From contig NZ_RDQG01000016.1 of assembly GCF_003697815.1 (NCBI RefSeq), positions 62,001 to 126,000 of the forward strand: a stretch of 64,000 nt of DNA, in the 5' to 3' direction. A model generated the notes under the pieces. That model made no database searches, was not told where the DNA came from, and was given only the letters and a program-made list of their open reading frames with translations. The stretch is from Halalkalicoccus subterraneus. GTDB lineage: Archaea; Halobacteriota; Halobacteria; Halobacteriales; Halalkalicoccaceae. Position numbers and translations under genes: made by a program. Below, one piece after another: positions 1 through 64,000 of this stretch (within the stretch, counting starts at the first letter, position 1; the number at the start of each line of letters is the position of its first letter).

Positions 1-281
1 ACGCTGTCGGACGACGCGAGACCAACAGCGATATCGATACGTACATCGACCGTCACGGTATCGCTGGCCTCGCGACAGCACTCACCTACGCCGTCGCGCG
101 GGAACAGGGTGAGACAACCCATCGACTGATGGCCCAAGACCTCGACATTTCACCACTGGCTGCGGAGATCATTCTCCAAGCACTTCGTCCCGTCGTCCAC
201 GACTACTACGAGATCGAGGAGGCGGGAGCGTCGCTTGAGGCGATTAGCGTTGACGACCACGATGCGACTGACGACGCGTGA
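1..281 (+). CDS. C-terminal part of a probable antitoxin partner of the PIN protein (partial at left edge)
   Basis: An open frame enters from the left edge and ends at TGA 279-281; about 92 codons are visible. The fragment is acidic and helical, with a conserved-looking core (YIDRHGIAGLATAL) followed by an Asp/Glu/Ala-rich tail. Its stop overlaps the GTG start of the PIN-domain gene (GTGA), so the two are translationally coupled. That arrangement is typical of antitoxin-toxin pairs, in which a small DNA-binding or helical antitoxin precedes the VapC-like RNase. I do not recognise the family from sequence alone; the antitoxin role is inferred from position only. The N-terminus lies outside the window. 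Confidence 0.6.
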   Translation, partial: AVGRRETNSDIDTYIDRHGIAGLATALTYAVAREQGETTHRLMAQDLDISPLAAEIILQALRPVVHDYYEIEEAGASLEAISVDDHDATDDA

Positions 282-787
282 GCCGTCTCCATATTGCTGA
301 TACTGGGTTGTTCGTTGCAATGGGCCAGTCATCGAACAGCCGGTATCAAGCCGTTCGACGGTTTGCCCGCCGCAACGACATCACGTTCGTCCTCCCTGGG
401 CGGGTGTATGACGAACTTGCCACCGACGATCCCGCCGTCCAGACACCGCCCGTCGATACAGCGATCAAAGAAGGGTGGACAACAGTTGCGGCGCCACTTG
501 AGTTCTCTCAGCCCATTGTTTCCCGAGCAATGGATGGGGTTCAACGATACATCGCGAACGCTGACGACCGGCCAGCGGACGAGGTCGAGCGGGCTGATGC
601 CGCCCTCGCTGCGCTCGCGGCCCAGCATCTCAGTACAGGGACAGCGACCGAGGCCTACATCTACACAACTGATAGTGCCGCTGGTGAAGGAGCTGAAACC
701 GTCCTGGCTAGTGAGGGATATGGTGACTCGATCACGTTTATGAACGGCTTTCGGTTCATTGAGGATTTGCTCGCAGACGATCTGTAG
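278..787 (+). CDS. PIN-domain (VapC-like) nuclease, putative toxin
   Basis: A 169-residue protein starting with GTG at 278, which overlaps the upstream stop. It shows the spaced acidic residues of a PIN fold: Asp8 in an IADTGLFV strand, Glu46 in VYDEL, Asp107 in ERADAALAALA and Asp132 in YTTDS. PIN proteins are Mg-dependent ribonucleases; paired with an antitoxin they act as growth-inhibiting toxins. The first motif is DTG rather than the commoner DTS/DAS, as in haloarchaeal PIN-like families. The coupled gene before it fits a type II toxin-antitoxin pair. The fold is fairly secure; toxin activity is inference. A housekeeping RNA-processing PIN protein is the alternative. Confidence 0.7.
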   Translation: MSRLHIADTGLFVAMGQSSNSRYQAVRRFARRNDITFVLPGRVYDELATDDPAVQTPPVDTAIKEGWTTVAAPLEFSQPIVSRAMDGVQRYIANADDRPADEVERADAALAALAAQHLSTGTATEAYIYTTDSAAGEGAETVLASEGYGDSITFMNGFRFIEDLLADDL

Positions 788-979
788 CAGGACCACTCCA
801 TGGACAGCCGGTGTCGGGAGGGGAACCTCTCAAGGGGGTCCCTGGCTAGAGCCGTCAACAGCCGTTCAAGAAACGTACCCACTAGTAATCGTACCGTACA
901 ACCAACCGCTTGCGTGGGAGTAGAGTCGTGTCCTGTTAGAGGGTTGACCCGCTCTCGCGGAGATTAGGGCCCGGGGACA

Positions 980-1873
980 TCACTCGCCACCGACGTCAGC
1001 TGTCTCCGGAGAGTCCGTCTCGAACGTTGTCTCTCCAGGGATCTCCGATTCTTCCGGGAGGACGACACGACGTTCCTTGTACGAGAGGCCGTCCTTCCGG
1101 CGATTCTTTCGTTCTATGTACAGCCGGCTCTTTGTGAGGTCAAGTAAGGCGTCAATCGTTCGGCCGGCCAGTTTCTGGCTGTATTCTTTGTTCACGCCCG
1201 GTTCGTTGTGTCTGAGCCACTGGGCGAGTTCGCCGGCATCGATGTACTCGCGAACGCCATTGCAGCCCTGATTCCAGAGCTTGCTCTGGTGTTGTTCGTG
1301 ATCCTGCCAGACTTCGGCAGCGAGGCGAACGGGTTTCGATGAGGCGGCCGAGTGAAGCATATCGTCATCCATCCGCGCAAGTTGCTGGATCGGAAGGAGA
1401 TCGCCCGGCGTGAGTGTGGGCTTGCCGCCGCGATTGAGTGGGTCGTCGCTGCCGGGAATGCGGGCGTAGGTCTCGCCATCGTCCTTCGTGAACTTCTCGA
1501 AGTGTTCGGCGGAGATCTCAAGCTCCTTCCGATGGGGATAGACGTTCTCCCAACGCAGGTGCGCGTTTTTCTCGAGTTCGCGTTCCTGGAGTTCTTGCAC
1601 CATCGCACGCGTGTTGCCAGTTTTCTTTCTGACCGCGCCCAGAATAACGTCTTGTTCGGTGACCGTGCTTTCGAGATCATCGATGCGCTCGTCTTTCTGT
1701 GTGAGTTCCGCTTCGAGTTTGTTGATGCGCTTGTCTTTTTGTGTGAGCTCTGTTTCGAGCTCGTCGACACGGACGGTGAGCTGATTGAGACGCTCACAAA
1801 CGGTCTCAAGCGTGGAGGTGTTGGTCGTCGGTTGATCAGTAGCGATGCTTGCGGTCGTCGTAGCGTCGGTCAT
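980..1873 (-). CDS. Coiled-coil / winged-helix-like plasmid-type protein, paralog 1
   Basis: 297 residues. After a Thr-rich start, residues ~22-85 form a heptad-rich coiled coil that includes a near-perfect tandem unit (TQKDKRINKLEAEL / TQKDERIDDLEST). A globular part follows at ~125-265 that ends in a basic segment. No catalytic motif is visible. It is the longest of four related genes in this window (others near 21.8, 40.3 and 41.5 kb). The family shares a coiled-coil N-terminus and a C-terminal domain with a hydrophobic-basic pattern suggesting DNA binding. It lies downstream of the Cys-pair gene at 2036-2719, the same order as at 41.2-42.6 kb. A plasmid-maintenance or chromatin-like role is possible but not shown. 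Confidence 0.72.
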   Translation of the reverse strand: MTDATTTASIATDQPTTNTSTLETVCERLNQLTVRVDELETELTQKDKRINKLEAELTQKDERIDDLESTVTEQDVILGAVRKKTGNTRAMVQELQERELEKNAHLRWENVYPHRKELEISAEHFEKFTKDDGETYARIPGSDDPLNRGGKPTLTPGDLLPIQQLARMDDDMLHSAASSKPVRLAAEVWQDHEQHQSKLWNQGCNGVREYIDAGELAQWLRHNEPGVNKEYSQKLAGRTIDALLDLTKSRLYIERKNRRKDGLSYKERRVVLPEESEIPGETTFETDSPETADVGGE

Positions 1874-2035
1874 TGGAAAGAGAGTTCAGCTGATAGTGAG
1901 ACGGTCAGGCCTGTCTCGTGGCTGGCGGCCGATACGAACGCGTGGATGGGCGGAGAGGCCTCGCTGGCTAGAGGTGGGCCTCTCGGTCGGCAGCGAGCGC
2001 TCACGCTGTGGGAGTAGCCGCACATCGCGTGTGGA

Positions 2036-2719
2036 CTACTCCTGGGAGCGGGTCTGAGCCTGCACGCACGTGCGCGTGATCGGGCTCATGGCTTGCTGAG
2101 TGATGATCACCGAATCATCGGTAGATGAATCACTCGTCTCGATCTGCGCGAGCGAAGGCCCCTGTGTTATCCGAGGGTTCGTCTCGTGTTCGTTCTGATA
2201 GACGGTGAGGCAGGTCCGACAGCAGTGTGCACTCGTTGTTTCGAGATCACCGAGTGCAACCCGAGCGTATCCGGCGTCGGGCGAACAGTTACACAGTGGT
2301 GTTGCCTGCTCGTCGTCGCGCTCGAGATGGTAGATCGTGTTCGTGAGATCCGGGAGTTCAGCGGTTGGGACGAGGGTTATTGGATCGTCTGTGTTGGTCG
2401 AGCCCTCGCTTGGCGTGCTCGTCTGGATACGTTGCGGGTCCGAGAACCTGAGGGACTCAGCATGTGCTGTTCCTGAGAGACGTGCTGTACAGAGGTGTTC
2501 GCTATATCCAAGCGTCGGGGAGAGGATTGCCTCGGGGGCGCAGTCCGGACAGGAGAGTCGCGAAAGGGTGTAGGTCGTAGCATCTTCCTGCCGGGTCGCC
2601 TGTATGGTGCAGCGATCGCCTGCCTCGAACGTGTGGTTGCAGTGGGTGCACGTTGATTCGGCAGGGAGTCGAGTGCCGGCGACGAGTTGCGTAACATCGG
2701 TGTCGATCTCGACTCGCAT
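2036..2719 (-). CDS. Cys-pair (zinc-ribbon-like) protein, paralog 1
   Basis: 227 residues with several metal-binding-type cysteine pairs: CTHC near residue 24 and CPDC near 58 in the N-terminal half, then CNC near 143 and HCCRTC near 168 after a low-complexity linker. The order and spacing match the protein at 41892-42551 (shared features VTQL/STQL, TSPTLG/LSPTLG, YSEHL/LSEHL, PLCNC), so the two are paralogs. The start overlaps the stop of the upstream ORF (TAATG). The coiled-coil partner follows 162 bp downstream on the same strand. Two zinc ribbons of nucleic-acid-binding type are the likely fold; function unknown. Confidence 0.7.
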   Translation of the reverse strand: MRVEIDTDVTQLVAGTRLPAESTCTHCNHTFEAGDRCTIQATRQEDATTYTLSRLSCPDCAPEAILSPTLGYSEHLCTARLSGTAHAESLRFSDPQRIQTSTPSEGSTNTDDPITLVPTAELPDLTNTIYHLERDDEQATPLCNCSPDAGYARVALGDLETTSAHCCRTCLTVYQNEHETNPRITQGPSLAQIETSDSSTDDSVIITQQAMSPITRTCVQAQTRSQE

Positions 2720-2955
2720 TAGGCGAGCACCTCTGTCATCGGGATTCGTGGTAGCAAGAGCAGTGAGGGTGTCGAGGGAGGGAACTCGTGGAGTTGGCTG
2801 TCGCTGATGTACCGCAGTCGTTCTGTCGTGAGCTGTACGTCGTCGATTGGTACCGTGAGAAAACCTTTATCCCCAGGGTACCGTGGTGTTGTTGGCGTCA
2901 TGCTAGGTTGCGTGCATATCGGTTGCGTACTATCCAGCCGGTATTCACCGCTCAT
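2719..2955 (-). CDS. Small hypothetical protein, first gene of the cassette
   Basis: 78 residues from ATG 2955 (an upstream in-frame ATG at 3030 would add 25 Arg/Cys-rich residues that look non-coding). The stop overlaps the start of the Cys-pair gene, so the pair is translationally coupled. Residues ~32-56 (LTVPIDDVQLTTERLRYI) look like ordered coding sequence; the rest is Pro/Ser/Thr-rich. It occupies the same place as the small zinc-finger gene 42545-42751 in the second cassette but lacks cysteine pairs. I do not recognise it. Confidence 0.45.
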   Translation of the reverse strand: MSGEYRLDSTQPICTQPSMTPTTPRYPGDKGFLTVPIDDVQLTTERLRYISDSQLHEFPPSTPSLLLLPRIPMTEVLA

Positions 2956-3340
2956 TGGCGCACTCCTCACACGGGGGACCCGCTCGCAGGCCCAGGTTTC
3001 ACATTGAGCACGAGTGGGAATCCCCGTCAACGGGAGTAAGCGATGAAATCAGACGTTCTGTACCTGCGTACGTGTACTCTCACTCTCCTATCTGTGACTA
3101 GCGAGATGGATCATTTGCTTGAGTATATCGCCGCTGTACAGTGGTTTTCCTCTACATCCAACCTGGTGTTCTGCCGTGACTAGTTTATAGTTACGTGCTG
3201 CAACGGAGTGTAGCCAGTGCACATGTGATTCGGAAAATCAATTTTTCAATTGGAAATCTAATTGATGTGCTATACAGTTAGATATTCCTTCTCTTTTTTC
3301 GTATAGTAGATATTTAGGACCTGCACTTGGGAAGGACAGT
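2956..3340. other. Intergenic, divergent promoter region
   Basis: 385 bp between the divergent cassette (minus) and the FilR1-like regulator (plus). The right half is strikingly AT-rich (about 3230-3320), including TATTTA about 3309-3314, some 27-32 bp before ATG 3341. That is the right distance for a leaderless haloarchaeal transcript. No ORF with coding character and no strong repeat was seen. Confidence 0.5.
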
Positions 3341-4477
3341 ATGGAGGTTAGTGATCTAATTCAAGAACGCCAAAGGGAGGCTATCGATCCTGCTCAGTTG
3401 CTTCACTCGGTTCAATCTGATGCACAAACAGGAAAGGAGATAGCGACTCAGTATGATGCAAATCGATCTACTATCCACCGTAATCTGACTAACTTAGCTA
3501 AGCCAGGACTTGTGCAACATACTGAAGGTACGTTCGAGCTCACTGCTGCAGGTGCGATCGTCGATAGAGAGTACCAACGAACGCTTGATCGTATTGGGAG
3601 AGAGGATTTAGCGTTTCTGGCGAACTCACAGTACCGTGCTCCCCTTCTGCGAGTTCTTCGTAACCAGCCTGAACGTATTGCTGGACTTGCTGATCTGCGT
3701 GAAGAAGGGCCCTCCCGATCGACGATTCAGCGCGCGATGTTCATGTTCCGAGACTGGGACTGGGTTAGCAAAAATGGCGACGGGTGCTACGAGCTGACGC
3801 CGACAGGTGAATCGACGATACGAGTGTACCACCGATTCGAGAGCACTGTTGAACAAGTCCTCGACAAAAATGCGTGTTTGCGGAATTTAGAGACTGAATG
3901 CAGAGACCTCCCAGCACAGTATCTTCAGGGAGAGCGCGTCGTCACAGCATCTCCAACTAGCCCATTCAAAGGTCGGAACGCCTACCTGAATTTCCTCAAC
4001 GATCTTGAGGAGGACTCGTTTGACTATATCCGCATGTTCTCGACCTATTTCGATGCCGAATTCGCAGAAGCGTTCTCCCCCTTTATTGAAGCAGGTGTAA
4101 CGGTCGATGTCGTTAGTCCAGAATCGGTACTCGGTAATTCCCCTTCTGGGCTTAAGGAGCTCAAATACATCAAGCAAGGATTTGTCGCAGACCACGTTCA
4201 ATGGCATATCGATCCCGGCTCGGTCCCCTGTGGATTGGTCGTGTTTGACGATGAGTGGGCAGTTCTTGGTCCTGCAAATCTAGAGGATGTAAGTCGGGTC
4301 TCTGCCTCGATCTTTGCGGGTAATGAGCAGATTATTGAATGGGCCGCCAGTCTCTATGATGAGTACTTGGATGAGGCTGAGAGACCTCCTGGCGACGCAC
4401 TTCAGCGCATTTATCGTAAAATAAATAATTCACTTGAAGCTACTGTAATACCTGCTTTGTCTAATGACAATCGCTAA
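3341..4477 (+). CDS. Winged-helix transcriptional regulator, FilR1/DUF1724-like
   Basis: 378 residues. A first winged helix spans ~15-80 (GKEIATQYDANRSTIHRNLT, then a wing ending in FELTAAG). A second, similar segment spans ~95-165 (SRSTIQRAMFMFRDW, YELTPTGES). A C-terminal ~190-350 sensor-like domain follows, of the type seen in archaeal FilR1-like regulators (phospholipase-D-like core with VVFDDEWAVLG). Such proteins are dimeric DNA-binding regulators that sense an unknown small molecule. The gene is followed 13 bp later by an unknown ORF and then a cytochrome P450, which may be its targets. Codon use is less GC-rich than the P450's. Confidence 0.75.
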   Translation: MEVSDLIQERQREAIDPAQLLHSVQSDAQTGKEIATQYDANRSTIHRNLTNLAKPGLVQHTEGTFELTAAGAIVDREYQRTLDRIGREDLAFLANSQYRAPLLRVLRNQPERIAGLADLREEGPSRSTIQRAMFMFRDWDWVSKNGDGCYELTPTGESTIRVYHRFESTVEQVLDKNACLRNLETECRDLPAQYLQGERVVTASPTSPFKGRNAYLNFLNDLEEDSFDYIRMFSTYFDAEFAEAFSPFIEAGVTVDVVSPESVLGNSPSGLKELKYIKQGFVADHVQWHIDPGSVPCGLVVFDDEWAVLGPANLEDVSRVSASIFAGNEQIIEWAASLYDEYLDEAERPPGDALQRIYRKINNSLEATVIPALSNDNR

Positions 4478-4490
4478 GGAGTGCTAGGCC

Positions 4491-5147
4491 ATGTTTCCTG
4501 GTATGAATCAGGACCGGGGTGATACGCCGTATGAACATTCTTTTGCATTCGAAAACGGCGATATCGAGGTCGGAGTCCATTATACGAATTCTATCCACGA
4601 GCCACGAATTCAGTGGCACGTAATCGGAACCACTAAACAGGGTACGTGGGGGAACCTCGTCCTTCCCTCTGATCCAGCGTCGTCCTTCATGCTCCCCTAC
4701 CAAACTCCGAGAGTCGCAGAACCACGACTTACATTTGGCCGTTTCAACGATGAGGCGCCGTGTATTTTCGGAGAATCGCGAGACTCCATCGAACTTCCGG
4801 AGTGGGTTGCTCGTGAACTCCGAGAAGAACTCTGCTACCTCAGTCAACTCAACACAGGGCCCTCCGTGAATGATGATCCAACAGTATTTCCATCGGCCAT
4901 TCAGGATTCAGCGTTTCCTGAGTCGATGAGGTGGACGCAGTTCCAGTGGGACGGTGGTGCGAGGGTCATGTGGTATGAGTGTTCGAGTGCTCTCGAAGGC
5001 GAAGCGAATTGGTCACCAGAATGGGAGCGAGAACATCTCACTTCACCGCGTGCGTATCAAATTGATGAGGGCGAGCTTATCTGGCGCAAACACAGCTATC
5101 TCGATATCGCTCGTCCACTTGAAAACGCGGTTGCTTCGAGTGACTAA
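4491..5147 (+). CDS. Hypothetical protein
   Basis: 218 residues from ATG 4491 (ATG 4503 is an alternative). It is soluble and acidic with many Trp/Pro residues; there is no signal peptide, no transmembrane segment and no motif I recognise. It starts 13 bp after the FilR1-like regulator and ends 106 bp before the P450, so it may share the regulator's transcript. No function proposed. Confidence 0.65.
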   Translation: MFPGMNQDRGDTPYEHSFAFENGDIEVGVHYTNSIHEPRIQWHVIGTTKQGTWGNLVLPSDPASSFMLPYQTPRVAEPRLTFGRFNDEAPCIFGESRDSIELPEWVARELREELCYLSQLNTGPSVNDDPTVFPSAIQDSAFPESMRWTQFQWDGGARVMWYECSSALEGEANWSPEWEREHLTSPRAYQIDEGELIWRKHSYLDIARPLENAVASSD

Positions 5148-5253
5148 TCGCCAAGTGTCCGTTGCCCAGCTCTCCCTGTTTTTACCAGAAGAGGATTCCG
5201 TCGCTAGCACTGGTGAACAATAGAATCAAGATAGAGTAACCGTATATCGTCAT

Positions 5254-6600
5254 ATGCAACAGGCAATCCCGCACCCACCGGAGGCTGGCATTCTTAACGC
5301 ACTCCGATTCGGGTCGGATCCGTTTCGCTTTCTCGAAGGGATGCAAGGTCGATTCGAGGAAATTGTCTCAGTTCCCATTCCTGGCCGAGCGCCATTGGTT
5401 GTCGTCACGAATCCGGAGTTGATTCACGAGGTACTCTCGCGTCCGGAGGCGTTCAGTCGGGTTCCTGCACAAGGACCTGCCGCCCTGATCGCCAAACAGG
5501 GACTCGTTCAAAGTGAAGGCACGCTCTGGCGTCAACAGCGCTCAATTATGGGACCAGCGTTCAGGGGAAAACAGGTCACTGCTTACGCAAACGCTGTCGG
5601 TGAGATGGTCGACGAACTCGCAGCGGAGTGGCGTGAGACGGGGGCACCGGAGACGCGGAATTTGCACGAAGAAATGACGGCAATGACGATCCGGGTCGCC
5701 TCGGAGATTCTTTTGGGTGAAGACCTCGGCCGTGAGCGAGCAGAACAGTTCCACGAGTGGATGCATATCGCCGGAATCGAATTCGAGTTCTCACCATCGA
5801 CTGTCCGTCCGAACTGGCTTCCACAGCGCATCTCGCCAGAATTCAAGCGAGCAGCTGAAGGTATTCGCAACCTGAGCGAGGAGATCATTGAGCAACGACG
5901 GTCCACGTTAGCGCCAGTAGATGAGGATCAGCCGCCACGGGACATGCTTGCGCTCCTGTTACGCGCTGAAGCGGATCCGGAGATCACGTACACGGAGAAT
6001 CAGATCCGTGACGAAGTCGCAACGTTCCTCATCGCGGGGCATGAGACGACCGCGCTCAGTCTGACCTATACACTTGGTCTACTTGCGCAGAATCCCGCGA
6101 TTCGAGAGCGGGTTCGCAGTGAGGCGAATACGGTGCTCGGTGATGAACGGCCCCAGTACAAGCATCTCACAGATCTTTCCTATACCCGCCGCGTGTATCG
6201 AGAAGGCCTTCGATTGTATCCACCGGCGTGGGCAGTGTTCCGCCAGGCAAGTGAAAACGTTCGTTTAGGCGACTACGCAGTAGCGGAGGGAGCTGCAGTA
6301 ATCCTTCCGCAGTGGTCTGTCCATCGCGATAAACGATACTTCGACGATCCGACTGAGTTCGATCCATCACGGTGGGAGCGCCGGTCCCCGAACGCGGTGA
6401 GTGCGTATTTCCCGTTCAGCACTGGGCCGCACGCGTGTATCGGGTCGCAGTTTGCACTATCGGGAGCAACACTTTCGCTAGCTCGCCTGACACAGGAATT
6501 TGATATCAGGGTCCAAGCTCGCGAGTTACGAGATCTGCGTCCAACACCGACACTCCGTCCTGGTGAGGGGGTTGCAGCGAGGATCGAACCGCTGAGCTAG
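5254..6600 (+). CDS. Cytochrome P450 monooxygenase
   Basis: 448 residues with all hallmarks of a soluble P450. The I-helix oxygen-activation motif AGHETT is at 261-266, the K-helix ExxR (EGLR) at 317-320 and the heme loop FSTGPHACIG at 388-397, with Cys395 as the axial heme ligand. P450s insert oxygen into unactivated C-H or C=C bonds using electrons from ferredoxin or similar. No transmembrane anchor is seen, so it should be cytoplasmic. It resembles the bacterial CYP102/CYP110-like soluble class more than CYP119. No ferredoxin or reductase gene is adjacent, so electrons must come from elsewhere. Substrate unknown. Confidence 0.93.
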   Translation: MQQAIPHPPEAGILNALRFGSDPFRFLEGMQGRFEEIVSVPIPGRAPLVVVTNPELIHEVLSRPEAFSRVPAQGPAALIAKQGLVQSEGTLWRQQRSIMGPAFRGKQVTAYANAVGEMVDELAAEWRETGAPETRNLHEEMTAMTIRVASEILLGEDLGRERAEQFHEWMHIAGIEFEFSPSTVRPNWLPQRISPEFKRAAEGIRNLSEEIIEQRRSTLAPVDEDQPPRDMLALLLRAEADPEITYTENQIRDEVATFLIAGHETTALSLTYTLGLLAQNPAIRERVRSEANTVLGDERPQYKHLTDLSYTRRVYREGLRLYPPAWAVFRQASENVRLGDYAVAEGAAVILPQWSVHRDKRYFDDPTEFDPSRWERRSPNAVSAYFPFSTGPHACIGSQFALSGATLSLARLTQEFDIRVQARELRDLRPTPTLRPGEGVAARIEPLS

Positions 6601-7089
6601 GTATGAACCGTCTATTGATTCGTCTAGAGCTGATACTCTGATTTCGGTTGTGACCTCTGCAGGATACCTCGTACTTCACTCCTTATCGCGAGAAGTACGT
6701 AAACCCGAATCGGGAGCGGGTCGTTAAGAAAATGGGATTGAGACGGGTGCTCACGCCGTCTCAGGACTCATCCACGTGTAGCCCAGTAGCCATCAGTCAG
6801 GTTGCCGATATGTACGTCAGGCACCGGCTACAGTCTGTGGGTTCGTTTCGGCTGTTATATGCTTTGTCTATCTGTCCCACGGTACACTTTCACTCACCAG
6901 ATCGCAATCGATGGCTGCGAGTGGTTCCTCGGATCACTGTATCCATATGAGCTGCTGGGTTGCTAGCAAGCCGGTAGGCATCAAGACGGGTTCGTTATCA
7001 TCACCCAGCGAGCCTCCGCTACTGGAGAGGCGATCATGTCTGCGGGGACCGGTTGATGATGCTGCAATAGTCGATAGTCACTGAGCGGT
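6601..7089. other. Intergenic, no convincing gene
   Basis: About 490 bp after the P450. Short frames with some GC-rich coding character occur (for example in-frame VRKPESGAGR ending at a stop near 6725), but none has both ends. It is best read as decayed sequence. Confidence 0.4.
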
Positions 7090-7236
7090 TCAGTGGCCAG
7101 TTGCGTTCCCGTTCTTGGTCGCCGTCGCGCTCAAACAGTTGGGACAGCCAGAGAGCGTCCCGTCATTATCGGCGAATGAGGCGGGTAGAGCTTCGAGTGT
7201 ACTCAACGCCAGATGGCAGCCGTGGTCCGAACTAAA
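7090..7236 (-). pseudogene. C-terminal remnant of a Cys-containing protein
   Basis: The minus strand reads about 48 GC-rich codons ending at TGA 7090-7092, with a single metal-type pair (CPNC) close to the end. Upstream the frame runs into the palindromic element at 7248-7291, where coding character stops. It looks like a gene tail cut off at or near the palindrome. Family unknown. Confidence 0.3.
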
Positions 7237-7247
7237 GAATACCAAGC

Positions 7248-7291
7248 CTTGTGCAACACTTGTCCTCTGTAAAAGACGTCTGTTGCACAAG
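7248..7291. repeat. Palindromic element P1 (CTTGTGCAAC family)
   Basis: Perfect 11-bp arms, CTTGTGCAACA and TGTTGCACAAG, separated by 22 bp that includes CTCTGTAAAAGAC. It is one of five copies in the window. It abuts the gene remnant 7090-7236. Confidence 0.75.
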
Positions 7292-7770
7292 ATGTCTGAG
7301 CAGTGTTCTCCAATTTCTCGCAGCCGAGACAACTAGCTCAGCTCAACACTGTAAGCCCTACTATAAATCAGCATACACTTGTCTCAGTAACGACAGTCCA
7401 TTTAGGTGCTAGATTTAATAACCAGTAATATGTGTCTAATCATAGGGTACACGCCCAAATGAGAGCGCAGAACTGAGGCCATAGTTGACTCCTGCGCTCC
7501 ACCGCAGGCGCTCAGGCGTGCATGCCCTTCCTTAGAGTACCAGCAGAGAGCCAGTTGAAACGCCTTCCGTGCGTCTCTCAGTACTAGTCATCCACACCTG
7601 AGCATATATCAATAGCAGCTAGAGAACCATATATATTAGTGCTTTATTGGAATTAGTATTATATTATTTACAACAGAGCACTCAATATGATAGTGGCGAT
7701 ACTGTAAATCAACAAATAAATACTTGTTATTCACCTGTTAACTAATGTGTAGTTGCTACTATTATTTCAC
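7292..7770. other. Intergenic, AT-rich
   Basis: No gene seen. The left part has several short T/A-rich stretches; 7620-7770 is very AT-rich. A GC-rich patch around 7490-7530 contains a small imperfect hairpin of the GCGC type but no coding frame. Confidence 0.4.
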
Positions 7771-7817
7771 GGGAGGGCCACCCTCCCGCTCCCGGCCGTG
7801 GCCTCAGGGCCGGGAGC
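7771..7817. other. Tandem strong hairpins (terminator or element end)
   Basis: Two adjacent perfect stems. GGGAGGG/CCCTCCC has a 3-nt loop (7771-7787). GCTCCCGGCC/GGCCGGGAGC has a 10-nt loop (7788-7817). They stand in otherwise AT-rich DNA with no intact gene beside them. This is typical of subterminal hairpins of IS200/IS605-type elements or of a structured RNA end, but no TnpA/TnpB is present. The structure is visible; its role is inference. Confidence 0.5.
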
Positions 7818-7968
7818 CCGCTTCATAGTCATACGTTCCGTATTCTTCTGGCATGACACAGCGTCCCGATCTCTATTGGTATGTAGATATCGCGGTTAGA
7901 CGACAACGAGGGCCGGACTTTGACGACGGGGCGAGGATAAACAAATCTCTTTCAGTTGGTACTGCTAG

Positions 7969-8014
7969 CCTTGTGCAACACTCACTCTCTTAGACGGATT
8001 ATCGTTGCACAAGG
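7969..8014. repeat. Palindromic element P2 (CTTGTGCAAC family)
   Basis: Arms CCTTGTGCAAC / GTTGCACAAGG (11 bp, perfect) around a 24-bp centre. It lies 20 bp beyond the stop of the minus-strand remnant 8035-8457. Confidence 0.75.
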
Positions 8015-8034
8015 TCAGAAATCACACTTGACAG

Positions 8035-8457
8035 CTACCCGGCGGAGACGTCACTCAGACGTACCACCATCCGTTGCTGGAATCGCCTCTGTGAGGACGT
8101 CCATTTGCGGAGTTGCCTCCGCTCAGCCTCCTCACGACGGTGCTGCTCGGCGTCTCCAATCGGGACGAAGAGATGCGCGTTACTCGGCGATGGTTCATAC
8201 CCGAGTCGGTCGAGGATCAGCGGCGTGTACGTCTCCGTGAGATAGTCGGTGAGACTTCCCATGATGCTCTCGATCGCGGCATGGATATCACGCCGAGCTC
8301 TCGGATGAATGCCAACGGTAAGCGGGAGGTCATGGATGTGCCGGCACATCGCGACTGTCCGCTTCTCTTTCGTTGAGAGAGTGGAGTCAGTATTGGAGAT
8401 CTCCGAGAGGAGTCCTCTGCATCAGTGATGATCCGATCAAGTTTGTTCTCAAGCCAT
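8035..8457 (-). pseudogene. 5'-truncated hypothetical gene remnant
   Basis: A continuous minus-strand frame of about 140 codons runs from just inside a stop near 8458 to TAG 8035-8037. It reads through without a break (WLENKLDRIITDAE, then LSTKEKRTVAMCRHIHDLP, then TDYLTETYTPLILDRLGYEP) and has coding-like composition. No plausible start lies at its upstream end, so the N-terminal part has been lost; the first internal ATG (8349) would leave 104 residues. The helical Arg/Glu-rich C-terminus (EEAERRQLRKW) suggests a DNA- or RNA-associated protein. Family not recognised. Confidence 0.4.
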
Positions 8458-9012
8458 TACGGACGACCGCCATGACACTGGGTATAATAACTATTGATAG
8501 AAACAGACCCGCTTTTCGGGGGCGACTTGGAACGGAAATGAATGGTCGCCCGCCTGCTGGTACAGGCGGGCAAAGGTCTCTGGTCCAAGACCCATGTAAA
8601 GCAACACTGCGACCACGAAAGAAGCTATCGAGAAGCGAACAATCCGCGCAGCCACCGAGAGTATGAGCATCGACCGGTATTCCGGCGAAAGTGGCGAGTT
8701 CGACGTTGACAGCGAGAGCAGGAGCGTCTACCAGGTCTGCTATATCAATAAGACGTGTGACGGGCCCAGCATCACATATCAGGGCGGCGTGTGCAGGCAC
8801 CAGCACCGCGTTTACCCTGGTAGGCAATTGTGCAGCATCGTCAAGAGGTAGAGAACCCGCCTAATGTACCAATAGATATGTTATGTTTGTGTAAAATAAT
8901 TAGTCGAAGCTATCAATAATAAATATTAGTTATTATAGACTATAGAGTAGTGCGAGAACACATAGCTTGTCCGAAAATAAAAACACAATACGTTTCTTCC
9001 GGTTAGCCAAGA
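8458..9012. other. Intergenic, GC-rich debris then AT-rich leader
   Basis: 8458-8850 is GC-rich and keeps open frames on both strands without a convincing protein. 8850-9012 is very AT-rich and probably holds the promoter of the amidase gene (several TATA-like stretches). No repeat of the palindrome family is present here. Confidence 0.4.
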
Positions 9013-10725
9013 TTGATATTCATAGCGTTTAACACGCTATCTAATGGGGAAAAAGTAAAAATACATCCAGATAACAATGAATCGACAAACGAGGAAAGGG
9101 TCAAGACACCGGCTCGCAGCTTGCCCCTCAGCCGGCGGTCCGTGCTGAAAGCCGCGGGCGCCGCCGGTGCCGGGAGTCTGGTAGCTAGCACCGCTGCCAT
9201 GGGAAACTCGGGGTCTGAGTCATTCGATTTGATGGAGACGACCGTCGCAGAGGTACACGCAGCCTTTGAAGATGGCGAACTAACTGCGCGGGAACTTACC
9301 GAACGCTACGTCGAGCGGATCGACGCCTACGACGACGAACTCAACTCGGTCATCACACTCAACGAGGGTGCGGTCGACCGGGCCGAGGAACTCGACGAGG
9401 CGTTCGCGGAGTCGGGCCCCGTTGGTCCGCTCCATGGCGTCCCGCTGATGGTCAAGGACATCTTCAACACGGCGGACCTACCGACTTCGGGCGGGAACGT
9501 ACTATTCGAAGACACGGTCCCACCCGCGGACGCCTTCGTCGTTGAGCGCCTTCGTGAGGCCGGTGCGGTCGTCCTCGCGAAGGTGAATACGGGGGAGTTC
9601 GCCTCCGGCTCGCTGAGTTCCCTCGGCGGCCAGACGTACAATCCCTACGACACGGAGCGGAATCCGTCAGGCTCGAGCGCGGGGACGGGGGCGTCGGTCG
9701 CGGCGAACCTCGCGACGGTCGGCATCGGGACGGAGACGAGCGGCTCGATACTAGGTCCGTCGACGTCAAACTCGCTGGTCGGGGTCCAGCCGACGACGGG
9801 GCTGATCAGCCGCGACGGAATCATCCCGCTCAGCAGCACTCTCGACACCGCGGGACCGATGACCCGAACCGTCGCCGACGCCGCGCGGCTGCTCGACGTC
9901 ATGGTCGGCTACGATCCGGCGGATCCCGTCACCGCCGAAGGGGTCGGTAACATCCCCGAGGAACCGTACACGTCGTTCCTCGAACCCGGCGGGCTCGAGG
10001 GCATCCGGGTTGGCGTCCCTCGAGGGCTCATCCCCGACGATCCCGAAGAGACCGGGATCGACGTCGGACAGCCCGCACAGGTCGTCGAGCGCTTCGAATC
10101 GGGCCTCGAAACGATCGAAGACTGCGGTGCGACGATCGTCGACCCCGTCGAGATTCCCGAGGAGCTCCAAGAGATCGCGGGCGAGCTGGCCGGCGACCTC
10201 ATCACCTACGAGTACCGCCGCGAGTTCAACGCCTACCTCGAGAGTCTCGGCGACGCGGCGCCGGTCGACTCGATGCAGGAGGTCCTTGACTCCGAGACAA
10301 TCGAAGGGTCGATCCTCGGGCTGTTCGAGTCGGCCCTTGAGGTCGACCTGGAGGGACTCGACGAGAACGTCGACTATCTGGGGGCGCTGCGGGACCAGCG
10401 AACGCTCCGCGAGGGGATGTTTGCCGTGCTGGCCGACGACGACCTCGACGCGCTTGTCTACCCCACGGACAACCGCACGCCGGCGGTTGTCGGTGAGGAC
10501 CGGGAGATTCCCGACGCGATAAGCCCCACCATGCGGACGTTCAGCCCCGCGGCTAATTTTCCTAGTATTACCGTTCCCGCGGGGTACACCTCCGATCCCG
10601 CGCTTCCGGTCGGACTCTCGTTTCTCTCAAAGCCGTTCGCCGAACCGGCCCTGATTGGGATGGCCTCAGCCTACGAACGGACCTCGAGCCTGCGCCGTCC
10701 ACCTGAGGGGTTCGGCGCGCTGTAG
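9013..10725 (+). CDS. Tat-exported amidase (amidase signature family)
   Basis: 570 residues if translated from TTG 9013. A twin-arginine signal (LSRRSVLKAAGAAGAGSL) lies at ~39-57, so the enzyme is probably exported. The amidase-signature core follows, with the Ser-cisSer-Lys triad: Lys148 (VPLMVKDIF), Ser222 (GSSAG) and nucleophile Ser245 (ETSGSILG). These enzymes hydrolyse carboxamides to acid and ammonia. The start is odd: no ATG is in frame before the signal peptide, and codons 1-35 are AT-rich unlike the GC-rich body. The natural start may therefore have been replaced at a recombination joint; TTG 9121 is a shorter alternative. No operon partners. Confidence 0.88.
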   Translation: MIFIAFNTLSNGEKVKIHPDNNESTNEERVKTPARSLPLSRRSVLKAAGAAGAGSLVASTAAMGNSGSESFDLMETTVAEVHAAFEDGELTARELTERYVERIDAYDDELNSVITLNEGAVDRAEELDEAFAESGPVGPLHGVPLMVKDIFNTADLPTSGGNVLFEDTVPPADAFVVERLREAGAVVLAKVNTGEFASGSLSSLGGQTYNPYDTERNPSGSSAGTGASVAANLATVGIGTETSGSILGPSTSNSLVGVQPTTGLISRDGIIPLSSTLDTAGPMTRTVADAARLLDVMVGYDPADPVTAEGVGNIPEEPYTSFLEPGGLEGIRVGVPRGLIPDDPEETGIDVGQPAQVVERFESGLETIEDCGATIVDPVEIPEELQEIAGELAGDLITYEYRREFNAYLESLGDAAPVDSMQEVLDSETIEGSILGLFESALEVDLEGLDENVDYLGALRDQRTLREGMFAVLADDDLDALVYPTDNRTPAVVGEDREIPDAISPTMRTFSPAANFPSITVPAGYTSDPALPVGLSFLSKPFAEPALIGMASAYERTSSLRRPPEGFGAL

Positions 10726-10852
10726 GCGGCCCCTGTCCACTAGATTTGCCCGCCCGTCGACTACGTTAGCTAGCGTGGTTTACGGGACTGACAACCCGAC
10801 GGCCGACGACACGCAATTCTGTGGATGCTCGACGGGGGCCACTCGATTCAGG

Positions 10853-11065
10853 GCCTTGTGCAACGGTCATCTCTCTGTGAAAGACAGCCGTTGCACAAGG
10901 CAGTGTCTGAGTAATCACACCGTGGTATGATATGCTCATGAAGGCAGAACCAGCGAATTTGTTTCTATTCCCTCTACTACTACACCAGGGTAAGGTTGTT
11001 CGGCATTGTGACTAGGAGAGGAGGGCGTGCGTGGAGTGGTTGGTTCGAACTATGCGCCCTCTTTT
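10853..11065 (+). repeat. Dispersed repeat copy R1 (truncated), with palindrome P3
   Basis: It starts with the best palindrome of the family, P3 (10853-10901, 14-bp perfect arms GCCTTGTGCAACGG / CCGTTGCACAAGGC). About 165 bp follow that match the repeats at 21.6 and 39.8 kb in the same orientation. Shared blocks include TGATATGC, GGCAGAACCAG, ACTACACCAGGGTA and TGTTCGGC, then CTAGGAGAGGAGGGC. Similarity fades near 11065, before the coiled-coil gene that the other copies carry. It lies between the amidase and the AT-rich catabolic module. Confidence 0.75.
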
Positions 11066-11312
11066 TGCTCACTGTTGACGCACTGGTTTCGAGAGTACTG
11101 CAGTAGTCTTTTTCTTAAGACAGAACACGCATTTTTCTCAGATATATAGATAAATTATATAGCTCACCGAGAGAGAAGTAGCTATGATGAACTGTCTCGG
11201 CCGACCAGGTATCGATCTCGTTTGGGACTCAATAAGCGGAATACGCCGCAGCCATGTGCGACGGATAACTGACGAGAATTATAGTACATTTTAGGAGAAA
11301 AACAACTCCTGA
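11066..11312. other. Intergenic, AT-rich
   Basis: Between the truncated repeat and a gene remnant. No gene; an A/T run around 11130-11170. Confidence 0.4.
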
Positions 11313-11570
11313 CCATCCGAAACCGACGACCGCCCCAACTATCCTGATTCGGGTCACAGCCCGGATCCAAGACCGTCGTTTTATCGATCAACCAACGACG
11401 AAGGTGGGCCGTGCGGTTCAGCGGCGATACCTGGAACCAAGTTCTGTCCTGAGCACCTTGGCCCTGCTCTTCCCAATGAGGAGCACGACTCGGATCCCGA
11501 CCCCGAACCCGAGCCGGAGCCGGAGAATTTCCCAGTGTGGAAGAGACAGCGCTGGAAGCTGAGCGACTAA
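11313..11570 (+). pseudogene. C-terminal remnant of a Cys/His zinc-motif protein
   Basis: An open plus-strand frame of 85 codons ends at TAA 11568-11570 and is preceded by an in-frame TGA at 11310, with no start codon between. It contains a recognisable zinc-binding pattern (PCGSAAIPGTKFCPEHL), then an Asp-Pro/Glu-Pro repeat (about 11490-11530) and a basic tail ending WKRQRWKLSD. It is GC-rich in AT-rich surroundings. It is clearly the 3' end of a gene whose front is missing; palindrome P4 begins 5 bp after the stop. Confidence 0.45.
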
Positions 11571-11575
11571 CTGAA

Positions 11576-11620
11576 CCTTGTGCAACAGTTGCCTTTCGAA
11601 ATCGCCGATGTTGCATAAGG
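11576..11620. repeat. Palindromic element P4 (CTTGTGCAAC family)
   Basis: Arms CCTTGTGCAAC / GTTGCATAAGG, one mismatch (C to T), 23-bp centre. It begins 5 bp after the stop of remnant 11313-11570. Confidence 0.7.
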
Positions 11621-11717
11621 ACATCGCTACCTTTGATTCTTTTTAATCGAAAATATCTTTAGTTAGATATTTTGCTAAACTGTTAATGATCTACAAGCGT
11701 CAAAGTGTTTTCTAAAG

Positions 11718-12392
11718 TTAACTAGGTGAGTGATCCATTTGAGTTGTATCCAAGTTAGGCTGTGGCGGTGAGGTCCTAGATTGTTTTTGATTCTCGAGTG
11801 CATCAGCTAGGAGTTTCGACTCTGCTTTTCGAAGATGTTCTAATGCTGTTGCTCGATTGATATCGAGTTTCTCGGCGAGCTCTTCACTGTTAATTTCACG
11901 TGGCCACTCAAAGTATCCGCTCTCGAGTGCACACTGGACAACCTCCAACTGGCGGTCCGTCAACTGTGATTCAGGTTCTGTGAATTTTGTAACCTTTCCT
12001 AGTGTTACCGTTCCAATTCGATCGAAATCTTTGATCATCGCTTTGAGATCCTCTCGGCGGAAAAATAGGACTGTATATACCCGTCGATTTGGATGAATAG
12101 AACTATTTCGACGAAGAATACAGTGATTCCGATCAATTGCAGAATAAGCACCACACGACACTTTTGTAACAAGATAACTATTTTCATCAAATTGATCGAC
12201 ATTTTTTACACTACTACATTTAGAAAAAAATTCTAAATGTTGCTGTCGTGGTTGGTCAATATTGATAACAAACGTGACTAAGTGGTCATGTAGCTCCTCG
12301 ATAGCGATATTAAATGATGTCTCGAAGTGTTCCGCAAAGTCGTCTAGTACGCACGACTTCTCCTGTTGTAATTGCAGTTCGGCTTGAAACAT
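11718..12392 (-). CDS. HTH-10 (bacterio-opsin activator-like) transcriptional regulator
   Basis: 224 residues. The N-terminal ~1-135 is a sensor-like region with no clear motif. The C-terminal ~143-196 is a canonical archaeal HTH-10 domain: LTDRQLEVVQCALESGYF, then the helix-turn-helix SEELAEKLDINRATALEHLR. Such proteins act as local activators or repressors in haloarchaea. The gene is 76 bp downstream of, and co-oriented with, the LeuA-type enzyme, so it is the likely pathway regulator of the 11.7-21.5 kb module. The Ser/Pro-rich C-terminal tail after the HTH is unusual but short. Confidence 0.85.
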   Translation of the reverse strand: MFQAELQLQQEKSCVLDDFAEHFETSFNIAIEELHDHLVTFVINIDQPRQQHLEFFSKCSSVKNVDQFDENSYLVTKVSCGAYSAIDRNHCILRRNSSIHPNRRVYTVLFFRREDLKAMIKDFDRIGTVTLGKVTKFTEPESQLTDRQLEVVQCALESGYFEWPREINSEELAEKLDINRATALEHLRKAESKLLADALENQKQSRTSPPQPNLDTTQMDHSPS

Positions 12393-12468
12393 CGGTTGCG
12401 TCCGCTAGTGTGATAATGACTCACTCACTATAAAAATTCCCCATGATCTATAGTTTGTATTCCCGCAA

Positions 12469-13563
12469 TTAGTTGTCCTCGAACGTTTGTGTTGCGAGGG
12501 CGAGTGCCTCGTTTTGATCGAGTGGGCCTTGTTCGGTGAGCAGAGTCCCAAATGTAGAGACTCGGTCCTCAGTTGGCTGAATATCTGCACGTTCAAGCAG
12601 CTTGCGTATCGCTGTTTTTCCGGTTGGTTTCCCGAATATAAGTTTGCGGATGCCACCGAATATAGCAGGATCGTACGGCTCAAGCGTTGCAGGATCACTG
12701 AGCATAGCTGCTGTATGAATTCCAGATTCATGTTCGGTTGTCTTCTCACCGAGTACAGCTTTTCGATCGTTATGCGTCTCCTCGAGTGTTGTAAGAACTT
12801 GTTTACAAGTGGGAGCAAGTTTAGTAGTTTCAATATCGAGATCGTCATTGAGATCAACGGCACAGGCAGCAACAACCTCTTCAAGTGCGCTGTTTCCTGC
12901 ACGTTCGCCGAGTGATGCGATGCTTACGTCTGCCTTTGCTACCCCAGCTTGATAGGCTGCCAGAACGTTCGCTGTTGCACATCCCAGGTCATCATGAAAA
13001 TGAACGCCAAGACGAGATAGATCGATATCGTCTTCGAGACTAGTAAGATACGATTCGACGGTTACTGGGGTTCGTGCCCCAACAGTATCAGCGAGAGTGA
13101 CTAAAGGAACGTCCGGAATTGTCTCAAAAACTTCTCGGATATTAGAATGATCAGTTCGGAATGCGTCTGCAAGAGTAACATGCGGTGTCACACCTCGATC
13201 AATAATGTACTCAATTGCCTCAGTAAGCATTGTCAGCATCTCTTCACGGCTGGTATCAAGGAGATGTTCGAGATGTCTATCAGAGACGGAGATAAAGGTC
13301 TCTACAATATCTGCATTGGCATCAACCGCTACGTCGATATCTCGTTCGAGAGATCGTGCAAGGGCAATGATTTTTGCGTCGGTTGTACCTGAAAGATCAT
13401 TGATAACTGTCTGATCTTTTTCGCCGGTCGCAGGAAACGCTGGCTGAATGTATGGTAGTCCTAGATCGTCTAGCATTCGTGCAGCTTCGATTTTTTGCTG
13501 TGTAGTATACTCGCGGCCAGGCATTTGGTCACCTTCACGAAGTGTCACATCATTTAGCATCAT
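12469..13563 (-). CDS. LeuA/NifV-type (HMGL-like) acyltransferase or 2-alkylmalate lyase
   Basis: 364 residues, a TIM-barrel of the pyruvate carboxyltransferase (HMGL-like) family. The catalytic strand NDVTLREGDQMPG is at 4-16, the metal-binding HFHDD near 194 and a LGERAGN loop near 220, followed by the SGIH region of the synthase type. It lacks the C-terminal LeuA allosteric domain, so it resembles homocitrate synthase in size. Family members join acetyl-CoA to a 2-oxoacid or catalyse related C-C cleavage. It overlaps the CoA-transferase gene (ATGA at 13560-13563), implying tight co-expression. With a CoA transferase and LeuCD-like hydratase nearby, cleavage of a CoA-activated 2-alkylmalate to acetyl-CoA plus oxoacid is the attractive reading; a synthetic role is the alternative. 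Confidence 0.85.
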   Translation of the reverse strand: MMLNDVTLREGDQMPGREYTTQQKIEAARMLDDLGLPYIQPAFPATGEKDQTVINDLSGTTDAKIIALARSLERDIDVAVDANADIVETFISVSDRHLEHLLDTSREEMLTMLTEAIEYIIDRGVTPHVTLADAFRTDHSNIREVFETIPDVPLVTLADTVGARTPVTVESYLTSLEDDIDLSRLGVHFHDDLGCATANVLAAYQAGVAKADVSIASLGERAGNSALEEVVAACAVDLNDDLDIETTKLAPTCKQVLTTLEETHNDRKAVLGEKTTEHESGIHTAAMLSDPATLEPYDPAIFGGIRKLIFGKPTGKTAIRKLLERADIQPTEDRVSTFGTLLTEQGPLDQNEALALATQTFEDN

Positions 13564-14777
13564 ATGACGTCAGTCTCCTCTAATTTTGCAAATTCTGCGT
13601 TGCTCATACCAAGTTCATTGAGATAGACGTCTTCATTATGTTCGCCGTGTCGTGGACCAAGAAACTCTACTTCACCGGGTGTCCGTGAGAACTTCGGAAT
13701 CGGAGCAAAGGTTTTAATTGAGCCAACATCTGGATCTTCGACCTCGATGATGCTATCGCGTGCTTGGTATTGTTCGTCTTCGAAAATATCGGCCATATCA
13801 TATACTGGTCCAACAATTGCGTCGTGTGCTTCAAAGACTTCAACCGCTTTGTCAGTGGTTCGTTGCTTTGTCCAGTCTTCGATTGCTTGATCGAGGACCT
13901 TAGCATTCTCAACGCGAGTTTCATTGTCGACGAATCGTGGATCGTTAATTAGCTCTGGTTTGTCAATTGCCCTAGCAACGCGTTCGAATGTTTTCTGATT
14001 CGAGGCAGACAGTGTCATATAGCCGTCCTCTGTTTCGTAGATATTTCGTGGTGCGGCTCCTGGATGTCGGTTGCCGGTTCGTTCCCGAACGTATTCCATC
14101 CGGTCGTAAGCCTCTACTTCTCCAAATCGAAGTCGCCAGAGTGGTTCAATCAGCGAGACATCGATTACCTGTCCCTCACCGCTCCCACCACGGCCAACGT
14201 CCCGTTCAAATATCGCCATCAATGTTGCTTGAAGTGCAAACTGTGCCGCTGTCAGATCAGCTAAACTGATCGGTGGCAAAAGTGGTTCTCTGTCAGGAAA
14301 GCCATTTGCATGCGCCCATCCTGAAATTCCTTCGGCGACAGTTCCAAAGCCCGGCTTTTCTGCCTTGGGCCCAGTCTGCCCGTACCCGGAAAGACGTACC
14401 ATGATCGCTTCCTCATTGACCGCATGCACATCGGTTGGTCCAAGGCCCCATCGCTCCATTGTTCCCGGCCGAAAATTCTCGAAGACGACGTCAGCATCTT
14501 TAATAAGTAGAAGAGCTATCTCTCGCCCTTCTTCAGATCCGAGGTCAAGCGTGATACAACGTTTGTTCCGACCGAGAGATTTCCACGACAGTGACTCACC
14601 GTTTTTAGCTTTTTGTGGCCATTCCCGGATTGAGTCTGGAATTTCAGGATGCTCAACCATAACGACATCCGCACCGAAATCGCCGAGCATCGTCGTTGCG
14701 AACGCTCCGCTGATCATCCCTGACATATCGATAACACGGAGCCCGTCCAATGGACCCGTTCGTTCTCTTGCTTCCAT
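13560..14777 (-). CDS. Family III CoA transferase (CaiB/BaiF)
   Basis: 405 residues, normal family length. Characteristic blocks are LGDFGADVVMVEHPE (~32-46), SLGRNKRCITLDL (~67-79), FENFRPGTMERWGLG (~99-113), SGYGQTGP (~130-137) and SLADLTAA, with the likely catalytic Asp174. These enzymes move CoA between carboxylic acids through an enzyme-bound acyl anhydride. It is transcribed just before, and overlapping, the LeuA-type gene. In bacterial itaconate and citramalate degradation the same pairing of a CoA transferase and a lyase is used; the analogy is inference, since the exact acid cannot be read from sequence. Confidence 0.92.
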   Translation of the reverse strand: MEARERTGPLDGLRVIDMSGMISGAFATTMLGDFGADVVMVEHPEIPDSIREWPQKAKNGESLSWKSLGRNKRCITLDLGSEEGREIALLLIKDADVVFENFRPGTMERWGLGPTDVHAVNEEAIMVRLSGYGQTGPKAEKPGFGTVAEGISGWAHANGFPDREPLLPPISLADLTAAQFALQATLMAIFERDVGRGGSGEGQVIDVSLIEPLWRLRFGEVEAYDRMEYVRERTGNRHPGAAPRNIYETEDGYMTLSASNQKTFERVARAIDKPELINDPRFVDNETRVENAKVLDQAIEDWTKQRTTDKAVEVFEAHDAIVGPVYDMADIFEDEQYQARDSIIEVEDPDVGSIKTFAPIPKFSRTPGEVEFLGPRHGEHNEDVYLNELGMSNAEFAKLEETDVI

Positions 14778-14966
14778 AGTGCTCTATGATACCAACATTC
14801 TTATGACGAAAGGCAGTTGCTCCACCGAGTGTTGGCTATTTATGTACTATCGCGCTTGTAAATGGATTTCTTATAGGGGCTTGAAGGTGTCCAGAGAGAG
14901 TGAATCACTGTGAAGCTGAACAAAAAGTAGAACAAAGAGAGATAATATAGTTTCATTAGATAATAA

Positions 14967-15839
14967 TTACTTTCCTGATGTAGAGTGCTCAAGAAGAGTA
15001 GCCGCGATAAGGAGTGTTGTTGCAAGCGTACCAATATTCTCGTGAAACGCACGAATGTGGGTTGCACACCTATCGATAGAGTGAGATTCATACCCAATCG
15101 ATCGTAGAGTCCGCCGGTGTGATCTATGATTTGATTTGGCTAGTAATGTTGTAGCATACTGATTTCGGATCCATCGTTCGAGCCGCCATTGGGAAGGAAC
15201 ACGATTGTAGGTAGCAAGCTGGATCGCAACGACTTTGGATAGAAACTCGGGATCCACAGCTAATGCCTGAAAGATTGTATTCACGTTAGGTGTACGGAGA
15301 GCAGTACGAAGGTCGTTATAAATATTAGAGATCTGTCTGTTGGCATCAGTCGGTGTGATTATTGGGAAATCCGGAGCAATAGGAATAGTAGTTTGAAGTC
15401 CCTCGTGGACTGCAGAAGGACGTAACTGTTCAGTATCATATGATTTTTCTAACAGATCTATCGATCCGTATTCCGTAGCCTCAGCGTGAGCCTTATGCGT
15501 ATACTGACCATCAAGACGATATCGACAGGCAGCAACTGATAATCCTAGCCGAAAGACTACAAATGAAAAGAATGGAACAACATTGTATATGTGTGGGTCA
15601 GGGACTGTTCGGCGATCAACAACACGTTCGATTACCTCTTTAACTGGTGTATGAAGTTGATCTCTCGTGGCTGCTGCGACATTCAAAGCGGCATCTTCGT
15701 TCCATTCTGCCAGTAGGATCTGTTTGGATTCTTCCCAGAGGAGTCGACGATACTCTGTGGGAATACTATCGATAGATAAATACGAGGGAACGAACCCAAG
15801 TATATCCTCGATTTCCTCGGTACTGTGTGCAGTGATCAT
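14967..15839 (-). CDS. DehI-like (haloacid dehalogenase family) protein
   Basis: 290 residues from ATG 15839 (ATG 15863 would add 8). Two similar helical halves are visible: IPTEYRRLLWEESKQILL near 27-44 and IYNDLRTALRTPNVNTIFQA with VDPEFLSKV near 180-210. This duplicated helical pattern matches haloarchaeal proteins annotated as halocarboxylic acid dehydrogenase DehI. Bacterial DehI removes halogen from both isomers of 2-haloacids by direct attack of water. The haloarchaeal relatives are of unproven function. It heads the minus-strand group and is divergent from leuC. Codon use is AT-rich like its neighbours. Family assignment moderate, substrate unknown. Confidence 0.6.
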   Translation of the reverse strand: MITAHSTEEIEDILGFVPSYLSIDSIPTEYRRLLWEESKQILLAEWNEDAALNVAAATRDQLHTPVKEVIERVVDRRTVPDPHIYNVVPFFSFVVFRLGLSVAACRYRLDGQYTHKAHAEATEYGSIDLLEKSYDTEQLRPSAVHEGLQTTIPIAPDFPIITPTDANRQISNIYNDLRTALRTPNVNTIFQALAVDPEFLSKVVAIQLATYNRVPSQWRLERWIRNQYATTLLAKSNHRSHRRTLRSIGYESHSIDRCATHIRAFHENIGTLATTLLIAATLLEHSTSGK

Positions 15840-15977
15840 ATATTTCGATACTTTCCACAACAAATAGCTGTTCGTTTACTACCGTTAGATATCTCTTGGA
15901 GAAATCCTGCTATAGTAATTAAAGTACCAACGTTGATTGGGGAAAACCTCATCGTCCTATCTGTAGAGTTATGTGCT
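15840..15977. promoter_or_regulatory. Divergent promoter region of the catabolic module
   Basis: 138 bp between the DehI-like gene (minus) and leuC-like (plus). It is AT-rich with several TATA-like runs in both directions (for example TAGTAATTAAAG around 15914). An upstream GTG (15825) in the leuC frame would overlap the divergent gene and looks non-coding, so the region is read as regulatory. The HTH-10 regulator is the obvious candidate to bind here. Confidence 0.4.
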
Positions 15978-17234
15978 ATGCCAACAATTGCCGAAAGTAT
16001 TCTCTCTAAACAGCTGGGAGCTCCTGTGGAGCCGGGCATGATTGAGAAATTTCCGGTTGACTTTGCATTTGGGCATGATATGACACTCCCAGCAGCGATC
16101 AAAGAGTTCAATGAGCTCGGGGTCGGTAGCGTATTCGATCCCGATGCTATCGCCGTTATACCGGATCATTTGATCCCGCCACATAATGAACACGCTGCTG
16201 AGCTTTATTCTACATGTGAAGCATTTGCTGAAGAGCATGGTACGATTTTCTACCCGCAAGGAAGGCAAGGGCAAGAGCATGTTGTTATCCCAGAAGATGG
16301 TCTCGTGAAACCAGGCGACGTCGTCGTAGGTGCTGATAGTCACACTTGTACTGAAGGGGCACTAGGAGCGTTCGCTGTCGGTGTTGGAAGTACGGATCTT
16401 GCTTTTGCAATGGCGTTTGGCTGGCTGTGGCTGCGAGTTCCTGAGACAACACGGGTCAATTTCACTGGTAAAATAGGCGAATGGACCGAACCGAAAGATC
16501 TCGTATTAGCATTGCTGGCTAACATCGGCGCAGATGGCGCTGTCGGTCATGCACTAGAATTCGGTGGCGAGACAGTTCGGGCTCTCGATATGGACGGTCG
16601 GCTCACCCTCTCGAATATGGCTATCGAAGCAGGTGGTGCGACGGGGATAGTTGAGCCTGATGCCGTGACAGAACAGTATGCTAATGAACGTGTTGATGAA
16701 GATTTTAAATTACATACCCCTAAACACCCAACATATGAACAGAAAATAAAAATTGATTGCGAGAATTTGGAGCCACAAATTGCAATTCCAGAAAGTCCGG
16801 CAAATGTCGTTCCAATCTCGGATACCAGAGTTTCCGACATCGAAATTGATCAAGCAGTAATTGGCTCATGTACGAATAGCCGTAAGCGTGACCTTCAGAT
16901 TACTGCGGCTATCCTTGAGGACCATTCGGTTGCTACAGGAGTGCGACTTATTGTAACACCTGGTTCACAGCGCCTTGAAAGACGTGCTATCCGCGAGGGA
17001 TGGACGGAGACGTTCCTCAAAGCTGGAGCAACGATGGAGAATCCAGGGTGTGGTGCATGCTTCGGAATGCGGACAGGCGTTCTTGATGAAAACGAGGTTG
17101 CTATCTCAACGACCAATCGAAACTTTCCAGGCCGAATGGGTGACCCAACTAGCGCAGTCTATTTGGCTAGTCCAGCAGTGGCCGCAGCAAGCGCAGTTAC
17201 AGGACGAATTACACATCCTCGAGAGGTGATATAG
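15978..17234 (+). CDS. Aconitase-family large subunit (LeuC/HacA-like)
   Basis: 418 residues from ATG 15978, the length of archaeal homoaconitase/isopropylmalate isomerase large subunits. The 4Fe-4S ligands are Cys298 (GSCTNSRK) and Cys358/Cys361 (NPGCGAC); the substrate-loop motif is GADSHTCTEGALGAF at ~118-132. The enzyme performs stereospecific dehydration/hydration of hydroxy-di/tricarboxylic acids together with the small subunit that follows immediately. It sits outside any leucine-biosynthesis operon and next to CoA-transferase and LeuA-type genes, so it is a catabolic or specialised homolog. Substrate not determinable from this subunit. Confidence 0.93.
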   Translation: MPTIAESILSKQLGAPVEPGMIEKFPVDFAFGHDMTLPAAIKEFNELGVGSVFDPDAIAVIPDHLIPPHNEHAAELYSTCEAFAEEHGTIFYPQGRQGQEHVVIPEDGLVKPGDVVVGADSHTCTEGALGAFAVGVGSTDLAFAMAFGWLWLRVPETTRVNFTGKIGEWTEPKDLVLALLANIGADGAVGHALEFGGETVRALDMDGRLTLSNMAIEAGGATGIVEPDAVTEQYANERVDEDFKLHTPKHPTYEQKIKIDCENLEPQIAIPESPANVVPISDTRVSDIEIDQAVIGSCTNSRKRDLQITAAILEDHSVATGVRLIVTPGSQRLERRAIREGWTETFLKAGATMENPGCGACFGMRTGVLDENEVAISTTNRNFPGRMGDPTSAVYLASPAVAAASAVTGRITHPREVI

Positions 17235-17729
17235 ATGGGACAAGCGTTCTGCTTTGGTGATGATATTGATACAGATCAGATTATTCCTGCACAGCACATC
17301 ACGTCTGCAGATCCGACTGCACTCGCCGATCACTGCATGGAAGGTGCAGATCCAACGTTTGCCGACTGTGTCACACCAGGAGATGTGCTCGTGGCTGGGA
17401 GTAATTTCGGCTGTGGTTCCTCGCGTGAACACGCACCATTGGCGATTCTCGGAACTGGTGTTGATGCAGTTATTGCTGAATCATTTGCCCGGATTTTCTT
17501 CCGAAACGCGATCAATATCGGCCTCCCAGTTTTGACGGTCTCGGATGCAACCGATCGCATGACTGCTGGCGATGATGTGGAGGTCCATATAGAAGACTAC
17601 ATCGTGGAAAATAGAACGACTGACGATCAAATGGAGATCAACAATTATCCCGACTTCGTTAATGAAATCATAGAGGCGGGTGGGTTGATCGAATACGGAA
17701 AGACTCTGTCTCAATCAAATACTCGTTAA
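17235..17729 (+). CDS. Aconitase-family small subunit (LeuD/HacB-like) with atypical specificity loop
   Basis: 164 residues starting directly after the large-subunit stop. It carries the family core [12 protein letters not shown] (9-20), [13 protein letters not shown] (56-68) and [15 protein letters not shown]. The flexible loop right after IIPA reads QHITSADP, whereas characterised archaeal small subunits have a YL-type loop: YLRT in homoaconitase and YLVY in isopropylmalate isomerase of Methanocaldococcus. Tyr-Leu replaced by His-Ile suggests a different substrate. The gene is co-transcribed with the large subunit and probably reads toward the ABC importer, though a terminator-like hairpin intervenes. 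Confidence 0.93.
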
Positions 17730-17818
17730 GGCTTGGCGGTACTACCAAGCACAAGCATCAAGGAAGCAGTGGCTTGGAGAATTCATTGACCTTCTGAGGA
17801 CTTGAGGACTTAAACCGA

Positions 17819-17841
17819 CCCACCAATAGTGGGGTGTTTTT
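17819..17841 (+). terminator. Hairpin with T-tract after the aconitase genes
   Basis: The stem CCCAC/GTGGG with a 5-nt loop is followed by GTGTTTTT. It may end, or attenuate, transcription between leuD-like and the importer operon. Stem is short; moderate support. Confidence 0.4.
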
Positions 17842-17948
17842 GTAGATGTACTCGCTCAGAGAGTCTTATTCTGATTCATATACTATTAATAGGCCCTACA
17901 CTGGTTGGTAGAAGAATCATAATCAATCGTCGATTGTGATAGACTACC

Positions 17949-19028
17949 ATGAAACATGGCAACCAGAAGAATGGCGACTTAGACTCCGCGCTTTCACGTC
18001 GGCGCTTCTTAGGTGGAACTGGAGCAGCAGTAGCAAGTGGCTCTATGTCAGGCTGTGTAGATGATCTCGTAGGTGGAGCCACCGGAGATGGTACCTTCTC
18101 AGCAGAAGTGACAGTCACGCATTGGCCGCTCTTGATGTACAACCCACCATATCAGGCTGCTTTGGAAAACGGATATTTTGAGGAGGAGGGTGTCGAAATA
18201 GAGGGTATTGCCGGTAGCGAGGGTGGTGGAACAACTGTTCGAAACGTCGTAACCGGGGGACTTCCATTTGGTGAAGTCGCAACACCAGGAGCAGTAAACG
18301 GGTATTACGCTGGTTCGGATATTACGATCGTCGCCGCGACAGTTAACACACCGGGGACTATCAACTGGGTTGCACCCCAGGGCTCAGAAATAGAGTCGAT
18401 GGCAGATCTTGAAGGTGGTACGATTGGGTATACGAGTGCCGGTTCCGTGACCGAAAATACAGGGGCGCTATCAGTTGCGAGAGCAGATGAACTAGACGTC
18501 GATGACGTCGAGTTCCAAGGAATGGGTGGAGTCAGCGAAGGGCTAACCGGACTTGAAGAAGGAGCGATTGATGTTGCAGCAAACATGGATCCCATTTTTT
18601 CGAGTCAACAGGCAGGTGAAGAACAATGGCAAGTCGTGTTCCGAGCAGCGGATTATATTCCGGAGTTTATGCAGACCGTTATCATCGTAGGACCGGAAAC
18701 AATCGAAAACGATCCTGATGCCATTGAGGGATATATTAGAGCGCGTAATCGAGGAGTCGAATTTGTCCGAGATAATCCTCAGGAAGCGGCCGAGATCTAC
18801 GCATCCTACAATGAGGGATTTGATACAGAAGTCATGGAAATGGCGATTGAGAATGCAGACGTGGATAGTTACTATGCTACTGGTGAATTTTCTGTAGAAG
18901 GTCTTGAACTAATCGAGGAGGGAATGCAGAACATTGGACTGATCGATCATGACGTTGAATGGTCTGAGATTATCGACCAATCATATCTTGAGGATGAAAA
19001 ACATATAGATCTCAGCGAGGCTGAATAG
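17949..19028 (+). CDS. ABC importer substrate-binding lipoprotein (SsuA/NMT1-like)
   Basis: 359 residues. A twin-arginine lipoprotein signal (SRRRFLGGTGAAVASGSMSGC) lies at ~17-37 with the lipobox Cys near 37, so it is exported folded and lipid-anchored outside the cell. The mature part has the NMT1/THI5-type layout: ALENGYFEEEGVEIE, a GGTTVRNVVTGG loop and SMADLEGGTIGYTSAGS. These proteins catch sulfonates, pyrimidine precursors, nitrate-like or aromatic/organic acids. It heads the operon with ATPase and two permeases. Linked to a CoA transferase and aconitase pair, it plausibly delivers the organic acid that they degrade (inference). Confidence 0.9.
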   Translation: MKHGNQKNGDLDSALSRRRFLGGTGAAVASGSMSGCVDDLVGGATGDGTFSAEVTVTHWPLLMYNPPYQAALENGYFEEEGVEIEGIAGSEGGGTTVRNVVTGGLPFGEVATPGAVNGYYAGSDITIVAATVNTPGTINWVAPQGSEIESMADLEGGTIGYTSAGSVTENTGALSVARADELDVDDVEFQGMGGVSEGLTGLEEGAIDVAANMDPIFSSQQAGEEQWQVVFRAADYIPEFMQTVIIVGPETIENDPDAIEGYIRARNRGVEFVRDNPQEAAEIYASYNEGFDTEVMEMAIENADVDSYYATGEFSVEGLELIEEGMQNIGLIDHDVEWSEIIDQSYLEDEKHIDLSEAE

Positions 19029-19066
19029 TTGACTCTAAGAACATCACTCACCAAAACAAATTAAAA

Positions 19067-19936
19067 ATGACAATGTTAACTATCGATAATATCAGTAAGA
19101 CATATGGGTTAGACGATGATCGAAAGAGCACAGTCAAAGCGCTTGAAGATATTGATATGACTATCGAAGAGGGAGAATTTGTTTCTATAATTGGTCCAAC
19201 TGGATGTGGAAAGAGCACATTGTTCGAAATCATAGGCGGTCTCATAAACCCAACAACAGGAGAACTTAGATTAGAAGATAAACCCGTTACTGAACCACAC
19301 CCCCGTATTGGGATGGTGTTTCAAGATCATAGTACCTTTCCTTGGCTGACAGTCATCGAAAATGTTGAATTCGGGGTACGTATGAATGGTATGGACGAAA
19401 CTGAGCGGCGAAGACGGGCACAAGAGATGCTTGATCTCGTCGGGCTTTCAGGCTTCGAAGATACGTACCCGAACGAACTCTCTGGAGGGATGAACCAACG
19501 GGTAGCAATTGCCCGAACACTTGTGATGGATCCAGATGTACTGTTGATGGATGAACCGTTCGGTGCGCTCGACGAACAAACTCGATTGATTCTTGGCGAA
19601 GAACTACTCCGGATTTGGCGGGAAACTGGAAGCACAATACTATTTGTCACACATAATATCAATGAAGCAGTCCAGTTGTCTGATCGAATCGCTGTAATGA
19701 GTGCTCGACCCGGGCGCTTCAAAGCAATTGTTGAAAACGAGATTCCGCGTCCACGTGACGACGATACGATGTCGACTGATGCTTTCAATGATCTTGTTCA
19801 GCAGCTATGGGACGAACTGAAAGAAGAAAGCAGACGGGGTCTTGAACAAAAAGAATATGGAGATGACGGGAGTGAGCGTAGCGAGGATTCAGCATCTAAA
19901 AAAGATCAATCGTCAGAGGTTGATTCGACAATATGA
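19067..19936 (+). CDS. ABC importer ATPase (SsuB/TauB-like)
   Basis: 289 residues. Walker A GPTGCGKST at ~44-52, Q-loop VFQDHSTFPW, signature LSGGMNQRVAIAR at ~138-150, Walker B VLLMDEPFGALDE and H-loop FVTHNINEAV. The FPWLT after the Q-loop and EPFGALDE are typical of nitrate/sulfonate/taurine-type importers. An acidic, Ser-rich C-terminal tail of ~30 residues is common in haloarchaea. Its stop overlaps the start of the first permease (ATGA at 19933-19936). It energises transport on the cytoplasmic side. Confidence 0.95.
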   Translation: MTMLTIDNISKTYGLDDDRKSTVKALEDIDMTIEEGEFVSIIGPTGCGKSTLFEIIGGLINPTTGELRLEDKPVTEPHPRIGMVFQDHSTFPWLTVIENVEFGVRMNGMDETERRRRAQEMLDLVGLSGFEDTYPNELSGGMNQRVAIARTLVMDPDVLLMDEPFGALDEQTRLILGEELLRIWRETGSTILFVTHNINEAVQLSDRIAVMSARPGRFKAIVENEIPRPRDDDTMSTDAFNDLVQQLWDELKEESRRGLEQKEYGDDGSERSEDSASKKDQSSEVDSTI

Positions 19937-20730
19937 GTACGGAATCGCGTCTCACGCTTCCAATATCGACGTTGAGTTGGCGCCAACGAGTGAGTATAGT
20001 ACAAATCCTAGTCATCGGATCAATTCTCGCATTTATTGAGTTTGCACCACAGTATGGCCTAGTTGATCCCACGACGCTAATTCCGCTGAGCGAGATGGTT
20101 AGCGAGCTGCTTGACCTGTTGTTCGCAGGTGTACTGACTCCCCATATTATCCAGACCTTCACCGCAGTGTTTGGTGCTTTCTTGCTTGCTATTCTTACTG
20201 GCCTTCCAATCGGAATCTTACTATGGCGAATTAGTACACTGAAAGAAATTATGGATCCATATTTGCTAATTTACTATGCAATTCCTTTCTTTGCTTTCTA
20301 CCCTCTTTTGATCAGTATTATGGGAATCGGGATTATGCCAATTCTGACCATTGCATGGGGATTTAGTGTTGTTATTATAATCACTAATACTGCATCCGGA
20401 CTTGATGAAATTCCAGAAGTATATGTTAAGGCAGGTAAAGATATGAACCTTAATTCGCGGCAGTTACTCCAACACGTCTACTTTCCTGCAGCAGTTCCAT
20501 ATGTTTTCACAGGACTAAAACTAGGATTCATCTACGCCTTGATTGGGACGATTGCAAGCGAATTTATCCTTGCCGAGAATGGATTAGGTTGGTTAATTTC
20601 ATACAATTACAACAATTTTGACGTTCAAGGAATGTTCGCAGCAATGTTGTTAGTTATTTTACTAGCTTTATTCGTTAATGCAGTGTTAGCATCTATTGAG
20701 AATCGTCTCTACAGGAGGGTTCAAACATGA
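19933..20730 (+). CDS. ABC importer permease 1 (SsuC-like)
   Basis: 265 residues with about six hydrophobic segments. The EAA-type cytoplasmic loop that docks the ATPase is recognisable around VKAGKDMNLNSRQLLQHVYF with the downstream P-x-VFTGLKLG. Start and stop overlap both neighbours (ATGA), giving a tightly coupled ATPase-permease-permease unit. The two permeases probably form a heterodimeric channel. Confidence 0.93.
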   Translation: MSTESRLTLPISTLSWRQRVSIVQILVIGSILAFIEFAPQYGLVDPTTLIPLSEMVSELLDLLFAGVLTPHIIQTFTAVFGAFLLAILTGLPIGILLWRISTLKEIMDPYLLIYYAIPFFAFYPLLISIMGIGIMPILTIAWGFSVVIIITNTASGLDEIPEVYVKAGKDMNLNSRQLLQHVYFPAAVPYVFTGLKLGFIYALIGTIASEFILAENGLGWLISYNYNNFDVQGMFAAMLLVILLALFVNAVLASIENRLYRRVQT

Positions 20731-21521
20731 GCATTAGTACTTCCCAGTACATCGATCGAGAAGACGTCATATTCGCCGGTCAACTTGCTGTACCCGTTGT
20801 GATTCTTCTACTATGGCAGTTGCTATCAATGGTGACCGGACAGTTTGCCTTGGCTAGTCCAGCAGAGTCGTTCAATGCAATGGTTGAGGGGTTCCAGACA
20901 GGCTGGATGACTGAAGGACTCCAGATTACGCTTATCGAGGTTATTATTGCGTATATACTAGCTGTGATTGTTGGTGTTTGGGCCGGAGTGTTCCTTGGTG
21001 TAAACGACTTTATGAAGGATGTATTTGAACCGATCGTTTTAGGTGTTTACGCAATCCCGAAGGTTACTCTGTATCCACTCTTTCTGTTCATTTTTGCCCT
21101 AGGGATGGATGCTATTATCGCATTCGGGTGGTTCCACGGAGTATTCCCGATTGCTATTCTCACTATGCGCTCAATGGATGTTATTAAAGAAGAACACACC
21201 AAAGTGGGAAAATCGTTGCGTCTCTCTCGATGGCAGCAATTTCGCCATATTACTGTCCCTTCAATCCTACCTGGACTCATCATTGGACTTAGACTTGGAT
21301 TTAACCTCACATTCCTAGGGGTAGTTTTAGGTGAAATGTTTGCTGCTCGTGCTGGTCTAGGTCATTCTTTAGTAGAGTTTATAGGTGGTGTCCAAATTGA
21401 TCGAATCTTAGCAATTATCATTGTTCTCGTAGCTATTGCAACAGTGGTGAATCTATTCTTTTTCGCATTAGAAAGTCGAATTGGGGCGCGTGGTCGAGAA
21501 GGTGCCGAAGTTCGAATGTGA
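20727..21521 (+). CDS. ABC importer permease 2 (SsuC-like)
   Basis: 264 residues, about six transmembrane helices. The EAA loop KVGKSLRLSRWQQFRHITVP is followed by GLIIGLRLGFN, matching the SsuC/TauC fold. It is related to but clearly distinct from permease 1, so a heterodimer is expected. It is the last gene of the importer operon; the dispersed repeat copy R2 begins about 90 bp after its stop, which marks the right edge of the AT-rich module. Confidence 0.93.
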   Translation: MSISTSQYIDREDVIFAGQLAVPVVILLLWQLLSMVTGQFALASPAESFNAMVEGFQTGWMTEGLQITLIEVIIAYILAVIVGVWAGVFLGVNDFMKDVFEPIVLGVYAIPKVTLYPLFLFIFALGMDAIIAFGWFHGVFPIAILTMRSMDVIKEEHTKVGKSLRLSRWQQFRHITVPSILPGLIIGLRLGFNLTFLGVVLGEMFAARAGLGHSLVEFIGGVQIDRILAIIIVLVAIATVVNLFFFALESRIGARGREGAEVRM

Positions 21522-21610
21522 TCTATTTCTATTCCACTATATCTTGGTAGAACGAGTGTAAATACATTCAATAATGACAATATTTGACACTATCATCTGA
21601 GGAGCAGCCA

Positions 21611-22258
21611 ATCGTACTGTAATGTGATATGCGTCCGGAGGTAGAACCAGCAAAATCGTATCTACTCCCTCCACCACTACTACACCAGGGTAGGCTGTTC
21701 GTAGTTGTCACTAGGAGGGCGTGCCCGGGGTGGTTGTCGCGAGCTATGTTCTTTCCTCTCGTCCCGTTGTTAGGACATCACGCTCTCTGCAGGGGTTTGC
21801 TCGATATCCCCATCACAACGATCATGATATCGGTCGGCTGCTTCCTCGTCAACCACGACGAGCTTCTTCCCGCGCCGTTTCGTTTGCTCGACGTCGTCTT
21901 TTCCGAGCTTCTCAAGGAAATCCATGATATGGGCCACAGTTTGTATATGGGGCTTCGAACCTTCGACGGCCGTGATGACCTTCGTAATCGTCCGACTGTT
22001 CAACACGAGCCCAGCAGGCGCTTTCTCGGCGTAGTCACGCACGTCGCGAGCGATGAAGCGAGCACGTTTCTGATTTGTCGTGAGCTCGCGATTGGCGACG
22101 TGTTCGGGGAGCGCACAAATCCGTTTTAAGCGCGTTGCGGGACTCGTCGCTTGGCGAGTCTGTGTCTGGGTGCCATGATCGCCAGGGTCCTCATCGGGAT
22201 CGGTCTTTTCGTCGCCATCGGTCACACTAATGGAGGAATGAACGGAGTGCGTTCCCAT
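21611..22258 (+). repeat. Dispersed repeat copy R2
   Basis: It matches R1 and R3 in the same orientation: a degenerate TCACA-type palindrome, TGATATGCG, GTAGAACCAG, CTACTACACCAGGGTA, CTAGGAGGGCGTGCC, then the 3' part of the coiled-coil gene family on the minus strand. It lacks the CTTGTGCAAC palindrome at its left end. It lies exactly between the AT-rich module and the GC-rich Opp/Hyu module. Confidence 0.8.
21770..22258 (-). CDS. Coiled-coil family paralog 2, N-terminally truncated
   Basis: 162 residues from ATG 22258, with a frame-closing stop just upstream. Residues ~45-145 (ICALPEHVANRELTTNQ, then RFIARDVRDYAEKAPAGLVL, then KKLVVVDEEAADRY) match the decayed copy at 39.99-40.7 kb almost residue for residue. 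They match the 41233-41895 protein more distantly. The N-terminal coiled coil present in the other paralogs is missing and is replaced by an Asp/Thr-rich segment. It may be a functional C-terminal-domain protein or a remnant. The gene travels inside repeat R2. Confidence 0.55.
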   Translation of the reverse strand: MGTHSVHSSISVTDGDEKTDPDEDPGDHGTQTQTRQATSPATRLKRICALPEHVANRELTTNQKRARFIARDVRDYAEKAPAGLVLNSRTITKVITAVEGSKPHIQTVAHIMDFLEKLGKDDVEQTKRRGKKLVVVDEEAADRYHDRCDGDIEQTPAESVMS

Positions 22259-22551
22259 GTATACAGCCGTTCGCTGTCAGGGCTCAGTAGTACCGGCTAC
22301 ATGTCATCTCGGGGTACTCCTAGGACTAACCACGTGGTAGCCATCCAAAATATAGTAAAGTCCTGTTTCTGCTCACGCAAATATACTGCCTGCTTCTCCA
22401 ACCCATCATACCAGAATAGTCCGTCCGCTATCCAGTGGCTCAAGTCACCGATACCGAAAGGTAACGCCGGAAATTTGCAAAAGCCGACGCGAGGTAGCAA
22501 CGCCATACTCAGGGGGACTTAAGTTAGCGAGAATTATAATAGCTACCGTAT
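22259..22551. promoter_or_regulatory. Upstream region of the Lrp gene
   Basis: 293 bp. A weak minus-strand frame (22297-22506) is not convincing. TTAAGTTA at about 22519-22526 lies ~29 bp before ATG 22552, the distance of a haloarchaeal TATA box for a leaderless transcript. Confidence 0.4.
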
Positions 22552-23091
22552 ATGCCGGATCATTTGACCGAAGAGAGTAGCGAGAAGGGAGCGCTCGATG
22601 ACGCTCACATCGGAGATTTAGTTTCGAACCATCTCGATGAAACCGATTACAAGATCTACCGCATTCTGAACGAAGACGGCCGCATCTCCGATACGGAACT
22701 CGGCGAGCGGGTCAATCTCTCGCGAACGGCCGTTCGCCGTCGGCGAAAGAAATTGCAAGAAGAGAACATGATTAAGATTATCGGCGTGCTGGTCCTTCAG
22801 GAAGCCGAACTTAGTTACGCGGACGTCCGGGTGACAGTTAGTTCCGACGCAACGAGAGACGCAGTTGACGAGTTCATCAGCTTTCTCATCGAGCAGGAAC
22901 TCGTATACGAGGTGGACGAATACCTAGGTCAGTCGGATATTCTCGTTCGCGTCTGGCATGGGTCCTTACAGGAGGTCAAGACGTACGTAACCCACCTCAT
23001 GCAACATGATATCGTCAAGGACTTCGAGGTAACGCCAGTGACCAAGACACACAAAGCCTGGCACAGCGAAATCAAAGACAATAGGGACTGA
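22552..23091 (+). CDS. Lrp/AsnC-family transcriptional regulator
   Basis: 179 residues. The N-terminal helix-turn-helix spans ~30-78 (LNEDGRISDTELGERVNLS, then RTAVRRRRKKLQEE), followed by a RAM-like alpha/beta ligand domain to ~160. Lrp-type proteins in archaea sense amino acids or related metabolites and regulate nearby transport or catabolic genes. It converges with the minus-strand importer operon and is the only regulator in the Opp/Hyu module, so it is the likely sensor of its amino-acid product (inference). Confidence 0.9.
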   Translation: MPDHLTEESSEKGALDDAHIGDLVSNHLDETDYKIYRILNEDGRISDTELGERVNLSRTAVRRRRKKLQEENMIKIIGVLVLQEAELSYADVRVTVSSDATRDAVDEFISFLIEQELVYEVDEYLGQSDILVRVWHGSLQEVKTYVTHLMQHDIVKDFEVTPVTKTHKAWHSEIKDNRD

Positions 23092-23263
23092 CAACCGAGT
23101 CGGGTCGCTCTCTACCGGTCCTTCTGTCGTCTTACAGAGGGTAATCGATGTTAGTAGACAGTTATCTCACCTTGAGCAATAGAGCATCAGAGCACGAGGT
23201 CACTAAATTGGTCGAACCGTCTGTACTAGTCGAGCTGATCGATAGGGATGAACTAGCCGATAG

Positions 23264-24307
23264 TCAGATCTCCAACTTGTCTTCGTCGTGAAGGAGACAG
23301 CGGCTGACGTGATCAGTGCCGACGTCAACTAACTTGGGTTCGACTTGAGAACACTCATCAACGGCTCGATGACATCTCGGGTGAAACGGACAACCGGAGG
23401 GCGGATCAGACGGATCGGGCGTCTCGCCACGGATCGAAATCCTCTCCGGCTTGAACGCTGCTTCCGACTCCTCGACGATCGGAATCGCCGATAGTAACTG
23501 TTCAGTGTACGGGTTTTGCGGGGCATCAAACAGCGTCTCCGCAGGTGCTTTCTCCATGAGTTTTCCTAGATACATTACGCCGATGCGGTCGGCAATGTTC
23601 TTCGTGAGACTCAGATCGTGTGTGATCATGAGATACGAGAGGTTGCGTTCTTCCTGTAATTCCTCAAGAAGCGCGATTACCTTGGCTTGGACGCTCACGT
23701 CCAGCGCGCTCGTCGGTTCGTCGAGAACGAGCAAGGATGGGTTAAGGGTCAGGGCACGAGCGATCGCAACTCGCTGTTTCTGGCCGCCGGAAAGCTCGTT
23801 CGGGTACCGATACAGAAAGTCCTCCGGCAAGTCGACGCGTCCGAGCAGTTCCGCGACGCGTTCTCGTCGCTCGGCTTTCGTACCAATATTGTGGACAATC
23901 AGCGGCTCGGCGACGATGTCTTTGATCCGCTTTCGCGGATTTAGCGACGACGTCGGATCCTGATAGACAACCTGAATTTCGCGTCGAACTGGCTTGAGAT
24001 TCCTCTCGGACAGGTCCGAAATGTCTCGTCCGTCGAATGTGATCGATCCCCCGGTCGGCGCGTGGAGCCGAGCAATCGTCTTGCCAAGGGTCGTCTTGCC
24101 ACAGCCAGACTCGCCGACGATGGCAAACGTTTCCCCGCGTTTGACATCAAAGGAGACGCCGTCAACGGCTTTCACCTCGCCGACCTGTTTCTTGAGCAGC
24201 CCACCCGTAATTGGATAGTACTTCTCGAGGTCCCGAACCGTGAGAAGCGATTCGTCGGTGCCGTCGATGCTATCAGTTTCGTCAGTCCTGGAATGACCAC
24301 TACTCAT
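23264..24307 (-). CDS. oppF: Oligopeptide/dipeptide ABC importer ATPase OppF-type
   Basis: 347 residues from ATG 24307 (overlaps the stop of oppD by 8 nt). Walker [10 protein letters not shown], signature [15 protein letters not shown], Walker [17 protein letters not shown] and the H-loop MITHDLSL are all present. The C-terminal oligopeptide-transporter domain has the GCPFHPRC cysteine cluster that binds 4Fe-4S in relatives. The [12 protein letters not shown] motif is diagnostic of Opp/Dpp ATPases. It is the last gene of the A-B-C-D-F operon, paired with OppD to drive uptake. Confidence 0.95.
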
Positions 24308-25508
24308 CGGTATCCTCCGTGGCACGAGACGCCTGTGCGTCGATCGGAGCCGTTGTCCCAGCACCTCCACTCTCCACGCTCAACTGGTTCTGGGGTGGGT
24401 CCGAGGTCGGCCGATGCTCAAATGCCACCTCGCCGTTGTACTCGATCTCCTCATTTGCAATTTCGATCGCTTCCTCTCGAGACAGACCATCTTCGTAGAG
24501 GTGACAGGCGACTTCCTGTCCCGACGACAGTTCGTATCGTGGCGGCCGTTCGACGTCGCACGTACCGGCCATGGCAGCCGGACAGCGCGGGTGGAACCGA
24601 CAGCCCGACGGCGGATCAGTGTAGTCGGGGAGAACCCCCTCGATCCCGTCACGATTGAACTCAGTGAGCTTCGGTACGCTGTCGACGAGACCCTGGCTGT
24701 AGGGGTGTAACGGCTCGTCAAGGATCTCGTCTCGAGTGCCAACCTCGGCGATCTCGCCGGCGTACATGACGTAGATTCGGTCGGCGATCCGGCGGGCGAC
24801 GCCAAGGTTGTGTGTGATGTACAGCATCGAAAGATTCTCTCGTTCGATTTGTTCGGTCAACAGACCGAGGATTTGATCCTGGACCGTGACGTCGAGCGCT
24901 GTCGTTGGTTCGTCCGCAATGAGAAATTCAGGTTCACTGAGCATCGCCATCGCGATCAGGATTCGCTGGCGCATCCCGCCGGAGAGCTCGATCGGATACC
25001 GACCGAGAGCGCTTTCCGGATCCGGAATCTGGAGTTGGTCAAGCAATTCAACGCTTCGATCATGCATCGCCGCTTTGTCTGTGTCGCGTCGACCCAGCAC
25101 ATTGCGAACGATCTCGAGCCAGCCGACGTTCGTTTTACCCTGATAGGTCAGGACGTCGCGCATCATCTCGCCAACGGTAAACACCGGCGAAAGACTCGTC
25201 ATCGGGTCCTGAAAGATCATTCCCATCGACTCGCTTTTGACCCGTTCGTGAGCCGTCTGATCGCCAAGGAGCTCCTCACCCTTGTAGTATAGTTCGCCGT
25301 CGATAATCTCGCCAGGTGGTTGAGGGAGCATCCCCATGATCGTTTCCGCCGTGACGCTTTTTCCACAGCCGGATTCGCCAACGATGGCGACGGTTTCGCC
25401 CTCATTGACGGTGATATCGATGTCGTTAATGACACGAGCGCGGCCGTCAAACGTATTGAAATGAACTTCGAGATCGCGAAGTTCGAGGATTGGATCAGTC
25501 ATACTCAT
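24300..25508 (-). CDS. oppD: Oligopeptide/dipeptide ABC importer ATPase OppD-type
   Basis: 402 residues. Walker A GESGCGKSV, signature LSGGMRQRILIAMAM, Walker B FLIADEPTTALDVTVQ and H-loop YITHNLGV, with the C-terminal Opp domain and Cys cluster (GCRFHPRCPAAMAGTC). An extra ~60-residue Glu/Thr-rich C-terminal tail is common in haloarchaea. It begins one base after oppC ends, so the genes are contiguous in one transcript. Confidence 0.95.
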   Translation of the reverse strand: MSMTDPILELRDLEVHFNTFDGRARVINDIDITVNEGETVAIVGESGCGKSVTAETIMGMLPQPPGEIIDGELYYKGEELLGDQTAHERVKSESMGMIFQDPMTSLSPVFTVGEMMRDVLTYQGKTNVGWLEIVRNVLGRRDTDKAAMHDRSVELLDQLQIPDPESALGRYPIELSGGMRQRILIAMAMLSEPEFLIADEPTTALDVTVQDQILGLLTEQIERENLSMLYITHNLGVARRIADRIYVMYAGEIAEVGTRDEILDEPLHPYSQGLVDSVPKLTEFNRDGIEGVLPDYTDPPSGCRFHPRCPAAMAGTCDVERPPRYELSSGQEVACHLYEDGLSREEAIEIANEEIEYNGEVAFEHRPTSDPPQNQLSVESGGAGTTAPIDAQASRATEDTDE

Positions 25509-25509
25509 T

Positions 25510-26421
25510 TTAGTCTACCTCCACGTCGAGGACGTCACGAAGCCCGTCACCGAGCAAATTAAACCCGAGAACGGCGATGAAGATCGCTACGCCGGGGAAT
25601 GTCGAGTACCACCACTGGGCGGGGAGATAGGCGCGTCCTTCGGCGATCATCGTCCCCCACTCAGGCGTGGGCGGTTGGGCACCGAGACCGAGGAAGCCGA
25701 GGCTGGCTCCAATCAGGATGGCATAGCCCATGTCGAGGCTGAATTTGACCGTGATCGGTGCCAATACGTTGGGGAGAATTTCCCGGAACATAATTCGGAG
25801 TCGGCTTGCGCCGATGCCGCGGCTGGCTTCGACGAACTGCTCTTCGCGAACCGAGATCACCTCGCCATAGACCAGTCTGGCGTACCACGGCCACCAGACA
25901 ACGGCGATGGCGATCATCGCGTTTCGAAGGCTCGGCTGGAGCGGTACCGCCACCGCGAGTGCGAGCACGAGCGGCGGAACTGACAAGAAGATATCGGTGA
26001 TTCGCATAAGCACCTGCCCGGTGAACCCACCGACGTATCCGGCGACGAGCCCAACCGGAACGCCGATACCGATCGCGAACGTGAGGACGAACAGTCCGAG
26101 CGCGAGTGAGTACCGTGTCCCAAATATAACTCGTGAGAGAATGTCTCTTCCGGACTGATCCGTCCCAAACGGATGCGCAAGACTCGGTTCAGCGAATCGG
26201 TTTGCGAAGTCGACCGCAGGTTCACCCATGTAACCGGCATCCTGTGGGTGTCGGGCGATGTACGGCGCGAAGATCGCAACAAAAACGAGTCCAACAATGA
26301 TTCCAAGCCCCACCAGTGACAGCGGGTTCTGCCGGAACCGATATGCGATCCGGCGGGTGCTCTCCTTGCGATTCTCCATTGCCTCAGAGTTGTACCAGCT
26401 CTCGAGCTTGCTCGTACTCAT
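25510..26421 (-). CDS. oppC: Oligopeptide/dipeptide ABC importer permease OppC-type
   Basis: 303 residues. An N-terminal helix (~33-53), a long external loop containing AHPFGTDQSGRDILSRVI (the DppC/OppC hallmark) and five further helices are visible. The EAA loop reads VEASRGIGASRLRIMFREILP. Its start overlaps the end of oppB (26418-26421). It forms the channel with OppB. Confidence 0.95.
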   Translation of the reverse strand: MSTSKLESWYNSEAMENRKESTRRIAYRFRQNPLSLVGLGIIVGLVFVAIFAPYIARHPQDAGYMGEPAVDFANRFAEPSLAHPFGTDQSGRDILSRVIFGTRYSLALGLFVLTFAIGIGVPVGLVAGYVGGFTGQVLMRITDIFLSVPPLVLALAVAVPLQPSLRNAMIAIAVVWWPWYARLVYGEVISVREEQFVEASRGIGASRLRIMFREILPNVLAPITVKFSLDMGYAILIGASLGFLGLGAQPPTPEWGTMIAEGRAYLPAQWWYSTFPGVAIFIAVLGFNLLGDGLRDVLDVEVD

Positions 26422-27437
26422 TCGCTGTCACCTCCGTACCTGACCCGCGGATCGAAGTAGCCATAGAGAATATCGACTATCAGGTTCGCAAGAATGAATA
26501 CGACGCCTACAACCAGCGTTACGCCGACGATCGCGTTGATATCGTTTGCTAAAATGGCGTTGACGCCGTAGCGGGCCATTCCCGGCCAAGCGAAGACGAT
26601 TTCAATGAGAAACGCCGACCCAATGAGAAAGCCATAGTCGAGTGCGATGATCGTCAACGTCGCCGCGAACGACGATTTCAGGACGTATTTGTAGGCGATG
26701 AGTTTTCCGGGAATGCCCGAAGAATGCAACGCGTGGACGTAGTCCTTGTTCAACTCTTCAATAAAACTTGAGCGGGTCATCCTAGCAATGTCGGCCATCG
26801 GTGCGAGCGCGAGCGTAAACGCAGGCAGTGCGAGGTGGACAATTGCGCTCCGGAACGCGCGGAAGTCCATCGCGATCAGGCTATCGACGAGCATCATCCC
26901 GGTCAACCGAGGTGGTGCTTCTACGCCGATTCGTCCGGTCGCCGGGAGCAGCCCCAGATGGAATGCGAAGACGAGCTGGAGCAAGATCGCCGCCCAGAAG
27001 GCGGGCATCGAAACACCAAAGAACGCGAACAGTCGACTGGCGTTGTCCTCGACCTCATCTTTGTTTCTGCCGGCGATAATACCGAGCGGAACCCCGATAG
27101 CGATGGCGATGAGCATCCCAACCGTAATCAGCTCGAACGTCGCCGGGAAGAAGTAGATGAGATCTGCCGCGGTATTTCGGTTTGTGGTAAGCGAAATACC
27201 CATATCTCCCTGCAGCAACCCGGCCATGTAATCGAAATACTGAATGACAACCGGATCGTCGAGTCCCATCTCATCCCGGAGCGACTGAACGGCGTCGCCC
27301 GAGGCTCGTGGGCCGAGCGCGAGCCGCGCCGGATCGCCTGGGAGCACACGCGCCAGCGTGAAGATGAGGATTGAGAGTCCAATGAAAACGGGAATGCCGG
27401 CAAGTGTCCGTCGTATTACGTAGCTTTTGAATCCCAT
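26418..27437 (-). CDS. oppB: Oligopeptide/dipeptide ABC importer permease OppB-type
   Basis: 339 residues from ATG 27437, where the family start YVIRRTLAGIPVFIGLSIL begins; the longer frame to 27653 would overlap the binding-protein gene with no membrane character. Visible are GDPARLALGPRAS after helix 1, about six helices and the EAA-type segment IEELNKDYVHALHSSGIP. It pairs with OppC. Confidence 0.95.
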   Translation of the reverse strand: MGFKSYVIRRTLAGIPVFIGLSILIFTLARVLPGDPARLALGPRASGDAVQSLRDEMGLDDPVVIQYFDYMAGLLQGDMGISLTTNRNTAADLIYFFPATFELITVGMLIAIAIGVPLGIIAGRNKDEVEDNASRLFAFFGVSMPAFWAAILLQLVFAFHLGLLPATGRIGVEAPPRLTGMMLVDSLIAMDFRAFRSAIVHLALPAFTLALAPMADIARMTRSSFIEELNKDYVHALHSSGIPGKLIAYKYVLKSSFAATLTIIALDYGFLIGSAFLIEIVFAWPGMARYGVNAILANDINAIVGVTLVVGVVFILANLIVDILYGYFDPRVRYGGDSE

Positions 27438-27471
27438 ATAGTGTTGAAGTAATATCGCGTGAAATGTTCGA

Positions 27472-29100
27472 TTAGCTCTCGTCGTAGAGGCGCCAGAATG
27501 CCTTCGAGTATCCGACGAGACCGTTATCAACGTATCCACCGACTCGTTCGTTAACCCCGTACAGCTCTGCCTCATTGACGACGAACAGAGCCGGTGTGTC
27601 GTCAGCAATGATCTCTTGGGCCTCGTGGTAGTACTCAGTTCGTTGGTCGACATCGATTTCCGTCCGCGCGTCGTCCAGTAGCTGATCGACCTCTTCGTTC
27701 TCGTACCAGGCCGGACTCTCCCAGCTGCCGTGTGAACTCGAGTGCCACGCGGGGTAGAGGAACGTGTCCGGATCGACGTAGGAAAACGAGAGGTATATTG
27801 CGTGCATATCTGAAGTCGTGTCCTGACTTGTTACCATATCCGTGATGCGAGTCCACGGCGCACCTTCGAGTTCGAGATTGATGCCAAGCTCGTTGAGGTT
27901 CGTCTGAAGCAACAGCCCGATGTTCTCGGTCACTGTTAGATCGGTTACGTAAGTGTAGGTTAGTTCGATGTCCTCGGCGTCGTAGGTGGAATCATCGAGA
28001 TACTCCTGGGCGCGATCGAGGTCCTGTTCGTACTGGATTACGTCATCATTGTGTCCCCACATTTCCGAGGGGAGCGGCCCCTGCATTTGATCGGCATTCC
28101 CGAGTAGAATGTCGTCGACGATCTGCTGGTAATCGACAGCATAGGAAATCGCCTTTCGGACGTTCACGTCGTCCAGAGGCTCGCGTTGGGTATGCATGAA
28201 GACGTACAGTGGAGAGAACGTGACCTCGTCGCTGACAAACACGTGATCGAGACTTGCCAATTCCTCGTAAGATTCGACTGACAACCACTCATCGGTGATG
28301 TCTGCAGACTCGTTGCTCATCATTCCCGTGACCGTCCCCTCTTCCGGAACGATCTCGAGGACGACTTCATCGAAGAGATCGTCGCTGGGCCACTCGCCCC
28401 ACCAGTCGTCAAAACGCTGCAGAACGAGCCGTTCTTCACGCTCGTGTTCGACGAGTTCGTATGGGCCGCTTCCGGCGTCGTTTTGCTCGAGCCAGTCCTC
28501 ATCATTAGCGTCAAGTTCTGATTCGTTGACGATCGGTAGGTACGGGAGCGTAAAAAGGAATGGCGCGAACGTCCGTTCGGTTTCGATTTCGACAGTGGTT
28601 TCGTCCGCGGCAGTGACGCTGTCGGTTCCAATTGTATCCGTCCACATCCAGGAAAGCCCATCCTGGAGCTCAAGCATCCGTTCGAACGAGTAAACGACGT
28701 CGTCAGCGGTCACAGAATCGCCGTTGTGGAACATCGCGTCGTTGCGCAAAAAGAACTCGTAGGTCTGGTCGTCGTCGCCTACTTCCCAGTCTTCCGCAAG
28801 TCCCGGCGCCAGCTCCGGGGGCGATTCGTCGGTATAATTGAGCAACGAATCATAGACGTTGACAGTGTAAATATTCTCGAAGTTATCCGATGCACGCATC
28901 GGATCGATCGTTGATGGTGAGATCGTCGTCGCGTATACGAGCGAGTCGTCTTCTTCGCCCTCTTCGTCATCGAGACCTTCGGGCTCCTCGCCTGCACAGC
29001 CTGCGAGTACGGTGGTCAGTCCGCCAGCACCGACACACTGTAGGAGCCGTCGCCGCCCAATCTGGTGTGTAGTCATGTGGTCTTTGTCATCGAGACTCAT
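27472..29100 (-). CDS. oppA: Peptide ABC importer substrate-binding lipoprotein OppA/DppA-type
   Basis: 542 residues from ATG 29100 (29076 is also possible). A twin-arginine-type lipoprotein signal (GRRRLLQCVGAGGLTTVLAGC) precedes an acidic linker and a family 5 solute-binding domain. Recognisable blocks are ATTISPSTIDPMRASDN, AEDWEVGDDDQTYEFFLR and NVRKAISYAVDYQQIVD. It binds peptides or peptide-like compounds at the cell surface. It is preceded by hyuA-hyuB-racemase on the same strand, suggesting that the importer serves cyclic or modified amino-acid derivatives such as hydantoins, oxoproline or diketopiperazines (inference). Confidence 0.92.
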   Translation of the reverse strand: MSLDDKDHMTTHQIGRRRLLQCVGAGGLTTVLAGCAGEEPEGLDDEEGEEDDSLVYATTISPSTIDPMRASDNFENIYTVNVYDSLLNYTDESPPELAPGLAEDWEVGDDDQTYEFFLRNDAMFHNGDSVTADDVVYSFERMLELQDGLSWMWTDTIGTDSVTAADETTVEIETERTFAPFLFTLPYLPIVNESELDANDEDWLEQNDAGSGPYELVEHEREERLVLQRFDDWWGEWPSDDLFDEVVLEIVPEEGTVTGMMSNESADITDEWLSVESYEELASLDHVFVSDEVTFSPLYVFMHTQREPLDDVNVRKAISYAVDYQQIVDDILLGNADQMQGPLPSEMWGHNDDVIQYEQDLDRAQEYLDDSTYDAEDIELTYTYVTDLTVTENIGLLLQTNLNELGINLELEGAPWTRITDMVTSQDTTSDMHAIYLSFSYVDPDTFLYPAWHSSSHGSWESPAWYENEEVDQLLDDARTEIDVDQRTEYYHEAQEIIADDTPALFVVNEAELYGVNERVGGYVDNGLVGYSKAFWRLYDES

Positions 29101-29223
29101 GATATGGATACCCGAGGCGAGAAAGATATACCTTTCGCATAACGTCATCATCGATGCCCGAATTAGCCCCTTATAGAATATATACTCCACAAAGCGTGAA
29201 CGAATTAGTTCAAAACGTGATTG

Positions 29224-30021
29224 CTAGTACCCGGACGGCGAGCCGTCCCAGACACCTCGGGTCGAGAAGTCCTGGGGGACGTCCCAATCGTAAATCTCTT
29301 CCGGACGAGGCGATTCATATCCGCCGATCTTACTGTGTGACCAGCCGAGTGAAGCCAGTTCCGCCTGAAGTTCGGCGAATTTGAACGGGGCGACAACAGC
29401 GTCGAGAACAGGAACGCCGAGTTCGTCCTGAAGCGTTTCGTGGAAGCCGTATTCGGCAGTACAACCGAGGATAATGATTTCGGCGTGATCTTCCTCGATC
29501 GCACCCCGTGCGGCCTCTGTGAGCCGCTCTCGCGTTTGCTCAGGGTCAGCCTGAAAATCAAGTACGCCCAGATCAACGGGACAAAACGATGCCAGGCGGT
29601 CGTCGAACCCATATCTTGCGATCGTCGAGCGCATCTGTGGAATCCACTTTCGTCGGCCGACGATCACCGAGAACGTATCCCCCATCGTCGACGCGAGGTG
29701 TGTCGTAGCCTGTGCCGGCCCCATCACTGGCATCGATTCGGAGACCTCGCGGGCCTCCTCGAGTCCGAGATCGTAAAAACAGCCGACGACGGTGGCGTCG
29801 ACGCCATCGTTTTCGGCTTCCTTGACGTGATGGAGGACGTCCGGTAGCACCAGCGATTCGTAGTAGTGATACTCGACGTGATGGGGGCCGCGATCGAGAT
29901 TCACAACCTCGACCTCCGTCTTCTCACGTTTCGTTTCGTTCAACAGCGCTTCGATGTCGTCGCTGAAATCATCGTGACCGACCGGATCGATCCACCTGAT
30001 TCGGGTTGGATTTGTGCTCAT
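29224..30021 (-). CDS. Hydantoin/aspartate-glutamate-type racemase
   Basis: 265 residues. The paired catalytic cysteines of the Asp/Glu/hydantoin racemase superfamily are visible in VVGCFYD (~83) and ILGCTAEYG (~190), each on a similar half-domain. The enzyme inverts the alpha carbon by two-base proton exchange without PLP. It overlaps hyuB (ATGA at 30018-30021), which argues for hydantoin racemase (HyuE-like) rather than glutamate racemase. Together with HyuA/HyuB it would let both isomers of a 5-substituted hydantoin be hydrolysed. Confidence 0.88.
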   Translation of the reverse strand: MSTNPTRIRWIDPVGHDDFSDDIEALLNETKREKTEVEVVNLDRGPHHVEYHYYESLVLPDVLHHVKEAENDGVDATVVGCFYDLGLEEAREVSESMPVMGPAQATTHLASTMGDTFSVIVGRRKWIPQMRSTIARYGFDDRLASFCPVDLGVLDFQADPEQTRERLTEAARGAIEEDHAEIIILGCTAEYGFHETLQDELGVPVLDAVVAPFKFAELQAELASLGWSHSKIGGYESPRPEEIYDWDVPQDFSTRGVWDGSPSGY

Positions 30022-31787
30022 AGTTCGATAGTGGCTGATTCCGCTATTAGTTGTCGCCGTCGCTGTTCGGTCGCTTCTGTATCGAGTTTCCCATCGTCGG
30101 TGACGACAACGCCGTACACTGCCTCGGCGGTCTCGCTCGTGACATACTCGTTACGGTAGTCCTCAAGGACTCGTTCGGGATCCCGCTCGAGAGGGGTCCC
30201 CCAGCCGCCGCCGGCGCTCGTGACAAGACGGGCGACTTCGCCGTCCTCGAGTTCGTAGTTGGTCAGTTTCCGGTGACGCTCGGTCGTCCCATCGTTTTTT
30301 ACGATATCGATGTAGTTGCCGTCTCCAGCCTGACCGTCCCCAACGCCCCACGGCGGATACTCCGAGCGGCCGAACGACGCGGTGATGAATGCGCCGCTTT
30401 CGTTGTAGACCTTGTAGTCCTGAACGAGGCCGGTTCCACCGCGGAACTCTCCATGGCCGGCTTCCTGCGGGGTATCCAGTGTGAACTGATCGAACAGCAG
30501 GGGAAACCGCGTCTCCATCACTTCGACCGGCATTTCGAGGGTGTCCCCGTCGCCGCTGCAGACGAGCACGTCGGCCCCGTCGCGGTCCCGACAGGCACCC
30601 CACCCGCCGGGTTGTGGCTCGATAACGAGGAAGTCGTCGTCGGTCCGGTCGTCCGTGCCGCCGACGATCGTTGCACAGACGCTCGTGAAGTGTCCCGCGG
30701 ACAGCTTCTCCGGGAGATGTAGAGCGAGCGCCTTCCAGGGAAGATCCGCCGCCATCGCCGACGACTCCCAGTCGGTCCCAATTGGTGCTGGCTTTGTCGC
30801 GTTCAACACCGTCTTCTCAGGAATGACTAACTCGAGCGGTTCGAAGAACCCGCCATTGGTCGGTGCCTCCGGCAGCGTGATCGCCTGAAACAGAGCCCTG
30901 GCGTCGCTGACGGACGCAGCGTACGGTGAGTTGATCGGACCCTCGGTCTCGGGATCGGTCCCCGTGTAGTCGAACCGCACCGTATCATCAGTGATCGTCA
31001 CTTCGACGGTGACATACACGGGATCATCGGTAATGCCGTCGTCGTCGAGGAAATCTTCGGCATGATATGTCCCGTTAGGGAGCGTTTCGATCTCGTCGAG
31101 GACGAGTTGTTCGCCGTAAGCGAGCCACTCGTCGACGGCCCGCTCGAGGGTGTGAATCCCGTACCTGTCGGCAATGTCCTGGACCCGTTCAACGGCGACT
31201 TCCATCGACGCCTCTTGGGCCTGCATATCGCCGAGGGTCATCTCCGGCATCCGTGTGTTCGCCTTGACAATGTCGCGAACGGCGTGGTTGAGTTTCCCCT
31301 CCTCGTAGAGTTTGACCATCGGGTACTGGATCCCCTCCTGGAACACGCTCGTGGCGTCGGTCGTCCACGAGCCAGGATCCTTGCCGCCGATATCCGTCCA
31401 GTGGGCCTTCGACGCGGCGAACATGACGATTTCGTCGTCAACGAACACCGGTGCGACCATCGCGACGTCGTTGAGGTGGGTGCCGCCGTGGTAGTCGTTG
31501 AGGAGGATGACGTCGCCGGGATAGAACCCGTCGAGTCCGTACTTCTCAATCGTATCCTCGACGCAGAACTTCAGCGTTCCAAGAAAACCCGGCACGCCGT
31601 TAGCCTGTGCAACGACCTTCCCGTCGGTATCGATCAACCCGCAGGCGTAGTCGAGCGTCTCGTAGATCACGCTCGATTTGGCCGTCCGCCCGAGGTTGAT
31701 AAACGACTCTTCGGCTGCGCTCTGGAGCGCGTTCGTGATGACCTCCCGCGTGAACGGATTGAGGTCAGATTCAATTTGGGTGCTCAT
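30018..31787 (-). CDS. hyuB: Hydantoinase/oxoprolinase B subunit (HyuB), copy 1
   Basis: 589 residues from ATG 31787, which overlaps the hyuA stop (ATGA). Typical family blocks are VITNALQSAAEESFINLGRT, DVILLNDYHGGTHLNDVAMV, FAASKAHWTDIGGKDPGS and the Gly-rich GHGEFRGGTGLVQDY, and a C-terminal VTSAGGGWGTPLERDPE. HyuB with HyuA forms the ATP-dependent N-methylhydantoinase/5-oxoprolinase/acetone-type carboxylase family. The racemase neighbour favours a ring-opening amidohydrolase. Confidence 0.93.
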   Translation of the reverse strand: MSTQIESDLNPFTREVITNALQSAAEESFINLGRTAKSSVIYETLDYACGLIDTDGKVVAQANGVPGFLGTLKFCVEDTIEKYGLDGFYPGDVILLNDYHGGTHLNDVAMVAPVFVDDEIVMFAASKAHWTDIGGKDPGSWTTDATSVFQEGIQYPMVKLYEEGKLNHAVRDIVKANTRMPEMTLGDMQAQEASMEVAVERVQDIADRYGIHTLERAVDEWLAYGEQLVLDEIETLPNGTYHAEDFLDDDGITDDPVYVTVEVTITDDTVRFDYTGTDPETEGPINSPYAASVSDARALFQAITLPEAPTNGGFFEPLELVIPEKTVLNATKPAPIGTDWESSAMAADLPWKALALHLPEKLSAGHFTSVCATIVGGTDDRTDDDFLVIEPQPGGWGACRDRDGADVLVCSGDGDTLEMPVEVMETRFPLLFDQFTLDTPQEAGHGEFRGGTGLVQDYKVYNESGAFITASFGRSEYPPWGVGDGQAGDGNYIDIVKNDGTTERHRKLTNYELEDGEVARLVTSAGGGWGTPLERDPERVLEDYRNEYVTSETAEAVYGVVVTDDGKLDTEATEQRRRQLIAESATIEL

Positions 31788-33841
31788 TGCTGGCTGATTC
31801 GGAGGTTTCCGTACTCGTCGATGCGACACGTCTGATTCGGGTGGATGAGCGTCGTACACGCCGGTTCCTCGGCAATCGCCGGCCCGTCGAAGCTCGACTC
31901 GGTCGGCAGCGACGATCGGTCGTAGATCCGCGTCTCGTGGCTCCCTTCCGCGCCGAAGTCGACAAGCCGAACGTCTCTCCGTGCGTCCGACGGCTGTCCA
32001 CCACGATCGAGGACATCGATGGTCGGTTTCGGCACGTCCGCCGTCGCAGTGAGCCGGAGGTTCACCATCTCGACGGGATCCTCGAGTCGGAAGTTGTACG
32101 CCTGCTTGTGAAGCCGGTGGAACCGCTCGATCGTTTCCTCGATCGCGTCGGCGGTGAGCCGTGCGCGCTCGGCCTGGATCGGCGTCTGTACCGTGTGTTC
32201 CTGGCCGTCGTACCGGAGGTCGACGCTACGTTCGATGGTGATCTCGTCGGCCAAGACGCCTTCCGCGGCGAACGCCTCGCGGGCACGATCGGCCATTGTC
32301 GCGAAGGCGTCGTCGACCGTTCCGGCCGCAGAGGCTTCGAACGGCCGGACGAACGTCCGGACGTAATCCCGACGCAGATCCGTCAACAGCATGCCCCACG
32401 CTGAGAACTGGCCCGGTGCACGGGGGACGATCGTCTCTTTGACGCCCAGTTCACGCCCGAGCGTGGCCGCGTGGAGCCCGCCCGCGCCGCCGCTGGCGAC
32501 GAGAGCGAACTGACGGGGGTCGTACCCGCGTCGGAGGCTCACCTGCTTCAGGGCGTGTGCCATGTTCGAGTTGACGACCCGGAGAATGCCGTGGGCAGCC
32601 TCGCGGACGCTCGTCCCGAAGGTGTCGGCGACGGACTCGAGGGCTGACTCGGCCTGATCGACCTCGAGTTTCATCTCGCCACCAAGAAAGTACTCCGGAT
32701 TGAGCCGCCCGGTAACGAGGTTCGCGTCTGTGACCGTTGGTTCGGAGCCGCCGCGACCGTAGCAGGCCGGCCCTGGATCCGCGCCTGCACTCCTAGGACC
32801 GACGTTAATCGAGTCACCCTTGTCGATCCACGCGATCGAGCCGCCGCCGGCACCGATTTCGACGATATCAACCACCGGAATCTGGACCGGATACCCCTCC
32901 TCGCGAGCGGAGCTCTCAAGCCAGTATTCGGTGTTGATATCGACTTCGCCGTCCTCGACGAGCGACGTCTTCGCGGTAGTCCCGCCCATGTCGAAGCTGA
33001 TCACGTCGGGCTCGCCAACGCGCTCGCCAACTCGAGCGGCACCGAAGACACCCCCAACTGGACCGCTTTCGATCATCTCAATTGGGCTCTGTCGGGCCTG
33101 ATCGAAACTGCTCGTGCCGGCGTTGCTCTTCATTACGTACCGGTTCCCGTCGACGCCGTGTTCGTCGAGGTGGGACTCGAGGACTGTTAGATAGTTATCG
33201 GCAATCGGCTGGACGTAGGAGTTCAACACCGCAGTGTTGGTGCGTTCGTACTCCCGATACTCCTCCGTGAGTTCATGAGAAAGCGTGACGTAGGCGTCCG
33301 GAAATTCTTCGGCGATGATCTCTCGTGTTCGACGTTCGTGTTCCGGATTCGCGTACGCGTTGAGGTACGCGACGGCAATCGTCTCGATCCCTCGGTCGCG
33401 GATCTCGTCGACGGCCTCGCGAACGTCGTCCGGTTTGAGGGTCGAGAGGACGCTCCCGGCCTGGTCGACACGCTCTCGGACTTCGAAACGGTCGCGTCGA
33501 GGGACGAACGGCTCCGGTTTTTCATACCGAAAGTTAAACATGTCCGGTCTATTCGCCCGGGTGATATCGAGGACATCGCGAAATCCATCGGTCATGATGA
33601 GCGCACAGGGCTCACCGTCACGCTCCGTAATGGCGTTGATCACTACGGTCGTGCCATGGACGAACTGTTCGATGTCAGGCAGCGATAGGTCGCTCATCGA
33701 GAGTGCATCGACGACACCATCAGCGTAGTTCGCTGGCGTCGTCGAAGCCTTCTCGAGCGATAACGATCCGTCGTGGACGGCGACCAGGTCGGTAAACGTT
33801 CCCCCGATGTCGACCGCGACACGTGTGTTATTAACACTCAC
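31784..33841 (-). CDS. hyuA: Hydantoinase/oxoprolinase A subunit (HyuA), copy 1
   Basis: 685 residues from GTG 33841, which gives the expected start SVNNTRVAVDIGGTFTD; ATG 33886 would add 15 residues not typical of the family. The actin-like ATP site is seen in VDIGGTFTD, DMGGTTAKTS and GAGGGSIAWID. The central SGPVGGVFGAA and the GGAGGLHA near the end are also diagnostic. It uses ATP to activate the ring amide, which HyuB completes. First gene of the hyuA-hyuB-racemase-oppABCDF run on the minus strand. Confidence 0.93.
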   Translation of the reverse strand: MSVNNTRVAVDIGGTFTDLVAVHDGSLSLEKASTTPANYADGVVDALSMSDLSLPDIEQFVHGTTVVINAITERDGEPCALIMTDGFRDVLDITRANRPDMFNFRYEKPEPFVPRRDRFEVRERVDQAGSVLSTLKPDDVREAVDEIRDRGIETIAVAYLNAYANPEHERRTREIIAEEFPDAYVTLSHELTEEYREYERTNTAVLNSYVQPIADNYLTVLESHLDEHGVDGNRYVMKSNAGTSSFDQARQSPIEMIESGPVGGVFGAARVGERVGEPDVISFDMGGTTAKTSLVEDGEVDINTEYWLESSAREEGYPVQIPVVDIVEIGAGGGSIAWIDKGDSINVGPRSAGADPGPACYGRGGSEPTVTDANLVTGRLNPEYFLGGEMKLEVDQAESALESVADTFGTSVREAAHGILRVVNSNMAHALKQVSLRRGYDPRQFALVASGGAGGLHAATLGRELGVKETIVPRAPGQFSAWGMLLTDLRRDYVRTFVRPFEASAAGTVDDAFATMADRAREAFAAEGVLADEITIERSVDLRYDGQEHTVQTPIQAERARLTADAIEETIERFHRLHKQAYNFRLEDPVEMVNLRLTATADVPKPTIDVLDRGGQPSDARRDVRLVDFGAEGSHETRIYDRSSLPTESSFDGPAIAEEPACTTLIHPNQTCRIDEYGNLRISQQ

Positions 33842-34094
33842 AAGAAGCACACAATTCGGAGAATGTATTAAACCTTCTGCCACCAAATTTCCTCTATATT
33901 ATTTATTTCGACCATAATAAGTTGGTAAATAATTAAGAAGGTAGATTGAATAACACATCAAGGAACAATACCTCGACGATTCGTCCACTCACTATTCACG
34001 GCGCATCCTTGCTCTCATCGGGCCCGCTTTCACAGTCTGTGTAACGAACGAAAGCCATCCACAAGATGCCACGACCGTGCTCCGAATAAGATTC
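33842..34094. promoter_or_regulatory. Upstream region of hyuA copy 1
   Basis: An AT-rich segment at 33885-33950 with TATATTATTTATTT-like sequence about 45-65 bp before the GTG start (minus direction) is the best promoter candidate. 33960-34090 has no ORF; nothing else seen. Confidence 0.4.
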
Positions 34095-34427
34095 TCAGAG
34101 ATCGCCAAGGACTACGTAGACGAGTCGAACCGGTTCATCGGTCGTATTCTCGCTATAGTGCTCGATCCCCGATGGAATGATAGTCACTGATTCCGGACCG
34201 ACGGTGGTGCGTTCTCCTTCCGCGACGAGATCAATCTCGCCCGACAGGATAACCGAGATTTCGTCTCCGGCGTGGCTTGTTGTCCCGGTCTCCGGAACGC
34301 GCTCGTCCGATTCGATGACGTAACTACCGACCTCCGCGTTCGGATCATCACTCTCGAACAGCGCGAACGGGTCGTCGCGGCTTTCGTTCCAGATCTCCTC
34401 AAGTCGGTGAACGGTAACGTCGCTCAT
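34095..34427 (-). CDS. Small cupin-domain protein
   Basis: 110 residues from ATG 34427. A single cupin barrel is visible: SHAGDEISVILSGEIDLVAEG (motif 1; His and Glu present but the second metal His replaced) and IIPSGIEHYSENTTDEPVRL (motif 2 with GIEHYSEN). Small cupins bind a metal and act as isomerases, dioxygenases or sensors. It lies between the two divergent hyuA genes, so it probably belongs to the same pathway; its precise reaction is unknown. Confidence 0.85.
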   Translation of the reverse strand: MSDVTVHRLEEIWNESRDDPFALFESDDPNAEVGSYVIESDERVPETGTTSHAGDEISVILSGEIDLVAEGERTTVGPESVTIIPSGIEHYSENTTDEPVRLVYVVLGDL

Positions 34428-34613
34428 GCCGAAGCCAATAGCGGCTATCAAAGTAAACTCTTCGGGCGTGTGGTTTGACGATAAGTACTAAAGAGATGCA
34501 CTATACATCCACTACGTTACTACTCCTTTTCGATATGGGCAAAGGGAGAAGATTTCAGCACAAATTATATTACGATACTCTTCCTCAGTCAGCGTACTGA
34601 GGTGCGATAACAC

Positions 34614-36650
34614 GTGACAGAAAGACTTGCAGTTGATATCGGTGGCACGTTCGTCGACGCAATCACATTCGATCGATCAACCCGTGACGTCACGGTCGAG
34701 AAAGCATCGACGACCCCAGACGAACCCGAATCCGGCGTTCTCTCCTCGATCGAAAAGGTCGGCACGACCCTCGAGGATACCGAGGCGTTCGTCCACGGGA
34801 CGACGTTGGGGCTCAACGCCGTCCTCGAACGCGAAGGAGCCGCGACCGGCATCATCACGAACGAGGGGTTCAAAGACGTCTACGAGATCGGCCGGACAAA
34901 CGTCGAGCGGGAATCGATGTACGATATCCGGTACCAGAAGCCGGAGTCGATCGTCGCCCGACGGCGACGCGTCGGCGTCCCCGGACGGTTAAACGCCAAC
35001 GGCAAGGAAGTCGAGCCGCTCGACGACGACGCTATCAGGGATGCCGCGGCACAGCTCATCGAGGACCAAGATGTCGACGGGATCGCCGTCTGTTTCCTCC
35101 ACTCCTACCGGAACCCCGCTCACGAACGAGAAGCCGCGCGGATCGTCCGCGAGGCCTATCCCGACGTTAGCGTCTCCATCTCGAGCGACATCACTCGGGA
35201 GTACCGCGAGTACGAGCGGACGAGCACGGCCGTGATGGACGCGTATATCAAACCCATCTTTGAGACATACATCGATAGCCTCGATTCGGAACTGACCGAC
35301 GAGGGATTCAACGCACCGTTTTTCGTCACCCGGTCCGGCGGCGGTACACTCACTGCCGACAGCGCGACCGATGCACCAGTCCACACCATCCTCTCGGGAC
35401 CTGCCGGCGGCCTCATCGGGGCGTCTAACGTCGGCCGCGAAACCGGCCGGGACGATCTCATCACTGTCGACATGGGCGGGACCAGCCTCGACGCCTGCGT
35501 CATCGAAGACGGCACGCCTGCCGTCAAGTACGACTCCCGACTCGAACACCAGCCACTGATGATCCCGGTCTACGACATCCGGACAATCGGTGCCGGCGGC
35601 GGCTCGATTGCGTGGCTCGACGGCGAACTCCTCAAGGTCGGGCCACAGAGCGCGGGTGCGGACCCGGGACCCGTTGCGTACGGGCACGGCGGCACCGAGC
35701 CGACGGTCACTGACGCAGCCGTCGCACTGGGCTACATCGATCCCGACGACTTCCTCGGCGGCGATATGGAGCTCGACGCCGACGGCGCGAAAGCGGCGAT
35801 CGACAAGACGCTCGCCGAACCGCTCGATTCGAGCGTGACAGATGTCTCTCGCGGCGTCTTCGACGTGACGCTCGCGAACACCGTGGGCGCGATCCGAGAG
35901 ATCACTATCGAGAAGGGACTCGACCCACGGGAGTTCTCGATGATGGCCTTCGGCGGTGCAGGACCCATGTTCGTGCCGCTTTTAGCCCGCGAGATGGGCG
36001 TCGAAGAAGTCGTCGTCCCTAGAGCCCCCTCGGTCTTCTCGGCACTTGGAATGCTTATGGCCGACGTCGTCTACGACTTCGCGCGAACGAACATCGAAGC
36101 CCTGATTGACCTCGAACTCTCGGATCTGGAGACGACGTTCGACGAACTAGACACCGAGGCGCTCGAGACCCTCACCGACGAGGGGTTCGAGGAGGACGAA
36201 GTCGATCTCGAGCACACCCTTGAGATGCGCTATCTCGGGCAGGAACACACCGTTGAAGTGGATGCCAACGGCATTGAGACAATCGACGAGGTCAGCGATC
36301 GCTTCGAGGACAAACACGAGGATCGGTACGGCCACGCGATGGACGATCCACCGGAGGTCGTCCACCAACGGGTCCGCGCCATCGGCCGCAACGATAAACC
36401 TCCGCTCGAGCGCGAGGAGCCGGTCGACGGGACGCCCGAGCCGATCGGGAGCCGGGAGGCGTACTGTTTTGCGGCCGACGAACGGACCGCGTTCGACGTC
36501 TACGACCGCAGCGACCTGCGTTCAGGAATATCAGTCGACGGCCCAGCGGTCGTCCGGGAGCCAACCACAACCATCGTCTTCCACTCGGACCAGGCTGCAA
36601 CCGTCGACGAGTACGGACAGCTCGTCATCAGCGGAGGTGACGCTCAATGA
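34614..36650 (+). CDS. hyuA: Hydantoinase/oxoprolinase A subunit (HyuA), copy 2
   Basis: 678 residues from GTG 34614. ATP-site motifs LAVDIGGTFVDA, DMGGTSLDAC and GAGGGSIAWLD, plus SGPAGGLIGASN and AFGGAGPMFVPL, identify HyuA. It is clearly diverged from copy 1 (for example TFVD for TFTD), so this is not a recent duplication. AT-rich TTATATTA 45-55 bp upstream is a promoter candidate. Its stop overlaps hyuB copy 2 (ATGA). The two HyuA sets, divergently arranged around the cupin, probably act on different cyclic amides. Confidence 0.93.
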   Translation: MTERLAVDIGGTFVDAITFDRSTRDVTVEKASTTPDEPESGVLSSIEKVGTTLEDTEAFVHGTTLGLNAVLEREGAATGIITNEGFKDVYEIGRTNVERESMYDIRYQKPESIVARRRRVGVPGRLNANGKEVEPLDDDAIRDAAAQLIEDQDVDGIAVCFLHSYRNPAHEREAARIVREAYPDVSVSISSDITREYREYERTSTAVMDAYIKPIFETYIDSLDSELTDEGFNAPFFVTRSGGGTLTADSATDAPVHTILSGPAGGLIGASNVGRETGRDDLITVDMGGTSLDACVIEDGTPAVKYDSRLEHQPLMIPVYDIRTIGAGGGSIAWLDGELLKVGPQSAGADPGPVAYGHGGTEPTVTDAAVALGYIDPDDFLGGDMELDADGAKAAIDKTLAEPLDSSVTDVSRGVFDVTLANTVGAIREITIEKGLDPREFSMMAFGGAGPMFVPLLAREMGVEEVVVPRAPSVFSALGMLMADVVYDFARTNIEALIDLELSDLETTFDELDTEALETLTDEGFEEDEVDLEHTLEMRYLGQEHTVEVDANGIETIDEVSDRFEDKHEDRYGHAMDDPPEVVHQRVRAIGRNDKPPLEREEPVDGTPEPIGSREAYCFAADERTAFDVYDRSDLRSGISVDGPAVVREPTTTIVFHSDQAATVDEYGQLVISGGDAQ

Positions 36651-38443
36651 GCGACGCGACCACTGCTGACGAGATCGACGCCGCCACGGTCGAAGTGGTG
36701 CGCAACTATCTCACGTCCGCCGCGACGGAGATGCAACGGACGCTGATCAGGACGGCGTACAACACGATCATCTATGAGATTCTGGACTTCGGGATCTCGC
36801 TGTACGATCGAGACCGCAACCTGATCGCGGACTCGCCCGGACTCGCGCTGTTTCTCGGCGCGAACGACTACGCATTAGAGAAGGTTGTTGAGCACGTCGG
36901 CGAAGAAAACATGAACCCGGGCGATGTGCTCCTAATGAACTACCCTTACTGGAGCTCGACGCACACGCTTGACGTGGGCGTGTTCGCGCCGATCTTCCGC
37001 GAGGGCCCGGAGGTACCACGAGAAGAGAACGAACTCATCGGCTACGCGGCCACACGAGCGCACTGGCTAGACCTCGGTGCGAAAGACGAAGGGTACGTCC
37101 TCGACTCGACTGACGTTCACCAGGAAGGCATGATATTCCCGGGGACGAAAGTGTACAAAAGGGGCAACCCCGACGAGGAGATTCTGGATCTGATCCGGTT
37201 TAATTCCCGTCTTCCAGACAAGGTTCTGGGCGACCTCAACGCCCAAATCGCCGCGATCCGAACCGGCAAACAGCGGCTGCAGGAACTCCACGGAAAGTAC
37301 GGCGGCGAGACCGTCGACACCTGTATCGAGCGCATCCAGAGCCATGGCGAGCGAACCGCCCGTGATGCCGTACGAGAACTGCCGGACGGGACGTGGTCTG
37401 CGGTCGACTACGCCGATGGGACGACGGGCGATCTCATCCGAATCGAAGTCGAGGTGACCATCGACGGCGAGGAGTTTCACGTCGACTTCTCCGGTTCGTC
37501 CGACCAGGTCGACGAGCCGCTGAATATTCCTCGGGGAATGACCGAAACCGTCTGCAAGCTCTGTTTCAAATCGATCACAACGCCCGAAGAGACCTCGAAC
37601 GCCGGCCAATACGCGCCGCTGTCGGTTCACGCACCGGAGGGTAACCTCTTCAATGCGAGCTATCCCGCGCCGACGTTTACGATCTGGACCGGTATCGTTA
37701 GCGTCGACGTCGTCTTCAAGGCGCTGGCGAAGGCAATGCCCGACCGGATCCCCGCTAGCTCCGGTGGCGATCTAAACGACGTCATGCTGTTCGGCGAGGA
37801 TCCTGAAACGGGCCGACAGTTCGTCGAGGCCAACAACGACGCCGTCGGCTGGGGTGCAACGGACGAACACGACGGGGCGAACTCGGTGATGCACATCACC
37901 GAGACGATGGTGCAGAACATCCCCGTCGAAGTGTTCGAAAACAAAGCACCGATCTCGTTCGACGAACTCTCCTTGCGCCAAGACTCCGGCGGTGCCGGCG
38001 AACAGCGAGGCGGGCTGGGACTTCGACGCGACTACCACGTCGAGCATCCGGTCGGTGCGCTCTCGATCATCCAGAAGACGCGCAAACCCGGGTGGGGAAT
38101 CGATGGAGGCGAATCCGGAGCGAAAAACGGCATCGTCCTCGACCTCGACGACGACGCTGATGACCGTATCCAGGTCCTCGTCGACAACACTGATATTTAC
38201 GATGACGACGAGCTATGGGTTGGGATGTTCCGCGGAACGTTCCACGAGGGCGAGGTCATCTCCAACCGCACCGGTGGAGGCGGCGGCTACGGCGATCCAC
38301 ACGACCGAAATCTCGAGGCTGTCCTCGAGGACGTGATCGACGGCTACGTCTCACGGGAGTCGGCCCGTGAGGACTACGGCGTCGCGATCACCGATGACGG
38401 CGAGCTCGACCGCGAAGAAACCGAACGGCTCAGGTCGGAGTGA
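36647..38443 (+). CDS. hyuB: Hydantoinase/oxoprolinase B subunit (HyuB), copy 2
   Basis: 598 residues, translationally coupled to hyuA copy 2. Family blocks are EVVRNYLTSAATEMQRTLIR, DVLLMNYPYWSSTHTLDVGV and AGEQRGGLGLRRDYHVE, with the C-terminal NRTGGGGGYGDPHDRNLE. The motif MNYPYWSSTH replaces the usual NDPYxGGTH, a noticeable difference from copy 1 (NDYHGGTH) in the likely active-site loop. Only 16 bp separate it from the peptidase gene. Confidence 0.92.
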   Translation: MSDATTADEIDAATVEVVRNYLTSAATEMQRTLIRTAYNTIIYEILDFGISLYDRDRNLIADSPGLALFLGANDYALEKVVEHVGEENMNPGDVLLMNYPYWSSTHTLDVGVFAPIFREGPEVPREENELIGYAATRAHWLDLGAKDEGYVLDSTDVHQEGMIFPGTKVYKRGNPDEEILDLIRFNSRLPDKVLGDLNAQIAAIRTGKQRLQELHGKYGGETVDTCIERIQSHGERTARDAVRELPDGTWSAVDYADGTTGDLIRIEVEVTIDGEEFHVDFSGSSDQVDEPLNIPRGMTETVCKLCFKSITTPEETSNAGQYAPLSVHAPEGNLFNASYPAPTFTIWTGIVSVDVVFKALAKAMPDRIPASSGGDLNDVMLFGEDPETGRQFVEANNDAVGWGATDEHDGANSVMHITETMVQNIPVEVFENKAPISFDELSLRQDSGGAGEQRGGLGLRRDYHVEHPVGALSIIQKTRKPGWGIDGGESGAKNGIVLDLDDDADDRIQVLVDNTDIYDDDELWVGMFRGTFHEGEVISNRTGGGGGYGDPHDRNLEAVLEDVIDGYVSRESAREDYGVAITDDGELDREETERLRSE

Positions 38444-38459
38444 CCGAGACCAACGGCAC

Positions 38460-39581
38460 ATGATCGACGAAACCGTTATTCAAACCCGACTCAAGCGGGC
38501 CCGCGAGGCGCTGAACGACACAGGAGCCGACGCCATCGTCTGCTTCCCGAGTTCGAACATGTACTACCTCTCGGGGTTCGACGACGAGCCGATGGAACGT
38601 CATTTGTTCCTGTTCGTCACGCCCGAGACGGCGTTATTCGTCGCGCCCGAAATGTACGACGCACAGATCAAAGACGAATCGCCCATTACGGATGTCCGTA
38701 CGTGGGGCGACATCGAAGACCCGACAGCGCTCCTCGAGACGGTCGGCGACGAACTCGGGCTCGAAGGCGGCCACCTGCTGGTCGACGACCGTATGTGGGC
38801 TCTGTTTACCCAGGATCTCCAGGCAACGTTCCCCGAGGCTTCGTTCGGCATTGCAAGCAAGGTGCTCGAGAACCTTCGGGTTCGGAAAGACGAGGCTGAA
38901 CTCGATCGACTCCGTGAAGCGGCACGACTTTCAGACACGGTCAGCAAGGAGATTCGCGCGCTTGGTGCAGGTGCGATCGGAATGACCGAACGCGAGCTCG
39001 CGGCCGAGATCGGGGATCGACTCGCCTCGGCCGGCGGCGAGGGCGTTTCCTTCGAGACCGTCGTCGGCTCTGGCCCGAACGGAGCCCGACCACACCACCG
39101 CCACGGCGAGCGCACGATCGAGTCGGGCGACCCCGTCGTCCTCGATTTTGGCACTTGGTTCGAAGGCTACCCCGGCGACCAGACCCGCACCGTCGTGTTC
39201 GACGGCGAGCCGTCCGCGAAGCTTCGCGAGGTTCACGAGGCCGTCCTTGAGGCCCACAACGCCGGTGTCGAAGCCGTCGAACCGGGTGTGGAAGCCCGCG
39301 AGATCGACCGCGCCGCCCGTACGGTGCTCGAGGATCGAGGTTACGGCGATGCGTTCATCCACCGAACGGGCCATGGGGTCGGACTCGATGTCCACGAGCC
39401 ACCGTACATCACAAGCGAGAATGGTCGCAAACTCGAGCCGGGAATGGTCTGTAGCGTCGAACCCGGCGTCTACCTTGAGGGCGAGTTCGGCGTCCGTATC
39501 GAGGATCTGGTCGTTGTCACCGAAGACGGCTATGAGCGGCTGAACGACTCACCACGGACCTGGCGACCGCTCGACGAGTAG
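38460..39581 (+). CDS. M24-family Xaa-Pro peptidase/dipeptidase
   Basis: 373 residues from ATG 38460 (the frame extends further up into hyuB but is not coding there). The N-terminal creatinase-like domain is followed by the pita-bread domain with all five metal ligands: Asp229 (VLDFG), Asp240 (GDQTR), His305 (GHGVG), Glu334 (SVEPG) and Glu348 (RIEDL). M24 enzymes cleave X-Pro bonds or related amides such as creatine. It closes the hyuA2-hyuB2 operon, so the imported compounds may contain proline-like or modified amino acids. Confidence 0.93.
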   Translation: MIDETVIQTRLKRAREALNDTGADAIVCFPSSNMYYLSGFDDEPMERHLFLFVTPETALFVAPEMYDAQIKDESPITDVRTWGDIEDPTALLETVGDELGLEGGHLLVDDRMWALFTQDLQATFPEASFGIASKVLENLRVRKDEAELDRLREAARLSDTVSKEIRALGAGAIGMTERELAAEIGDRLASAGGEGVSFETVVGSGPNGARPHHRHGERTIESGDPVVLDFGTWFEGYPGDQTRTVVFDGEPSAKLREVHEAVLEAHNAGVEAVEPGVEAREIDRAARTVLEDRGYGDAFIHRTGHGVGLDVHEPPYITSENGRKLEPGMVCSVEPGVYLEGEFGVRIEDLVVVTEDGYERLNDSPRTWRPLDE

Positions 39582-39789
39582 TAGAGAGGATCGGACTCGA
39601 AGCGTTCCGTCGAGCGGTATTTCTTTTTGTCTGAGGTAAACCGTGCGAGCGCTCGAATTGTTCGAGAATGAATACAGTGACCGAGAGCGTCAATCAGCCA
39701 CACCTCGTTGCAGATACGTAATTCGAGAAAATGCGGGCTGTTACAAAATAGTTAGATAGTACTGCTTCAAGGGTTCTGCTCATCAGAGT
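39582..39789. other. Intergenic after the peptidase
   Basis: 208 bp; no gene, no strong hairpin. It marks the right edge of the Opp/Hyu module. Confidence 0.4.
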
Positions 39790-40780
39790 CTTGTGCAACG
39801 ATGCGCCTTCTAAGATAGGGTAGGTTGCACAAGGCAGTGTCTGACTAATCACACTGTAGTGTGATATGCGTCCGAAGGCAGAACCAGAGAAGCCGTTTCT
39901 ACACCCTCCACTACTACTACACCAGGGTACGGCTGTTCGGCGTTGTCACTAGGAGAGGAGGGCTTGCCCGGGGTAGTTGTCGTCGACTATGCGCCTTCCT
40001 CTTGGTCCGTTGTTATGACATCACGCTTCCTACGGGGGTTGCTCGATATCCCGATCACAACGATCGTGATAGCGGTCGGCTGCCTCCTCGTCAACGACCA
40101 CGAGCTTCTTGCCCCGACGTTTCGTCTGTTCGACGTCGTCTTTGCCGAGTTTCTCAAGGAAGTCCATGACACGGGCTACAGTCTGCATGTGTGGCTTCGA
40201 TCCTTCAACGGCGTGATGACCTTCGTAATCGTCCGACTGTTCAACACGAGCCCAGCAGGCGCTTTGTCGGCGTAGTCACGCACGTCGCGGGCAATGAACC
40301 GGGCGCGTATCTGGTTGGTCGTGAGTTCGCGATCCGCGATATGTTCCGGAAGGGCGCAGATGCGCTCGAGCGGAGTATCGGTGTCGTGTGACTCCGTCGT
40401 ATCCGTCTCCACCCCAGCGGTTCGGTTGTTAGATGTGGCCTTCTCCACGTCGTCGAGTCGACTGTGGGCTCGATCAGCGTTCTCTGTCGTGCTTTGCAGA
40501 ATCGATCCCACAGGAATCCCAGCGATCCAGATATCTGTGAGGCCCGCGGTGTCCCTATCTGAGTTGACCTCGATGCGCTCGACTTCGGCTTCGAGCTCCT
40601 CAACGCGGTCGGTGAGCGTTTCGAGCTGTTCGTAGACCGATTCGAGGGTCTCGGGTCGTCGGTCATTGTGGGCTGGTCGGTGGCGGTACTGTCGGTACTC
40701 GTTGTGGTTTCAGTCATTGGAAATGCGGTGTGTCGCGAGTGGGACGATCAGGCCCGTCTCGTAGCTAGCAAACGATTCGA
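39790..40780 (+). repeat. Dispersed repeat copy R3 (longest), with palindrome P5
   Basis: It begins with palindrome P5 (39790-39833, perfect 10-bp arms CTTGTGCAAC / GTTGCACAAG, 24-bp centre). It continues with an 18-bp palindrome (39848-39865, ATCACACT GT AGTGTGAT), the shared blocks TGATATGCG, GGCAGAACCAG and TACTACACCAGGGTA, and then the coiled-coil pseudogene. The sequence just beyond the pseudogene start (about 40718-40780, including TCAGGCCCGTCTCGTAGCTAGC) also resembles that upstream of the 980-1873 gene. It therefore links the repeat family with the intact cassette. Confidence 0.8.
39993..40717 (-). pseudogene. Coiled-coil family paralog 3, broken by two frameshifts
   Basis: It starts at ATG 40717 with TETTTSTDSTATDQP, like the 980-1873 protein (TDATTTASIATDQP). 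A frameshift near 40655-40665 is needed to enter the coiled coil (ETLESVYEQLETLTDRVEEL). The frame continues through IWIAGIPVGSILQ and ICALPEHIADRELTTNQ. A second break lies near 40212, where GGCGTG stands for the GGCCGTG of copy R2, a one-base loss. Beyond it the other frame carries on matching R2. Both breaks should inactivate the gene unless they are sequencing errors. Confidence 0.7.
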
Positions 40781-41009
40781 CAGCGTGGCTCAGCGATGTG
40801 ACTACACTCGGGATAAGGGATGCTACAGACAGGGCTCTCGGCGGGCGTACAGTGCTGGCACTATGAGAGAGCCCGCCCATTGCTGACGGGGATTACTCCT
40901 GACGCTGGTGGAACGGTGGGTGACGAGAGTATCGAGATAGATCCCTCCTCATCCGGAAGTGGACAAGATGCTTTGTTTCCTTCTGCTGACTCGAGACTCC
41001 CGCTCAGCC

Positions 41010-41025
41010 GTCACAGTGTTGTGAC
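41010..41025. promoter_or_regulatory. Palindrome GTCACA-N4-TGTGAC, copy a
   Basis: A perfect 6-bp-arm dyad followed by GGGT; a second copy lies 195 bp away at 41205. It may be a protein-binding site; no binder is known. Confidence 0.45.
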
Positions 41026-41204
41026 GGGTGAACCAGCCGTTTCCCTTGGAATTCCATACGAAACACGACGAAACTGAAACGGACCCGCTAGTAAGAGACC
41101 GCTAGAAGAAGAGAGTGAGAAGCCGATGTAGTGGCTTCTCTCGCGTTGAACGCTCAAAGAGCGTCGTGAGTCGGTGTCAGGTCACACTCGCACCTCCCGC
41201 AGGC

Positions 41205-41220
41205 GTCACAACAGTGTGAC
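41205..41220. promoter_or_regulatory. Palindrome GTCACA-N4-TGTGAC, copy b
   Basis: Same dyad and same trailing GGGT as copy a, 13 bp beyond the stop of the coiled-coil gene 41233-41895. The related TCACA/TGTGA dyad of repeat R3 is at 39848-39865. Confidence 0.45.
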
Positions 41221-41232
41221 GGGTAAGGAGGT

Positions 41233-41895
41233 TCATTCGGCAACCTCCTGGTGTGGCTGGGTCGTCTCAATGGTCGCTTGGAGCTCATCACTGAACTCCT
41301 GGAAGCGTTCGCGATCGATGACCAGTGTCTTGCGGTCGTTCCGGGTCAGTTCCTCGACGAGTGTCTCTCCGAGATCGTCAACGAGGGCGATCACGCGGCG
41401 GACTGTCTCGTTGTGCGGGCGGGAGTCTTCTTCGGTCGCGAGGATATCCCGCACGGAACTCGATGGGAGCACGAACTTCGAGGGTGTGCGCTCGCACGTG
41501 TCGAGGAAGTGTGACCAGACGATCGCTGCCCGGCGTTCGTTCGCACTCAGGACGTCCGGATCGACCTGGTACGTGCGTGTAATCTGTTGAATCGGCAGGG
41601 TCTGTTCGGCTGGGATCTCGGTCTGGGTTAGTTGCTCGTTCGCACGTTGTTCTTCGAGATCGTCACGGAGCGTCTGGACTTCGCGTTGGCGTCGATCGAC
41701 CATTGCGCCGATCGGATGCCCGGCCAGCCAGATCTGCTCGAGGTCGGCATCAGTTGGGTCGTCCGTGCCGCGCAACTCGAGGAGTGAGGTGACGAACGTT
41801 TCGAGCTGCTGGCGCTGGTTGCGTTCCTGCTCGTAGTTGGTTTCGAGCTCGGTGAGTCGCTGTTCGAGCGCTTCAATATGGTCGCTCTGGCTCAT
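41233..41895 (-). CDS. Coiled-coil / winged-helix-like protein, paralog 4
   Basis: 220 residues. A coiled coil at ~5-40 is followed by the family marker IWLAGHPIGAMVD (~54-66), a second helical stretch, and the C-terminal domain ~110-205: LSANERRAAIVWSHFLD, KFVLPSSSVRDIL, HNETVRRVIALVDDLG. The order and key residues match the proteins at 21770-22258 and 40 kb. It overlaps the start of nothing downstream, but its own start overlaps the stop of the Cys-pair gene by 4 bp (ATGA at 41892-41895). The pair is the second, diverged copy of the 980-2719 cassette. Function unknown. Confidence 0.75.
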   Translation of the reverse strand: MSQSDHIEALEQRLTELETNYEQERNQRQQLETFVTSLLELRGTDDPTDADLEQIWLAGHPIGAMVDRRQREVQTLRDDLEEQRANEQLTQTEIPAEQTLPIQQITRTYQVDPDVLSANERRAAIVWSHFLDTCERTPSKFVLPSSSVRDILATEEDSRPHNETVRRVIALVDDLGETLVEELTRNDRKTLVIDRERFQEFSDELQATIETTQPHQEVAE

Positions 41896-42551
41896 CGTTC
41901 GGCCTCCACTTGCGTTGGTTCAGTTGTACAGGCCCGGACGTGTTGAGGCCAGGCGCTCATCCCGATCTGGGCATTGCAGTATGGGCAGGGCTTCGTAGCC
42001 TGTTCGCCCTCGCGGGCGATCGTGCAGTTCCCGCACTCGCGGGCCGTGCTCGCCTCGGCTTCGGCAAGGGGGACCGGCGTGTACTGGGCGTCACTCTGGC
42101 AGTTGCACAGGGGCTGGCCCTCGCCGTCATCGATGTGATAGACGGCACTGGCGGGGTTCTGGATGTGGGTGTCTCGCAGGAGTGCCGTCGGGGGGTCTTC
42201 GTTGTGGGCTTCGGCACTGCCTTGGCTCGGTGCACTTGCATCGAGTGTCGTGATTGTGCCGAGTGTTTGGAACTCACGCTGGGTGCGAACGTCCAGCGTT
42301 CGGGTGAGGCGGCTTTGGAGGAGGTGTTCGCTCAGGCCCAGCGTTGGGCTGGTGAGTTCCTTGGGAGTGCACTGTCGGCAGTAGATGCGGTCGATTCGGA
42401 AGGTGGGGGCGTCTTCTTCGCGGGCGGCGTAGATCGTGACCTGTTCGCCTTCGCGCAGGGTTCGGTTGCAGGCGGTGCATTCAGGGTTGGTCTCGGAGAG
42501 TCGCGCGCCGGCGAACAGTTGAGTACTGTCCGTGGGGATTTCGGTCAGCAT
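41892..42551 (-). CDS. Cys-pair (zinc-ribbon-like) protein, paralog 2
   Basis: 219 residues from ATG 42551; the longer frame to 42638 would overlap the upstream gene with a Pro/Arg-rich non-coding-looking leader. Metal-type pairs are CTAC and CRQC in the N-terminal half and CNC, CGNC and CPYC in the C-terminal half. The last is followed by WPQHVRAC, giving a C2HC-like finger that paralog 1 lacks. Start and stop overlap both neighbours, so the three genes form one translationally coupled unit. Confidence 0.72.
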   Translation of the reverse strand: MLTEIPTDSTQLFAGARLSETNPECTACNRTLREGEQVTIYAAREEDAPTFRIDRIYCRQCTPKELTSPTLGLSEHLLQSRLTRTLDVRTQREFQTLGTITTLDASAPSQGSAEAHNEDPPTALLRDTHIQNPASAVYHIDDGEGQPLCNCQSDAQYTPVPLAEAEASTARECGNCTIAREGEQATKPCPYCNAQIGMSAWPQHVRACTTEPTQVEAER

Positions 42552-42751
42552 CGGTCGATCACCTCGCAGTCCTCGGTGTGGAAGGCCTCGCGGTGGAGGT
42601 CTTGCTCGCGGATGGATTCGCGGTTGCAGGCCTCGCAACGCCAGTAGGTGGTGGCGTTGGCGACCGTCGGGGGTTCGTGGTGGGGGCCGGTGATGCGGTG
42701 GGTCTGTTCGGAGGCGATACTGTTTTCTGCGGCTGAGTTGCTAGTGCTCAT
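42545..42751 (-). CDS. Small C2H2-like zinc-finger protein
   Basis: 68 residues from ATG 42751 (ATG 42868 is an upstream alternative, which would sit inside the operator palindrome). A single zinc finger is visible at ~39-60: WRCEACN, then DLHREAFHTEDCE. Its stop overlaps the next gene (ATGCTGA). Small C2H2-type proteins of this kind are abundant in haloarchaea and often regulate plasmid or surface genes. It is first in the cassette that is divergent from the winged-helix repressor. Confidence 0.65.
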   Translation of the reverse strand: MSTSNSAAENSIASEQTHRITGPHHEPPTVANATTYWRCEACNRESIREQDLHREAFHTEDCEVIDRC

Positions 42752-42857
42752 TGCTTCTCGTGGGTTTGAGAAGCGCGGTCCGGTGAGCCACCACCGGGCC
42801 AACTTTCTGCTTGGCAGGTTGCGCTTCTCATTGACTCTTACAACCGCAGCCAACTTA

Positions 42858-42880
42858 GTACTTTGCATGACGCAAAGTAC
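42858..42880. promoter_or_regulatory. Operator-like palindrome O1
   Basis: Perfect 9-bp arms GTACTTTGC / GCAAAGTAC around 5 bp, in the divergent region between the zinc-finger cassette and the winged-helix gene. Adjacent to a TATA-like AATATATA (42881-42888). Confidence 0.6.
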
Positions 42881-42885
42881 AATAT

Positions 42886-42908
42886 ATACTTTGAATAGAA
42901 GAAAGTAT
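42886..42908. promoter_or_regulatory. Operator-like palindrome O2
   Basis: Perfect 7-bp arms ATACTTT / AAAGTAT around 9 bp, sharing the ACTTT/AAAGT half-sites of O1, with centres 28 bp apart. It overlaps the TATA-like element and the upstream ATG (42907) of the repressor gene. Confidence 0.55.
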
Positions 42909-43176
42909 GCTGTGCATCAGTAATAGCGTTCATGTAATCACGGACAGTAGTGAAAACCAAATGGTTCGGCTAAATGATGTCGATCAAGAGATACTACGTG
43001 AAATAGAGGACAATGGAAGGGCTACACCGGGACTTTTACAGGATGTAGTAGGTGTATCACGAACGTATATGTCTCAGCGAATCACTCGTCTGGAAGAACA
43101 TAACTATATAGAAGAAATCGCCCCAAATTTATATGATATAACAGATATAGGCGAGGAACGCATTAATCAAATATAG
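42907..43176 (+). CDS. PhiH1-type winged-helix repressor-like protein
   Basis: 89 residues from ATG 42907; ATG 42961 gives 71 residues that match the usual family start (VRLNDVDQEILREIEDNG). The body is a complete winged helix: GRATPGLLQDVVGVSRTYMSQRITRLEEHNYI, split as recognition helix and wing, then YDITDIGEERI. It is small, DNA-binding only, like repressors of haloarchaeal viruses and plasmids. With TATA at 42881-42888, a leaderless start at 42907 is plausible. Two palindromes in its promoter suggest that it represses itself and the divergent cassette (inference). Confidence 0.75.
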   Translation: MLCISNSVHVITDSSENQMVRLNDVDQEILREIEDNGRATPGLLQDVVGVSRTYMSQRITRLEEHNYIEEIAPNLYDITDIGEERINQI

Positions 43177-43213
43177 ATAGTATCAAATAATTAGTTATAT
43201 TTGTAATGATATT

Positions 43214-44134
43214 CTATGCATCAATTATTGGGTTGAAGTCCTTCATTTGTAACCACGACTCCACAACAAAACTAATACAAAATTGGATGTCATCTTCATC
43301 AACGTTGTTATTATATCGGTCTGGATGAGCACCACTCGATTGTAGCACATAACCACCAGACATTACACGCATGACGATTGGCGTTAAGTAATCAAATTTA
43401 GCGTATTTACGATAATCAATCCCTAGTGCCAGTATCGTAAGTATATCTGTGAGAGAGCTAATGGATTTCTCTATGTCTTTAGCCAAATCCTCCGACTCTC
43501 CTGTGAAGGAACTCTTGTAAAATGTATCATGAGCAATGGGGTCCCCAAACCGGAGAGGGTATGGTCCCATCCCGATCTTTCCACCTGTCCTTTTCACTCG
43601 TTGTTTTGAGTCTGCAAGTGCTTTCTCAAATGCTAGAGCTGCATCACAAGCACATTTATGAAATTTTTCATTCTGGAGACTACGTTGTGCACGCTCTAAG
43701 TGCGCCCTAATAACATCATCACTAACAAGACTCGTCATTGAGATATCGTAAAAATCAAGAGAAAATATTTTCGGAATGTTCTTTTCAAAGAAAGTTTGAG
43801 TACTAGCTCTGAGCGAGTCTATATCTGATTGTCCTGGCCGAATACCGTGGTGTTTGAGATTTGTTCTAGCTTTATTGAGCCGATTCATCTCAGATTTTTG
43901 TCCCAGGGTTATACTTGAATGTTGTTTTGCCTCCCCCCAGTACTCCATAAATCCATGTGGTGCCTTGAATCCGAGCTCTTCTGATGCTAAGTACAGAAAT
44001 AGCTCTGTAGCATCGTGGAATGTCAATATGGATTTCGCGTTTAGAGGTGCGACTAAGTGAGATTGATTAACGGCTGTTTCATAAAGGTCCTTGATAAACA
44101 CTAGCCGTTCCATTGTCTCTGGATCAGTCGACAT
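43214..44134 (-). CDS. HEPN-like protein, putative defence RNase
   Basis: 306 residues, largely helical. The segment FHDATELFLYLASEELG (~39-55) followed by NKARTNLKHHG (~87-97) gives a HEPN-type Rx4H motif (Arg90, His95) on the expected helix pair; a second four-helix-like part lies at ~155-280. HEPN domains are metal-independent RNases common in toxins and abortive-infection systems. It stands alone at the left edge of the defence island with AT-rich codon use. Whether Rx4H is catalytic here cannot be told by eye. Confidence 0.5.
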   Translation of the reverse strand: MSTDPETMERLVFIKDLYETAVNQSHLVAPLNAKSILTFHDATELFLYLASEELGFKAPHGFMEYWGEAKQHSSITLGQKSEMNRLNKARTNLKHHGIRPGQSDIDSLRASTQTFFEKNIPKIFSLDFYDISMTSLVSDDVIRAHLERAQRSLQNEKFHKCACDAALAFEKALADSKQRVKRTGGKIGMGPYPLRFGDPIAHDTFYKSSFTGESEDLAKDIEKSISSLTDILTILALGIDYRKYAKFDYLTPIVMRVMSGGYVLQSSGAHPDRYNNNVDEDDIQFCISFVVESWLQMKDFNPIIDA

Positions 44135-44282
44135 ATTTTTGTGTAGTCACCAAAATACATAACAATTCAGTAATACGAGTCTACATGATTACCAGATATT
44201 TATTTGAACTGTGGTTATTCAATAATCTGTGTCATCAAAGTGGATGTATGACCGTTATTAACTCGCCTAAATCAATGTATCC

Positions 44283-47200
44283 TTAGAAAGTTTCCAGATA
44301 ATCCTCAATCGTCTCGCGCTCTTCGCTATTGAGTTCGAACAAGTCATAAACCAACTTGTCAATCTGCGCTTCCAATTCATTAATCGACGTTGCCTCGACA
44401 GTCTGCTTGTCCTCAGTAAGTGCCGCTAGAAGTCGTTCAACACCGTCAAATGACGCTGGGATTGGGATACTTGTTTCCTCACCGCTTTTTGCATTCCGAC
44501 CATCCACTGCTTCGTAGACATACTGCGCCCTTAGCTTACGTTCATCCTCATCACCTCTGTCAATGAGAGGATCAGTAATCTCATCTGACCGGCCAGCAGT
44601 CACCGTAAACCGACCATCTTTGAATTTCTCTATATCAGCATTCACTGGATAGCGGCGAGTCTGCCACTCATAATCAATGTAGTCAAGTTCACCATCATAG
44701 CTGCCGAGATACGCTTCAGGGAATCGGTTAGTTCTACTATCGAGGTCGATAGTATCGACGATTTTGCTCGCCTTCTGGCGCATTGTTCCGAAGACATCCG
44801 CATTGTCCTCTGTCACACACGGTAGCTTTTCGACGTACTGAGAACGGTATTCATAGTAGCCTCCCATCTTGACTGTCGTGATATGTTTGAAATAGAAATC
44901 TAGTGCCTTTGCATTGAGCTGGCAGGCCATTTCGGCAGTAAGATCCCTATAATCATCTGATAAAAGGACTGAGTAAGCAGTTTTGTAATACCAGGTGCCG
45001 ACATCATCAAGCATGAATGTCGCATCCTCGCTAATGTGAGCAAAGATGATTTTTGGTATTTCAAATTTCTCTAAGTTTTGAGGGCGTCCGAACTCCCACC
45101 ATTCATCACTGTTTTCCCACCGGCCACCTTCTCTTTCTCGAAGCTTCTCTTCATGTGACTTGAAGAATTCCCAAGCTAGGGGGTAGTCGGATCTCAGAAT
45201 TGTCTCATCAATAAGAGAAGCAGTCAAATTACCACTATCATCGCTTTGAATGCTGTAAGGAAGAACTACGTGCTGTCCCGACCATTCGGCTCGCCACCGC
45301 TGCACGTCTTTCCCACGCAACCAAGGACGTAATAGGTCTGTTTCGATCTCATACTCTTCGGAGCTACCTGATGGAACAATAGTAACTGTTCCACCAGTAT
45401 CATCTGATTCTATACGATCCGCATCTAGAACATCAACTACGTAGACTGTGTTTGCGCTCGTCTGTGTACCATGAGATACGTCATCCGTAATTTCATCGAG
45501 TCTATAATCAGCCCTACTCTGCAATTTCTCAAAGACACGCAGCTCGTCTGGTGGCATCAACGCCCAGTAATCGTCACTGGCGAGCTTTGCCTGCGGATAA
45601 TCGAATACGTCGATGAAGTCATCTGAGTAACCCGGATTTTCACGATGATCGGCTACCGACTGAATAATAGTGTCATCCAGCTCCCGATCGCTTTCCTCCT
45701 CAGTATTTGATTTCACACGAATACACCGGATATCGTTATCTCTTCGGTCGTTTTCATCTGGCCCATCCTCCAAAATCACGATCGCAGGATAGTTTGTCGC
45801 ATCCTCAAAAACACCAGAATCACGGAAATCATAGACCTCTTCGATGCAGCTCTCCTCAAGCATTACCCGCCGCAGCCCCTCGCCGTAATCAGTCACCATG
45901 AATTGGTTCGGGGTGATGAATCCCAGCTTCCCACTCTCCTCTGCCAGCCAGTCAAGCCCTCGTTCGTAGAACGGACAGTAGAGGTCGTAGTTGCCCGTTG
46001 TCGATTTATAGAGCTGGTCCAACATTGCCTTCTGTCCATCAGGGAGGTTCTGAATACGGACATAGGGCGGATTCCCCACGACGTAGTCATACTCCATGTA
46101 ATTCTTAACAACAAGCGCGAGGATCGTATCCTCAAACATCTTGAAAAGGCGCCCGTCGCCGTGCTCTTCCTCGAGATAACGAACCGTACTGAGAATATCA
46201 TTGACGTACGGAACGAAGAACTCCTCAACGCCATCGTATTCGCGTGTCGTGTAGCGGTTGATCCCCTGCGATAGCCCACCACCGTACTCCCACATGCCCT
46301 CGCTCATGTGGAATTTGACCACGTCCAGGACGCCCTGTAGTGCCGCAAAATATTCCCCGAAATTTCGCACGTCCGAATTCAAACGTACCGTTTCGAAAAG
46401 CGGCATCCGGACTCGTTGAACGAGGAAATCGCCTTCCCGGTCCGCGTCGGCCACCTCGCTTTCCTCGACCTCGATCGGCAATGGTACGGGTATCTGAACG
46501 TCCTGGTTGGTCTCGGTTACCGCGTCGAAGGTCATCTGTGTCTGCCCTTCATCACCGAGGTCTAAGCCCGTAAGCTCGCGTTCGTTGCGGAGCGTGTCTG
46601 TTCGGAAGATCGGCAGCCGGTGAATCGTGAACGAGTCGTTTTGCTGCTTTGCCTGCTTGTATTCAGGAAGGATAGCGACCATGAACCGAATCTGAGCCAT
46701 CAACACAGCGAACGGATGGATATCGAGTCCAACAATCCGTGGTCGTGAGCAGAGTTCGGTAAGCTCCGCACTCCAATCCGGGTCTTCGTTATACCGTCGA
46801 ACGTCCTCGAGATAGCGATCCACAGCTTCCACGAGAAACGTCCCGGAGCCACACGAGGGATCAATAATACGCTCCGAAGAGACGCCATATTCGTAGTCGA
46901 CACCGTCCATAATGTAGTCGATGACCGGCTGGGGCGTGTAGAACTCGCCCAATGCCTTGCGTGTCTCCGGATCGAAATACTGCTGGTAGAGATCGCCGAG
47001 CGGGTCGCCTTCGATACGTGAGAAATCGAACTTCAACACAGCAAAGGCGACACGGGCAACAGCACGACTGAACCGCTCGCGCGTTGCAGGGCTCACCTTT
47101 GTCACGTCGCTGCCCTGCTGTGCAACGTCGCGAAACCGACTGAACTGATCGTGATGCTGACTGGCAGTCTGCTCGCCATAACCGTCGGTCCACCAAATGA

Positions 47201-48182
47201 AGATATCGTCCTCAAACAGGCTCTCGACGAGCTGGCGACGCATCTCCTCGATCATCCCGTTCGCAGCAATCGGGTACGCGTCAAGGTCAATCGTACCACT
47301 AAACCCGCCACCGAGCTCATTGAAATAGCGTTCGAGTCCCCGGTTCGTCGGGAAGAAATCGTGATCCTCTGTCGCCTTTGCAAGCAACAGACGCGCTAAC
47401 AGTGCATGCCCACTCTCGAGACAGAACATAAAGTCCCGAAGCGATTGCTTTCCGTCGATGAAGGGGTCCCACGAGTCGGGCGTCTCATTAGGGACATTTG
47501 CATAGCTCGCCTCCCAGAAGTCGTACGCTCCCGCAACGAACTTCGCGTTCTGCTCGTCACGGAGTTCTTCAAGCAGGTCTGTCATTGCAACGACGAGATC
47601 AGCAAACGGACTGTCTTCCTCCAAGCGAAAGGTATCAAAGAAGTGCTCGCGACCGAGCTCGCTGTCAAGACTTACCTCACTAAGCGAATCAAGGTATTCG
47701 GTCACGCTATCGGGGTCTGTAATATCCCATTCTGGCTTGCGAAGCGCTGATTGAATGTTAGTCGCGTCGCTTGCCGTTACGTCTGAAAGGGTGACCGTGA
47801 CTAGCGGAGTTCGATCGTCCTGACGGTACAAACGAAATTCCTCCCCATTCGTGAGAATCCCGTAGTCGGCTTGGAGCTCCGTTACGTAGTGAAACAGCTG
47901 ATCCTCGTGGGGGGAGAGCGCACGACCTGCAGTTTTGAACTCATAGACTGCCGTGACGGACTCGTTCTCGTCTAAGGTAACATAATCAGGTCGTCGCTGA
48001 TCAGGTAGCGACCATTCGCTTCGGAGATCGTATCCAGCTCCTTCGTAGCCAAGTGTTGAGTAGAAGTGCTCGTTGAGAAACGCGTTCTCAACGTCTTTCT
48101 CGCTCATATCCTCGTTAATACGCGATCCAATACCAGAGAGAACCTCAATAAAGTCAGCGACGGCGGTCATATGAGATCCCAC
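44283..48182 (-). CDS. Type IIG (Eco57I-like) restriction-methylase fusion
   Basis: 1299 residues. An N-terminal nuclease-like domain has RRPDYV (63-68) and EFK (81-83), a PD-(D/E)xK pattern. The N6-adenine methylase core follows with FYTP (414-417), the AdoMet motif DPSCGSGTFL (441-450), GLDIHP (~485) and the catalytic NPPY (704-707). A long C-terminal part (~800-1290) holds the target-recognition region. One chain can therefore both methylate and cut. It begins 36 bp after the PHP-ATPase gene on the same strand, so the two are probably one defence operon. BREX PglX is the main alternative, but no other BREX gene is present. Confidence 0.9.
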   Translation of the reverse strand: MGSHMTAVADFIEVLSGIGSRINEDMSEKDVENAFLNEHFYSTLGYEGAGYDLRSEWSLPDQRRPDYVTLDENESVTAVYEFKTAGRALSPHEDQLFHYVTELQADYGILTNGEEFRLYRQDDRTPLVTVTLSDVTASDATNIQSALRKPEWDITDPDSVTEYLDSLSEVSLDSELGREHFFDTFRLEEDSPFADLVVAMTDLLEELRDEQNAKFVAGAYDFWEASYANVPNETPDSWDPFIDGKQSLRDFMFCLESGHALLARLLLAKATEDHDFFPTNRGLERYFNELGGGFSGTIDLDAYPIAANGMIEEMRRQLVESLFEDDIFIWWTDGYGEQTASQHHDQFSRFRDVAQQGSDVTKVSPATRERFSRAVARVAFAVLKFDFSRIEGDPLGDLYQQYFDPETRKALGEFYTPQPVIDYIMDGVDYEYGVSSERIIDPSCGSGTFLVEAVDRYLEDVRRYNEDPDWSAELTELCSRPRIVGLDIHPFAVLMAQIRFMVAILPEYKQAKQQNDSFTIHRLPIFRTDTLRNERELTGLDLGDEGQTQMTFDAVTETNQDVQIPVPLPIEVEESEVADADREGDFLVQRVRMPLFETVRLNSDVRNFGEYFAALQGVLDVVKFHMSEGMWEYGGGLSQGINRYTTREYDGVEEFFVPYVNDILSTVRYLEEEHGDGRLFKMFEDTILALVVKNYMEYDYVVGNPPYVRIQNLPDGQKAMLDQLYKSTTGNYDLYCPFYERGLDWLAEESGKLGFITPNQFMVTDYGEGLRRVMLEESCIEEVYDFRDSGVFEDATNYPAIVILEDGPDENDRRDNDIRCIRVKSNTEEESDRELDDTIIQSVADHRENPGYSDDFIDVFDYPQAKLASDDYWALMPPDELRVFEKLQSRADYRLDEITDDVSHGTQTSANTVYVVDVLDADRIESDDTGGTVTIVPSGSSEEYEIETDLLRPWLRGKDVQRWRAEWSGQHVVLPYSIQSDDSGNLTASLIDETILRSDYPLAWEFFKSHEEKLREREGGRWENSDEWWEFGRPQNLEKFEIPKIIFAHISEDATFMLDDVGTWYYKTAYSVLLSDDYRDLTAEMACQLNAKALDFYFKHITTVKMGGYYEYRSQYVEKLPCVTEDNADVFGTMRQKASKIVDTIDLDSRTNRFPEAYLGSYDGELDYIDYEWQTRRYPVNADIEKFKDGRFTVTAGRSDEITDPLIDRGDEDERKLRAQYVYEAVDGRNAKSGEETSIPIPASFDGVERLLAALTEDKQTVEATSINELEAQIDKLVYDLFELNSEERETIEDYLETF

Positions 48183-48218
48183 TCAGAATGGGGTCAAAAA
48201 GCCAGTGGAAAAGGCGAA

Positions 48219-50792
48219 TCAGATCGATCGCCGATACTTATCGTTTCGATCGCGAAAAGCCTGTTCACCCCCCTCAAGTATACTCTGGGTGTTCATTTTA
48301 ACGTTCTCGTTATCAATAGAGCCACAAGTACTATAGAATCCACTTTGTCCGTTGGCGTCCATTACGATGATCTGCTCCGCGTCTCCCAGCACGGGAATGT
48401 TTGCATTATGTGTTGCGGTGATAATCTGCCGGTCATGTTTGATGGAGCGAACCAGCTGCACGACTTCAGAGAAGATGAACTTGTTGTCCAGCATATCCTC
48501 AGGCTGATCGATAATTAATGGAACATCACGCTCGATCATTGTGATCGAAAGCAATGTCGTACACTGCTGACCGTCAGACATTTCATCAAGCGATTTCCAG
48601 CCTCCGTCGTTCAGCTCAAAAATCGGCTCGTCTCGGACCTCAAGCAACTCAAGCTCTGTCAGCCGCTCGTTGAGGTCATCATGCGTGATAAAGTTCTCCG
48701 CACTAGTCGGTGGACAATCAGCCACCTCAGTGAGTCGATCGATATCATCTGTTCGAACGATCTCAGCGAGCGTACGTGGCTCAAATGTCTTTGCAATAGC
48801 TTCCTTATGCCTCGTGTAAACACCCGAACCCTCAAGGACGTGGTTGATCCAGTCGATATACTCTATTCGATTCGCTTGGCTTTCGAGTGAGACTCTTACG
48901 TCATTCAGCTCGCCGTTTAGTGCCGAAATACCGTCCTGACGTGCCTCCGTAAGCGCTCGCCGAGCCTCAGCTAGGTCACCGAACAGTTCGTCTTTCTGTG
49001 TTTTCGCTTTCTCCAGTTCCTTGCGCATCGTCTCCAATTCCTCTGAGACCCCGCGTAGCTCATGCATTTCCGAACGTATCTCGAAGAACTGGTCGACATC
49101 GACATCGATTTCCTCATGAATCTCGTCGGCAAGACGCGAGTGTTCTCGCTCCCGCTTCTTGTTGACTCGGTTCCATTCCTCTCGGACCTCACTAATTTCG
49201 GACTGAGCCTCAGCGACAGTTTCTTTTAGACTCTCCTGCAATTCTTCGATGTCGGCACGTAGATTCTCCACAATTGAATTGGCATCTTCCAACAGTTCTT
49301 GGTTAGGACCACTAGTTGGAGAGATCTCGTTGATGACATCTGTAAGGTCCATACTGCCCACTTTCTCATCGACTTCTTCGACTCCCTCAATCGCAGTAGC
49401 CAGGCTCGCACGCTCTTCTTCCCATTCTTCTTGGCCTTCGACGTACTCGTCAACACCCTTCTCACTCATCACCTCGATTTGTTCGCGGAGTGTTTCGTAG
49501 TGATGCGTTTTATCGATAAGTTGGTCGACTTCATTTTGAAGCGTCTGAACTTGGAGTGACTGATCCTTGATTTCCGCCTTGGTCTCTTCACGGTCCCTCT
49601 TGAGTTCTGCCAGATCAAAATAGGTGTCCAACAGTTCAAGCTGATTCGTCTCGTTCCGCGCGAGATTGATGAGTTCCCGTTGGCTGTGTATCTCTGCGTC
49701 AAAGAACTCCTGCCGAAAGCGGTCAATAGGGATTGAAAGTGGCTCCTCAGCAGTGCTTTCATCGTCGGAGACACGGTAGATTACGGGCGCAGAATTATAT
49801 TCCCGAACAATCTCGTACTGATCGCCGGTGTTGCCCGTTAACCGGAGTCTTATGATACCATCGGGAGCAAGAGTCCATTTAATAAGTGCAGCACATTCAG
49901 CAGCGATATCTTCGGAACGAGGCTCGATATCTAACGCGTAACGAATATGCTCGAGCACAGATGATTTCCCTGTCCCCTTTCCACCAATGAGACTATTGAG
50001 ATTCTTATTGAATTGTAGTTTCCGGGGCTCTAAGAACCCGTTTTCGACTTGAAGCGAATCTATGCTCATGTGCGTATTGAGTTGCCGCCGTACGGACACA
50101 CGGGACTCAGGATCAGATAAAGCCATTCGAAATCCCTCAAATGTAGGAGCATCCATCTTGAGGTACGTACATCGTTCTCCAATGCTATCGAGGTTGTGTG
50201 CGTCAGATGAGCGAATGTGGGCGAATTCTGGGAACTGGTCAGCGGTGTCAAGAGATACGATCTCCAATGCTGCAACTTTATCGGAGTCGAACGTCCGCTG
50301 TCGAGTAGGATTGTTCCGGTTCGCGAGCTCATGATGGGCCCCAGCGTTCTGATCGATATGTGCAAGAATTGGGAGTCCACCAGCTTCCCGTACCGTATCG
50401 CAAATTGATGGAATTGTTGCGTCAGCAATGGCTGTCTCGGGATCGGTTCCTAATCCGATTTCATGCATGACTCCGCTTATGGCGGGTGCGTTATCTGGGG
50501 GAAAGATTGCGGTCATGTGGATCTGATTTTCGCCGCTTTGCCCCGTCGTAATCTCAACCCCAGGCAGCACAGTTACGGGTTCAGCCTCCGCGGCTTCAAC
50601 TAATTCTTCGTAATAGCCATCCGTATTGTGATCAGTTATAGCGACAAGCTCGATGTTCTCTTCGACGAAACGTTCAATGAGATCACTTGGCTCGGCCTCA
50701 TCATCTTGATAATCATATGATTCAGGTGTGTGAATATGAAGATCAGCTTTAATGAATCGCGCGCCCCCCGGCGTTTGACTTTCACTCATCAA
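48219..50792 (-). CDS. PHP-domain phosphoesterase fused to SMC-like AAA ATPase (TrlF-like)
   Basis: 857 residues. PHP metal-binding motifs: DLHIHT (17-22), AITDHN (51-56), PGVE (77-80), AHID (144-147) and SSDAHN (195-200). An ABC/SMC-type ATPase follows: Walker A GGKGTGKSS (270-278), a long coiled coil (~385-640), signature MSDGQQ (~738) and Walker B PLIIDQPEDM (~758), with the ATATHNANIPVLG switch region. The layout is that of RloC/RecF-type nucleic-acid-sensing ATPases with a phosphoesterase effector. It is transcribed immediately upstream of the type IIG enzyme, so it may act when the restriction enzyme fails, or in concert with it. Start is at ATG 50792 or 50789. Confidence 0.85.
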   Translation of the reverse strand: MMSESQTPGGARFIKADLHIHTPESYDYQDDEAEPSDLIERFVEENIELVAITDHNTDGYYEELVEAAEAEPVTVLPGVEITTGQSGENQIHMTAIFPPDNAPAISGVMHEIGLGTDPETAIADATIPSICDTVREAGGLPILAHIDQNAGAHHELANRNNPTRQRTFDSDKVAALEIVSLDTADQFPEFAHIRSSDAHNLDSIGERCTYLKMDAPTFEGFRMALSDPESRVSVRRQLNTHMSIDSLQVENGFLEPRKLQFNKNLNSLIGGKGTGKSSVLEHIRYALDIEPRSEDIAAECAALIKWTLAPDGIIRLRLTGNTGDQYEIVREYNSAPVIYRVSDDESTAEEPLSIPIDRFRQEFFDAEIHSQRELINLARNETNQLELLDTYFDLAELKRDREETKAEIKDQSLQVQTLQNEVDQLIDKTHHYETLREQIEVMSEKGVDEYVEGQEEWEEERASLATAIEGVEEVDEKVGSMDLTDVINEISPTSGPNQELLEDANSIVENLRADIEELQESLKETVAEAQSEISEVREEWNRVNKKREREHSRLADEIHEEIDVDVDQFFEIRSEMHELRGVSEELETMRKELEKAKTQKDELFGDLAEARRALTEARQDGISALNGELNDVRVSLESQANRIEYIDWINHVLEGSGVYTRHKEAIAKTFEPRTLAEIVRTDDIDRLTEVADCPPTSAENFITHDDLNERLTELELLEVRDEPIFELNDGGWKSLDEMSDGQQCTTLLSITMIERDVPLIIDQPEDMLDNKFIFSEVVQLVRSIKHDRQIITATHNANIPVLGDAEQIIVMDANGQSGFYSTCGSIDNENVKMNTQSILEGGEQAFRDRNDKYRRSI

Positions 50793-50900
50793 TAGACATT
50801 GATCTGAATATTAGATCATAAAATTTTGCATATGTAATTGCTCTCAACATTATTTGGACGGATCAGGTCTATTATTTGTTTATGCCACTTCAGTATTACT

Positions 50901-52250
50901 CTATCGTTTAAAATTCTGTAAGAATCTTTGTCCACCACTTCGCACACTAGCTCGTTTCTCTGACTGTAGGAATTCTGTAACAGTCTCGCCCAGCTGATCT
51001 GGAAGTAGATCTTGATCCTGAGTTGCAACACGTCGATGGAATTCGAAGCTATTCTCGTACCAGTAATGCGATTCAGAATGGTCTTGATAGAAATCCTTGG
51101 AAGACTCAAGGAGCGGCTGCAGATTAGCTACGTCGATAGAAGCTAGTTCTTTGAGAAGAAACATGAAATTGCTAGGAAAGTCAAATGATCGAGAGCTGCC
51201 ATTCAAAATTTGGTCTAACTCGTCCTGAAGTAGATCAACGAGAGCAGCAGGACGAGCACTATAGATCTCCACGAATGCCTGAATGACCTCATCGTGGGCA
51301 GAAGGGTACCGTCCAAGCATGAAACGGTAGAGCTTCTCAACAACCTTCGATAGATCTATTTCAGAGTTGCACCCTTCAATCTCCAAATATGCTGGCGCAT
51401 GGCCAATTTTCCGGTAACCGATACTGATAGCTGCCTTGAGTCGCCAATTAACCCCAAAGCCTGCCTCTTCAGCAAACTCCTCTAACTGATCAGCAAATTC
51501 AGCAGGAAGAAGATCAGGGCGAGAATATCCGATTGACGTCAGTGCGTAGATAAGCCACGCTTGCCGTTCATCGTATTCACCAAGTAATTCTCCAATTACA
51601 GGAACTGCATCGGCAACAAGCGCAGGACGCTGATAACCAATAGCACCAATTGCTTTTGCACAGTTCTTTGCAACTACCCAGTTGGAACTTCGTTTGTACT
51701 CTTTCCGGTCTAAATTCTGAATTAGAAACTCAATAGCATCTTCAGCAATATCAGGCGTGATCTCATGTAAGTATCCGGAATCAACAGGTGCTATAGTGAA
51801 TTGATTCTGGTCAATATCCCTATCTGCCATCGATGAGGTCATTGGATCAGATCCACGCCATTGTGGTAGTTCTTGATCGCGGGGTCGTGTACTCAGCAGA
51901 AAAGCTAAGGAAAGCGCAGCTTCCCTTGCAGGCTGGACGAGTTCTCCATTAAGTTGCTCAGTGAGATCAGAAACAACCGTGTCTAATTCGCAAGCACGAG
52001 CACAGAGTGCGGCGTTCTGACGAAGGAGCATTGCTGCATTAGTACTGATTACATAGTCATCATGGTTCAAACACTCACTAACTGCAATAATGAGTATCTC
52101 TCGGAGACGGTCACTCTCGAAGCGACTCCTAGAAGCAACTTTCCTATTACGGTAATCGTCAAAAATAGTTGCTGGATCAGAAGAAGTGAGCAATGCCTCA
52201 GCAAGCGGGACAAACTCTTTTCCGTGAATATGGGCCACACCAGGGAGCAT
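50901..52250 (-). CDS. HEAT-repeat-like helical protein
   Basis: 449 residues, almost entirely alpha-helical. Repeated units such as AKAIGAIGYQRPALVADAVPV and ALTSIGYSRPDLLPAEFAD (each ~36 residues) fit HEAT/ARM repeats; no catalytic motif or membrane segment. Such proteins are scaffolds. It is transcribed towards the PHP-ATPase gene with about 108 bp between them, so it may be an accessory of that system or independent. I do not recognise a named family. Confidence 0.65.
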   Translation of the reverse strand: MLPGVAHIHGKEFVPLAEALLTSSDPATIFDDYRNRKVASRSRFESDRLREILIIAVSECLNHDDYVISTNAAMLLRQNAALCARACELDTVVSDLTEQLNGELVQPAREAALSLAFLLSTRPRDQELPQWRGSDPMTSSMADRDIDQNQFTIAPVDSGYLHEITPDIAEDAIEFLIQNLDRKEYKRSSNWVVAKNCAKAIGAIGYQRPALVADAVPVIGELLGEYDERQAWLIYALTSIGYSRPDLLPAEFADQLEEFAEEAGFGVNWRLKAAISIGYRKIGHAPAYLEIEGCNSEIDLSKVVEKLYRFMLGRYPSAHDEVIQAFVEIYSARPAALVDLLQDELDQILNGSSRSFDFPSNFMFLLKELASIDVANLQPLLESSKDFYQDHSESHYWYENSFEFHRRVATQDQDLLPDQLGETVTEFLQSEKRASVRSGGQRFLQNFKR

Positions 52251-52301
52251 GAATGTTAATTATATCACCCAATTCCAACGGTCCGTATAGAAGTTCGGGT
52301 T

Positions 52302-52500
52302 ATGGTAGCAGTTAACGAATTTTTAGAGGAGGTAGAATACGTGGCTGGAAAAGAACTGCTGTCAACGTATCACCCAGGCCGACAACGCTCTTGAGTGCAT
52401 ATGGACGGTTTCAGGCGAGGTCGGCGTACATAGACTGTACAACGCGAATGGGGGCCTCTGGGTTGGATTTTTTACTGATGGAACTGTAACTGATTTGTGA
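52302..52500 (+). pseudogene. Small gene with an internal frameshift, coupled to the next ORF
   Basis: ATG 52302 opens a frame (VAVNEFLEEVEYVAGKELL) that would stop at 52389. One base further on, the next frame reads on naturally (ADNALECIWTVSGEVGVHR, then GGLWVGFFTDGTVTDL) and ends at TGA 52498-52500, overlapping the GTG start of the next gene. A one-base insertion near 52373-52380 explains both halves. Intact it would be a ~65-residue protein. Family unknown. Confidence 0.45.
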
Positions 52501-53333
52501 AACGACTGATTTCCGCGTTTGGAGCAGGGATCCTATTCCTCGCCACAATCATATGTGTCTTCCTTTATTTTGCCGCAGAAGGCCGTTTTGAGCCTGAATT
52601 TGTATCGTCAGTGGTTACGTCTATGTTAGTTCTCGTTACTGCAGTATCTGTCTTTTTGACGTTGTTACTCCTCAGAGAGAACCGAATTGCCAGAGAAAGG
52701 GAAATTGAGCCAGCGTTCAATATATCACTTGAATCAGTATTTGCTGGCGGGTCAAACTTCGTTATTGAGAATATCGGTAATGGTCCCGGACAGAATATTG
52801 AGGCAATCTTGACATTAGAGCCACAAGGGGACAAACTGATAGAAATAGAGCGAAAGAACATGCGTCCAGATGATACAGTGTTGGAATTACCCTCAATGGA
52901 GGAACCTACAGTTAGTATTGATGAGGGAGAAACAGTGAAGCTCGAGGGGACCTGCGAGAACATATTTGGAAAGAAAGTGGACATATACGACGAATCCAAG
53001 ATAGACACCCTGAGAAGGGGATCGATGGATGACCTTCTCCGAGATGAAAGCGATAGACTGGAACGTAATTTAAAAAAGATAGAGAAATCGATTGAATCTC
53101 TTGGTGACGAAATAGTGTTGGATGAATTTGACTTGTTTATCAGAAGAGAAAATGGAGAAGTAATACTAGACTGTCTTGAGACACACGGAGGTCTCACAAT
53201 AAGAGAACTCTCTAAGCAAATTGGAGTTCCTGCGTTCAAGTTATTCTCGACTATAGATTGGTTAGAGAACGCTGGATCAATAGAACGAGATGGAGACTGG
53301 GAACCAGATGCGATGATAAAACTCCAGAACTGA
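52497..53333 (+). CDS. Membrane-anchored winged-helix protein
   Basis: 278 residues from GTG 52497. Two transmembrane segments (~6-26 and ~36-60) are followed by a beta-rich domain (~70-150: FVIENIGNGPGQNIEAILTL), an Arg/Glu-rich coiled stretch (~175-205) and a C-terminal winged helix (~222-272: LTIRELSKQIGVPAFKLFS). A DNA-binding-like module at the membrane suggests a sensor or regulator. It is coupled by overlap to the frameshifted gene before it. Unknown family; in defence islands, TM-anchored proteins often act as effectors. Confidence 0.65.
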   Translation: MKRLISAFGAGILFLATIICVFLYFAAEGRFEPEFVSSVVTSMLVLVTAVSVFLTLLLLRENRIAREREIEPAFNISLESVFAGGSNFVIENIGNGPGQNIEAILTLEPQGDKLIEIERKNMRPDDTVLELPSMEEPTVSIDEGETVKLEGTCENIFGKKVDIYDESKIDTLRRGSMDDLLRDESDRLERNLKKIEKSIESLGDEIVLDEFDLFIRRENGEVILDCLETHGGLTIRELSKQIGVPAFKLFSTIDWLENAGSIERDGDWEPDAMIKLQN

Positions 53334-53568
53334 TCCCAATTTACCCAGTCAAGCGGAGACTGCTGATTTGATGCGAGTACGCCAGCATGAGACGAGCCTG
53401 TTTCTCATCAACGCGCTGATGAACAGGGAATTGCGTTACTCGAAGCCGTCAGCGACAATTGTACTATCAAGTCCCAAGATGATATGTGTGTTAGGTGTGA
53501 ATCGCGTATTTAATTCTCTTATACGCAAATTCGGAAAGTATGAGTGCTTAGAGTTCCAAGAGAATGGT

Positions 53569-54021
53569 ATGCGGAGCCCGAAACTGCTTCCCCTAGCCTT
53601 ACTCGCATTAAATGAAGAGGGGCAGATAGAGGGCATTACCCGTTTTCAGAAATTAGTCTTCATGGCTCAAATGGAAATAGACGATCTACAGACTCGTAAA
53701 TATGAATTTGATAGCTACAAGTACGGCCCATTCTCCAAGGAACTTTATGACGACTTAGACCGGCTTGCTAGGAATGGGTATATTAATCGGTCAGTTGAGA
53801 AGACTGGTAATGAAAATGAAAAACACATCTACTCTATCACAGAGAAGGGGAGTGATTACATTTTTCAAATTTTAGAGCGAGATTCAACTCAGGATGATTT
53901 AGCAGTAGAGGACTTAAGACAGCTAAAAGAGGAATATAACGATATGCCGATACTCCAACTAATTCGATTAATCTATAATCAACACCCAGAATATGCTAAA
54001 GATAGTAAATTAGACGTATAA
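53569..54021 (+). CDS. Winged-helix protein, YwgA/Panacea-like
   Basis: 150 residues from ATG 53569; the frame is open back to 53368 but that part looks non-coding. The core KLLPLALLALNEEGQIEG, RFQKLVFMAQ, then YKYGPFSKELYDDLDRLARN matches the YwgA/SocA-like 'Panacea' pattern, in which a YGPFS-type motif precedes helix-wing elements. Members are antitoxins or regulators near mobile and defence genes. No toxin is adjacent on the same strand. Convergent with the next membrane-protein gene (ends 1 bp apart). Confidence 0.6.
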   Translation: MRSPKLLPLALLALNEEGQIEGITRFQKLVFMAQMEIDDLQTRKYEFDSYKYGPFSKELYDDLDRLARNGYINRSVEKTGNENEKHIYSITEKGSDYIFQILERDSTQDDLAVEDLRQLKEEYNDMPILQLIRLIYNQHPEYAKDSKLDV

Positions 54022-54792
54022 TTAGGTCCCTTCACTGTGCTCAGCGTTAGTCTCACCTTCTAACTCCTGACGTAATTCCTCTTCAAGTTCTTCATCAGAC
54101 TCTTTCTGATCCGACTTTTCTGCTGCTCTCGGTTCAATAGGTGCATAGCCAAGTTCTCTTAGCACTTCTAAATCAAGATCGTCGTTTAGGTCCTCAAAGA
54201 TTCCAATATAGCACACTGCCTCCTCATGGATATATACATAATCTCCTAGACTGATAGCTGTCTTTTTATCATTGTTACCAGTATTCAGGAGCCTATAGGG
54301 CGAAGCTAGGATCAAATCGCGGGCTTGTACTGGCTGTCCTGCTCTCACGATAGTACCTTCAATCTCAGAATTATCACTAGTGAAAACTCGCACCCGAGAG
54401 TCAGAGTAAATATCATCAAAAGTATAATCCCAGATCTCCTTTCGAGTTTTATCCCGTCCGTTTGAGAACCGTCGATTTGCAACCCAGCTGCTCACTTCAC
54501 CAAGGATAGCTGATATTACAATATGGCCAAGATACAGACCGATAATAAATGGGAGAGACGAAAATTGTATGTCAGTGAAATCAGGGAGTCTTCCAAGCCA
54601 CCCAGCATAGAAACCATACAAGATTAAGAGAGAAAAAATGCTGATGCCAGCACTATAAACAATAGCATCAAGCCGCGAGTATTCTCCAATTCTATCTGCT
54701 CGGTATAAGAAAAGCTTCAATCCCAACAGCCCAGGAAGGAGAATAAGAAGGAGAAGAATCAAGTCTGTTGATAGAGCCGAGACATCAACCAT
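54022..54792 (-). CDS. Membrane protein with cytosolic SH3-like domain (DUF6338-like)
   Basis: 256 residues. Three hydrophobic helices at ~9-28, ~43-62 and ~78-100 include a short LLPGLLGLKLFLYRADR near the start. A basic segment and a beta-rich cytosolic part follow (VRVFTSDNSEIEGTIVRAG, LILASPYRLL), then an acidic tail. The layout resembles the DUF6338 family; function unknown. It is convergent with the YwgA-like gene. Confidence 0.6.
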   Translation of the reverse strand: MVDVSALSTDLILLLLILLPGLLGLKLFLYRADRIGEYSRLDAIVYSAGISIFSLLILYGFYAGWLGRLPDFTDIQFSSLPFIIGLYLGHIVISAILGEVSSWVANRRFSNGRDKTRKEIWDYTFDDIYSDSRVRVFTSDNSEIEGTIVRAGQPVQARDLILASPYRLLNTGNNDKKTAISLGDYVYIHEEAVCYIGIFEDLNDDLDLEVLRELGYAPIEPRAAEKSDQKESDEELEEELRQELEGETNAEHSEGT

Positions 54793-54960
54793 GAGTCATA
54801 CCAATCTGATGGTTGTCTTAGTGTTCATAGTTATTAAAGTATCTGTTCAAGAATTAGGTAGCAGCCACACTTGCTGTTAATCTATGCATTTCACCGAAAC
54901 GATCGAGAGAAGTTCTCGAATTCGAACACCCGGATGAGTTCCTCTACAACGGAATGAAGG

Positions 54961-55600
54961 TCATCGTCGAACTACACGGCCGTTAGATTTGCTTGGTTCA
55001 GTAAAATTCTCGAAGGCCGCAAGCACGACCGGCTGCAGATCGACTTCTGCAATCGTGTCGTGCGTGTAGGTGTCCCGATCATACTTGATGAAGACCCATC
55101 GGAGGCCATTGGTCGCCATTCCGAGATTAGCTTCGAACTTGTCCTTCTCAAGCCAATTTTTGACCTGTCCGAGCCCATGTTTCGATTGATCCAGGCGTTT
55201 GTTGATCGGTTCAACCTCGATCAACAATCGCTTTGAATCGATGTCAGTGCACTCGTTCAGAGAGGCCGCATAGTCGGCCTGCTGGCCGCGTTGATCGGAG
55301 AGGTCCCCTGCTTCGAGTGAGAGTGTTGGATAGTTAAGCGCGTCAAAGAGCGGCTCAATGAGGACCTGCTGAGTGAGTGGCTCGGGGTCACTCCGTTCGA
55401 CGGAATCAGCCTCCCGAAGGACACGGGAGGGGTTTCGGAGGAGTTTTTCCGATGAGATCATCGTCGTCAATTGCTCGCCGGAGTGAGCGAACGATCGCCT
55501 CGATCTCTTGGGCGAGCTGCGTCGTCGTTTCCTCGGTGACGCTCGTGTCGAATTCCTCGGCGACGAATTCGCTTTGTGTTGGGGTAGCAGATTGGGACAT
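54961..55600 (-). pseudogene. Truncated, frameshifted restriction-enzyme gene
   Basis: It starts at ATG 55600 (SQSATPTQSEFVAEEFDTS) and runs ~60 codons, then needs a frame change near 55450-55490 to continue into a 169-codon frame. That frame carries ALNYPTLSLEAGDLSDQRGQ, LLIEVEPINKRLDQSKHG and ATNGLRWVFIKYDRDTY. This is the N-terminal nuclease-like domain found at the front of Eco57I/type I-like enzymes (DYAASLNE, IEVEPINK as the ExK-like strand). The frame ends at 54961 with no methylase part. Both ends look broken. It is a relic of a second restriction system in the island. Confidence 0.55.
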
Positions 55601-55787
55601 GAGATCCGATTGGGGCGTTATGCTCCGCTTGTCTCACCCACTCGGTATTAACGATTCGGTAGTGCTATTATGCGTTTTCAGAACAAGATCATTACGACAA
55701 TCGAGAATCTTATCATTCGAAATCGACCGTTATCCCGTATCGAACTCAGTCTAATAGAGCTGCGATCAATACTGGATTACTTGATAT

Positions 55788-58700
55788 TTAGACGGGGCCA
55801 ATATCCTCTTCAACCATATCGTAAAGATAATCCTCAAGGTTACGGGCAAACTGACGGACTGCCGGACTAAGACTCTCGTCGTCTTTCCATCCTTGAATGA
55901 GTTCAAATTGACGTGAATACGGTTCCTCAGTAGCCGGGACAATCCGGCCACCTGTCGAATTGATAATTACATCGTAAACTGCTGACTGGGCACGATCATT
56001 TCGCCGAATATTATCTATCCCTCTATCCATACACGCTCTCAGAAGCCGGTCAATGTCTTCATTCAGTGGAGCTGAGTCGCAGTAATGCAGAATTCGAATT
56101 ATTTCATCCTCAGAGTAGTTCTCGATATTATCAATGAATCGTTTCACGATCTCAGCAGTCGGGAAAACAGCAAACAAGCCACCATAGATACTCCATTCAT
56201 CTGGATCAACGATCAGCCTAACTACTGTCTCTACCGCCTTTGAATATTGCGTACCATTACGCATTCGTGACTTGTTAAGCGAAAAGTCGTGGGGGAATAA
56301 GCCTATCCTCCTCTCACAGTACTCGACTCTTTTGCGACAAAAATCGACAAAAGCCTTGGGATTCCGTTCCGCATTCTCCGAGATGATCATCCTCAAACCA
56401 TATGGCTCATTCAAACTCTGGAGCGTCTCTGCCGCTGACAATATTTCGATCAGTAAGGATTCCGATACAGTCTGTAATTCTTCATCATCATGTACCGGAA
56501 GCACGCGTAGAACAGATTTGAGCAGTTTTGGGGTAACTTCGTCTGAAGCAGCGAGAACCTCCACCAGTTTACTTTCAGTCCAATTCTGGTTGTCCTCCCA
56601 TTCACCATGGACGCACCTTGCTAGTTGAATGGCTTCATCTTCCGTATATGGGGCCGTATCCTCTAACAATCCTTCATAGGTACCGATGGCAAATGCCCGA
56701 TCGGAAACCAGCAGCTGCCTAATCGCAGCACAGGCCTCAGATACAATATTCTGGTCAACTGCTTCTTCGGCAATTCGCTTTGCTTTCTCTGGAGATGAGA
56801 TACTCATACCAGTTATGATAGATACTCTGCATGGTTTGAGCGCGTCAGGAGTTTCTTCAAGAATTTGCTCTCCCATCTCGGGTTTCAGCTTGCCAAGTAA
56901 TCGGAAGAAATGATTATATGTTGAACTGGAATGGTCCAGCACTTCCTTGAACCGCTCAATTTCAGCATCCCACGGCGAATCAATCGTTTCAATATAACCC
57001 GTTATCTGATCCTCTTGCTCCTCCAATCCTCGAATTGGCGGGTTCATCCGCCGCATCTGCTGGTACAGTTCATTGTTTGAATATGCATCCTGGAGTGCAA
57101 CTGCACTTGCTTCTATCTCCAAACCTTCTATGTTCCGGGTAGTTAGAGAGTTAAGCTGCTGGAGACAATCTAAGTCTCTACTGAACCAAGCATAGGTCGT
57201 GGCTGAGCGGTAAATTAGAGCCAGTTCGTCTCGATTGATCAGCTCTCCTATCTTCCCCTTATATCTGACTTGAGAAGTGCAGAAATGAGTTATTTTTTCG
57301 GCTGTATTCTTCCTGAGTTGCCGCGAATCCGATTTCCAGATAAGTTCGAACAAAATCTTGACTCCTTCGACTCGAATCTGCTTCCGTTGCTCAGAAAGAG
57401 GTAATGGACCTCGCTGGAACCAGAATCTGTGCCTCTCTGCTGGATCTTGAAAATGGTCCTCTATTTGCTCACGAGAGAGGTTACCAATAACTTCAACCAG
57501 CTCGATCCTGAGCTCAACATCTAATCCTGACCGTAGATAATCCTCAAGTACAGAGAGTAATTTGAGCTGGGCTTCAGGATGTTTCTCTGTACTCGGCTCA
57601 ATTTCCTGCCGAATATATTGGAAAACTTTGTTTCTAACCGCGGATCCAGGATAGTCTCGGGCAATCGCAATCAGAAGAGAGGTAGTATCTTCGGGACGTT
57701 GCAATAAGGTATGCCAGAGTATCGTTATACAGCGAAGCAGAAAATTCCCTGCAGGAGTTGGGTCCTCCAATAAACCTGGTATCCAAATTTCATCTTCCTC
57801 ATCGGCGTCATTAGGCAATTCTTCTTCCATAAATGTAGTGACAAGCTCCAGAGCGAGATCTGGTTGATTGTAACCCAGATTTTCAAAGTAAGATAAGATC
57901 CGAGCCCGCTCTGTGATTGGTGTTTTCTCTACAGATTCAATGTACTTCCCAACAATCTTATCCAGAATCTGTTCTGCTTCCCGGCAATCGTATCTTCCCG
58001 CTATTCGAATTAGAGTATCAACCAAGGATTTTTCAGAGTGATCAGAGAATGAATCATAAATATTTTCTTTGAAATTAAATGAGGATTCGTCAAAGAATAT
58101 TTTATAGGCTATATGCGTTCTAAGAGCGAGTGGCTGAATCTGTAGCCGGCCGTTGTTATCTTCGACGATACCAGCAGAACGCACAATTCGGCGGTATTGT
58201 CGCTCCTCAGATTCGTCTAATGAAAGTACACCAACGAACTCCTCCATGAGGTTGTCATTGTTTGTGTTAAGGTGTCCAATAGTAGCGAGGTAGCCGATAT
58301 ACTGCTCTAGAGTAGACCGGTCAAGACTGGTGTGTGATGCATATCGCTCAAGATCATCGAAGTTTTGATCAAAAGCGAGTCCAAATACATCTTGTTGCGA
58401 TGTGGGACCCAAATCATCCAATTCGTCTGAGAGTACCCATTTGGCCAATTGATGAATGAGTAGGACATTCCCTTCGCTATTGCTAGTGACCCAGCGCCAG
58501 GTATTGGAATTTTGAATTCCGTATTCATTTTGTAGAAGGTCTTGAATATCATTCGCACCTAGTGGCCCCAATTTCACCTGTTCTGTTGCTAAGCCAGAGC
58601 GTGTAGCCTCTCTTTGTCTAGTTTCTACAAACCAAGGCTGTTCTGTAAAGAGAAGCTTAATCTCATTTTCTTTTTCCTCTACGATACGGCACAGAAGCTC

Positions 58701-59549
58701 GATCTTTTCCGAGTCCCGAGCATCATCCAAAAGGAACAATAAATTCTCTTCTTTGTCAAAATCGATCTCGGATAGACCACGTTCAATATCAGCTAATGGG
58801 TTAACTGAGTAAACAGTCCAACTCGAATCCGAGGATTGAATCCTCAGGGCCGCTTCAAAGGCCAGCCGAGTTTTTCCAATTCCAGAAGGACCTCCTATAA
58901 TCAATGCGTCATACCTCGAATTTACGAAGTCTGTTATTTTATCAAATTCTTTCTCTCTATTGTAAAACGAGCTAGTATGTTTTCGTCCTCCGATAGTACC
59001 CCGACCGAATCTTTTCTCAATAGGTGTGAAAGCAGTGTACAGTTGTTCATTGAGATCTCGACTTGCTACTTTTTCGAGAGAGAACAGGATCTCTTCTTGT
59101 GTTTCTCCAAGTTGAAGTGCGTAGTCGAATATTCGCTGATTATACGCAATAAGTAGTTTAAACGCCAGATCATCGTCTTCAGCTATTTTCTGCTGGAGTA
59201 TGTTCAGAAACTGTGTCGCTAACTCCTCCTCGGAGATATCAAGCTCCGGGTCCAGCATGTTACTATCAACCGATGCGAGGATGTCATTGAGATCAAGGAA
59301 TTCCCCACCGTCTTGAAAATGATTAATTCGATCTGTGATTTCCTCAGAGTCAAAAAGGGCAGGAAGAGTCTTAGGATCTAATTCAGGATATTGTTTGGCA
59401 GTCTCCTGTGCTGCTTCCTCAATTTTCTCGTCTAAGAACGTAAGCTCCGAATACTTGTTGCGAGCAGCAGTGGTTACTTTCGATGTAGCATAGGATGCGA
59501 CCTCAGAGGCGAGGGTCGAAACAGCAAACGCAGTAATCGGATCAGGCAT
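55788..59549 (-). CDS. STAND-type NTPase with C-terminal helical repeats, putative antiviral sensor
   Basis: 1253 residues from ATG 59549 (59570 is also possible). The N-terminal ~195 residues are helical and of unknown type. The NTPase follows: entry motif NREKEFDKI, Walker A GGPSGIGKT (~219-227), Walker B LLFLLDDARDS (~270-280), then a winged-helix-like segment (~430-500). Residues ~500-1250 are alpha-helical repeats without a known nuclease motif. The architecture (variable N-terminal effector, NTPase, long sensor) is that of antiphage STAND/Avs-like proteins, which oligomerise after binding a viral protein. No effector domain such as nuclease or protease is recognisable at the N-terminus. 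It sits alone, AT-rich, in the middle of the island. Confidence 0.75.
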   Translation of the reverse strand: MPDPITAFAVSTLASEVASYATSKVTTAARNKYSELTFLDEKIEEAAQETAKQYPELDPKTLPALFDSEEITDRINHFQDGGEFLDLNDILASVDSNMLDPELDISEEELATQFLNILQQKIAEDDDLAFKLLIAYNQRIFDYALQLGETQEEILFSLEKVASRDLNEQLYTAFTPIEKRFGRGTIGGRKHTSSFYNREKEFDKITDFVNSRYDALIIGGPSGIGKTRLAFEAALRIQSSDSSWTVYSVNPLADIERGLSEIDFDKEENLLFLLDDARDSEKIELLCRIVEEKENEIKLLFTEQPWFVETRQREATRSGLATEQVKLGPLGANDIQDLLQNEYGIQNSNTWRWVTSNSEGNVLLIHQLAKWVLSDELDDLGPTSQQDVFGLAFDQNFDDLERYASHTSLDRSTLEQYIGYLATIGHLNTNNDNLMEEFVGVLSLDESEERQYRRIVRSAGIVEDNNGRLQIQPLALRTHIAYKIFFDESSFNFKENIYDSFSDHSEKSLVDTLIRIAGRYDCREAEQILDKIVGKYIESVEKTPITERARILSYFENLGYNQPDLALELVTTFMEEELPNDADEEDEIWIPGLLEDPTPAGNFLLRCITILWHTLLQRPEDTTSLLIAIARDYPGSAVRNKVFQYIRQEIEPSTEKHPEAQLKLLSVLEDYLRSGLDVELRIELVEVIGNLSREQIEDHFQDPAERHRFWFQRGPLPLSEQRKQIRVEGVKILFELIWKSDSRQLRKNTAEKITHFCTSQVRYKGKIGELINRDELALIYRSATTYAWFSRDLDCLQQLNSLTTRNIEGLEIEASAVALQDAYSNNELYQQMRRMNPPIRGLEEQEDQITGYIETIDSPWDAEIERFKEVLDHSSSTYNHFFRLLGKLKPEMGEQILEETPDALKPCRVSIITGMSISSPEKAKRIAEEAVDQNIVSEACAAIRQLLVSDRAFAIGTYEGLLEDTAPYTEDEAIQLARCVHGEWEDNQNWTESKLVEVLAASDEVTPKLLKSVLRVLPVHDDEELQTVSESLLIEILSAAETLQSLNEPYGLRMIISENAERNPKAFVDFCRKRVEYCERRIGLFPHDFSLNKSRMRNGTQYSKAVETVVRLIVDPDEWSIYGGLFAVFPTAEIVKRFIDNIENYSEDEIIRILHYCDSAPLNEDIDRLLRACMDRGIDNIRRNDRAQSAVYDVIINSTGGRIVPATEEPYSRQFELIQGWKDDESLSPAVRQFARNLEDYLYDMVEEDIGPV

Positions 59550-59874
59550 GTCAGAAAGGTTCTGTAGCAAAGAGCATGAATCTTAGCCAGCTGAAAATTT
59601 ACAGAAAGTGGATTGCTACATATTCAATTCGTTAATACAGGGGAGATGCTTTTCTTACGTCTCATCCCAGTCTACCTGTAGGTAGATATTCATCTTCGGA
59701 TGCGCGTCACCAGGATATACCATAAGAAATCGATTAGCGTTGACCCCGGTTCTTGAGATAGACATCGGCGAACTCCCGACGGATCGACTCGGGAGCATCG
59801 TCAAGATAAGATGGAAGCGTAATTGAGGCACTGGTGTTTTTGGTCCTAGTCGGCGCACCCAGCAAATACTGTCC

Positions 59875-61059
59875 ATGGATAAACTCGAATGGGCCGTCGA
59901 CTCAGCCGGCGGAACAACCTTCGAGAAGATCGCCGGCGAAATTCTTCGGAACGAAGGCTATGACGTTCACGAAAGCGGTGTCATCGGAACCGACGGCGGT
60001 TGGGACACTCGCATCGAAATCAACGGCCGGAAGGGAATCGGCCATGCTAGCGTCGATGACAACTGGCGTGGGAAGCTACGGGACGACGCTAAGAGCGTTG
60101 AGGAACTCGAGAAGGAGCAGGGCGAGTCTTTCGACCTCTTGGTGTTCGTGACAAACCAGCGCGTGACCGGTCAGCAAGAACTGAATATGGAGGCAGAGAT
60201 TAAAGAGGAGTACGGCTGGGACTTGAAGATCCTGCACCGGCGGCATATCATCGGTATCACCGGCCACGAACGACCGGACCTTGCTGAACGGCATTTCGGC
60301 TTCAATCCAAAGCGGAACGACGACCATCTGGACCAAATCATCGAATTGCGTGACGAACGCCTGGATTTGATTACAGACCGTGAAGACGTGGCAAGTGATC
60401 TAGAGGGCGGCCCGACAGCTGTCGTTCACCTAATACCGAATGGCGTGTTCAGCGGGAACTACGTCCAACGCTCCGATGACCTCCCCGGACTATCCCAGAT
60501 GGGGAAGCTGAACGTCCATCCTGGCACCGAGACTGTAGGGAAGGGGAAGCTGAACGCAGAAGGACGGATGCAACAATCGTATAGGTCCTACACGTACCTT
60601 CGAAAGGACGGTTTGTATGAAGCAGTAGATACATGGGTGTTCCGCGAGAGTGAGGATAGCGGCCTACTATTGAACAATGCTCGGGATGCTAAGGAATCGC
60701 TGGATTGCAAGATAGGTATCACGGTACAGGCCGGGATTCGGGCATTGAAAGAGATGGGTGTGACTGGCACCGTGTTCTGCTTCATCAGCCTACTAGATGC
60801 CGAAGGTGCGACCATCGACTACGAATCCCGGATATCGGGTCCGGCTATGCAGCAGCCATTGCGGACGGATCGGTACACGACCGACCTAGCTGAAATCCCA
60901 TTAGCGGAAGCCGACGTGACCGACTCATTACGTGACCCGCTTACGGAGATCTGGCAGGAACTCAGATGGAACAGCAACCTCCACTACGACGAAGATGGGA
61001 ATTGGAAGGGACCAATTGTGCAATTCGTCGATATCGGCCAATTTCCTGCCGAGGACTGA
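59875..61059 (+). CDS. Mrr-like restriction-endonuclease-fold protein
   Basis: 394 residues. The N-terminal ~12-110 has the Mrr/PD-(D/E)xK core order: FEKIAGEILRNEGYDV, then GTDGGWDTRIEI with Asp44 in place, then GIGHASVDDNWRGKL. There the usual (E/Q)xK is HAS, so the catalytic strand is altered. The C-terminal ~170-394 is beta-rich and unrecognised. Members bind or cleave DNA; with a changed active site it may be a binding-only sensor. GC-rich codon use differs from the STAND gene next to it, suggesting separate arrival. Confidence 0.7.
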   Translation: MDKLEWAVDSAGGTTFEKIAGEILRNEGYDVHESGVIGTDGGWDTRIEINGRKGIGHASVDDNWRGKLRDDAKSVEELEKEQGESFDLLVFVTNQRVTGQQELNMEAEIKEEYGWDLKILHRRHIIGITGHERPDLAERHFGFNPKRNDDHLDQIIELRDERLDLITDREDVASDLEGGPTAVVHLIPNGVFSGNYVQRSDDLPGLSQMGKLNVHPGTETVGKGKLNAEGRMQQSYRSYTYLRKDGLYEAVDTWVFRESEDSGLLLNNARDAKESLDCKIGITVQAGIRALKEMGVTGTVFCFISLLDAEGATIDYESRISGPAMQQPLRTDRYTTDLAEIPLAEADVTDSLRDPLTEIWQELRWNSNLHYDEDGNWKGPIVQFVDIGQFPAED

Positions 61060-61104
61060 AGAGCCGCGAATTCAATCATTTAAGCGTTAGACATTGTTTA
61101 GAAC

Positions 61105-61914
61105 TTACAGCGTACGACCACGATCCGGCGGTGTCCCTTTTGGCGACTGGTGGCCCAAGAACATCTGAATCAGGTCCCGAATAGAATCCCCGTGCCCAAG
61201 CTCAGAGAGCAGTGACCGATTCGAGTCATAGCGAAGGAGCTCGGTCCTGATCCCCTCCTGTTCCGGAGGATCCCACGGATACGGTCGATCAGCTGGGAGC
61301 TCCTCTCGATAATCCTCTTCCAAAAACGTCGCGACTGTTCGAGATGCAATCTGACGAAGATAACTGAAATCGGTGTAACGGGCTCCATCCGCCTTCATCG
61401 TAGCGAGAACCAGGTCCTTTGTATCGAACCGTGTTGCATCGAGTATCTGTGCAATTACCCATGGCCGGGCCCACTCATTCCCGTAGACGAGAGACAGGTT
61501 CGAAGAGTCCGACACAAGGATCTTGTTTAGAATGACACGCGGTGTTCCATTCTGAAAGCCGATGATGAATGGATAACCACGTAGATAGGCGTCCTCGCGT
61601 TCTCGGTACATCTGGATCGGGAGAGCACCAATCCACTGCTCATCAGTTGCAATGCCGCTCCATGCGTCCTGTGTGGTCAGAGAAGTTGAGACCTCACCTC
61701 GAGCTGCAGAGAATCGTCGCGAGGCCTCTACTACCGCCTGGGGAATAGTCTCGGGGATAGGCTGATCACTGGTGTACTCATCAAATGCCTTTCCTTGGTG
61801 AAACTTTGCTTTGTGTAGCTGCACGGCCAGAATTGTTTGCACGTCCTGGCTATCAATCTCATCAGCAGTTTTGATTTGGTCCCGGTACTGTTCTCGGAGT
61901 GGTTTATCTCCCAT
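61105..61914 (-). CDS. Hypothetical protein
   Basis: 269 residues from ATG 61914 (ATG 61923 adds 3). Soluble, with helical N-terminus and a mixed alpha/beta middle (ALPIQMYREREDAYLRGYPF, VILNKILVSDSS, FDTKDLVLATMKAD); no motif I recognise, no membrane segment. It is convergent with the Mrr-like gene 59875-61059 and may belong to the same defence neighbourhood. Confidence 0.6.
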   Translation of the reverse strand: MGDKPLREQYRDQIKTADEIDSQDVQTILAVQLHKAKFHQGKAFDEYTSDQPIPETIPQAVVEASRRFSAARGEVSTSLTTQDAWSGIATDEQWIGALPIQMYREREDAYLRGYPFIIGFQNGTPRVILNKILVSDSSNLSLVYGNEWARPWVIAQILDATRFDTKDLVLATMKADGARYTDFSYLRQIASRTVATFLEEDYREELPADRPYPWDPPEQEGIRTELLRYDSNRSLLSELGHGDSIRDLIQMFLGHQSPKGTPPDRGRTL

Positions 61915-62077
61915 AGTCCACACTTCTATTTGGAGGAGAGTCAGATAGCGATTGCCGGAATCAACAACTCGACGCCGTCTGCTGAATTCGTTTTCTCATT
62001 TAAGTCTTGTTTATATAGTCGTGAAACAGAACTATCTATGCCCAAGGTACACGATTCTATCTCTCTGACGGATTATG

Positions 62078-62264
62078 ATGGACCTCGACGAACTCAAAAA
62101 ATGGAGTGAGCGGTACGACGCGAATTACGACCCGGCCCTCAAAGAGATTGAGGAGACACTTACCACAGCCCTCGGAGAGCAGCACACCAGCTTGAGAAGG
62201 TAATGCAGTGGAAGGCAAATTGCATACTCAATCGTACGTATAATCGAAATCCTCAAACAGGATT
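62078..62264 (+). pseudogene. Small frameshifted gene remnant
   Basis: ATG 62078 opens 41 codons (DLDELKKWSERYDANYDPAL) to TAA 62201. An overlapping +1 frame carries on with compatible sequence (HQLEKVMQWKANCILNR) to a stop at 62264. A lost or gained base near 62185 would fuse them into a ~60-residue N-terminal fragment. It overlaps the end of the next, minus-strand gene. Function unknown. Confidence 0.35.
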
Positions 62265-63265
62265 CTGAACTCGTCACGTAACTCCTCTACATCATCTAAC
62301 TCACGATTGTTGCCATACCACCACCGACGAATGAGATAGACTGGTCCAGCAACCAACCCACCTAGAGGGATAATAGAACCGAGAATATATTTCCATGTAT
62401 CTGGACGCCAATCAGCTGTATACTCTGGCGCAACCTTTGAATCCATAAAAATCGCAATCGGTAACAATGGCCAGCAGATTAGCGCTCCAAATGCCATTAG
62501 GTCGTCTAGTACCCCTCCATTCAACGATCCTGAAATAAAAAATAGCAATATCCAATAACCGGTTGCAGCGACAATCGCCTTCCACCAGCGGGTTCTTGGA
62601 GGACTCTCAAACAAGATCCGATCAAGGCCTCGAATCCCCTCTTTACTGTTGTACCCCGTCTGCACCTTTTCCTTGTATTCCTGCAGTCGAGTTCTTTCTT
62701 CAGACAGCTCCGCGTACTGGCTCCGACCCGCTGAATCGGATGAAACAGCGGTAGGAGACTCTGCTAAATCAGAAGAAATTGATTCGGAGGAATACGACGA
62801 ATCAAAAGATTGGTCACCAATTCTACTCTCTACAGAGATATACCGATCAACCAAATCATAGCTATCGGTGTTCTTAATCAGGGAAACAAGCGCATCACCA
62901 TCGATCAATTTCAGATTATGGTCCCTCTCTTCCTGGCGTGCTTGCTTACTGAATGGGCCCGATGAAACTACAATCGCACCGTCCACGCCAGGACGGTGTT
63001 GAAGACTGACATACTCTCGAACATCAGGTCCTCCGAGAGTACCGCTATAGCACTTTGCTTGAATCAACCACTTCTGTGGAAACGGATCATCCCGTTCGGC
63101 AACGACATCTACACCACGATCGACTGACTGCTGTTTTACCTCAGCATGCCAGCCTTGCCGCTCCCAAAGATCTGCGATTAAGTGCTCGAAATCATAGTCG
63201 TCCATCCCTTGGAGCTGAGATTTCAGTTGTTCATCTGAAAGCGATTGAGAGGAAGCACCACCCAT
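62228..63265 (-). CDS. Mrr-type restriction endonuclease with membrane segments
   Basis: 345 residues from ATG 63265. The N-terminal Mrr domain has DFEHLIADLWERQGW, the catalytic Asp53 (DRGVDVVAE) and QAK (69-71), so the PD-(D/E)xK site is complete. A central linker follows, then two to three hydrophobic helices (~220-300: WKAIVAATGYWILLFFISGS and GSIIPLGGLVAGPVYLIRR). Mrr enzymes cut modified or foreign DNA. The membrane part suggests placement at the cell envelope, where incoming DNA arrives (inference). Confidence 0.85.
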   Translation of the reverse strand: MGGASSQSLSDEQLKSQLQGMDDYDFEHLIADLWERQGWHAEVKQQSVDRGVDVVAERDDPFPQKWLIQAKCYSGTLGGPDVREYVSLQHRPGVDGAIVVSSGPFSKQARQEERDHNLKLIDGDALVSLIKNTDSYDLVDRYISVESRIGDQSFDSSYSSESISSDLAESPTAVSSDSAGRSQYAELSEERTRLQEYKEKVQTGYNSKEGIRGLDRILFESPPRTRWWKAIVAATGYWILLFFISGSLNGGVLDDLMAFGALICWPLLPIAIFMDSKVAPEYTADWRPDTWKYILGSIIPLGGLVAGPVYLIRRWWYGNNRELDDVEELRDEFRILFEDFDYTYD

Positions 63266-63413
63266 ATCTCTGAGTGTTATCTTCACCCCTAATAACCAAT
63301 TCGGGATATGTATCGGCTTTCAGACAATCCATCTTGATTGAGAGTCTGATAGAATCCAACGCACTACTATTGTGCAGCTCGTTCAGCGTCCGCGAGTCGA
63401 ACTCAAAATAGAA

Positions 63414-63701
63414 CTACTTAGGACGAGGCGTTCGTGTCTCAGAGGATTCGTTGGCAGCTTTCATACCAACGGTCACGCCATCTGCAATTACCTTATAGAG
63501 GATTCCCATCATTCCGGCATAAAACGCAAGAAAACTCGCAAGAGCGAGGAGTGCACCAATTAGTGAGAAAACAATGTTATCGATACCACCAATGGCAATC
63601 CCGATAAGGAGGCCAAGTCCAGTCGCAAGACCAATGACGAAGATATAGACAATCAAATCGAGACCATACCGTACCCCATCGATGACGTTGACTGTTGCCA
63701 T
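63414..63701 (-). CDS. Small multi-pass membrane protein
   Basis: 95 residues from ATG 63701. Three hydrophobic segments (~17-40, ~48-70, ~73-80) with Gly-rich helices (FVIGLATGLGLLIGIAIGG) and a basic, charged tail. No known family recognised. It lies 148 bp from the Mrr-like membrane protein on the same strand and may be associated. Confidence 0.55.
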   Translation of the reverse strand: MATVNVIDGVRYGLDLIVYIFVIGLATGLGLLIGIAIGGIDNIVFSLIGALLALASFLAFYAGMMGILYKVIADGVTVGMKAANESSETRTPRPK

Positions 63702-63814
63702 AGCAGTAGTGTAGTTTGTTACCACCTCAATAGATTCTTTGGTCTTGTCAAACAGGATCTTGAGATCGATTTAGGCATGGAGCACTCAATGAGAATGAGA
63801 GGACCGAAAAATCC

Positions 63815-64000
63815 TCAGGAAAACTCCCGCTTGAGTGCTTCCTCTGCGATCTCGAGGTCCAATAGATCGGACCCATAGAACACAGACAACGACAGTTCCC
63901 GATCCGCAGCCGCATACTCCTCTTGCCAGAGTTCTGCCAGCCGAACGAAATCGGCCGCTTTCACTAACCGAATATCGATACCACCGACCTGTATCTCGAG
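63815..64000 (-). CDS. C-terminal part of a hypothetical protein (partial at right edge)
   Basis: A minus-strand frame enters from the right edge and ends at TGA 63815-63817. The visible 61 codons (LEIQVGGIDIRLVKAADFVR, then WQEEYAAADRELSLSVFYG, then LDLEIAEEALKREFS) have coding composition. The start is outside the window. No motif recognised; nothing can be said about function. Confidence 0.55.
   Translation of the reverse strand, partial: LEIQVGGIDIRLVKAADFVRLAELWQEEYAAADRELSLSVFYGSDLLDLEIAEEALKREFS

Follow-up and report, generated by a model that had tools for sequence, protein, structure and literature searches.

In single-protein plasmid partition systems such as pSK1 Par, a protein with DNA-binding and coiled-coil parts is paired with a cis site close by, and there is no ATPase. 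In genomic islands at the 3′ ends of tRNA genes, a complete gene stands at one end and same-orientation 3′ fragments of it are found on the far side. In the Rep-Arvir replication module of the betapleolipovirus SNJ2, whose origin has been tested by experiment, ORF19 is followed by about 210 nt that end in an essential hairpin (PMC13107129). In Haloferax volcanii, near-identical direct repeats (sod1/sod2) recombine, pHV4 integrates via ISH18, and replicons split and fuse, which provides an experimental precedent for single crossovers at direct repeats (PMC6063281).

In this study, we show that a 64,000-nucleotide stretch of DNA from Halalkalicoccus subterraneus (hereafter the window), which appears to be part of a plasmid or plasmid-like contig, contains one damaged (R3) and two broken (R1, R2) copies of one gene with a downstream DNA site. 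We consider it likely that R1-R3 are copies of a plasmid-maintenance cassette, and that cargo is joined or removed by homologous crossover between direct copies. The resemblance to H. volcanii lies in direct repeats with unique flanks that recombine, with excision or fusion and exchange of flanks. However, a metabolic gene or an insertion sequence serves as the repeat there, whereas here the repeats are putative maintenance-cassette relics, many per replicon, polar and one-sided. The likeness to Rep-Arvir is one of layout: in both, on haloarchaeal plasmids or viruses, conserved noncoding DNA follows the gene and has a hairpin at its end. By profile matches, the endonuclease domain and MarR-like winged helix of Rep-Arvir stand in contrast to none recognised here, and the present protein, a coiled coil with a small C-terminal domain, is much smaller (220-260 aa). 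The tRNA islands share the complete gene at one end and the same-orientation 3′ fragments on the far side, but here the main ORFs from R1 to R3 include no integrase, there is no fixed crossover point, and the target is a protein-coding plasmid gene. The cassette may also be likened to pSK1 Par, with the coiled coil N-terminal in the present protein and with DNA binding and centromere activity putative.

Repeat copies and catabolic modules in the window

The sequence-only reading had described three copies of one repeat in a single orientation, and all three were found where it placed them, on the minus strand (Table 1). R2 and R3 are 86% identical over an 83-nt noncoding block and 87% identical over two coding stretches (179 and 153 nt), and R1 has the noncoding block alone in common with R3 (80-84% identity). 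R1, taken earlier for a truncated repeat, does hold this block but has no coding part at all. The coding matches agree with the placing of R2 and R3 in one coiled-coil gene family; the R2 open reading frame (21770-22258) is nevertheless a deletion derivative in which the last part of the zinc-ribbon-like gene, which lies upstream, is fused to the sequence for the coiled-coil protein's C-terminal domain, and the R3 gene is frameshifted, with one base missing near 40213 relative to R2, which has an extra base. The R3 locus extends to about 42816, beyond the end at 40780 given before, and a divergent paralogue sits between its frameshifted coiled-coil gene and its zinc-ribbon-like gene. A fourth related locus, a divergent two-gene cassette oriented as R1-R3, is found at 980-2719.

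Table 1. Repeat copies, PAL hairpins, modules and related genes in the window
Feature	Position	Strand	Remarks
Fourth cassette, coiled-coil protein	980..1873	-	N-terminus common (62% over 50 aa); C-terminal domain different
Fourth cassette, zinc-ribbon-like gene	2036..2719	-	40% identical to that of R3
Further PAL site	7249-7290
Further PAL site	7971-8012
PAL hairpin adjoining R1	10854..10900	.	CCTTGTGCAAC-N-GTTGCACAAGG
R1 relic	10904..11077	-	Noncoding 3′ block only; hairpin 7/8 pairs (one mismatch)
R1-R2 module	11078..21609		Regulator, HMGL-like, CoA-transferase III, aconitase, NMT1/ABC importer; GC 0.46
R2 relic	21610..22258	-	Noncoding block and C-terminal coding part; hairpin degenerate, 5/8 pairs
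R2-R3 module	22260..39789		AsnC-type regulator, Opp-type transporter, two hydantoinase A/B pairs; GC 0.585
PAL hairpin adjoining R3	39791..39832	.
R3 noncoding 3′ block	39838..40012	-	Hairpin intact (one pair swapped on both sides vs family consensus)
R3 coiled-coil gene	40013..40717	-	Frameshifted near 40213
3′ region of divergent paralogue	41005..41232	-	Two TCACA...TGTGA hairpins
Divergent coiled-coil paralogue	41233..41895	-	Intact, 220 aa; 33% identity over C-terminal 102 aa, E 1e-16
R3 cassette zinc-ribbon-like gene	41892..42638	-	87% identical to H. jeotgali plasmid 2 protein

The R2-R3 module also holds an Asp/Glu racemase family protein and an M24 peptidase. The compositional edges of the window are real, since GC content differs block by block (0.55 on the left, 0.46 in R1-R2, 0.585 in R2-R3, 0.60 in the R3 locus and 0.47 to its right); the two modules are thus compositionally distinct (0.46 vs. 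0.585), as had been proposed. Scanned against Pfam, the main ORFs from R1 to R3 gave transport proteins, catabolic enzymes and regulators, in keeping with the earlier remark that no transposase or integrase is seen there; no IntI-type or other integrase was found among the main ORFs of the region scanned.

Two further observations concern the surroundings of the copies. A second short repeat adjoins R1 (about 11101-11272); it is matched at 71-78% by several Halalkalicoccus contigs and is oriented like the local coiled-coil copies in most of the places listed. To the right of R3 (44283-59570), an Eco57I/MmeI-like methylase-type protein, an AAA/PHP protein and a STAND-type NTPase are suggestive of a defence region.

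Anatomy and distribution of the cassette

Read in gene direction, the full unit consists of a zinc-ribbon-like gene, the coiled-coil gene and a noncoding block ending in a hairpin. The encoded protein, 220-235 aa long in the complete Halalkalicoccus unit, has an N-terminal coiled coil and a small conserved C-terminal domain. A hairpin of the type TCACA...TGTGA occurs at +142 to +208 downstream of the gene in 23 of 27 family members, its pairs are exchanged between members (e.g., TAACG...CGTTA), and the mean longest downstream stem is 6.8 compared with 5.0 ± 0.2 in shuffled sequence. Many Halalkalicoccus loci end in a second, separate hairpin, PAL. Searches of Pfam, PHROG and NCBIfam gave no match to the protein beyond the coiled coil and recognised no endonuclease domain in it, and no Pfam family covers its C-terminal domain. 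This domain is given no fold here because structure prediction for five sequences was confident for the coiled coil alone and weak for the C-terminal part (mean pLDDT 60.6), and the working label "winged helix" was left unconfirmed by the same predictions. Solved structures searched by sequence yielded generic coiled coils only, Rfam gave sub-threshold matches only for two loci that contain the noncoding block, and none of the viral contigs searched carries the protein family.

The family is dispersed in Halalkalicoccus: 98 copies or fragments, a set defined by the contigs examined, some of them covered in part, were mapped mostly on plasmid-like contigs. With R3 as query, 26 places were found at E ≤ 0.001 in the whole genome of the window, far above chance, and the genus-wide search was positive in six of seven Halalkalicoccus genomes, with 0-36 places in each of the others. 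In other haloarchaea of several families, the coiled-coil gene is mostly single per genome or plasmid, and gene and hairpin together are usually single-copy on small plasmids; outside the genus, the plasmid hosts are Halomicrobium (4.5 kb), Haladaptatus (17.6 kb), Halorubrum, Haloarcula, Haloquadratum and Natrinema. A 21.5-kb Haladaptatus record has two places and looks like a near duplicate of one unit. The 4.5-kb Halomicrobium plasmid gave no Rep-like Pfam match, and a CopG-like protein is its sole recognisable Pfam family. The "element that carries this gene" invoked by the sequence-only reading is therefore better read as the plasmids themselves, the gene being mostly a single-copy plasmid gene and not a transposon gene.

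The coiled-coil gene and its hairpin probably form a plasmid-maintenance cassette, acting in replication or partition. We propose this role because they are usually single-copy on small plasmids, including the 4.5-kb one without a recognisable Rep, and the reading draws on this distribution and on the conserved architecture. The role is worded as putative because the likeness to Rep-Arvir is one of layout, with a much smaller protein and no recognised endonuclease domain. The GC skew of three small plasmids was also considered as evidence of an origin and was uninformative, being confounded by gene direction.

Junctions, module edges and polarity of the copies

The clearest junctions are seen in H. 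jeotgali (strain B3). On plasmid 2, copies at 257201 and 273139 flank about 16 kb of catabolic genes (SDR, aldehyde dehydrogenase, symporter, amine oxidase and dimethylformamidase-type genes). On plasmid 1, this block is absent and a single, doubly truncated copy is present at 211536. The left side of this copy corresponds to plasmid 2 copy 257201 (flank 93.5% identical over 5.2 kb, exact left truncation) and its right side to copy 273139 (flank 93.6% over 1.4 kb, exact right truncation), as expected for homologous recombination between direct repeats. The mosaic core of the plasmid 1 copy has many private differences, and the crossover can be placed within the shared core and not more exactly. 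A module absent from one replicon, with a single copy left at the joint, was what the sequence-only reading had suggested looking for; plasmids 1 and 2 provide it, and similar arrangements occur in other replicons. In the genome of the window, a complete copy on contig C85 directly precedes a module whose plasmid 2 counterpart comes after the truncated copy 257201; identity between the two climbs from about 80-88% to 97-98% within the repeat. A comparable pair, contig C56 and contig C17 of H. paucihalophilus, switches near the end of the noncoding block. In the three cases examined, the crossovers lie at different points within the repeat. Among 53 copy pairs with a common flank, for which the control was not matched for repeat dispersal, one pair has both flanks in common and 16 copies match different partners on each side. 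Such patterns are what single crossovers between homologous direct repeats would give.

Simple misassembly of the plasmid 1 and plasmid 2 junctions appears unlikely. The plasmid 2 record (NC_014299), in the region of positions 1-44688 and at its end, has problems of this kind: cloning-vector-like polylinker sequence stands at both of its ends, and the whole of plasmid 4 is included at 100% with a terminal duplication of 213 bp; because of the vector-like ends, a reading of plasmid 4 as a captured plasmid was set aside as a probable assembly artefact. The junctions used here lie elsewhere, and the compared flanks differ by about 1-7%, which argues against misassembly. Plasmids 1 and 3 of H. jeotgali (NC_014298, NC_014300) are identical over their first 20,677 bases, which is either real sharing or an assembly artefact.

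These comparisons indicate that recombination between copies moves modules in the genus, in at least one well-resolved case. The earlier proposal that modules are joined or lost by recombination thus stands for the homologous pair of the family in H. jeotgali and does not extend to an observed event in the window: no empty site for, and no intact homologue of, the R1-R2 or R2-R3 module was found in six other Halalkalicoccus genomes. Gain or loss of the window's own modules is not observed because these genomes hold no intact counterpart; a history of recombination is nonetheless most likely for them.

Over all copies, the tie to module edges is only slightly stronger than that of intergenic points. 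The idea that repeats sit at GC steps is true in the window but marginal genome-wide (mean contrast 0.041 vs. 0.035, with 11 of 300 randomisations as high). Synteny-block ends at masked copies numbered 52 against 26.5 ± 5.3 under rotation, about twofold, and synteny breaks were found at 43 of 98 copies against 31.7 ± 4.5 for intergenic points. In an initial breakpoint test the copies were left unmasked, and its result (90 vs. 19.6) was discarded as inflated by the repeat itself.

Synteny breaks are marked better by PAL, a hairpin of the general form RCCTTGTGCAAC-N(19-26)-GTTGCACAAGGY whose loop is hypervariable and at times inverted relative to the flanks. The genome of the window has 43-45 sites, six of seven Halalkalicoccus genomes have 5-50 each, one family relative has 4, and the other Halobacteriales sampled have none. 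No consistent IS-sized pairs were found that would make PAL the ends of an insertion sequence, and its arms do not fit the core consensus of integron attC sites. It is conceivable, though unlikely, that PAL (RCCTTGTGCAAC-N-GTTGCACAAGGY) is the true joining site of the modules and the coiled-coil repeat a passenger, given that 19 of 68 PAL-only sites lie at synteny-block ends (within 60 bp; 9.0 ± 2.8 for intergenic points) and that PAL adjoins the noncoding block in 20 copies. The well-resolved junctions, however, switch within or at the edge of the repeat and not at PAL, and by the exact pattern PAL is missing at R2 and at 5 of the 12 complete copies.

The copies are strongly polar, 89 of 98 being in the majority orientation of their own contig (random expectation 63.6 ± 3.0, maximum 75 in 20,000 simulations). 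They are also one-sided: of the relics in the same orientation within 110 kb of a complete copy (twelve such copies), 43 are found on its 3′ side and 1 on its 5′ side, a count for which some contigs were examined in part and against which the whole-genome list contained no contrary strong matches. Relics decay, in that every one of the twelve complete copies has a fully paired hairpin (R3 owing to a change in both arms), as against 18 of 52 other copies with a recognisable hairpin; three of these 18 represent the lone copies on plasmids 3 and 4, that of plasmid 4 being counted twice owing to the plasmid 2 record. Same orientation, a complete gene at one end and 3′-type fragments on its 3′ side would also be produced if, in the manner of tRNA islands, integration were site-specific and targeted the gene's 3′ end, with an integrase inserting cargo that supplies a new 3′ end and old fragments being left beyond. 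We regard this as quite improbable, since fragment ends vary from copy to copy, identity switches at differing points within the repeat, relic hairpins decay and the main ORFs between R1 and R3 include no integrase. Repeated transposition of a mobile element with the coiled-coil gene, its copies unrelated to module traffic, would account for many dispersed copies but is very improbable, as the constant ends and the transposase (main ORFs between R1 and R3) expected of an insertion sequence, MITE or composite transposon are not seen, truncation occurs at many points, orientation is polar and the gene is mostly single-copy on plasmids of other families.

Proposed mechanism and its significance

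Under homologous crossover between cassette copies, the functional unit would be the coiled-coil gene, a putative cis-acting hairpin about 140-210 nt downstream and, in Halalkalicoccus, the zinc-ribbon-like gene upstream, and one working copy would be needed per replicon. An incoming circle or plasmid with a copy would recombine with the resident copy by a homologous single crossover, because the copies have several hundred bases in common, and its cargo would come to lie between two same-orientation copies; the reverse crossover would delete the cargo and leave one copy. If the circle carried a 3′ fragment only, the crossover would rebuild a complete copy beside the upstream genes and the fragment would land beyond the cargo, on the 3′ side. 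Fragments would pile up on one side and then decay, and crossover with 3′ fragments would therefore give one-sided, same-orientation arrays without a dedicated enzyme, an explanation suggested by the pattern itself. We infer the direction of each event, the circles as intermediates (no circle was observed), the maintenance function and the arrival of the window's modules by this route.

It is doubtful that the cassette is a new haloarchaeal replicon type with the downstream hairpin as its origin; replication that starts at one copy and stops at the next one in the same orientation would then free the intervening DNA as a circle. If so, a multi-copy megaplasmid could lose and take up catabolic modules through the enzymes that replicate it.

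Crossover between copies of the putative maintenance cassette may provide haloarchaeal megaplasmids with a route to gain or lose whole catabolic modules without an obvious transposon, and the polar relic arrays would be a readable record of past events. The unannotated coiled-coil gene with its 3′ hairpin, kept across several haloarchaeal families and present also on plasmids without a recognised Rep, is a candidate replication or partition locus.

Follow-up and report, generated by a model that had tools for sequence, protein, structure and literature searches.

A probable catabolic regulon for 2-hydroxy-dicarboxylic acids in Halalkalicoccus subterraneus, centred on a LeuA-type enzyme and a CoA transferase

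Which reaction might a LeuA-type enzyme catalyze when its gene overlaps that of a CoA transferase and lies beside aconitase-type subunits, an importer and a regulator? The question is raised by a gene block in a 64,000-nucleotide stretch of the Halalkalicoccus subterraneus genome (contig NZ_RDQG01000016.1, positions 62,001 to 126,000), hereafter the window. The genes probably form a catabolic regulon that breaks down a 2-hydroxy-dicarboxylic acid, one of the 2-alkylmalates such as citramalate or dimethylmalate. The features of the block are as follows.

11718..12392 (-): HTH_10 (bacterio-opsin-activator type) regulator, PF04967 E=2.7e-22; likely regulator of the module
12469..13563 (-): LeuA-type DRE-TIM metallolyase, HMGL-like PF00682 E=1.1e-56 and HCS_D2 PF22617
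13560..14777 (-): family III (CaiB/BaiF) CoA transferase, PF02515 E=1.8e-114
14822..14835 (-): putative operator CCAACACTCGGTGG, upstream of the CoA transferase with a TATA box just before; conserved in related loci
14967..15863 (-): orphan "DehI-like" ORF, sub-threshold DehI match; judged to lie outside the module
15927..15940 (+): putative operator CCAACGTTGATTGG, some 40 bp before LeuC; strict match
15978..17234 (+): LeuC-like large subunit of an aconitase-family hydro-lyase, PF00330 E=1e-101; likely start ATG 15978
17235..17729 (+): LeuD-like small subunit, LeuD/DmdB family, TIGR02087
17895..17908 (+): putative operator CCTACACTGGTTGG, some 45 bp before SsuA and preceded by a TATA-like box; strict match
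17949..19028 (+): NMT1/SsuA-type solute-binding protein with a Tat-like leader, PF09084 E=8e-27
19067..19936 (+): SsuB-type ATPase, PF00005
19933..20730 (+): SsuC-type permease 1, PF00528
20727..21521 (+): SsuC-type permease 2, PF00528

Profile searches bore out the CoA transferase, LeuA-type enzyme, LeuC/LeuD subunits, importer and HTH_10 regulator named in an earlier note on this DNA, each at the position listed. The PF02515 match covers residues 10-381 of the CoA transferase, its full length; the gene overlaps that of the LeuA-type enzyme by 4 bp, and the binding protein, ATPase and two permeases together span 17949-21521(+). The GC content of the block is 44-49% against 53-61% in most of the near flanks, and no LeuA-type copy above 36% identity was found in the same-genus genomes searched, from which it appears that the island was probably acquired.

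The LeuC-like subunit retains the Fe-S cysteine residues and belongs to the IPMI_arch subfamily (455.5, cut-off 410), scoring under both the leucine LEU2 equivalog (485 vs 611) and homoaconitase (417 vs 550); its best solved relative is the isopropylmalate/citramalate isomerase 4nqy. The LeuD-like subunit exceeds the TIGR02087 (LeuD/DmdB) cut-off (193.5 vs 109). No leuB-like gene is present at the module locus. The genome's LeuA and LeuC in a leucine-type cluster are located on another contig (C79), and its four Iso_dh-family genes all lie outside the module, which upholds the earlier argument that an operon lacking such a dehydrogenase is not biosynthetic. Module-type LeuC occurs in just 3 of 392 genomes. 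On a plasmid of Natronorubrum daqingense LeuCD, SsuABC, the LeuA-type enzyme, the CoA transferase and HTH_10 are again found together; in the third genome (G354, L100) LeuCD stands among other genes and no LeuA-type gene is present. The LeuC (32%) that adjoins the module in Halomarina (L037, L053) is more like the canonical LeuC of the leucine pathway and was rejected as a module LeuC. LeuCD is thus the exceptional part and the CoA transferase with the LeuA-type enzyme the widespread core, a point that the earlier note had missed.

Dozens of related species carry this core pair. Of 84 distinct haloarchaeal loci with a LeuA-type gene, 79 also have a CoA transferase gene close by and 63 an HTH_10 gene; at nine loci seemingly without LeuA, where antisense ORFs had been called, the LeuA-type gene was identified by homology. 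The distribution is accessory and often plasmid-borne. Importers beside the pair belong to the CUT1 ABC (25 loci), SSS (six), Tct (six) and SsuABC (five) families, and SsuA orthologues adjoin the two genes in L061, L068, L069/L103 and L092. Small operons consist of an importer, the CoA transferase and the LeuA-type gene, and since these four unrelated importer families are interchangeable, the two enzymes seem to be enough once the substrate has been taken up.

An alternative neighbor of the pair is a block of hydantoinase A and B (HyuA/HyuB) and an N-carbamoylsarcosine-amidohydrolase-like protein (IsoCH), which is present in 37 of 392 genomes. Its partner is the CoA transferase with the LeuA-type enzyme in 21 of the 37 and an isocitrate-lyase/PEP-mutase (ICL/PEPM)-family lyase in the remaining 16; both or neither were found at none of them. 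The LeuA-type protein of the window sits inside the Hyu-linked clade of its family. In these 16 genomes the lyase is 75-100% identical to the copy in the H. subterraneus genome (L160:6656-7615). It carries a KRCGH motif and, at the position of a Ser in oxaloacetate acetylhydrolase 3lye, a Pro, and in this resembles 2,3-dimethylmalate lyase 3fa3 and the top match 4iqd. From this mutual replacement we surmise that the pair performs the job of a 2-hydroxy-diacid lyase. The Hyu-linked loci contain no hydratase, so LeuCD would supply only some variants of the route.

A putative 14-bp operator, CCWAC-N6-TGG, lies upstream of all three operons in the window and of many Hyu operons. Its strict form precedes 16 of 16 ICL-type HyuA genes, 12 of 24 LeuA-type HyuA genes and 16 of 78 CoA transferase genes, against a background of 3 in 1279 other genes, and a like site, CCAACGCGGATTGG, is found upstream of N. 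daqingense LeuC (L092:14943). The site CCTACACTGGTTGG, which was left out of matrix construction, is the second-best matrix match in the whole window and exceeds the Markov controls. With three mismatches allowed the frequency of the operator in the window is no higher than chance; the informative evidence is the strict pattern together with its position. The co-regulation that the earlier note presupposed is supported by this predicted site.

The LeuA-type protein lacks the LeuA dimer domain and scores under every NCBIfam synthase cut-off (best 280.6 vs 517; LEU1_arch 262.7 vs 484.8; nifV 234 vs 463; LysS 222 vs 414; CimA 128 vs 450). It shares its fold, its metal motifs and its substrate motifs with the 2-isopropylmalate, citramalate and homocitrate synthases, and its DRE-TIM catalytic core is intact, with Arg9, the metal ligands and HxH motif (His188/His190), GERAGN and the catalytic His (His283). 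The HMG-CoA lyase model is likewise not reached (66 vs 246), and the protein reads GERAGN where the HMG-CoA lyase branch has its Cys loop; by sequence it falls in the condensing branch with catalytic His and might still hydrolyze the thioester, which counts against a lyase. The Glu of the I-E-x-G-F/I-P strand, used as a synthase criterion and present in 6 of 6 reference proteins, is replaced by Gln40, a subfamily signature found in 80 of 84 members. The position of Tyr399 in BjMAMS (PMC11532901) is occupied by Leu, Met or Phe, Phe being present also in the genome's own LeuA. Neither substitution is diagnostic, and we rejected loss of the BjMAMS Glu227/Tyr399 pair (PMC11532901) as proof of lost synthase function, since one or both residues are missing from NifV and from the genome's own LeuA as well. 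The direction of the reaction is instead inferred from context, and we propose that the enzyme is a 2-hydroxyacyl-CoA lyase of the citramalyl-CoA class. No characterized close relative could be tied to any member of the gene set.

The closest solved relatives of the CoA transferase are succinate-hydroxymethylglutarate CoA transferases 9br6/9br7. It falls below the cut-offs of the named equivalogs (mesaconate, glutarate, oxalate, formyl, carnitine), scoring 207 against 700 on the curated mesaconate CoA transferase model. The haloarchaeal methylaspartate cycle includes a succinyl-CoA:mesaconate CoA transferase (PMC5592240), likewise of family III and acting on a C5 diacid; for the window enzyme we propose CoA transfer onto a 2-hydroxy-diacid. 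In the pathway that we envisage, SsuABC would bring in a precursor, and LeuCD, judging from its family, would add water to an unsaturated diacid, such as citraconate or a different alkylmaleate, and so form the 2-alkylmalate. The CaiB-type transferase would then add CoA, probably from succinyl-CoA. The LeuA-type enzyme would run its family's condensation in reverse, without thioester hydrolysis, and the interchange with the lyase family suggests that the 2-hydroxyacyl-CoA would yield an acyl-CoA and a 2-oxoacid, for example acetyl-CoA and pyruvate. C4, C5 and C6 dicarboxylates do not appear to be separable as substrates by sequence. CoA activation, cleavage and dedicated uptake had been proposed earlier by analogy with itaconate or citramalate degradation; replacement by a lyase, swapped importers and a common operator go well beyond that analogy and speak in favor of all three.

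A true condensing synthase, joining an acyl-CoA from the CoA transferase (or acetyl-CoA) to an upstream 2-oxoacid and leaving LeuCD to isomerize the product, has precedent in the pathways that make leucine, coenzyme B or phosphonomethylmalate. It would agree with the retention of every condensing-branch motif, with the label of citramalate synthase given by annotation pipelines and with the mostly biosynthetic nature of LeuA and LeuCD pairs. We nevertheless regard it as unlikely, given a module without leuB-like dehydrogenase, several importer families, the exchange with an ICL-family lyase, scores far under all synthase cut-offs and the accessory, often plasmid-borne distribution. The same chemistry might be applied to another substrate, a genuine though minority possibility: either maleate via D-malate and malyl-CoA to acetyl-CoA and glyoxylate, or 3-hydroxy-3-methylglutarate via HMG-CoA to acetyl-CoA and acetoacetate. 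The nearest solved CoA transferase is indeed the succinate-hydroxymethylglutarate enzyme, and the Hyu-block amidohydrolase also resembles 3uao/3ot4, maleamate amidohydrolase. However, the replacing ICL-family enzyme most resembles lyases that act on 2-alkylmalate-type acids, and the LeuCD product would be a 2-hydroxy acid rather than a 3-hydroxy-3-methyl acid.

It is also improbable that LeuCD and SsuABC are mere neighbors and that the pair acts in trans with Hyu genes elsewhere. The genome does carry HyuA (78%), HyuB (87%) and IsoCH (81%) on contig C24, preceded by an operator of this type, but that block has an ICL-family lyase of its own, and LeuCD and SsuABC bear the operator and are found with the pair again in another, distantly related species. 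Least credible of all is a haloacid or hydrolytic dehalogenation pathway based on the DehI-like protein, whose similarity to a 2-haloacid dehalogenase is weak (best PDB match E=0.002 over 42 residues). The ORF reaches 13.7 bits against a PF10778 cut-off of 28.9, over 19 residues, has no homologue in 243 haloarchaeal genomes, is missing from all other module loci and gives a pLDDT of 35 in single-sequence fold prediction. Both the DehI identity and the extra step that the earlier note derived from it were therefore rejected.

The pair assigned here to 2-alkylmalate cleavage is widespread and stands in for a CoA-free lyase, which suggests a breakdown route not yet described. More tentatively, we suggest that a LeuA-branch (Claisen-condensing) DRE-TIM enzyme, turned CoA-ester lyase, forms with a CaiB-type transferase a catabolic core, widespread in haloarchaea and interchangeable with an ICL-family lyase, behind an ATP-dependent hydantoinase/imidase and a carbamoylase-type amidohydrolase, in an undescribed route that would degrade a cyclic compound containing nitrogen, or the corresponding diacid. 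Open-licence papers yielded no haloarchaeal pathway with a hydantoinase and a CoA transferase or isochorismatase, which is weak evidence, and LeuA-type lyases of the module kind are not described in the available parts of the open-licence literature on DRE-TIM enzymes and citramalyl-CoA. If correct, the proposal would give a function to a family now annotated as citramalate synthase or LeuA across many haloarchaea, with its assumed direction reversed. It would also provide a clear natural example of a pathway in which a CoA-dependent and a CoA-free solution, built on unrelated enzymes, replace each other. As a regulon with a defined operator is predicted, the substrate should be findable through induction screening.

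Among known systems, N-methylhydantoinase (HyuA/B) with N-carbamoylsarcosine amidohydrolase has the same composition as the Hyu block of related loci. That system yields an amino acid, whereas the haloarchaeal block goes with a hydroxyacid lyase and so must have a different substrate. In the bacterial itaconate cluster Ict-Ich-Ccl a C5 dicarboxylate receives CoA, is hydrated and is then cleaved to acetyl-CoA and pyruvate (PMC12290011). There Ich hydrates after CoA activation and Ccl cleaves, whereas in the module hydration would fall to LeuCD, which presumably takes the free acid, and cleavage to a LeuA-type lyase; no itaconyl-CoA hydratase or CitE-type citramalyl-CoA lyase is found among the ten module genes. 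Chloroflexus possesses a succinyl-CoA:D-citramalate CoA transferase and an R-citramalyl-CoA lyase that produce acetyl-CoA and pyruvate. This too is a family III CoA transferase with a lyase of the HMGL superfamily, whose substrate is a 2-hydroxy-diacyl-CoA, and genes of these two families are likewise adjacent in the window. The Chloroflexus lyase is of the HMG-CoA-lyase branch and its haloarchaeal partner of the GERAGN/LeuA branch; LeuCD, the importers, the Hyu block and the operator further distinguish the haloarchaeal module. In nicotinate fermentation by Eubacterium barkeri, DmdAB acts with 2,3-dimethylmalate lyase, and here also a LeuCD/DmdAB-type hydratase makes a 2-alkylmalate before C-C cleavage. 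An ICL-family lyase is the element replaced by the LeuA-type enzyme and CoA transferase in haloarchaea, where, unlike in E. barkeri, cleavage would be CoA-dependent.

In this 3.6-Mb haloarchaeal genome, the region from 11.7 to 21.5 kb of the window carries two divergent gene groups, and the gene set described in the earlier note is present there apart from the DehI protein. That assignment did not hold; the ORF is an orphan with sub-threshold DehI similarity, which we place outside the module.

Features of the gene block
11718-12392, - strand, HTH_10 regulator
12469-13563, - strand, LeuA-type protein of 364 aa, overlapping the CoA transferase gene by 4 bp
13560-14777, - strand, CaiB-type CoA transferase
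14967-15863, between both divergent groups, DehI-like ORF
15978-17234, + strand, LeuC
17235-17729, + strand, LeuD
17949-21521, + strand, NMT1/SsuA-type importer

Because the GC content of 11718-21521 drops to 44-49% from the 53-61% of the near flanks, and the same-genus genomes searched contain no LeuA-type gene above 36% identity, the block is probably an acquired island. It is adjoined by a gene for an amidase-signature enzyme with a Tat-like leader (9013-10725, + strand).

The role of the module is not leucine synthesis. A separate leucine-type cluster that includes LeuA and LeuC is present on another contig (C79) of the genome, outside the block, and four isocitrate/isopropylmalate dehydrogenase-family genes lie elsewhere. 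The LeuA-type protein falls far below all curated synthase cut-offs, and a domain search found no LeuA dimer domain in it; its DRE-TIM core (Arg9, His188, His190, GERAGN, His283) is intact. Position 40 is Gln in 80 of the 84 members of the subfamily and Glu in all six proteins used for reference, E. coli LeuA, NifV and the LeuA of this genome among them.

The homologue sample covered 392 haloarchaeal genomes, named contigs and plasmids, and yielded 84 distinct LeuA-type loci. A CoA transferase gene lies near the LeuA-type gene in 79 of these and an HTH_10 gene in 63. The other companions vary: CUT1 ABC importer (25 loci), hydantoinase A/B block (24), SSS symporter (6), Tct transporter (6), SsuABC (5) and LeuCD (2), with 19 loci having none of the listed importers, Hyu or LeuCD. 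The Haloferax pSVX82-2 locus consists of regulator, importer, CoA transferase and LeuA-type gene only. On gene content, the conserved core is the CoA transferase and LeuA-type pair, the remainder of the locus being variable. Unrelated importer families joined to the same two enzymes are as expected for a catabolic core that would need only CoA transfer and one more step to process the acid taken up.

A block of HyuA, HyuB and an amidohydrolase (IsoCH), the last closest to N-carbamoylsarcosine amidohydrolase (26st, 1nba) and less close to 3uao/3ot4, is present in 37 of the 392 genomes. In 21 it stands beside the pair. The remaining 16, among them this genome with its contig C24, have an isocitrate lyase (ICL)/PEP-mutase-family enzyme encoded after the block, and none of the 37 has both or neither. 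This enzyme carries the KRCGH lyase motif and a strand Pro, as in 2,3-dimethylmalate lyase 3fa3 and 4iqd, where oxaloacetate acetylhydrolase 3lye has Ser. A reference title cited in PMC7609661 concerns the cleavage of 2-hydroxy-diacids, e.g. 2-alkylmalates, by members of this superfamily. Since the ICL-family lyase takes its place beside the Hyu block, the pair should take over comparable work, namely activation followed by C-C cleavage. The LeuA-type sequence belongs to the condensing branch, and the protein may still hydrolyse the thioester; for the lyase direction, which we favour, the mutual replacement is the strongest argument, and it is independent of the reasoning in the earlier note. 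The C24 operon (HyuA, HyuB, carbamoylase-like protein and ICL-family lyase; 6656-12239 of the extracted locus L160) has a perfect palindromic candidate operator, CCAACAGCTGTTGG, and neighbours a divergent HTH_10 gene and a BMP-family ABC importer; its Hyu-ICL part is organised in the same way in 15 further genomes. One natural precursor suggested by the Hyu block is a cyclic imide, hydantoin or related ring, and we know of no pathway in which a ring of this kind leads to a lyase for hydroxy-diacids.

LeuC of this type (at least 57% identity) occurs in three of the 392 genomes. On a Natronorubrum daqingense plasmid it is again found with LeuD, SsuABC, CoA transferase, LeuA-type protein and HTH_10. 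Because the two LeuA-type proteins are only 53% identical and that of the window nests in the Hyu-linked clade, LeuCD and SsuABC may have joined the core more than once. LeuC lies above the archaeal IPMI subfamily cut-off and LeuD above the LeuD/DmdB one; neither reaches a leucine or homoaconitase equivalog cut-off. The third copy (genome G354, 8463-10244 of locus L100) has a different neighbourhood, lacking LeuA-type protein and CoA transferase, which suggests that the hydratase is put to another use there. In a Pantoea plasmid phosphonate cluster, a contrast case, LeuA/NifV-type and LeuCD-like genes are paired as neighbours in a biosynthetic setting.

Members of the ICL/PEP-mutase superfamily are known to cleave 2-hydroxy-diacids such as 2-alkylmalates. 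In the proposed route, LeuCD would hydrate a free alkylmaleate to the 2-alkylmalate, which would then undergo CoA transfer by the CaiB-type transferase and cleavage by the LeuA-type protein, an order that would join all parts of the module. In Eubacterium barkeri, DmdAB and an ICL-family lyase reportedly carry out hydration and cleavage without CoA, whereas the cleavage here would be CoA-dependent. The catabolic route with CoA activation and cleavage proposed earlier was right in kind; its restriction to C5 acids was too specific. Citraconate/citramalate, dimethylmaleate/dimethylmalate, maleate/malate and hydroxymethylglutarate are each compatible with some of the evidence. The finding is larger than first described, namely a CoA-dependent lyase module that recurs among haloarchaea and has a putative regulon of its own.

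Alignment of the CoA-transferase upstream regions revealed a conserved element directly after the TATA box. The matrix and the strict pattern CCWAC-N6-TGG were derived from these sites, and only the matches before LeuC, SsuA and HyuA are independent. The site 45 bp upstream of SsuA ranks second by matrix in the window with a score of 18.7, where six Markov shuffles gave maxima of 11-15, and three of the seven strict matches in the 64 kb precede the CoA transferase, LeuC and SsuA. Across the collected loci, the strict pattern stands before HyuA in all 16 of the ICL type and 12 of 24 of the LeuA type, and before the CoA transferase in 16 of 78; for other genes the figure is 3 of 1279. LeuC and the CoA transferase of N. 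daqingense are likewise preceded by it. Outside the Hyu clade, the operator-like sites of many loci are looser or absent. The shared candidate operator argues against the genes of the block lacking co-regulation, which the earlier note had named as a ground for abandoning its reading.

A long operon at 23264-33886 (- strand) encodes HyuA, HyuB, an Asp/Glu-racemase-like protein and a dipeptide-type ABC importer. A strict match to the operator, CCAACTTATTATGG, is located at 33912-33925, about 26 bp before the start codon of the first HyuA gene, so this operon may be part of the regulon as well. A second HyuA/HyuB pair (34614-39581, + strand) is followed by an M24-type peptidase (PepQ/creatinase-like).
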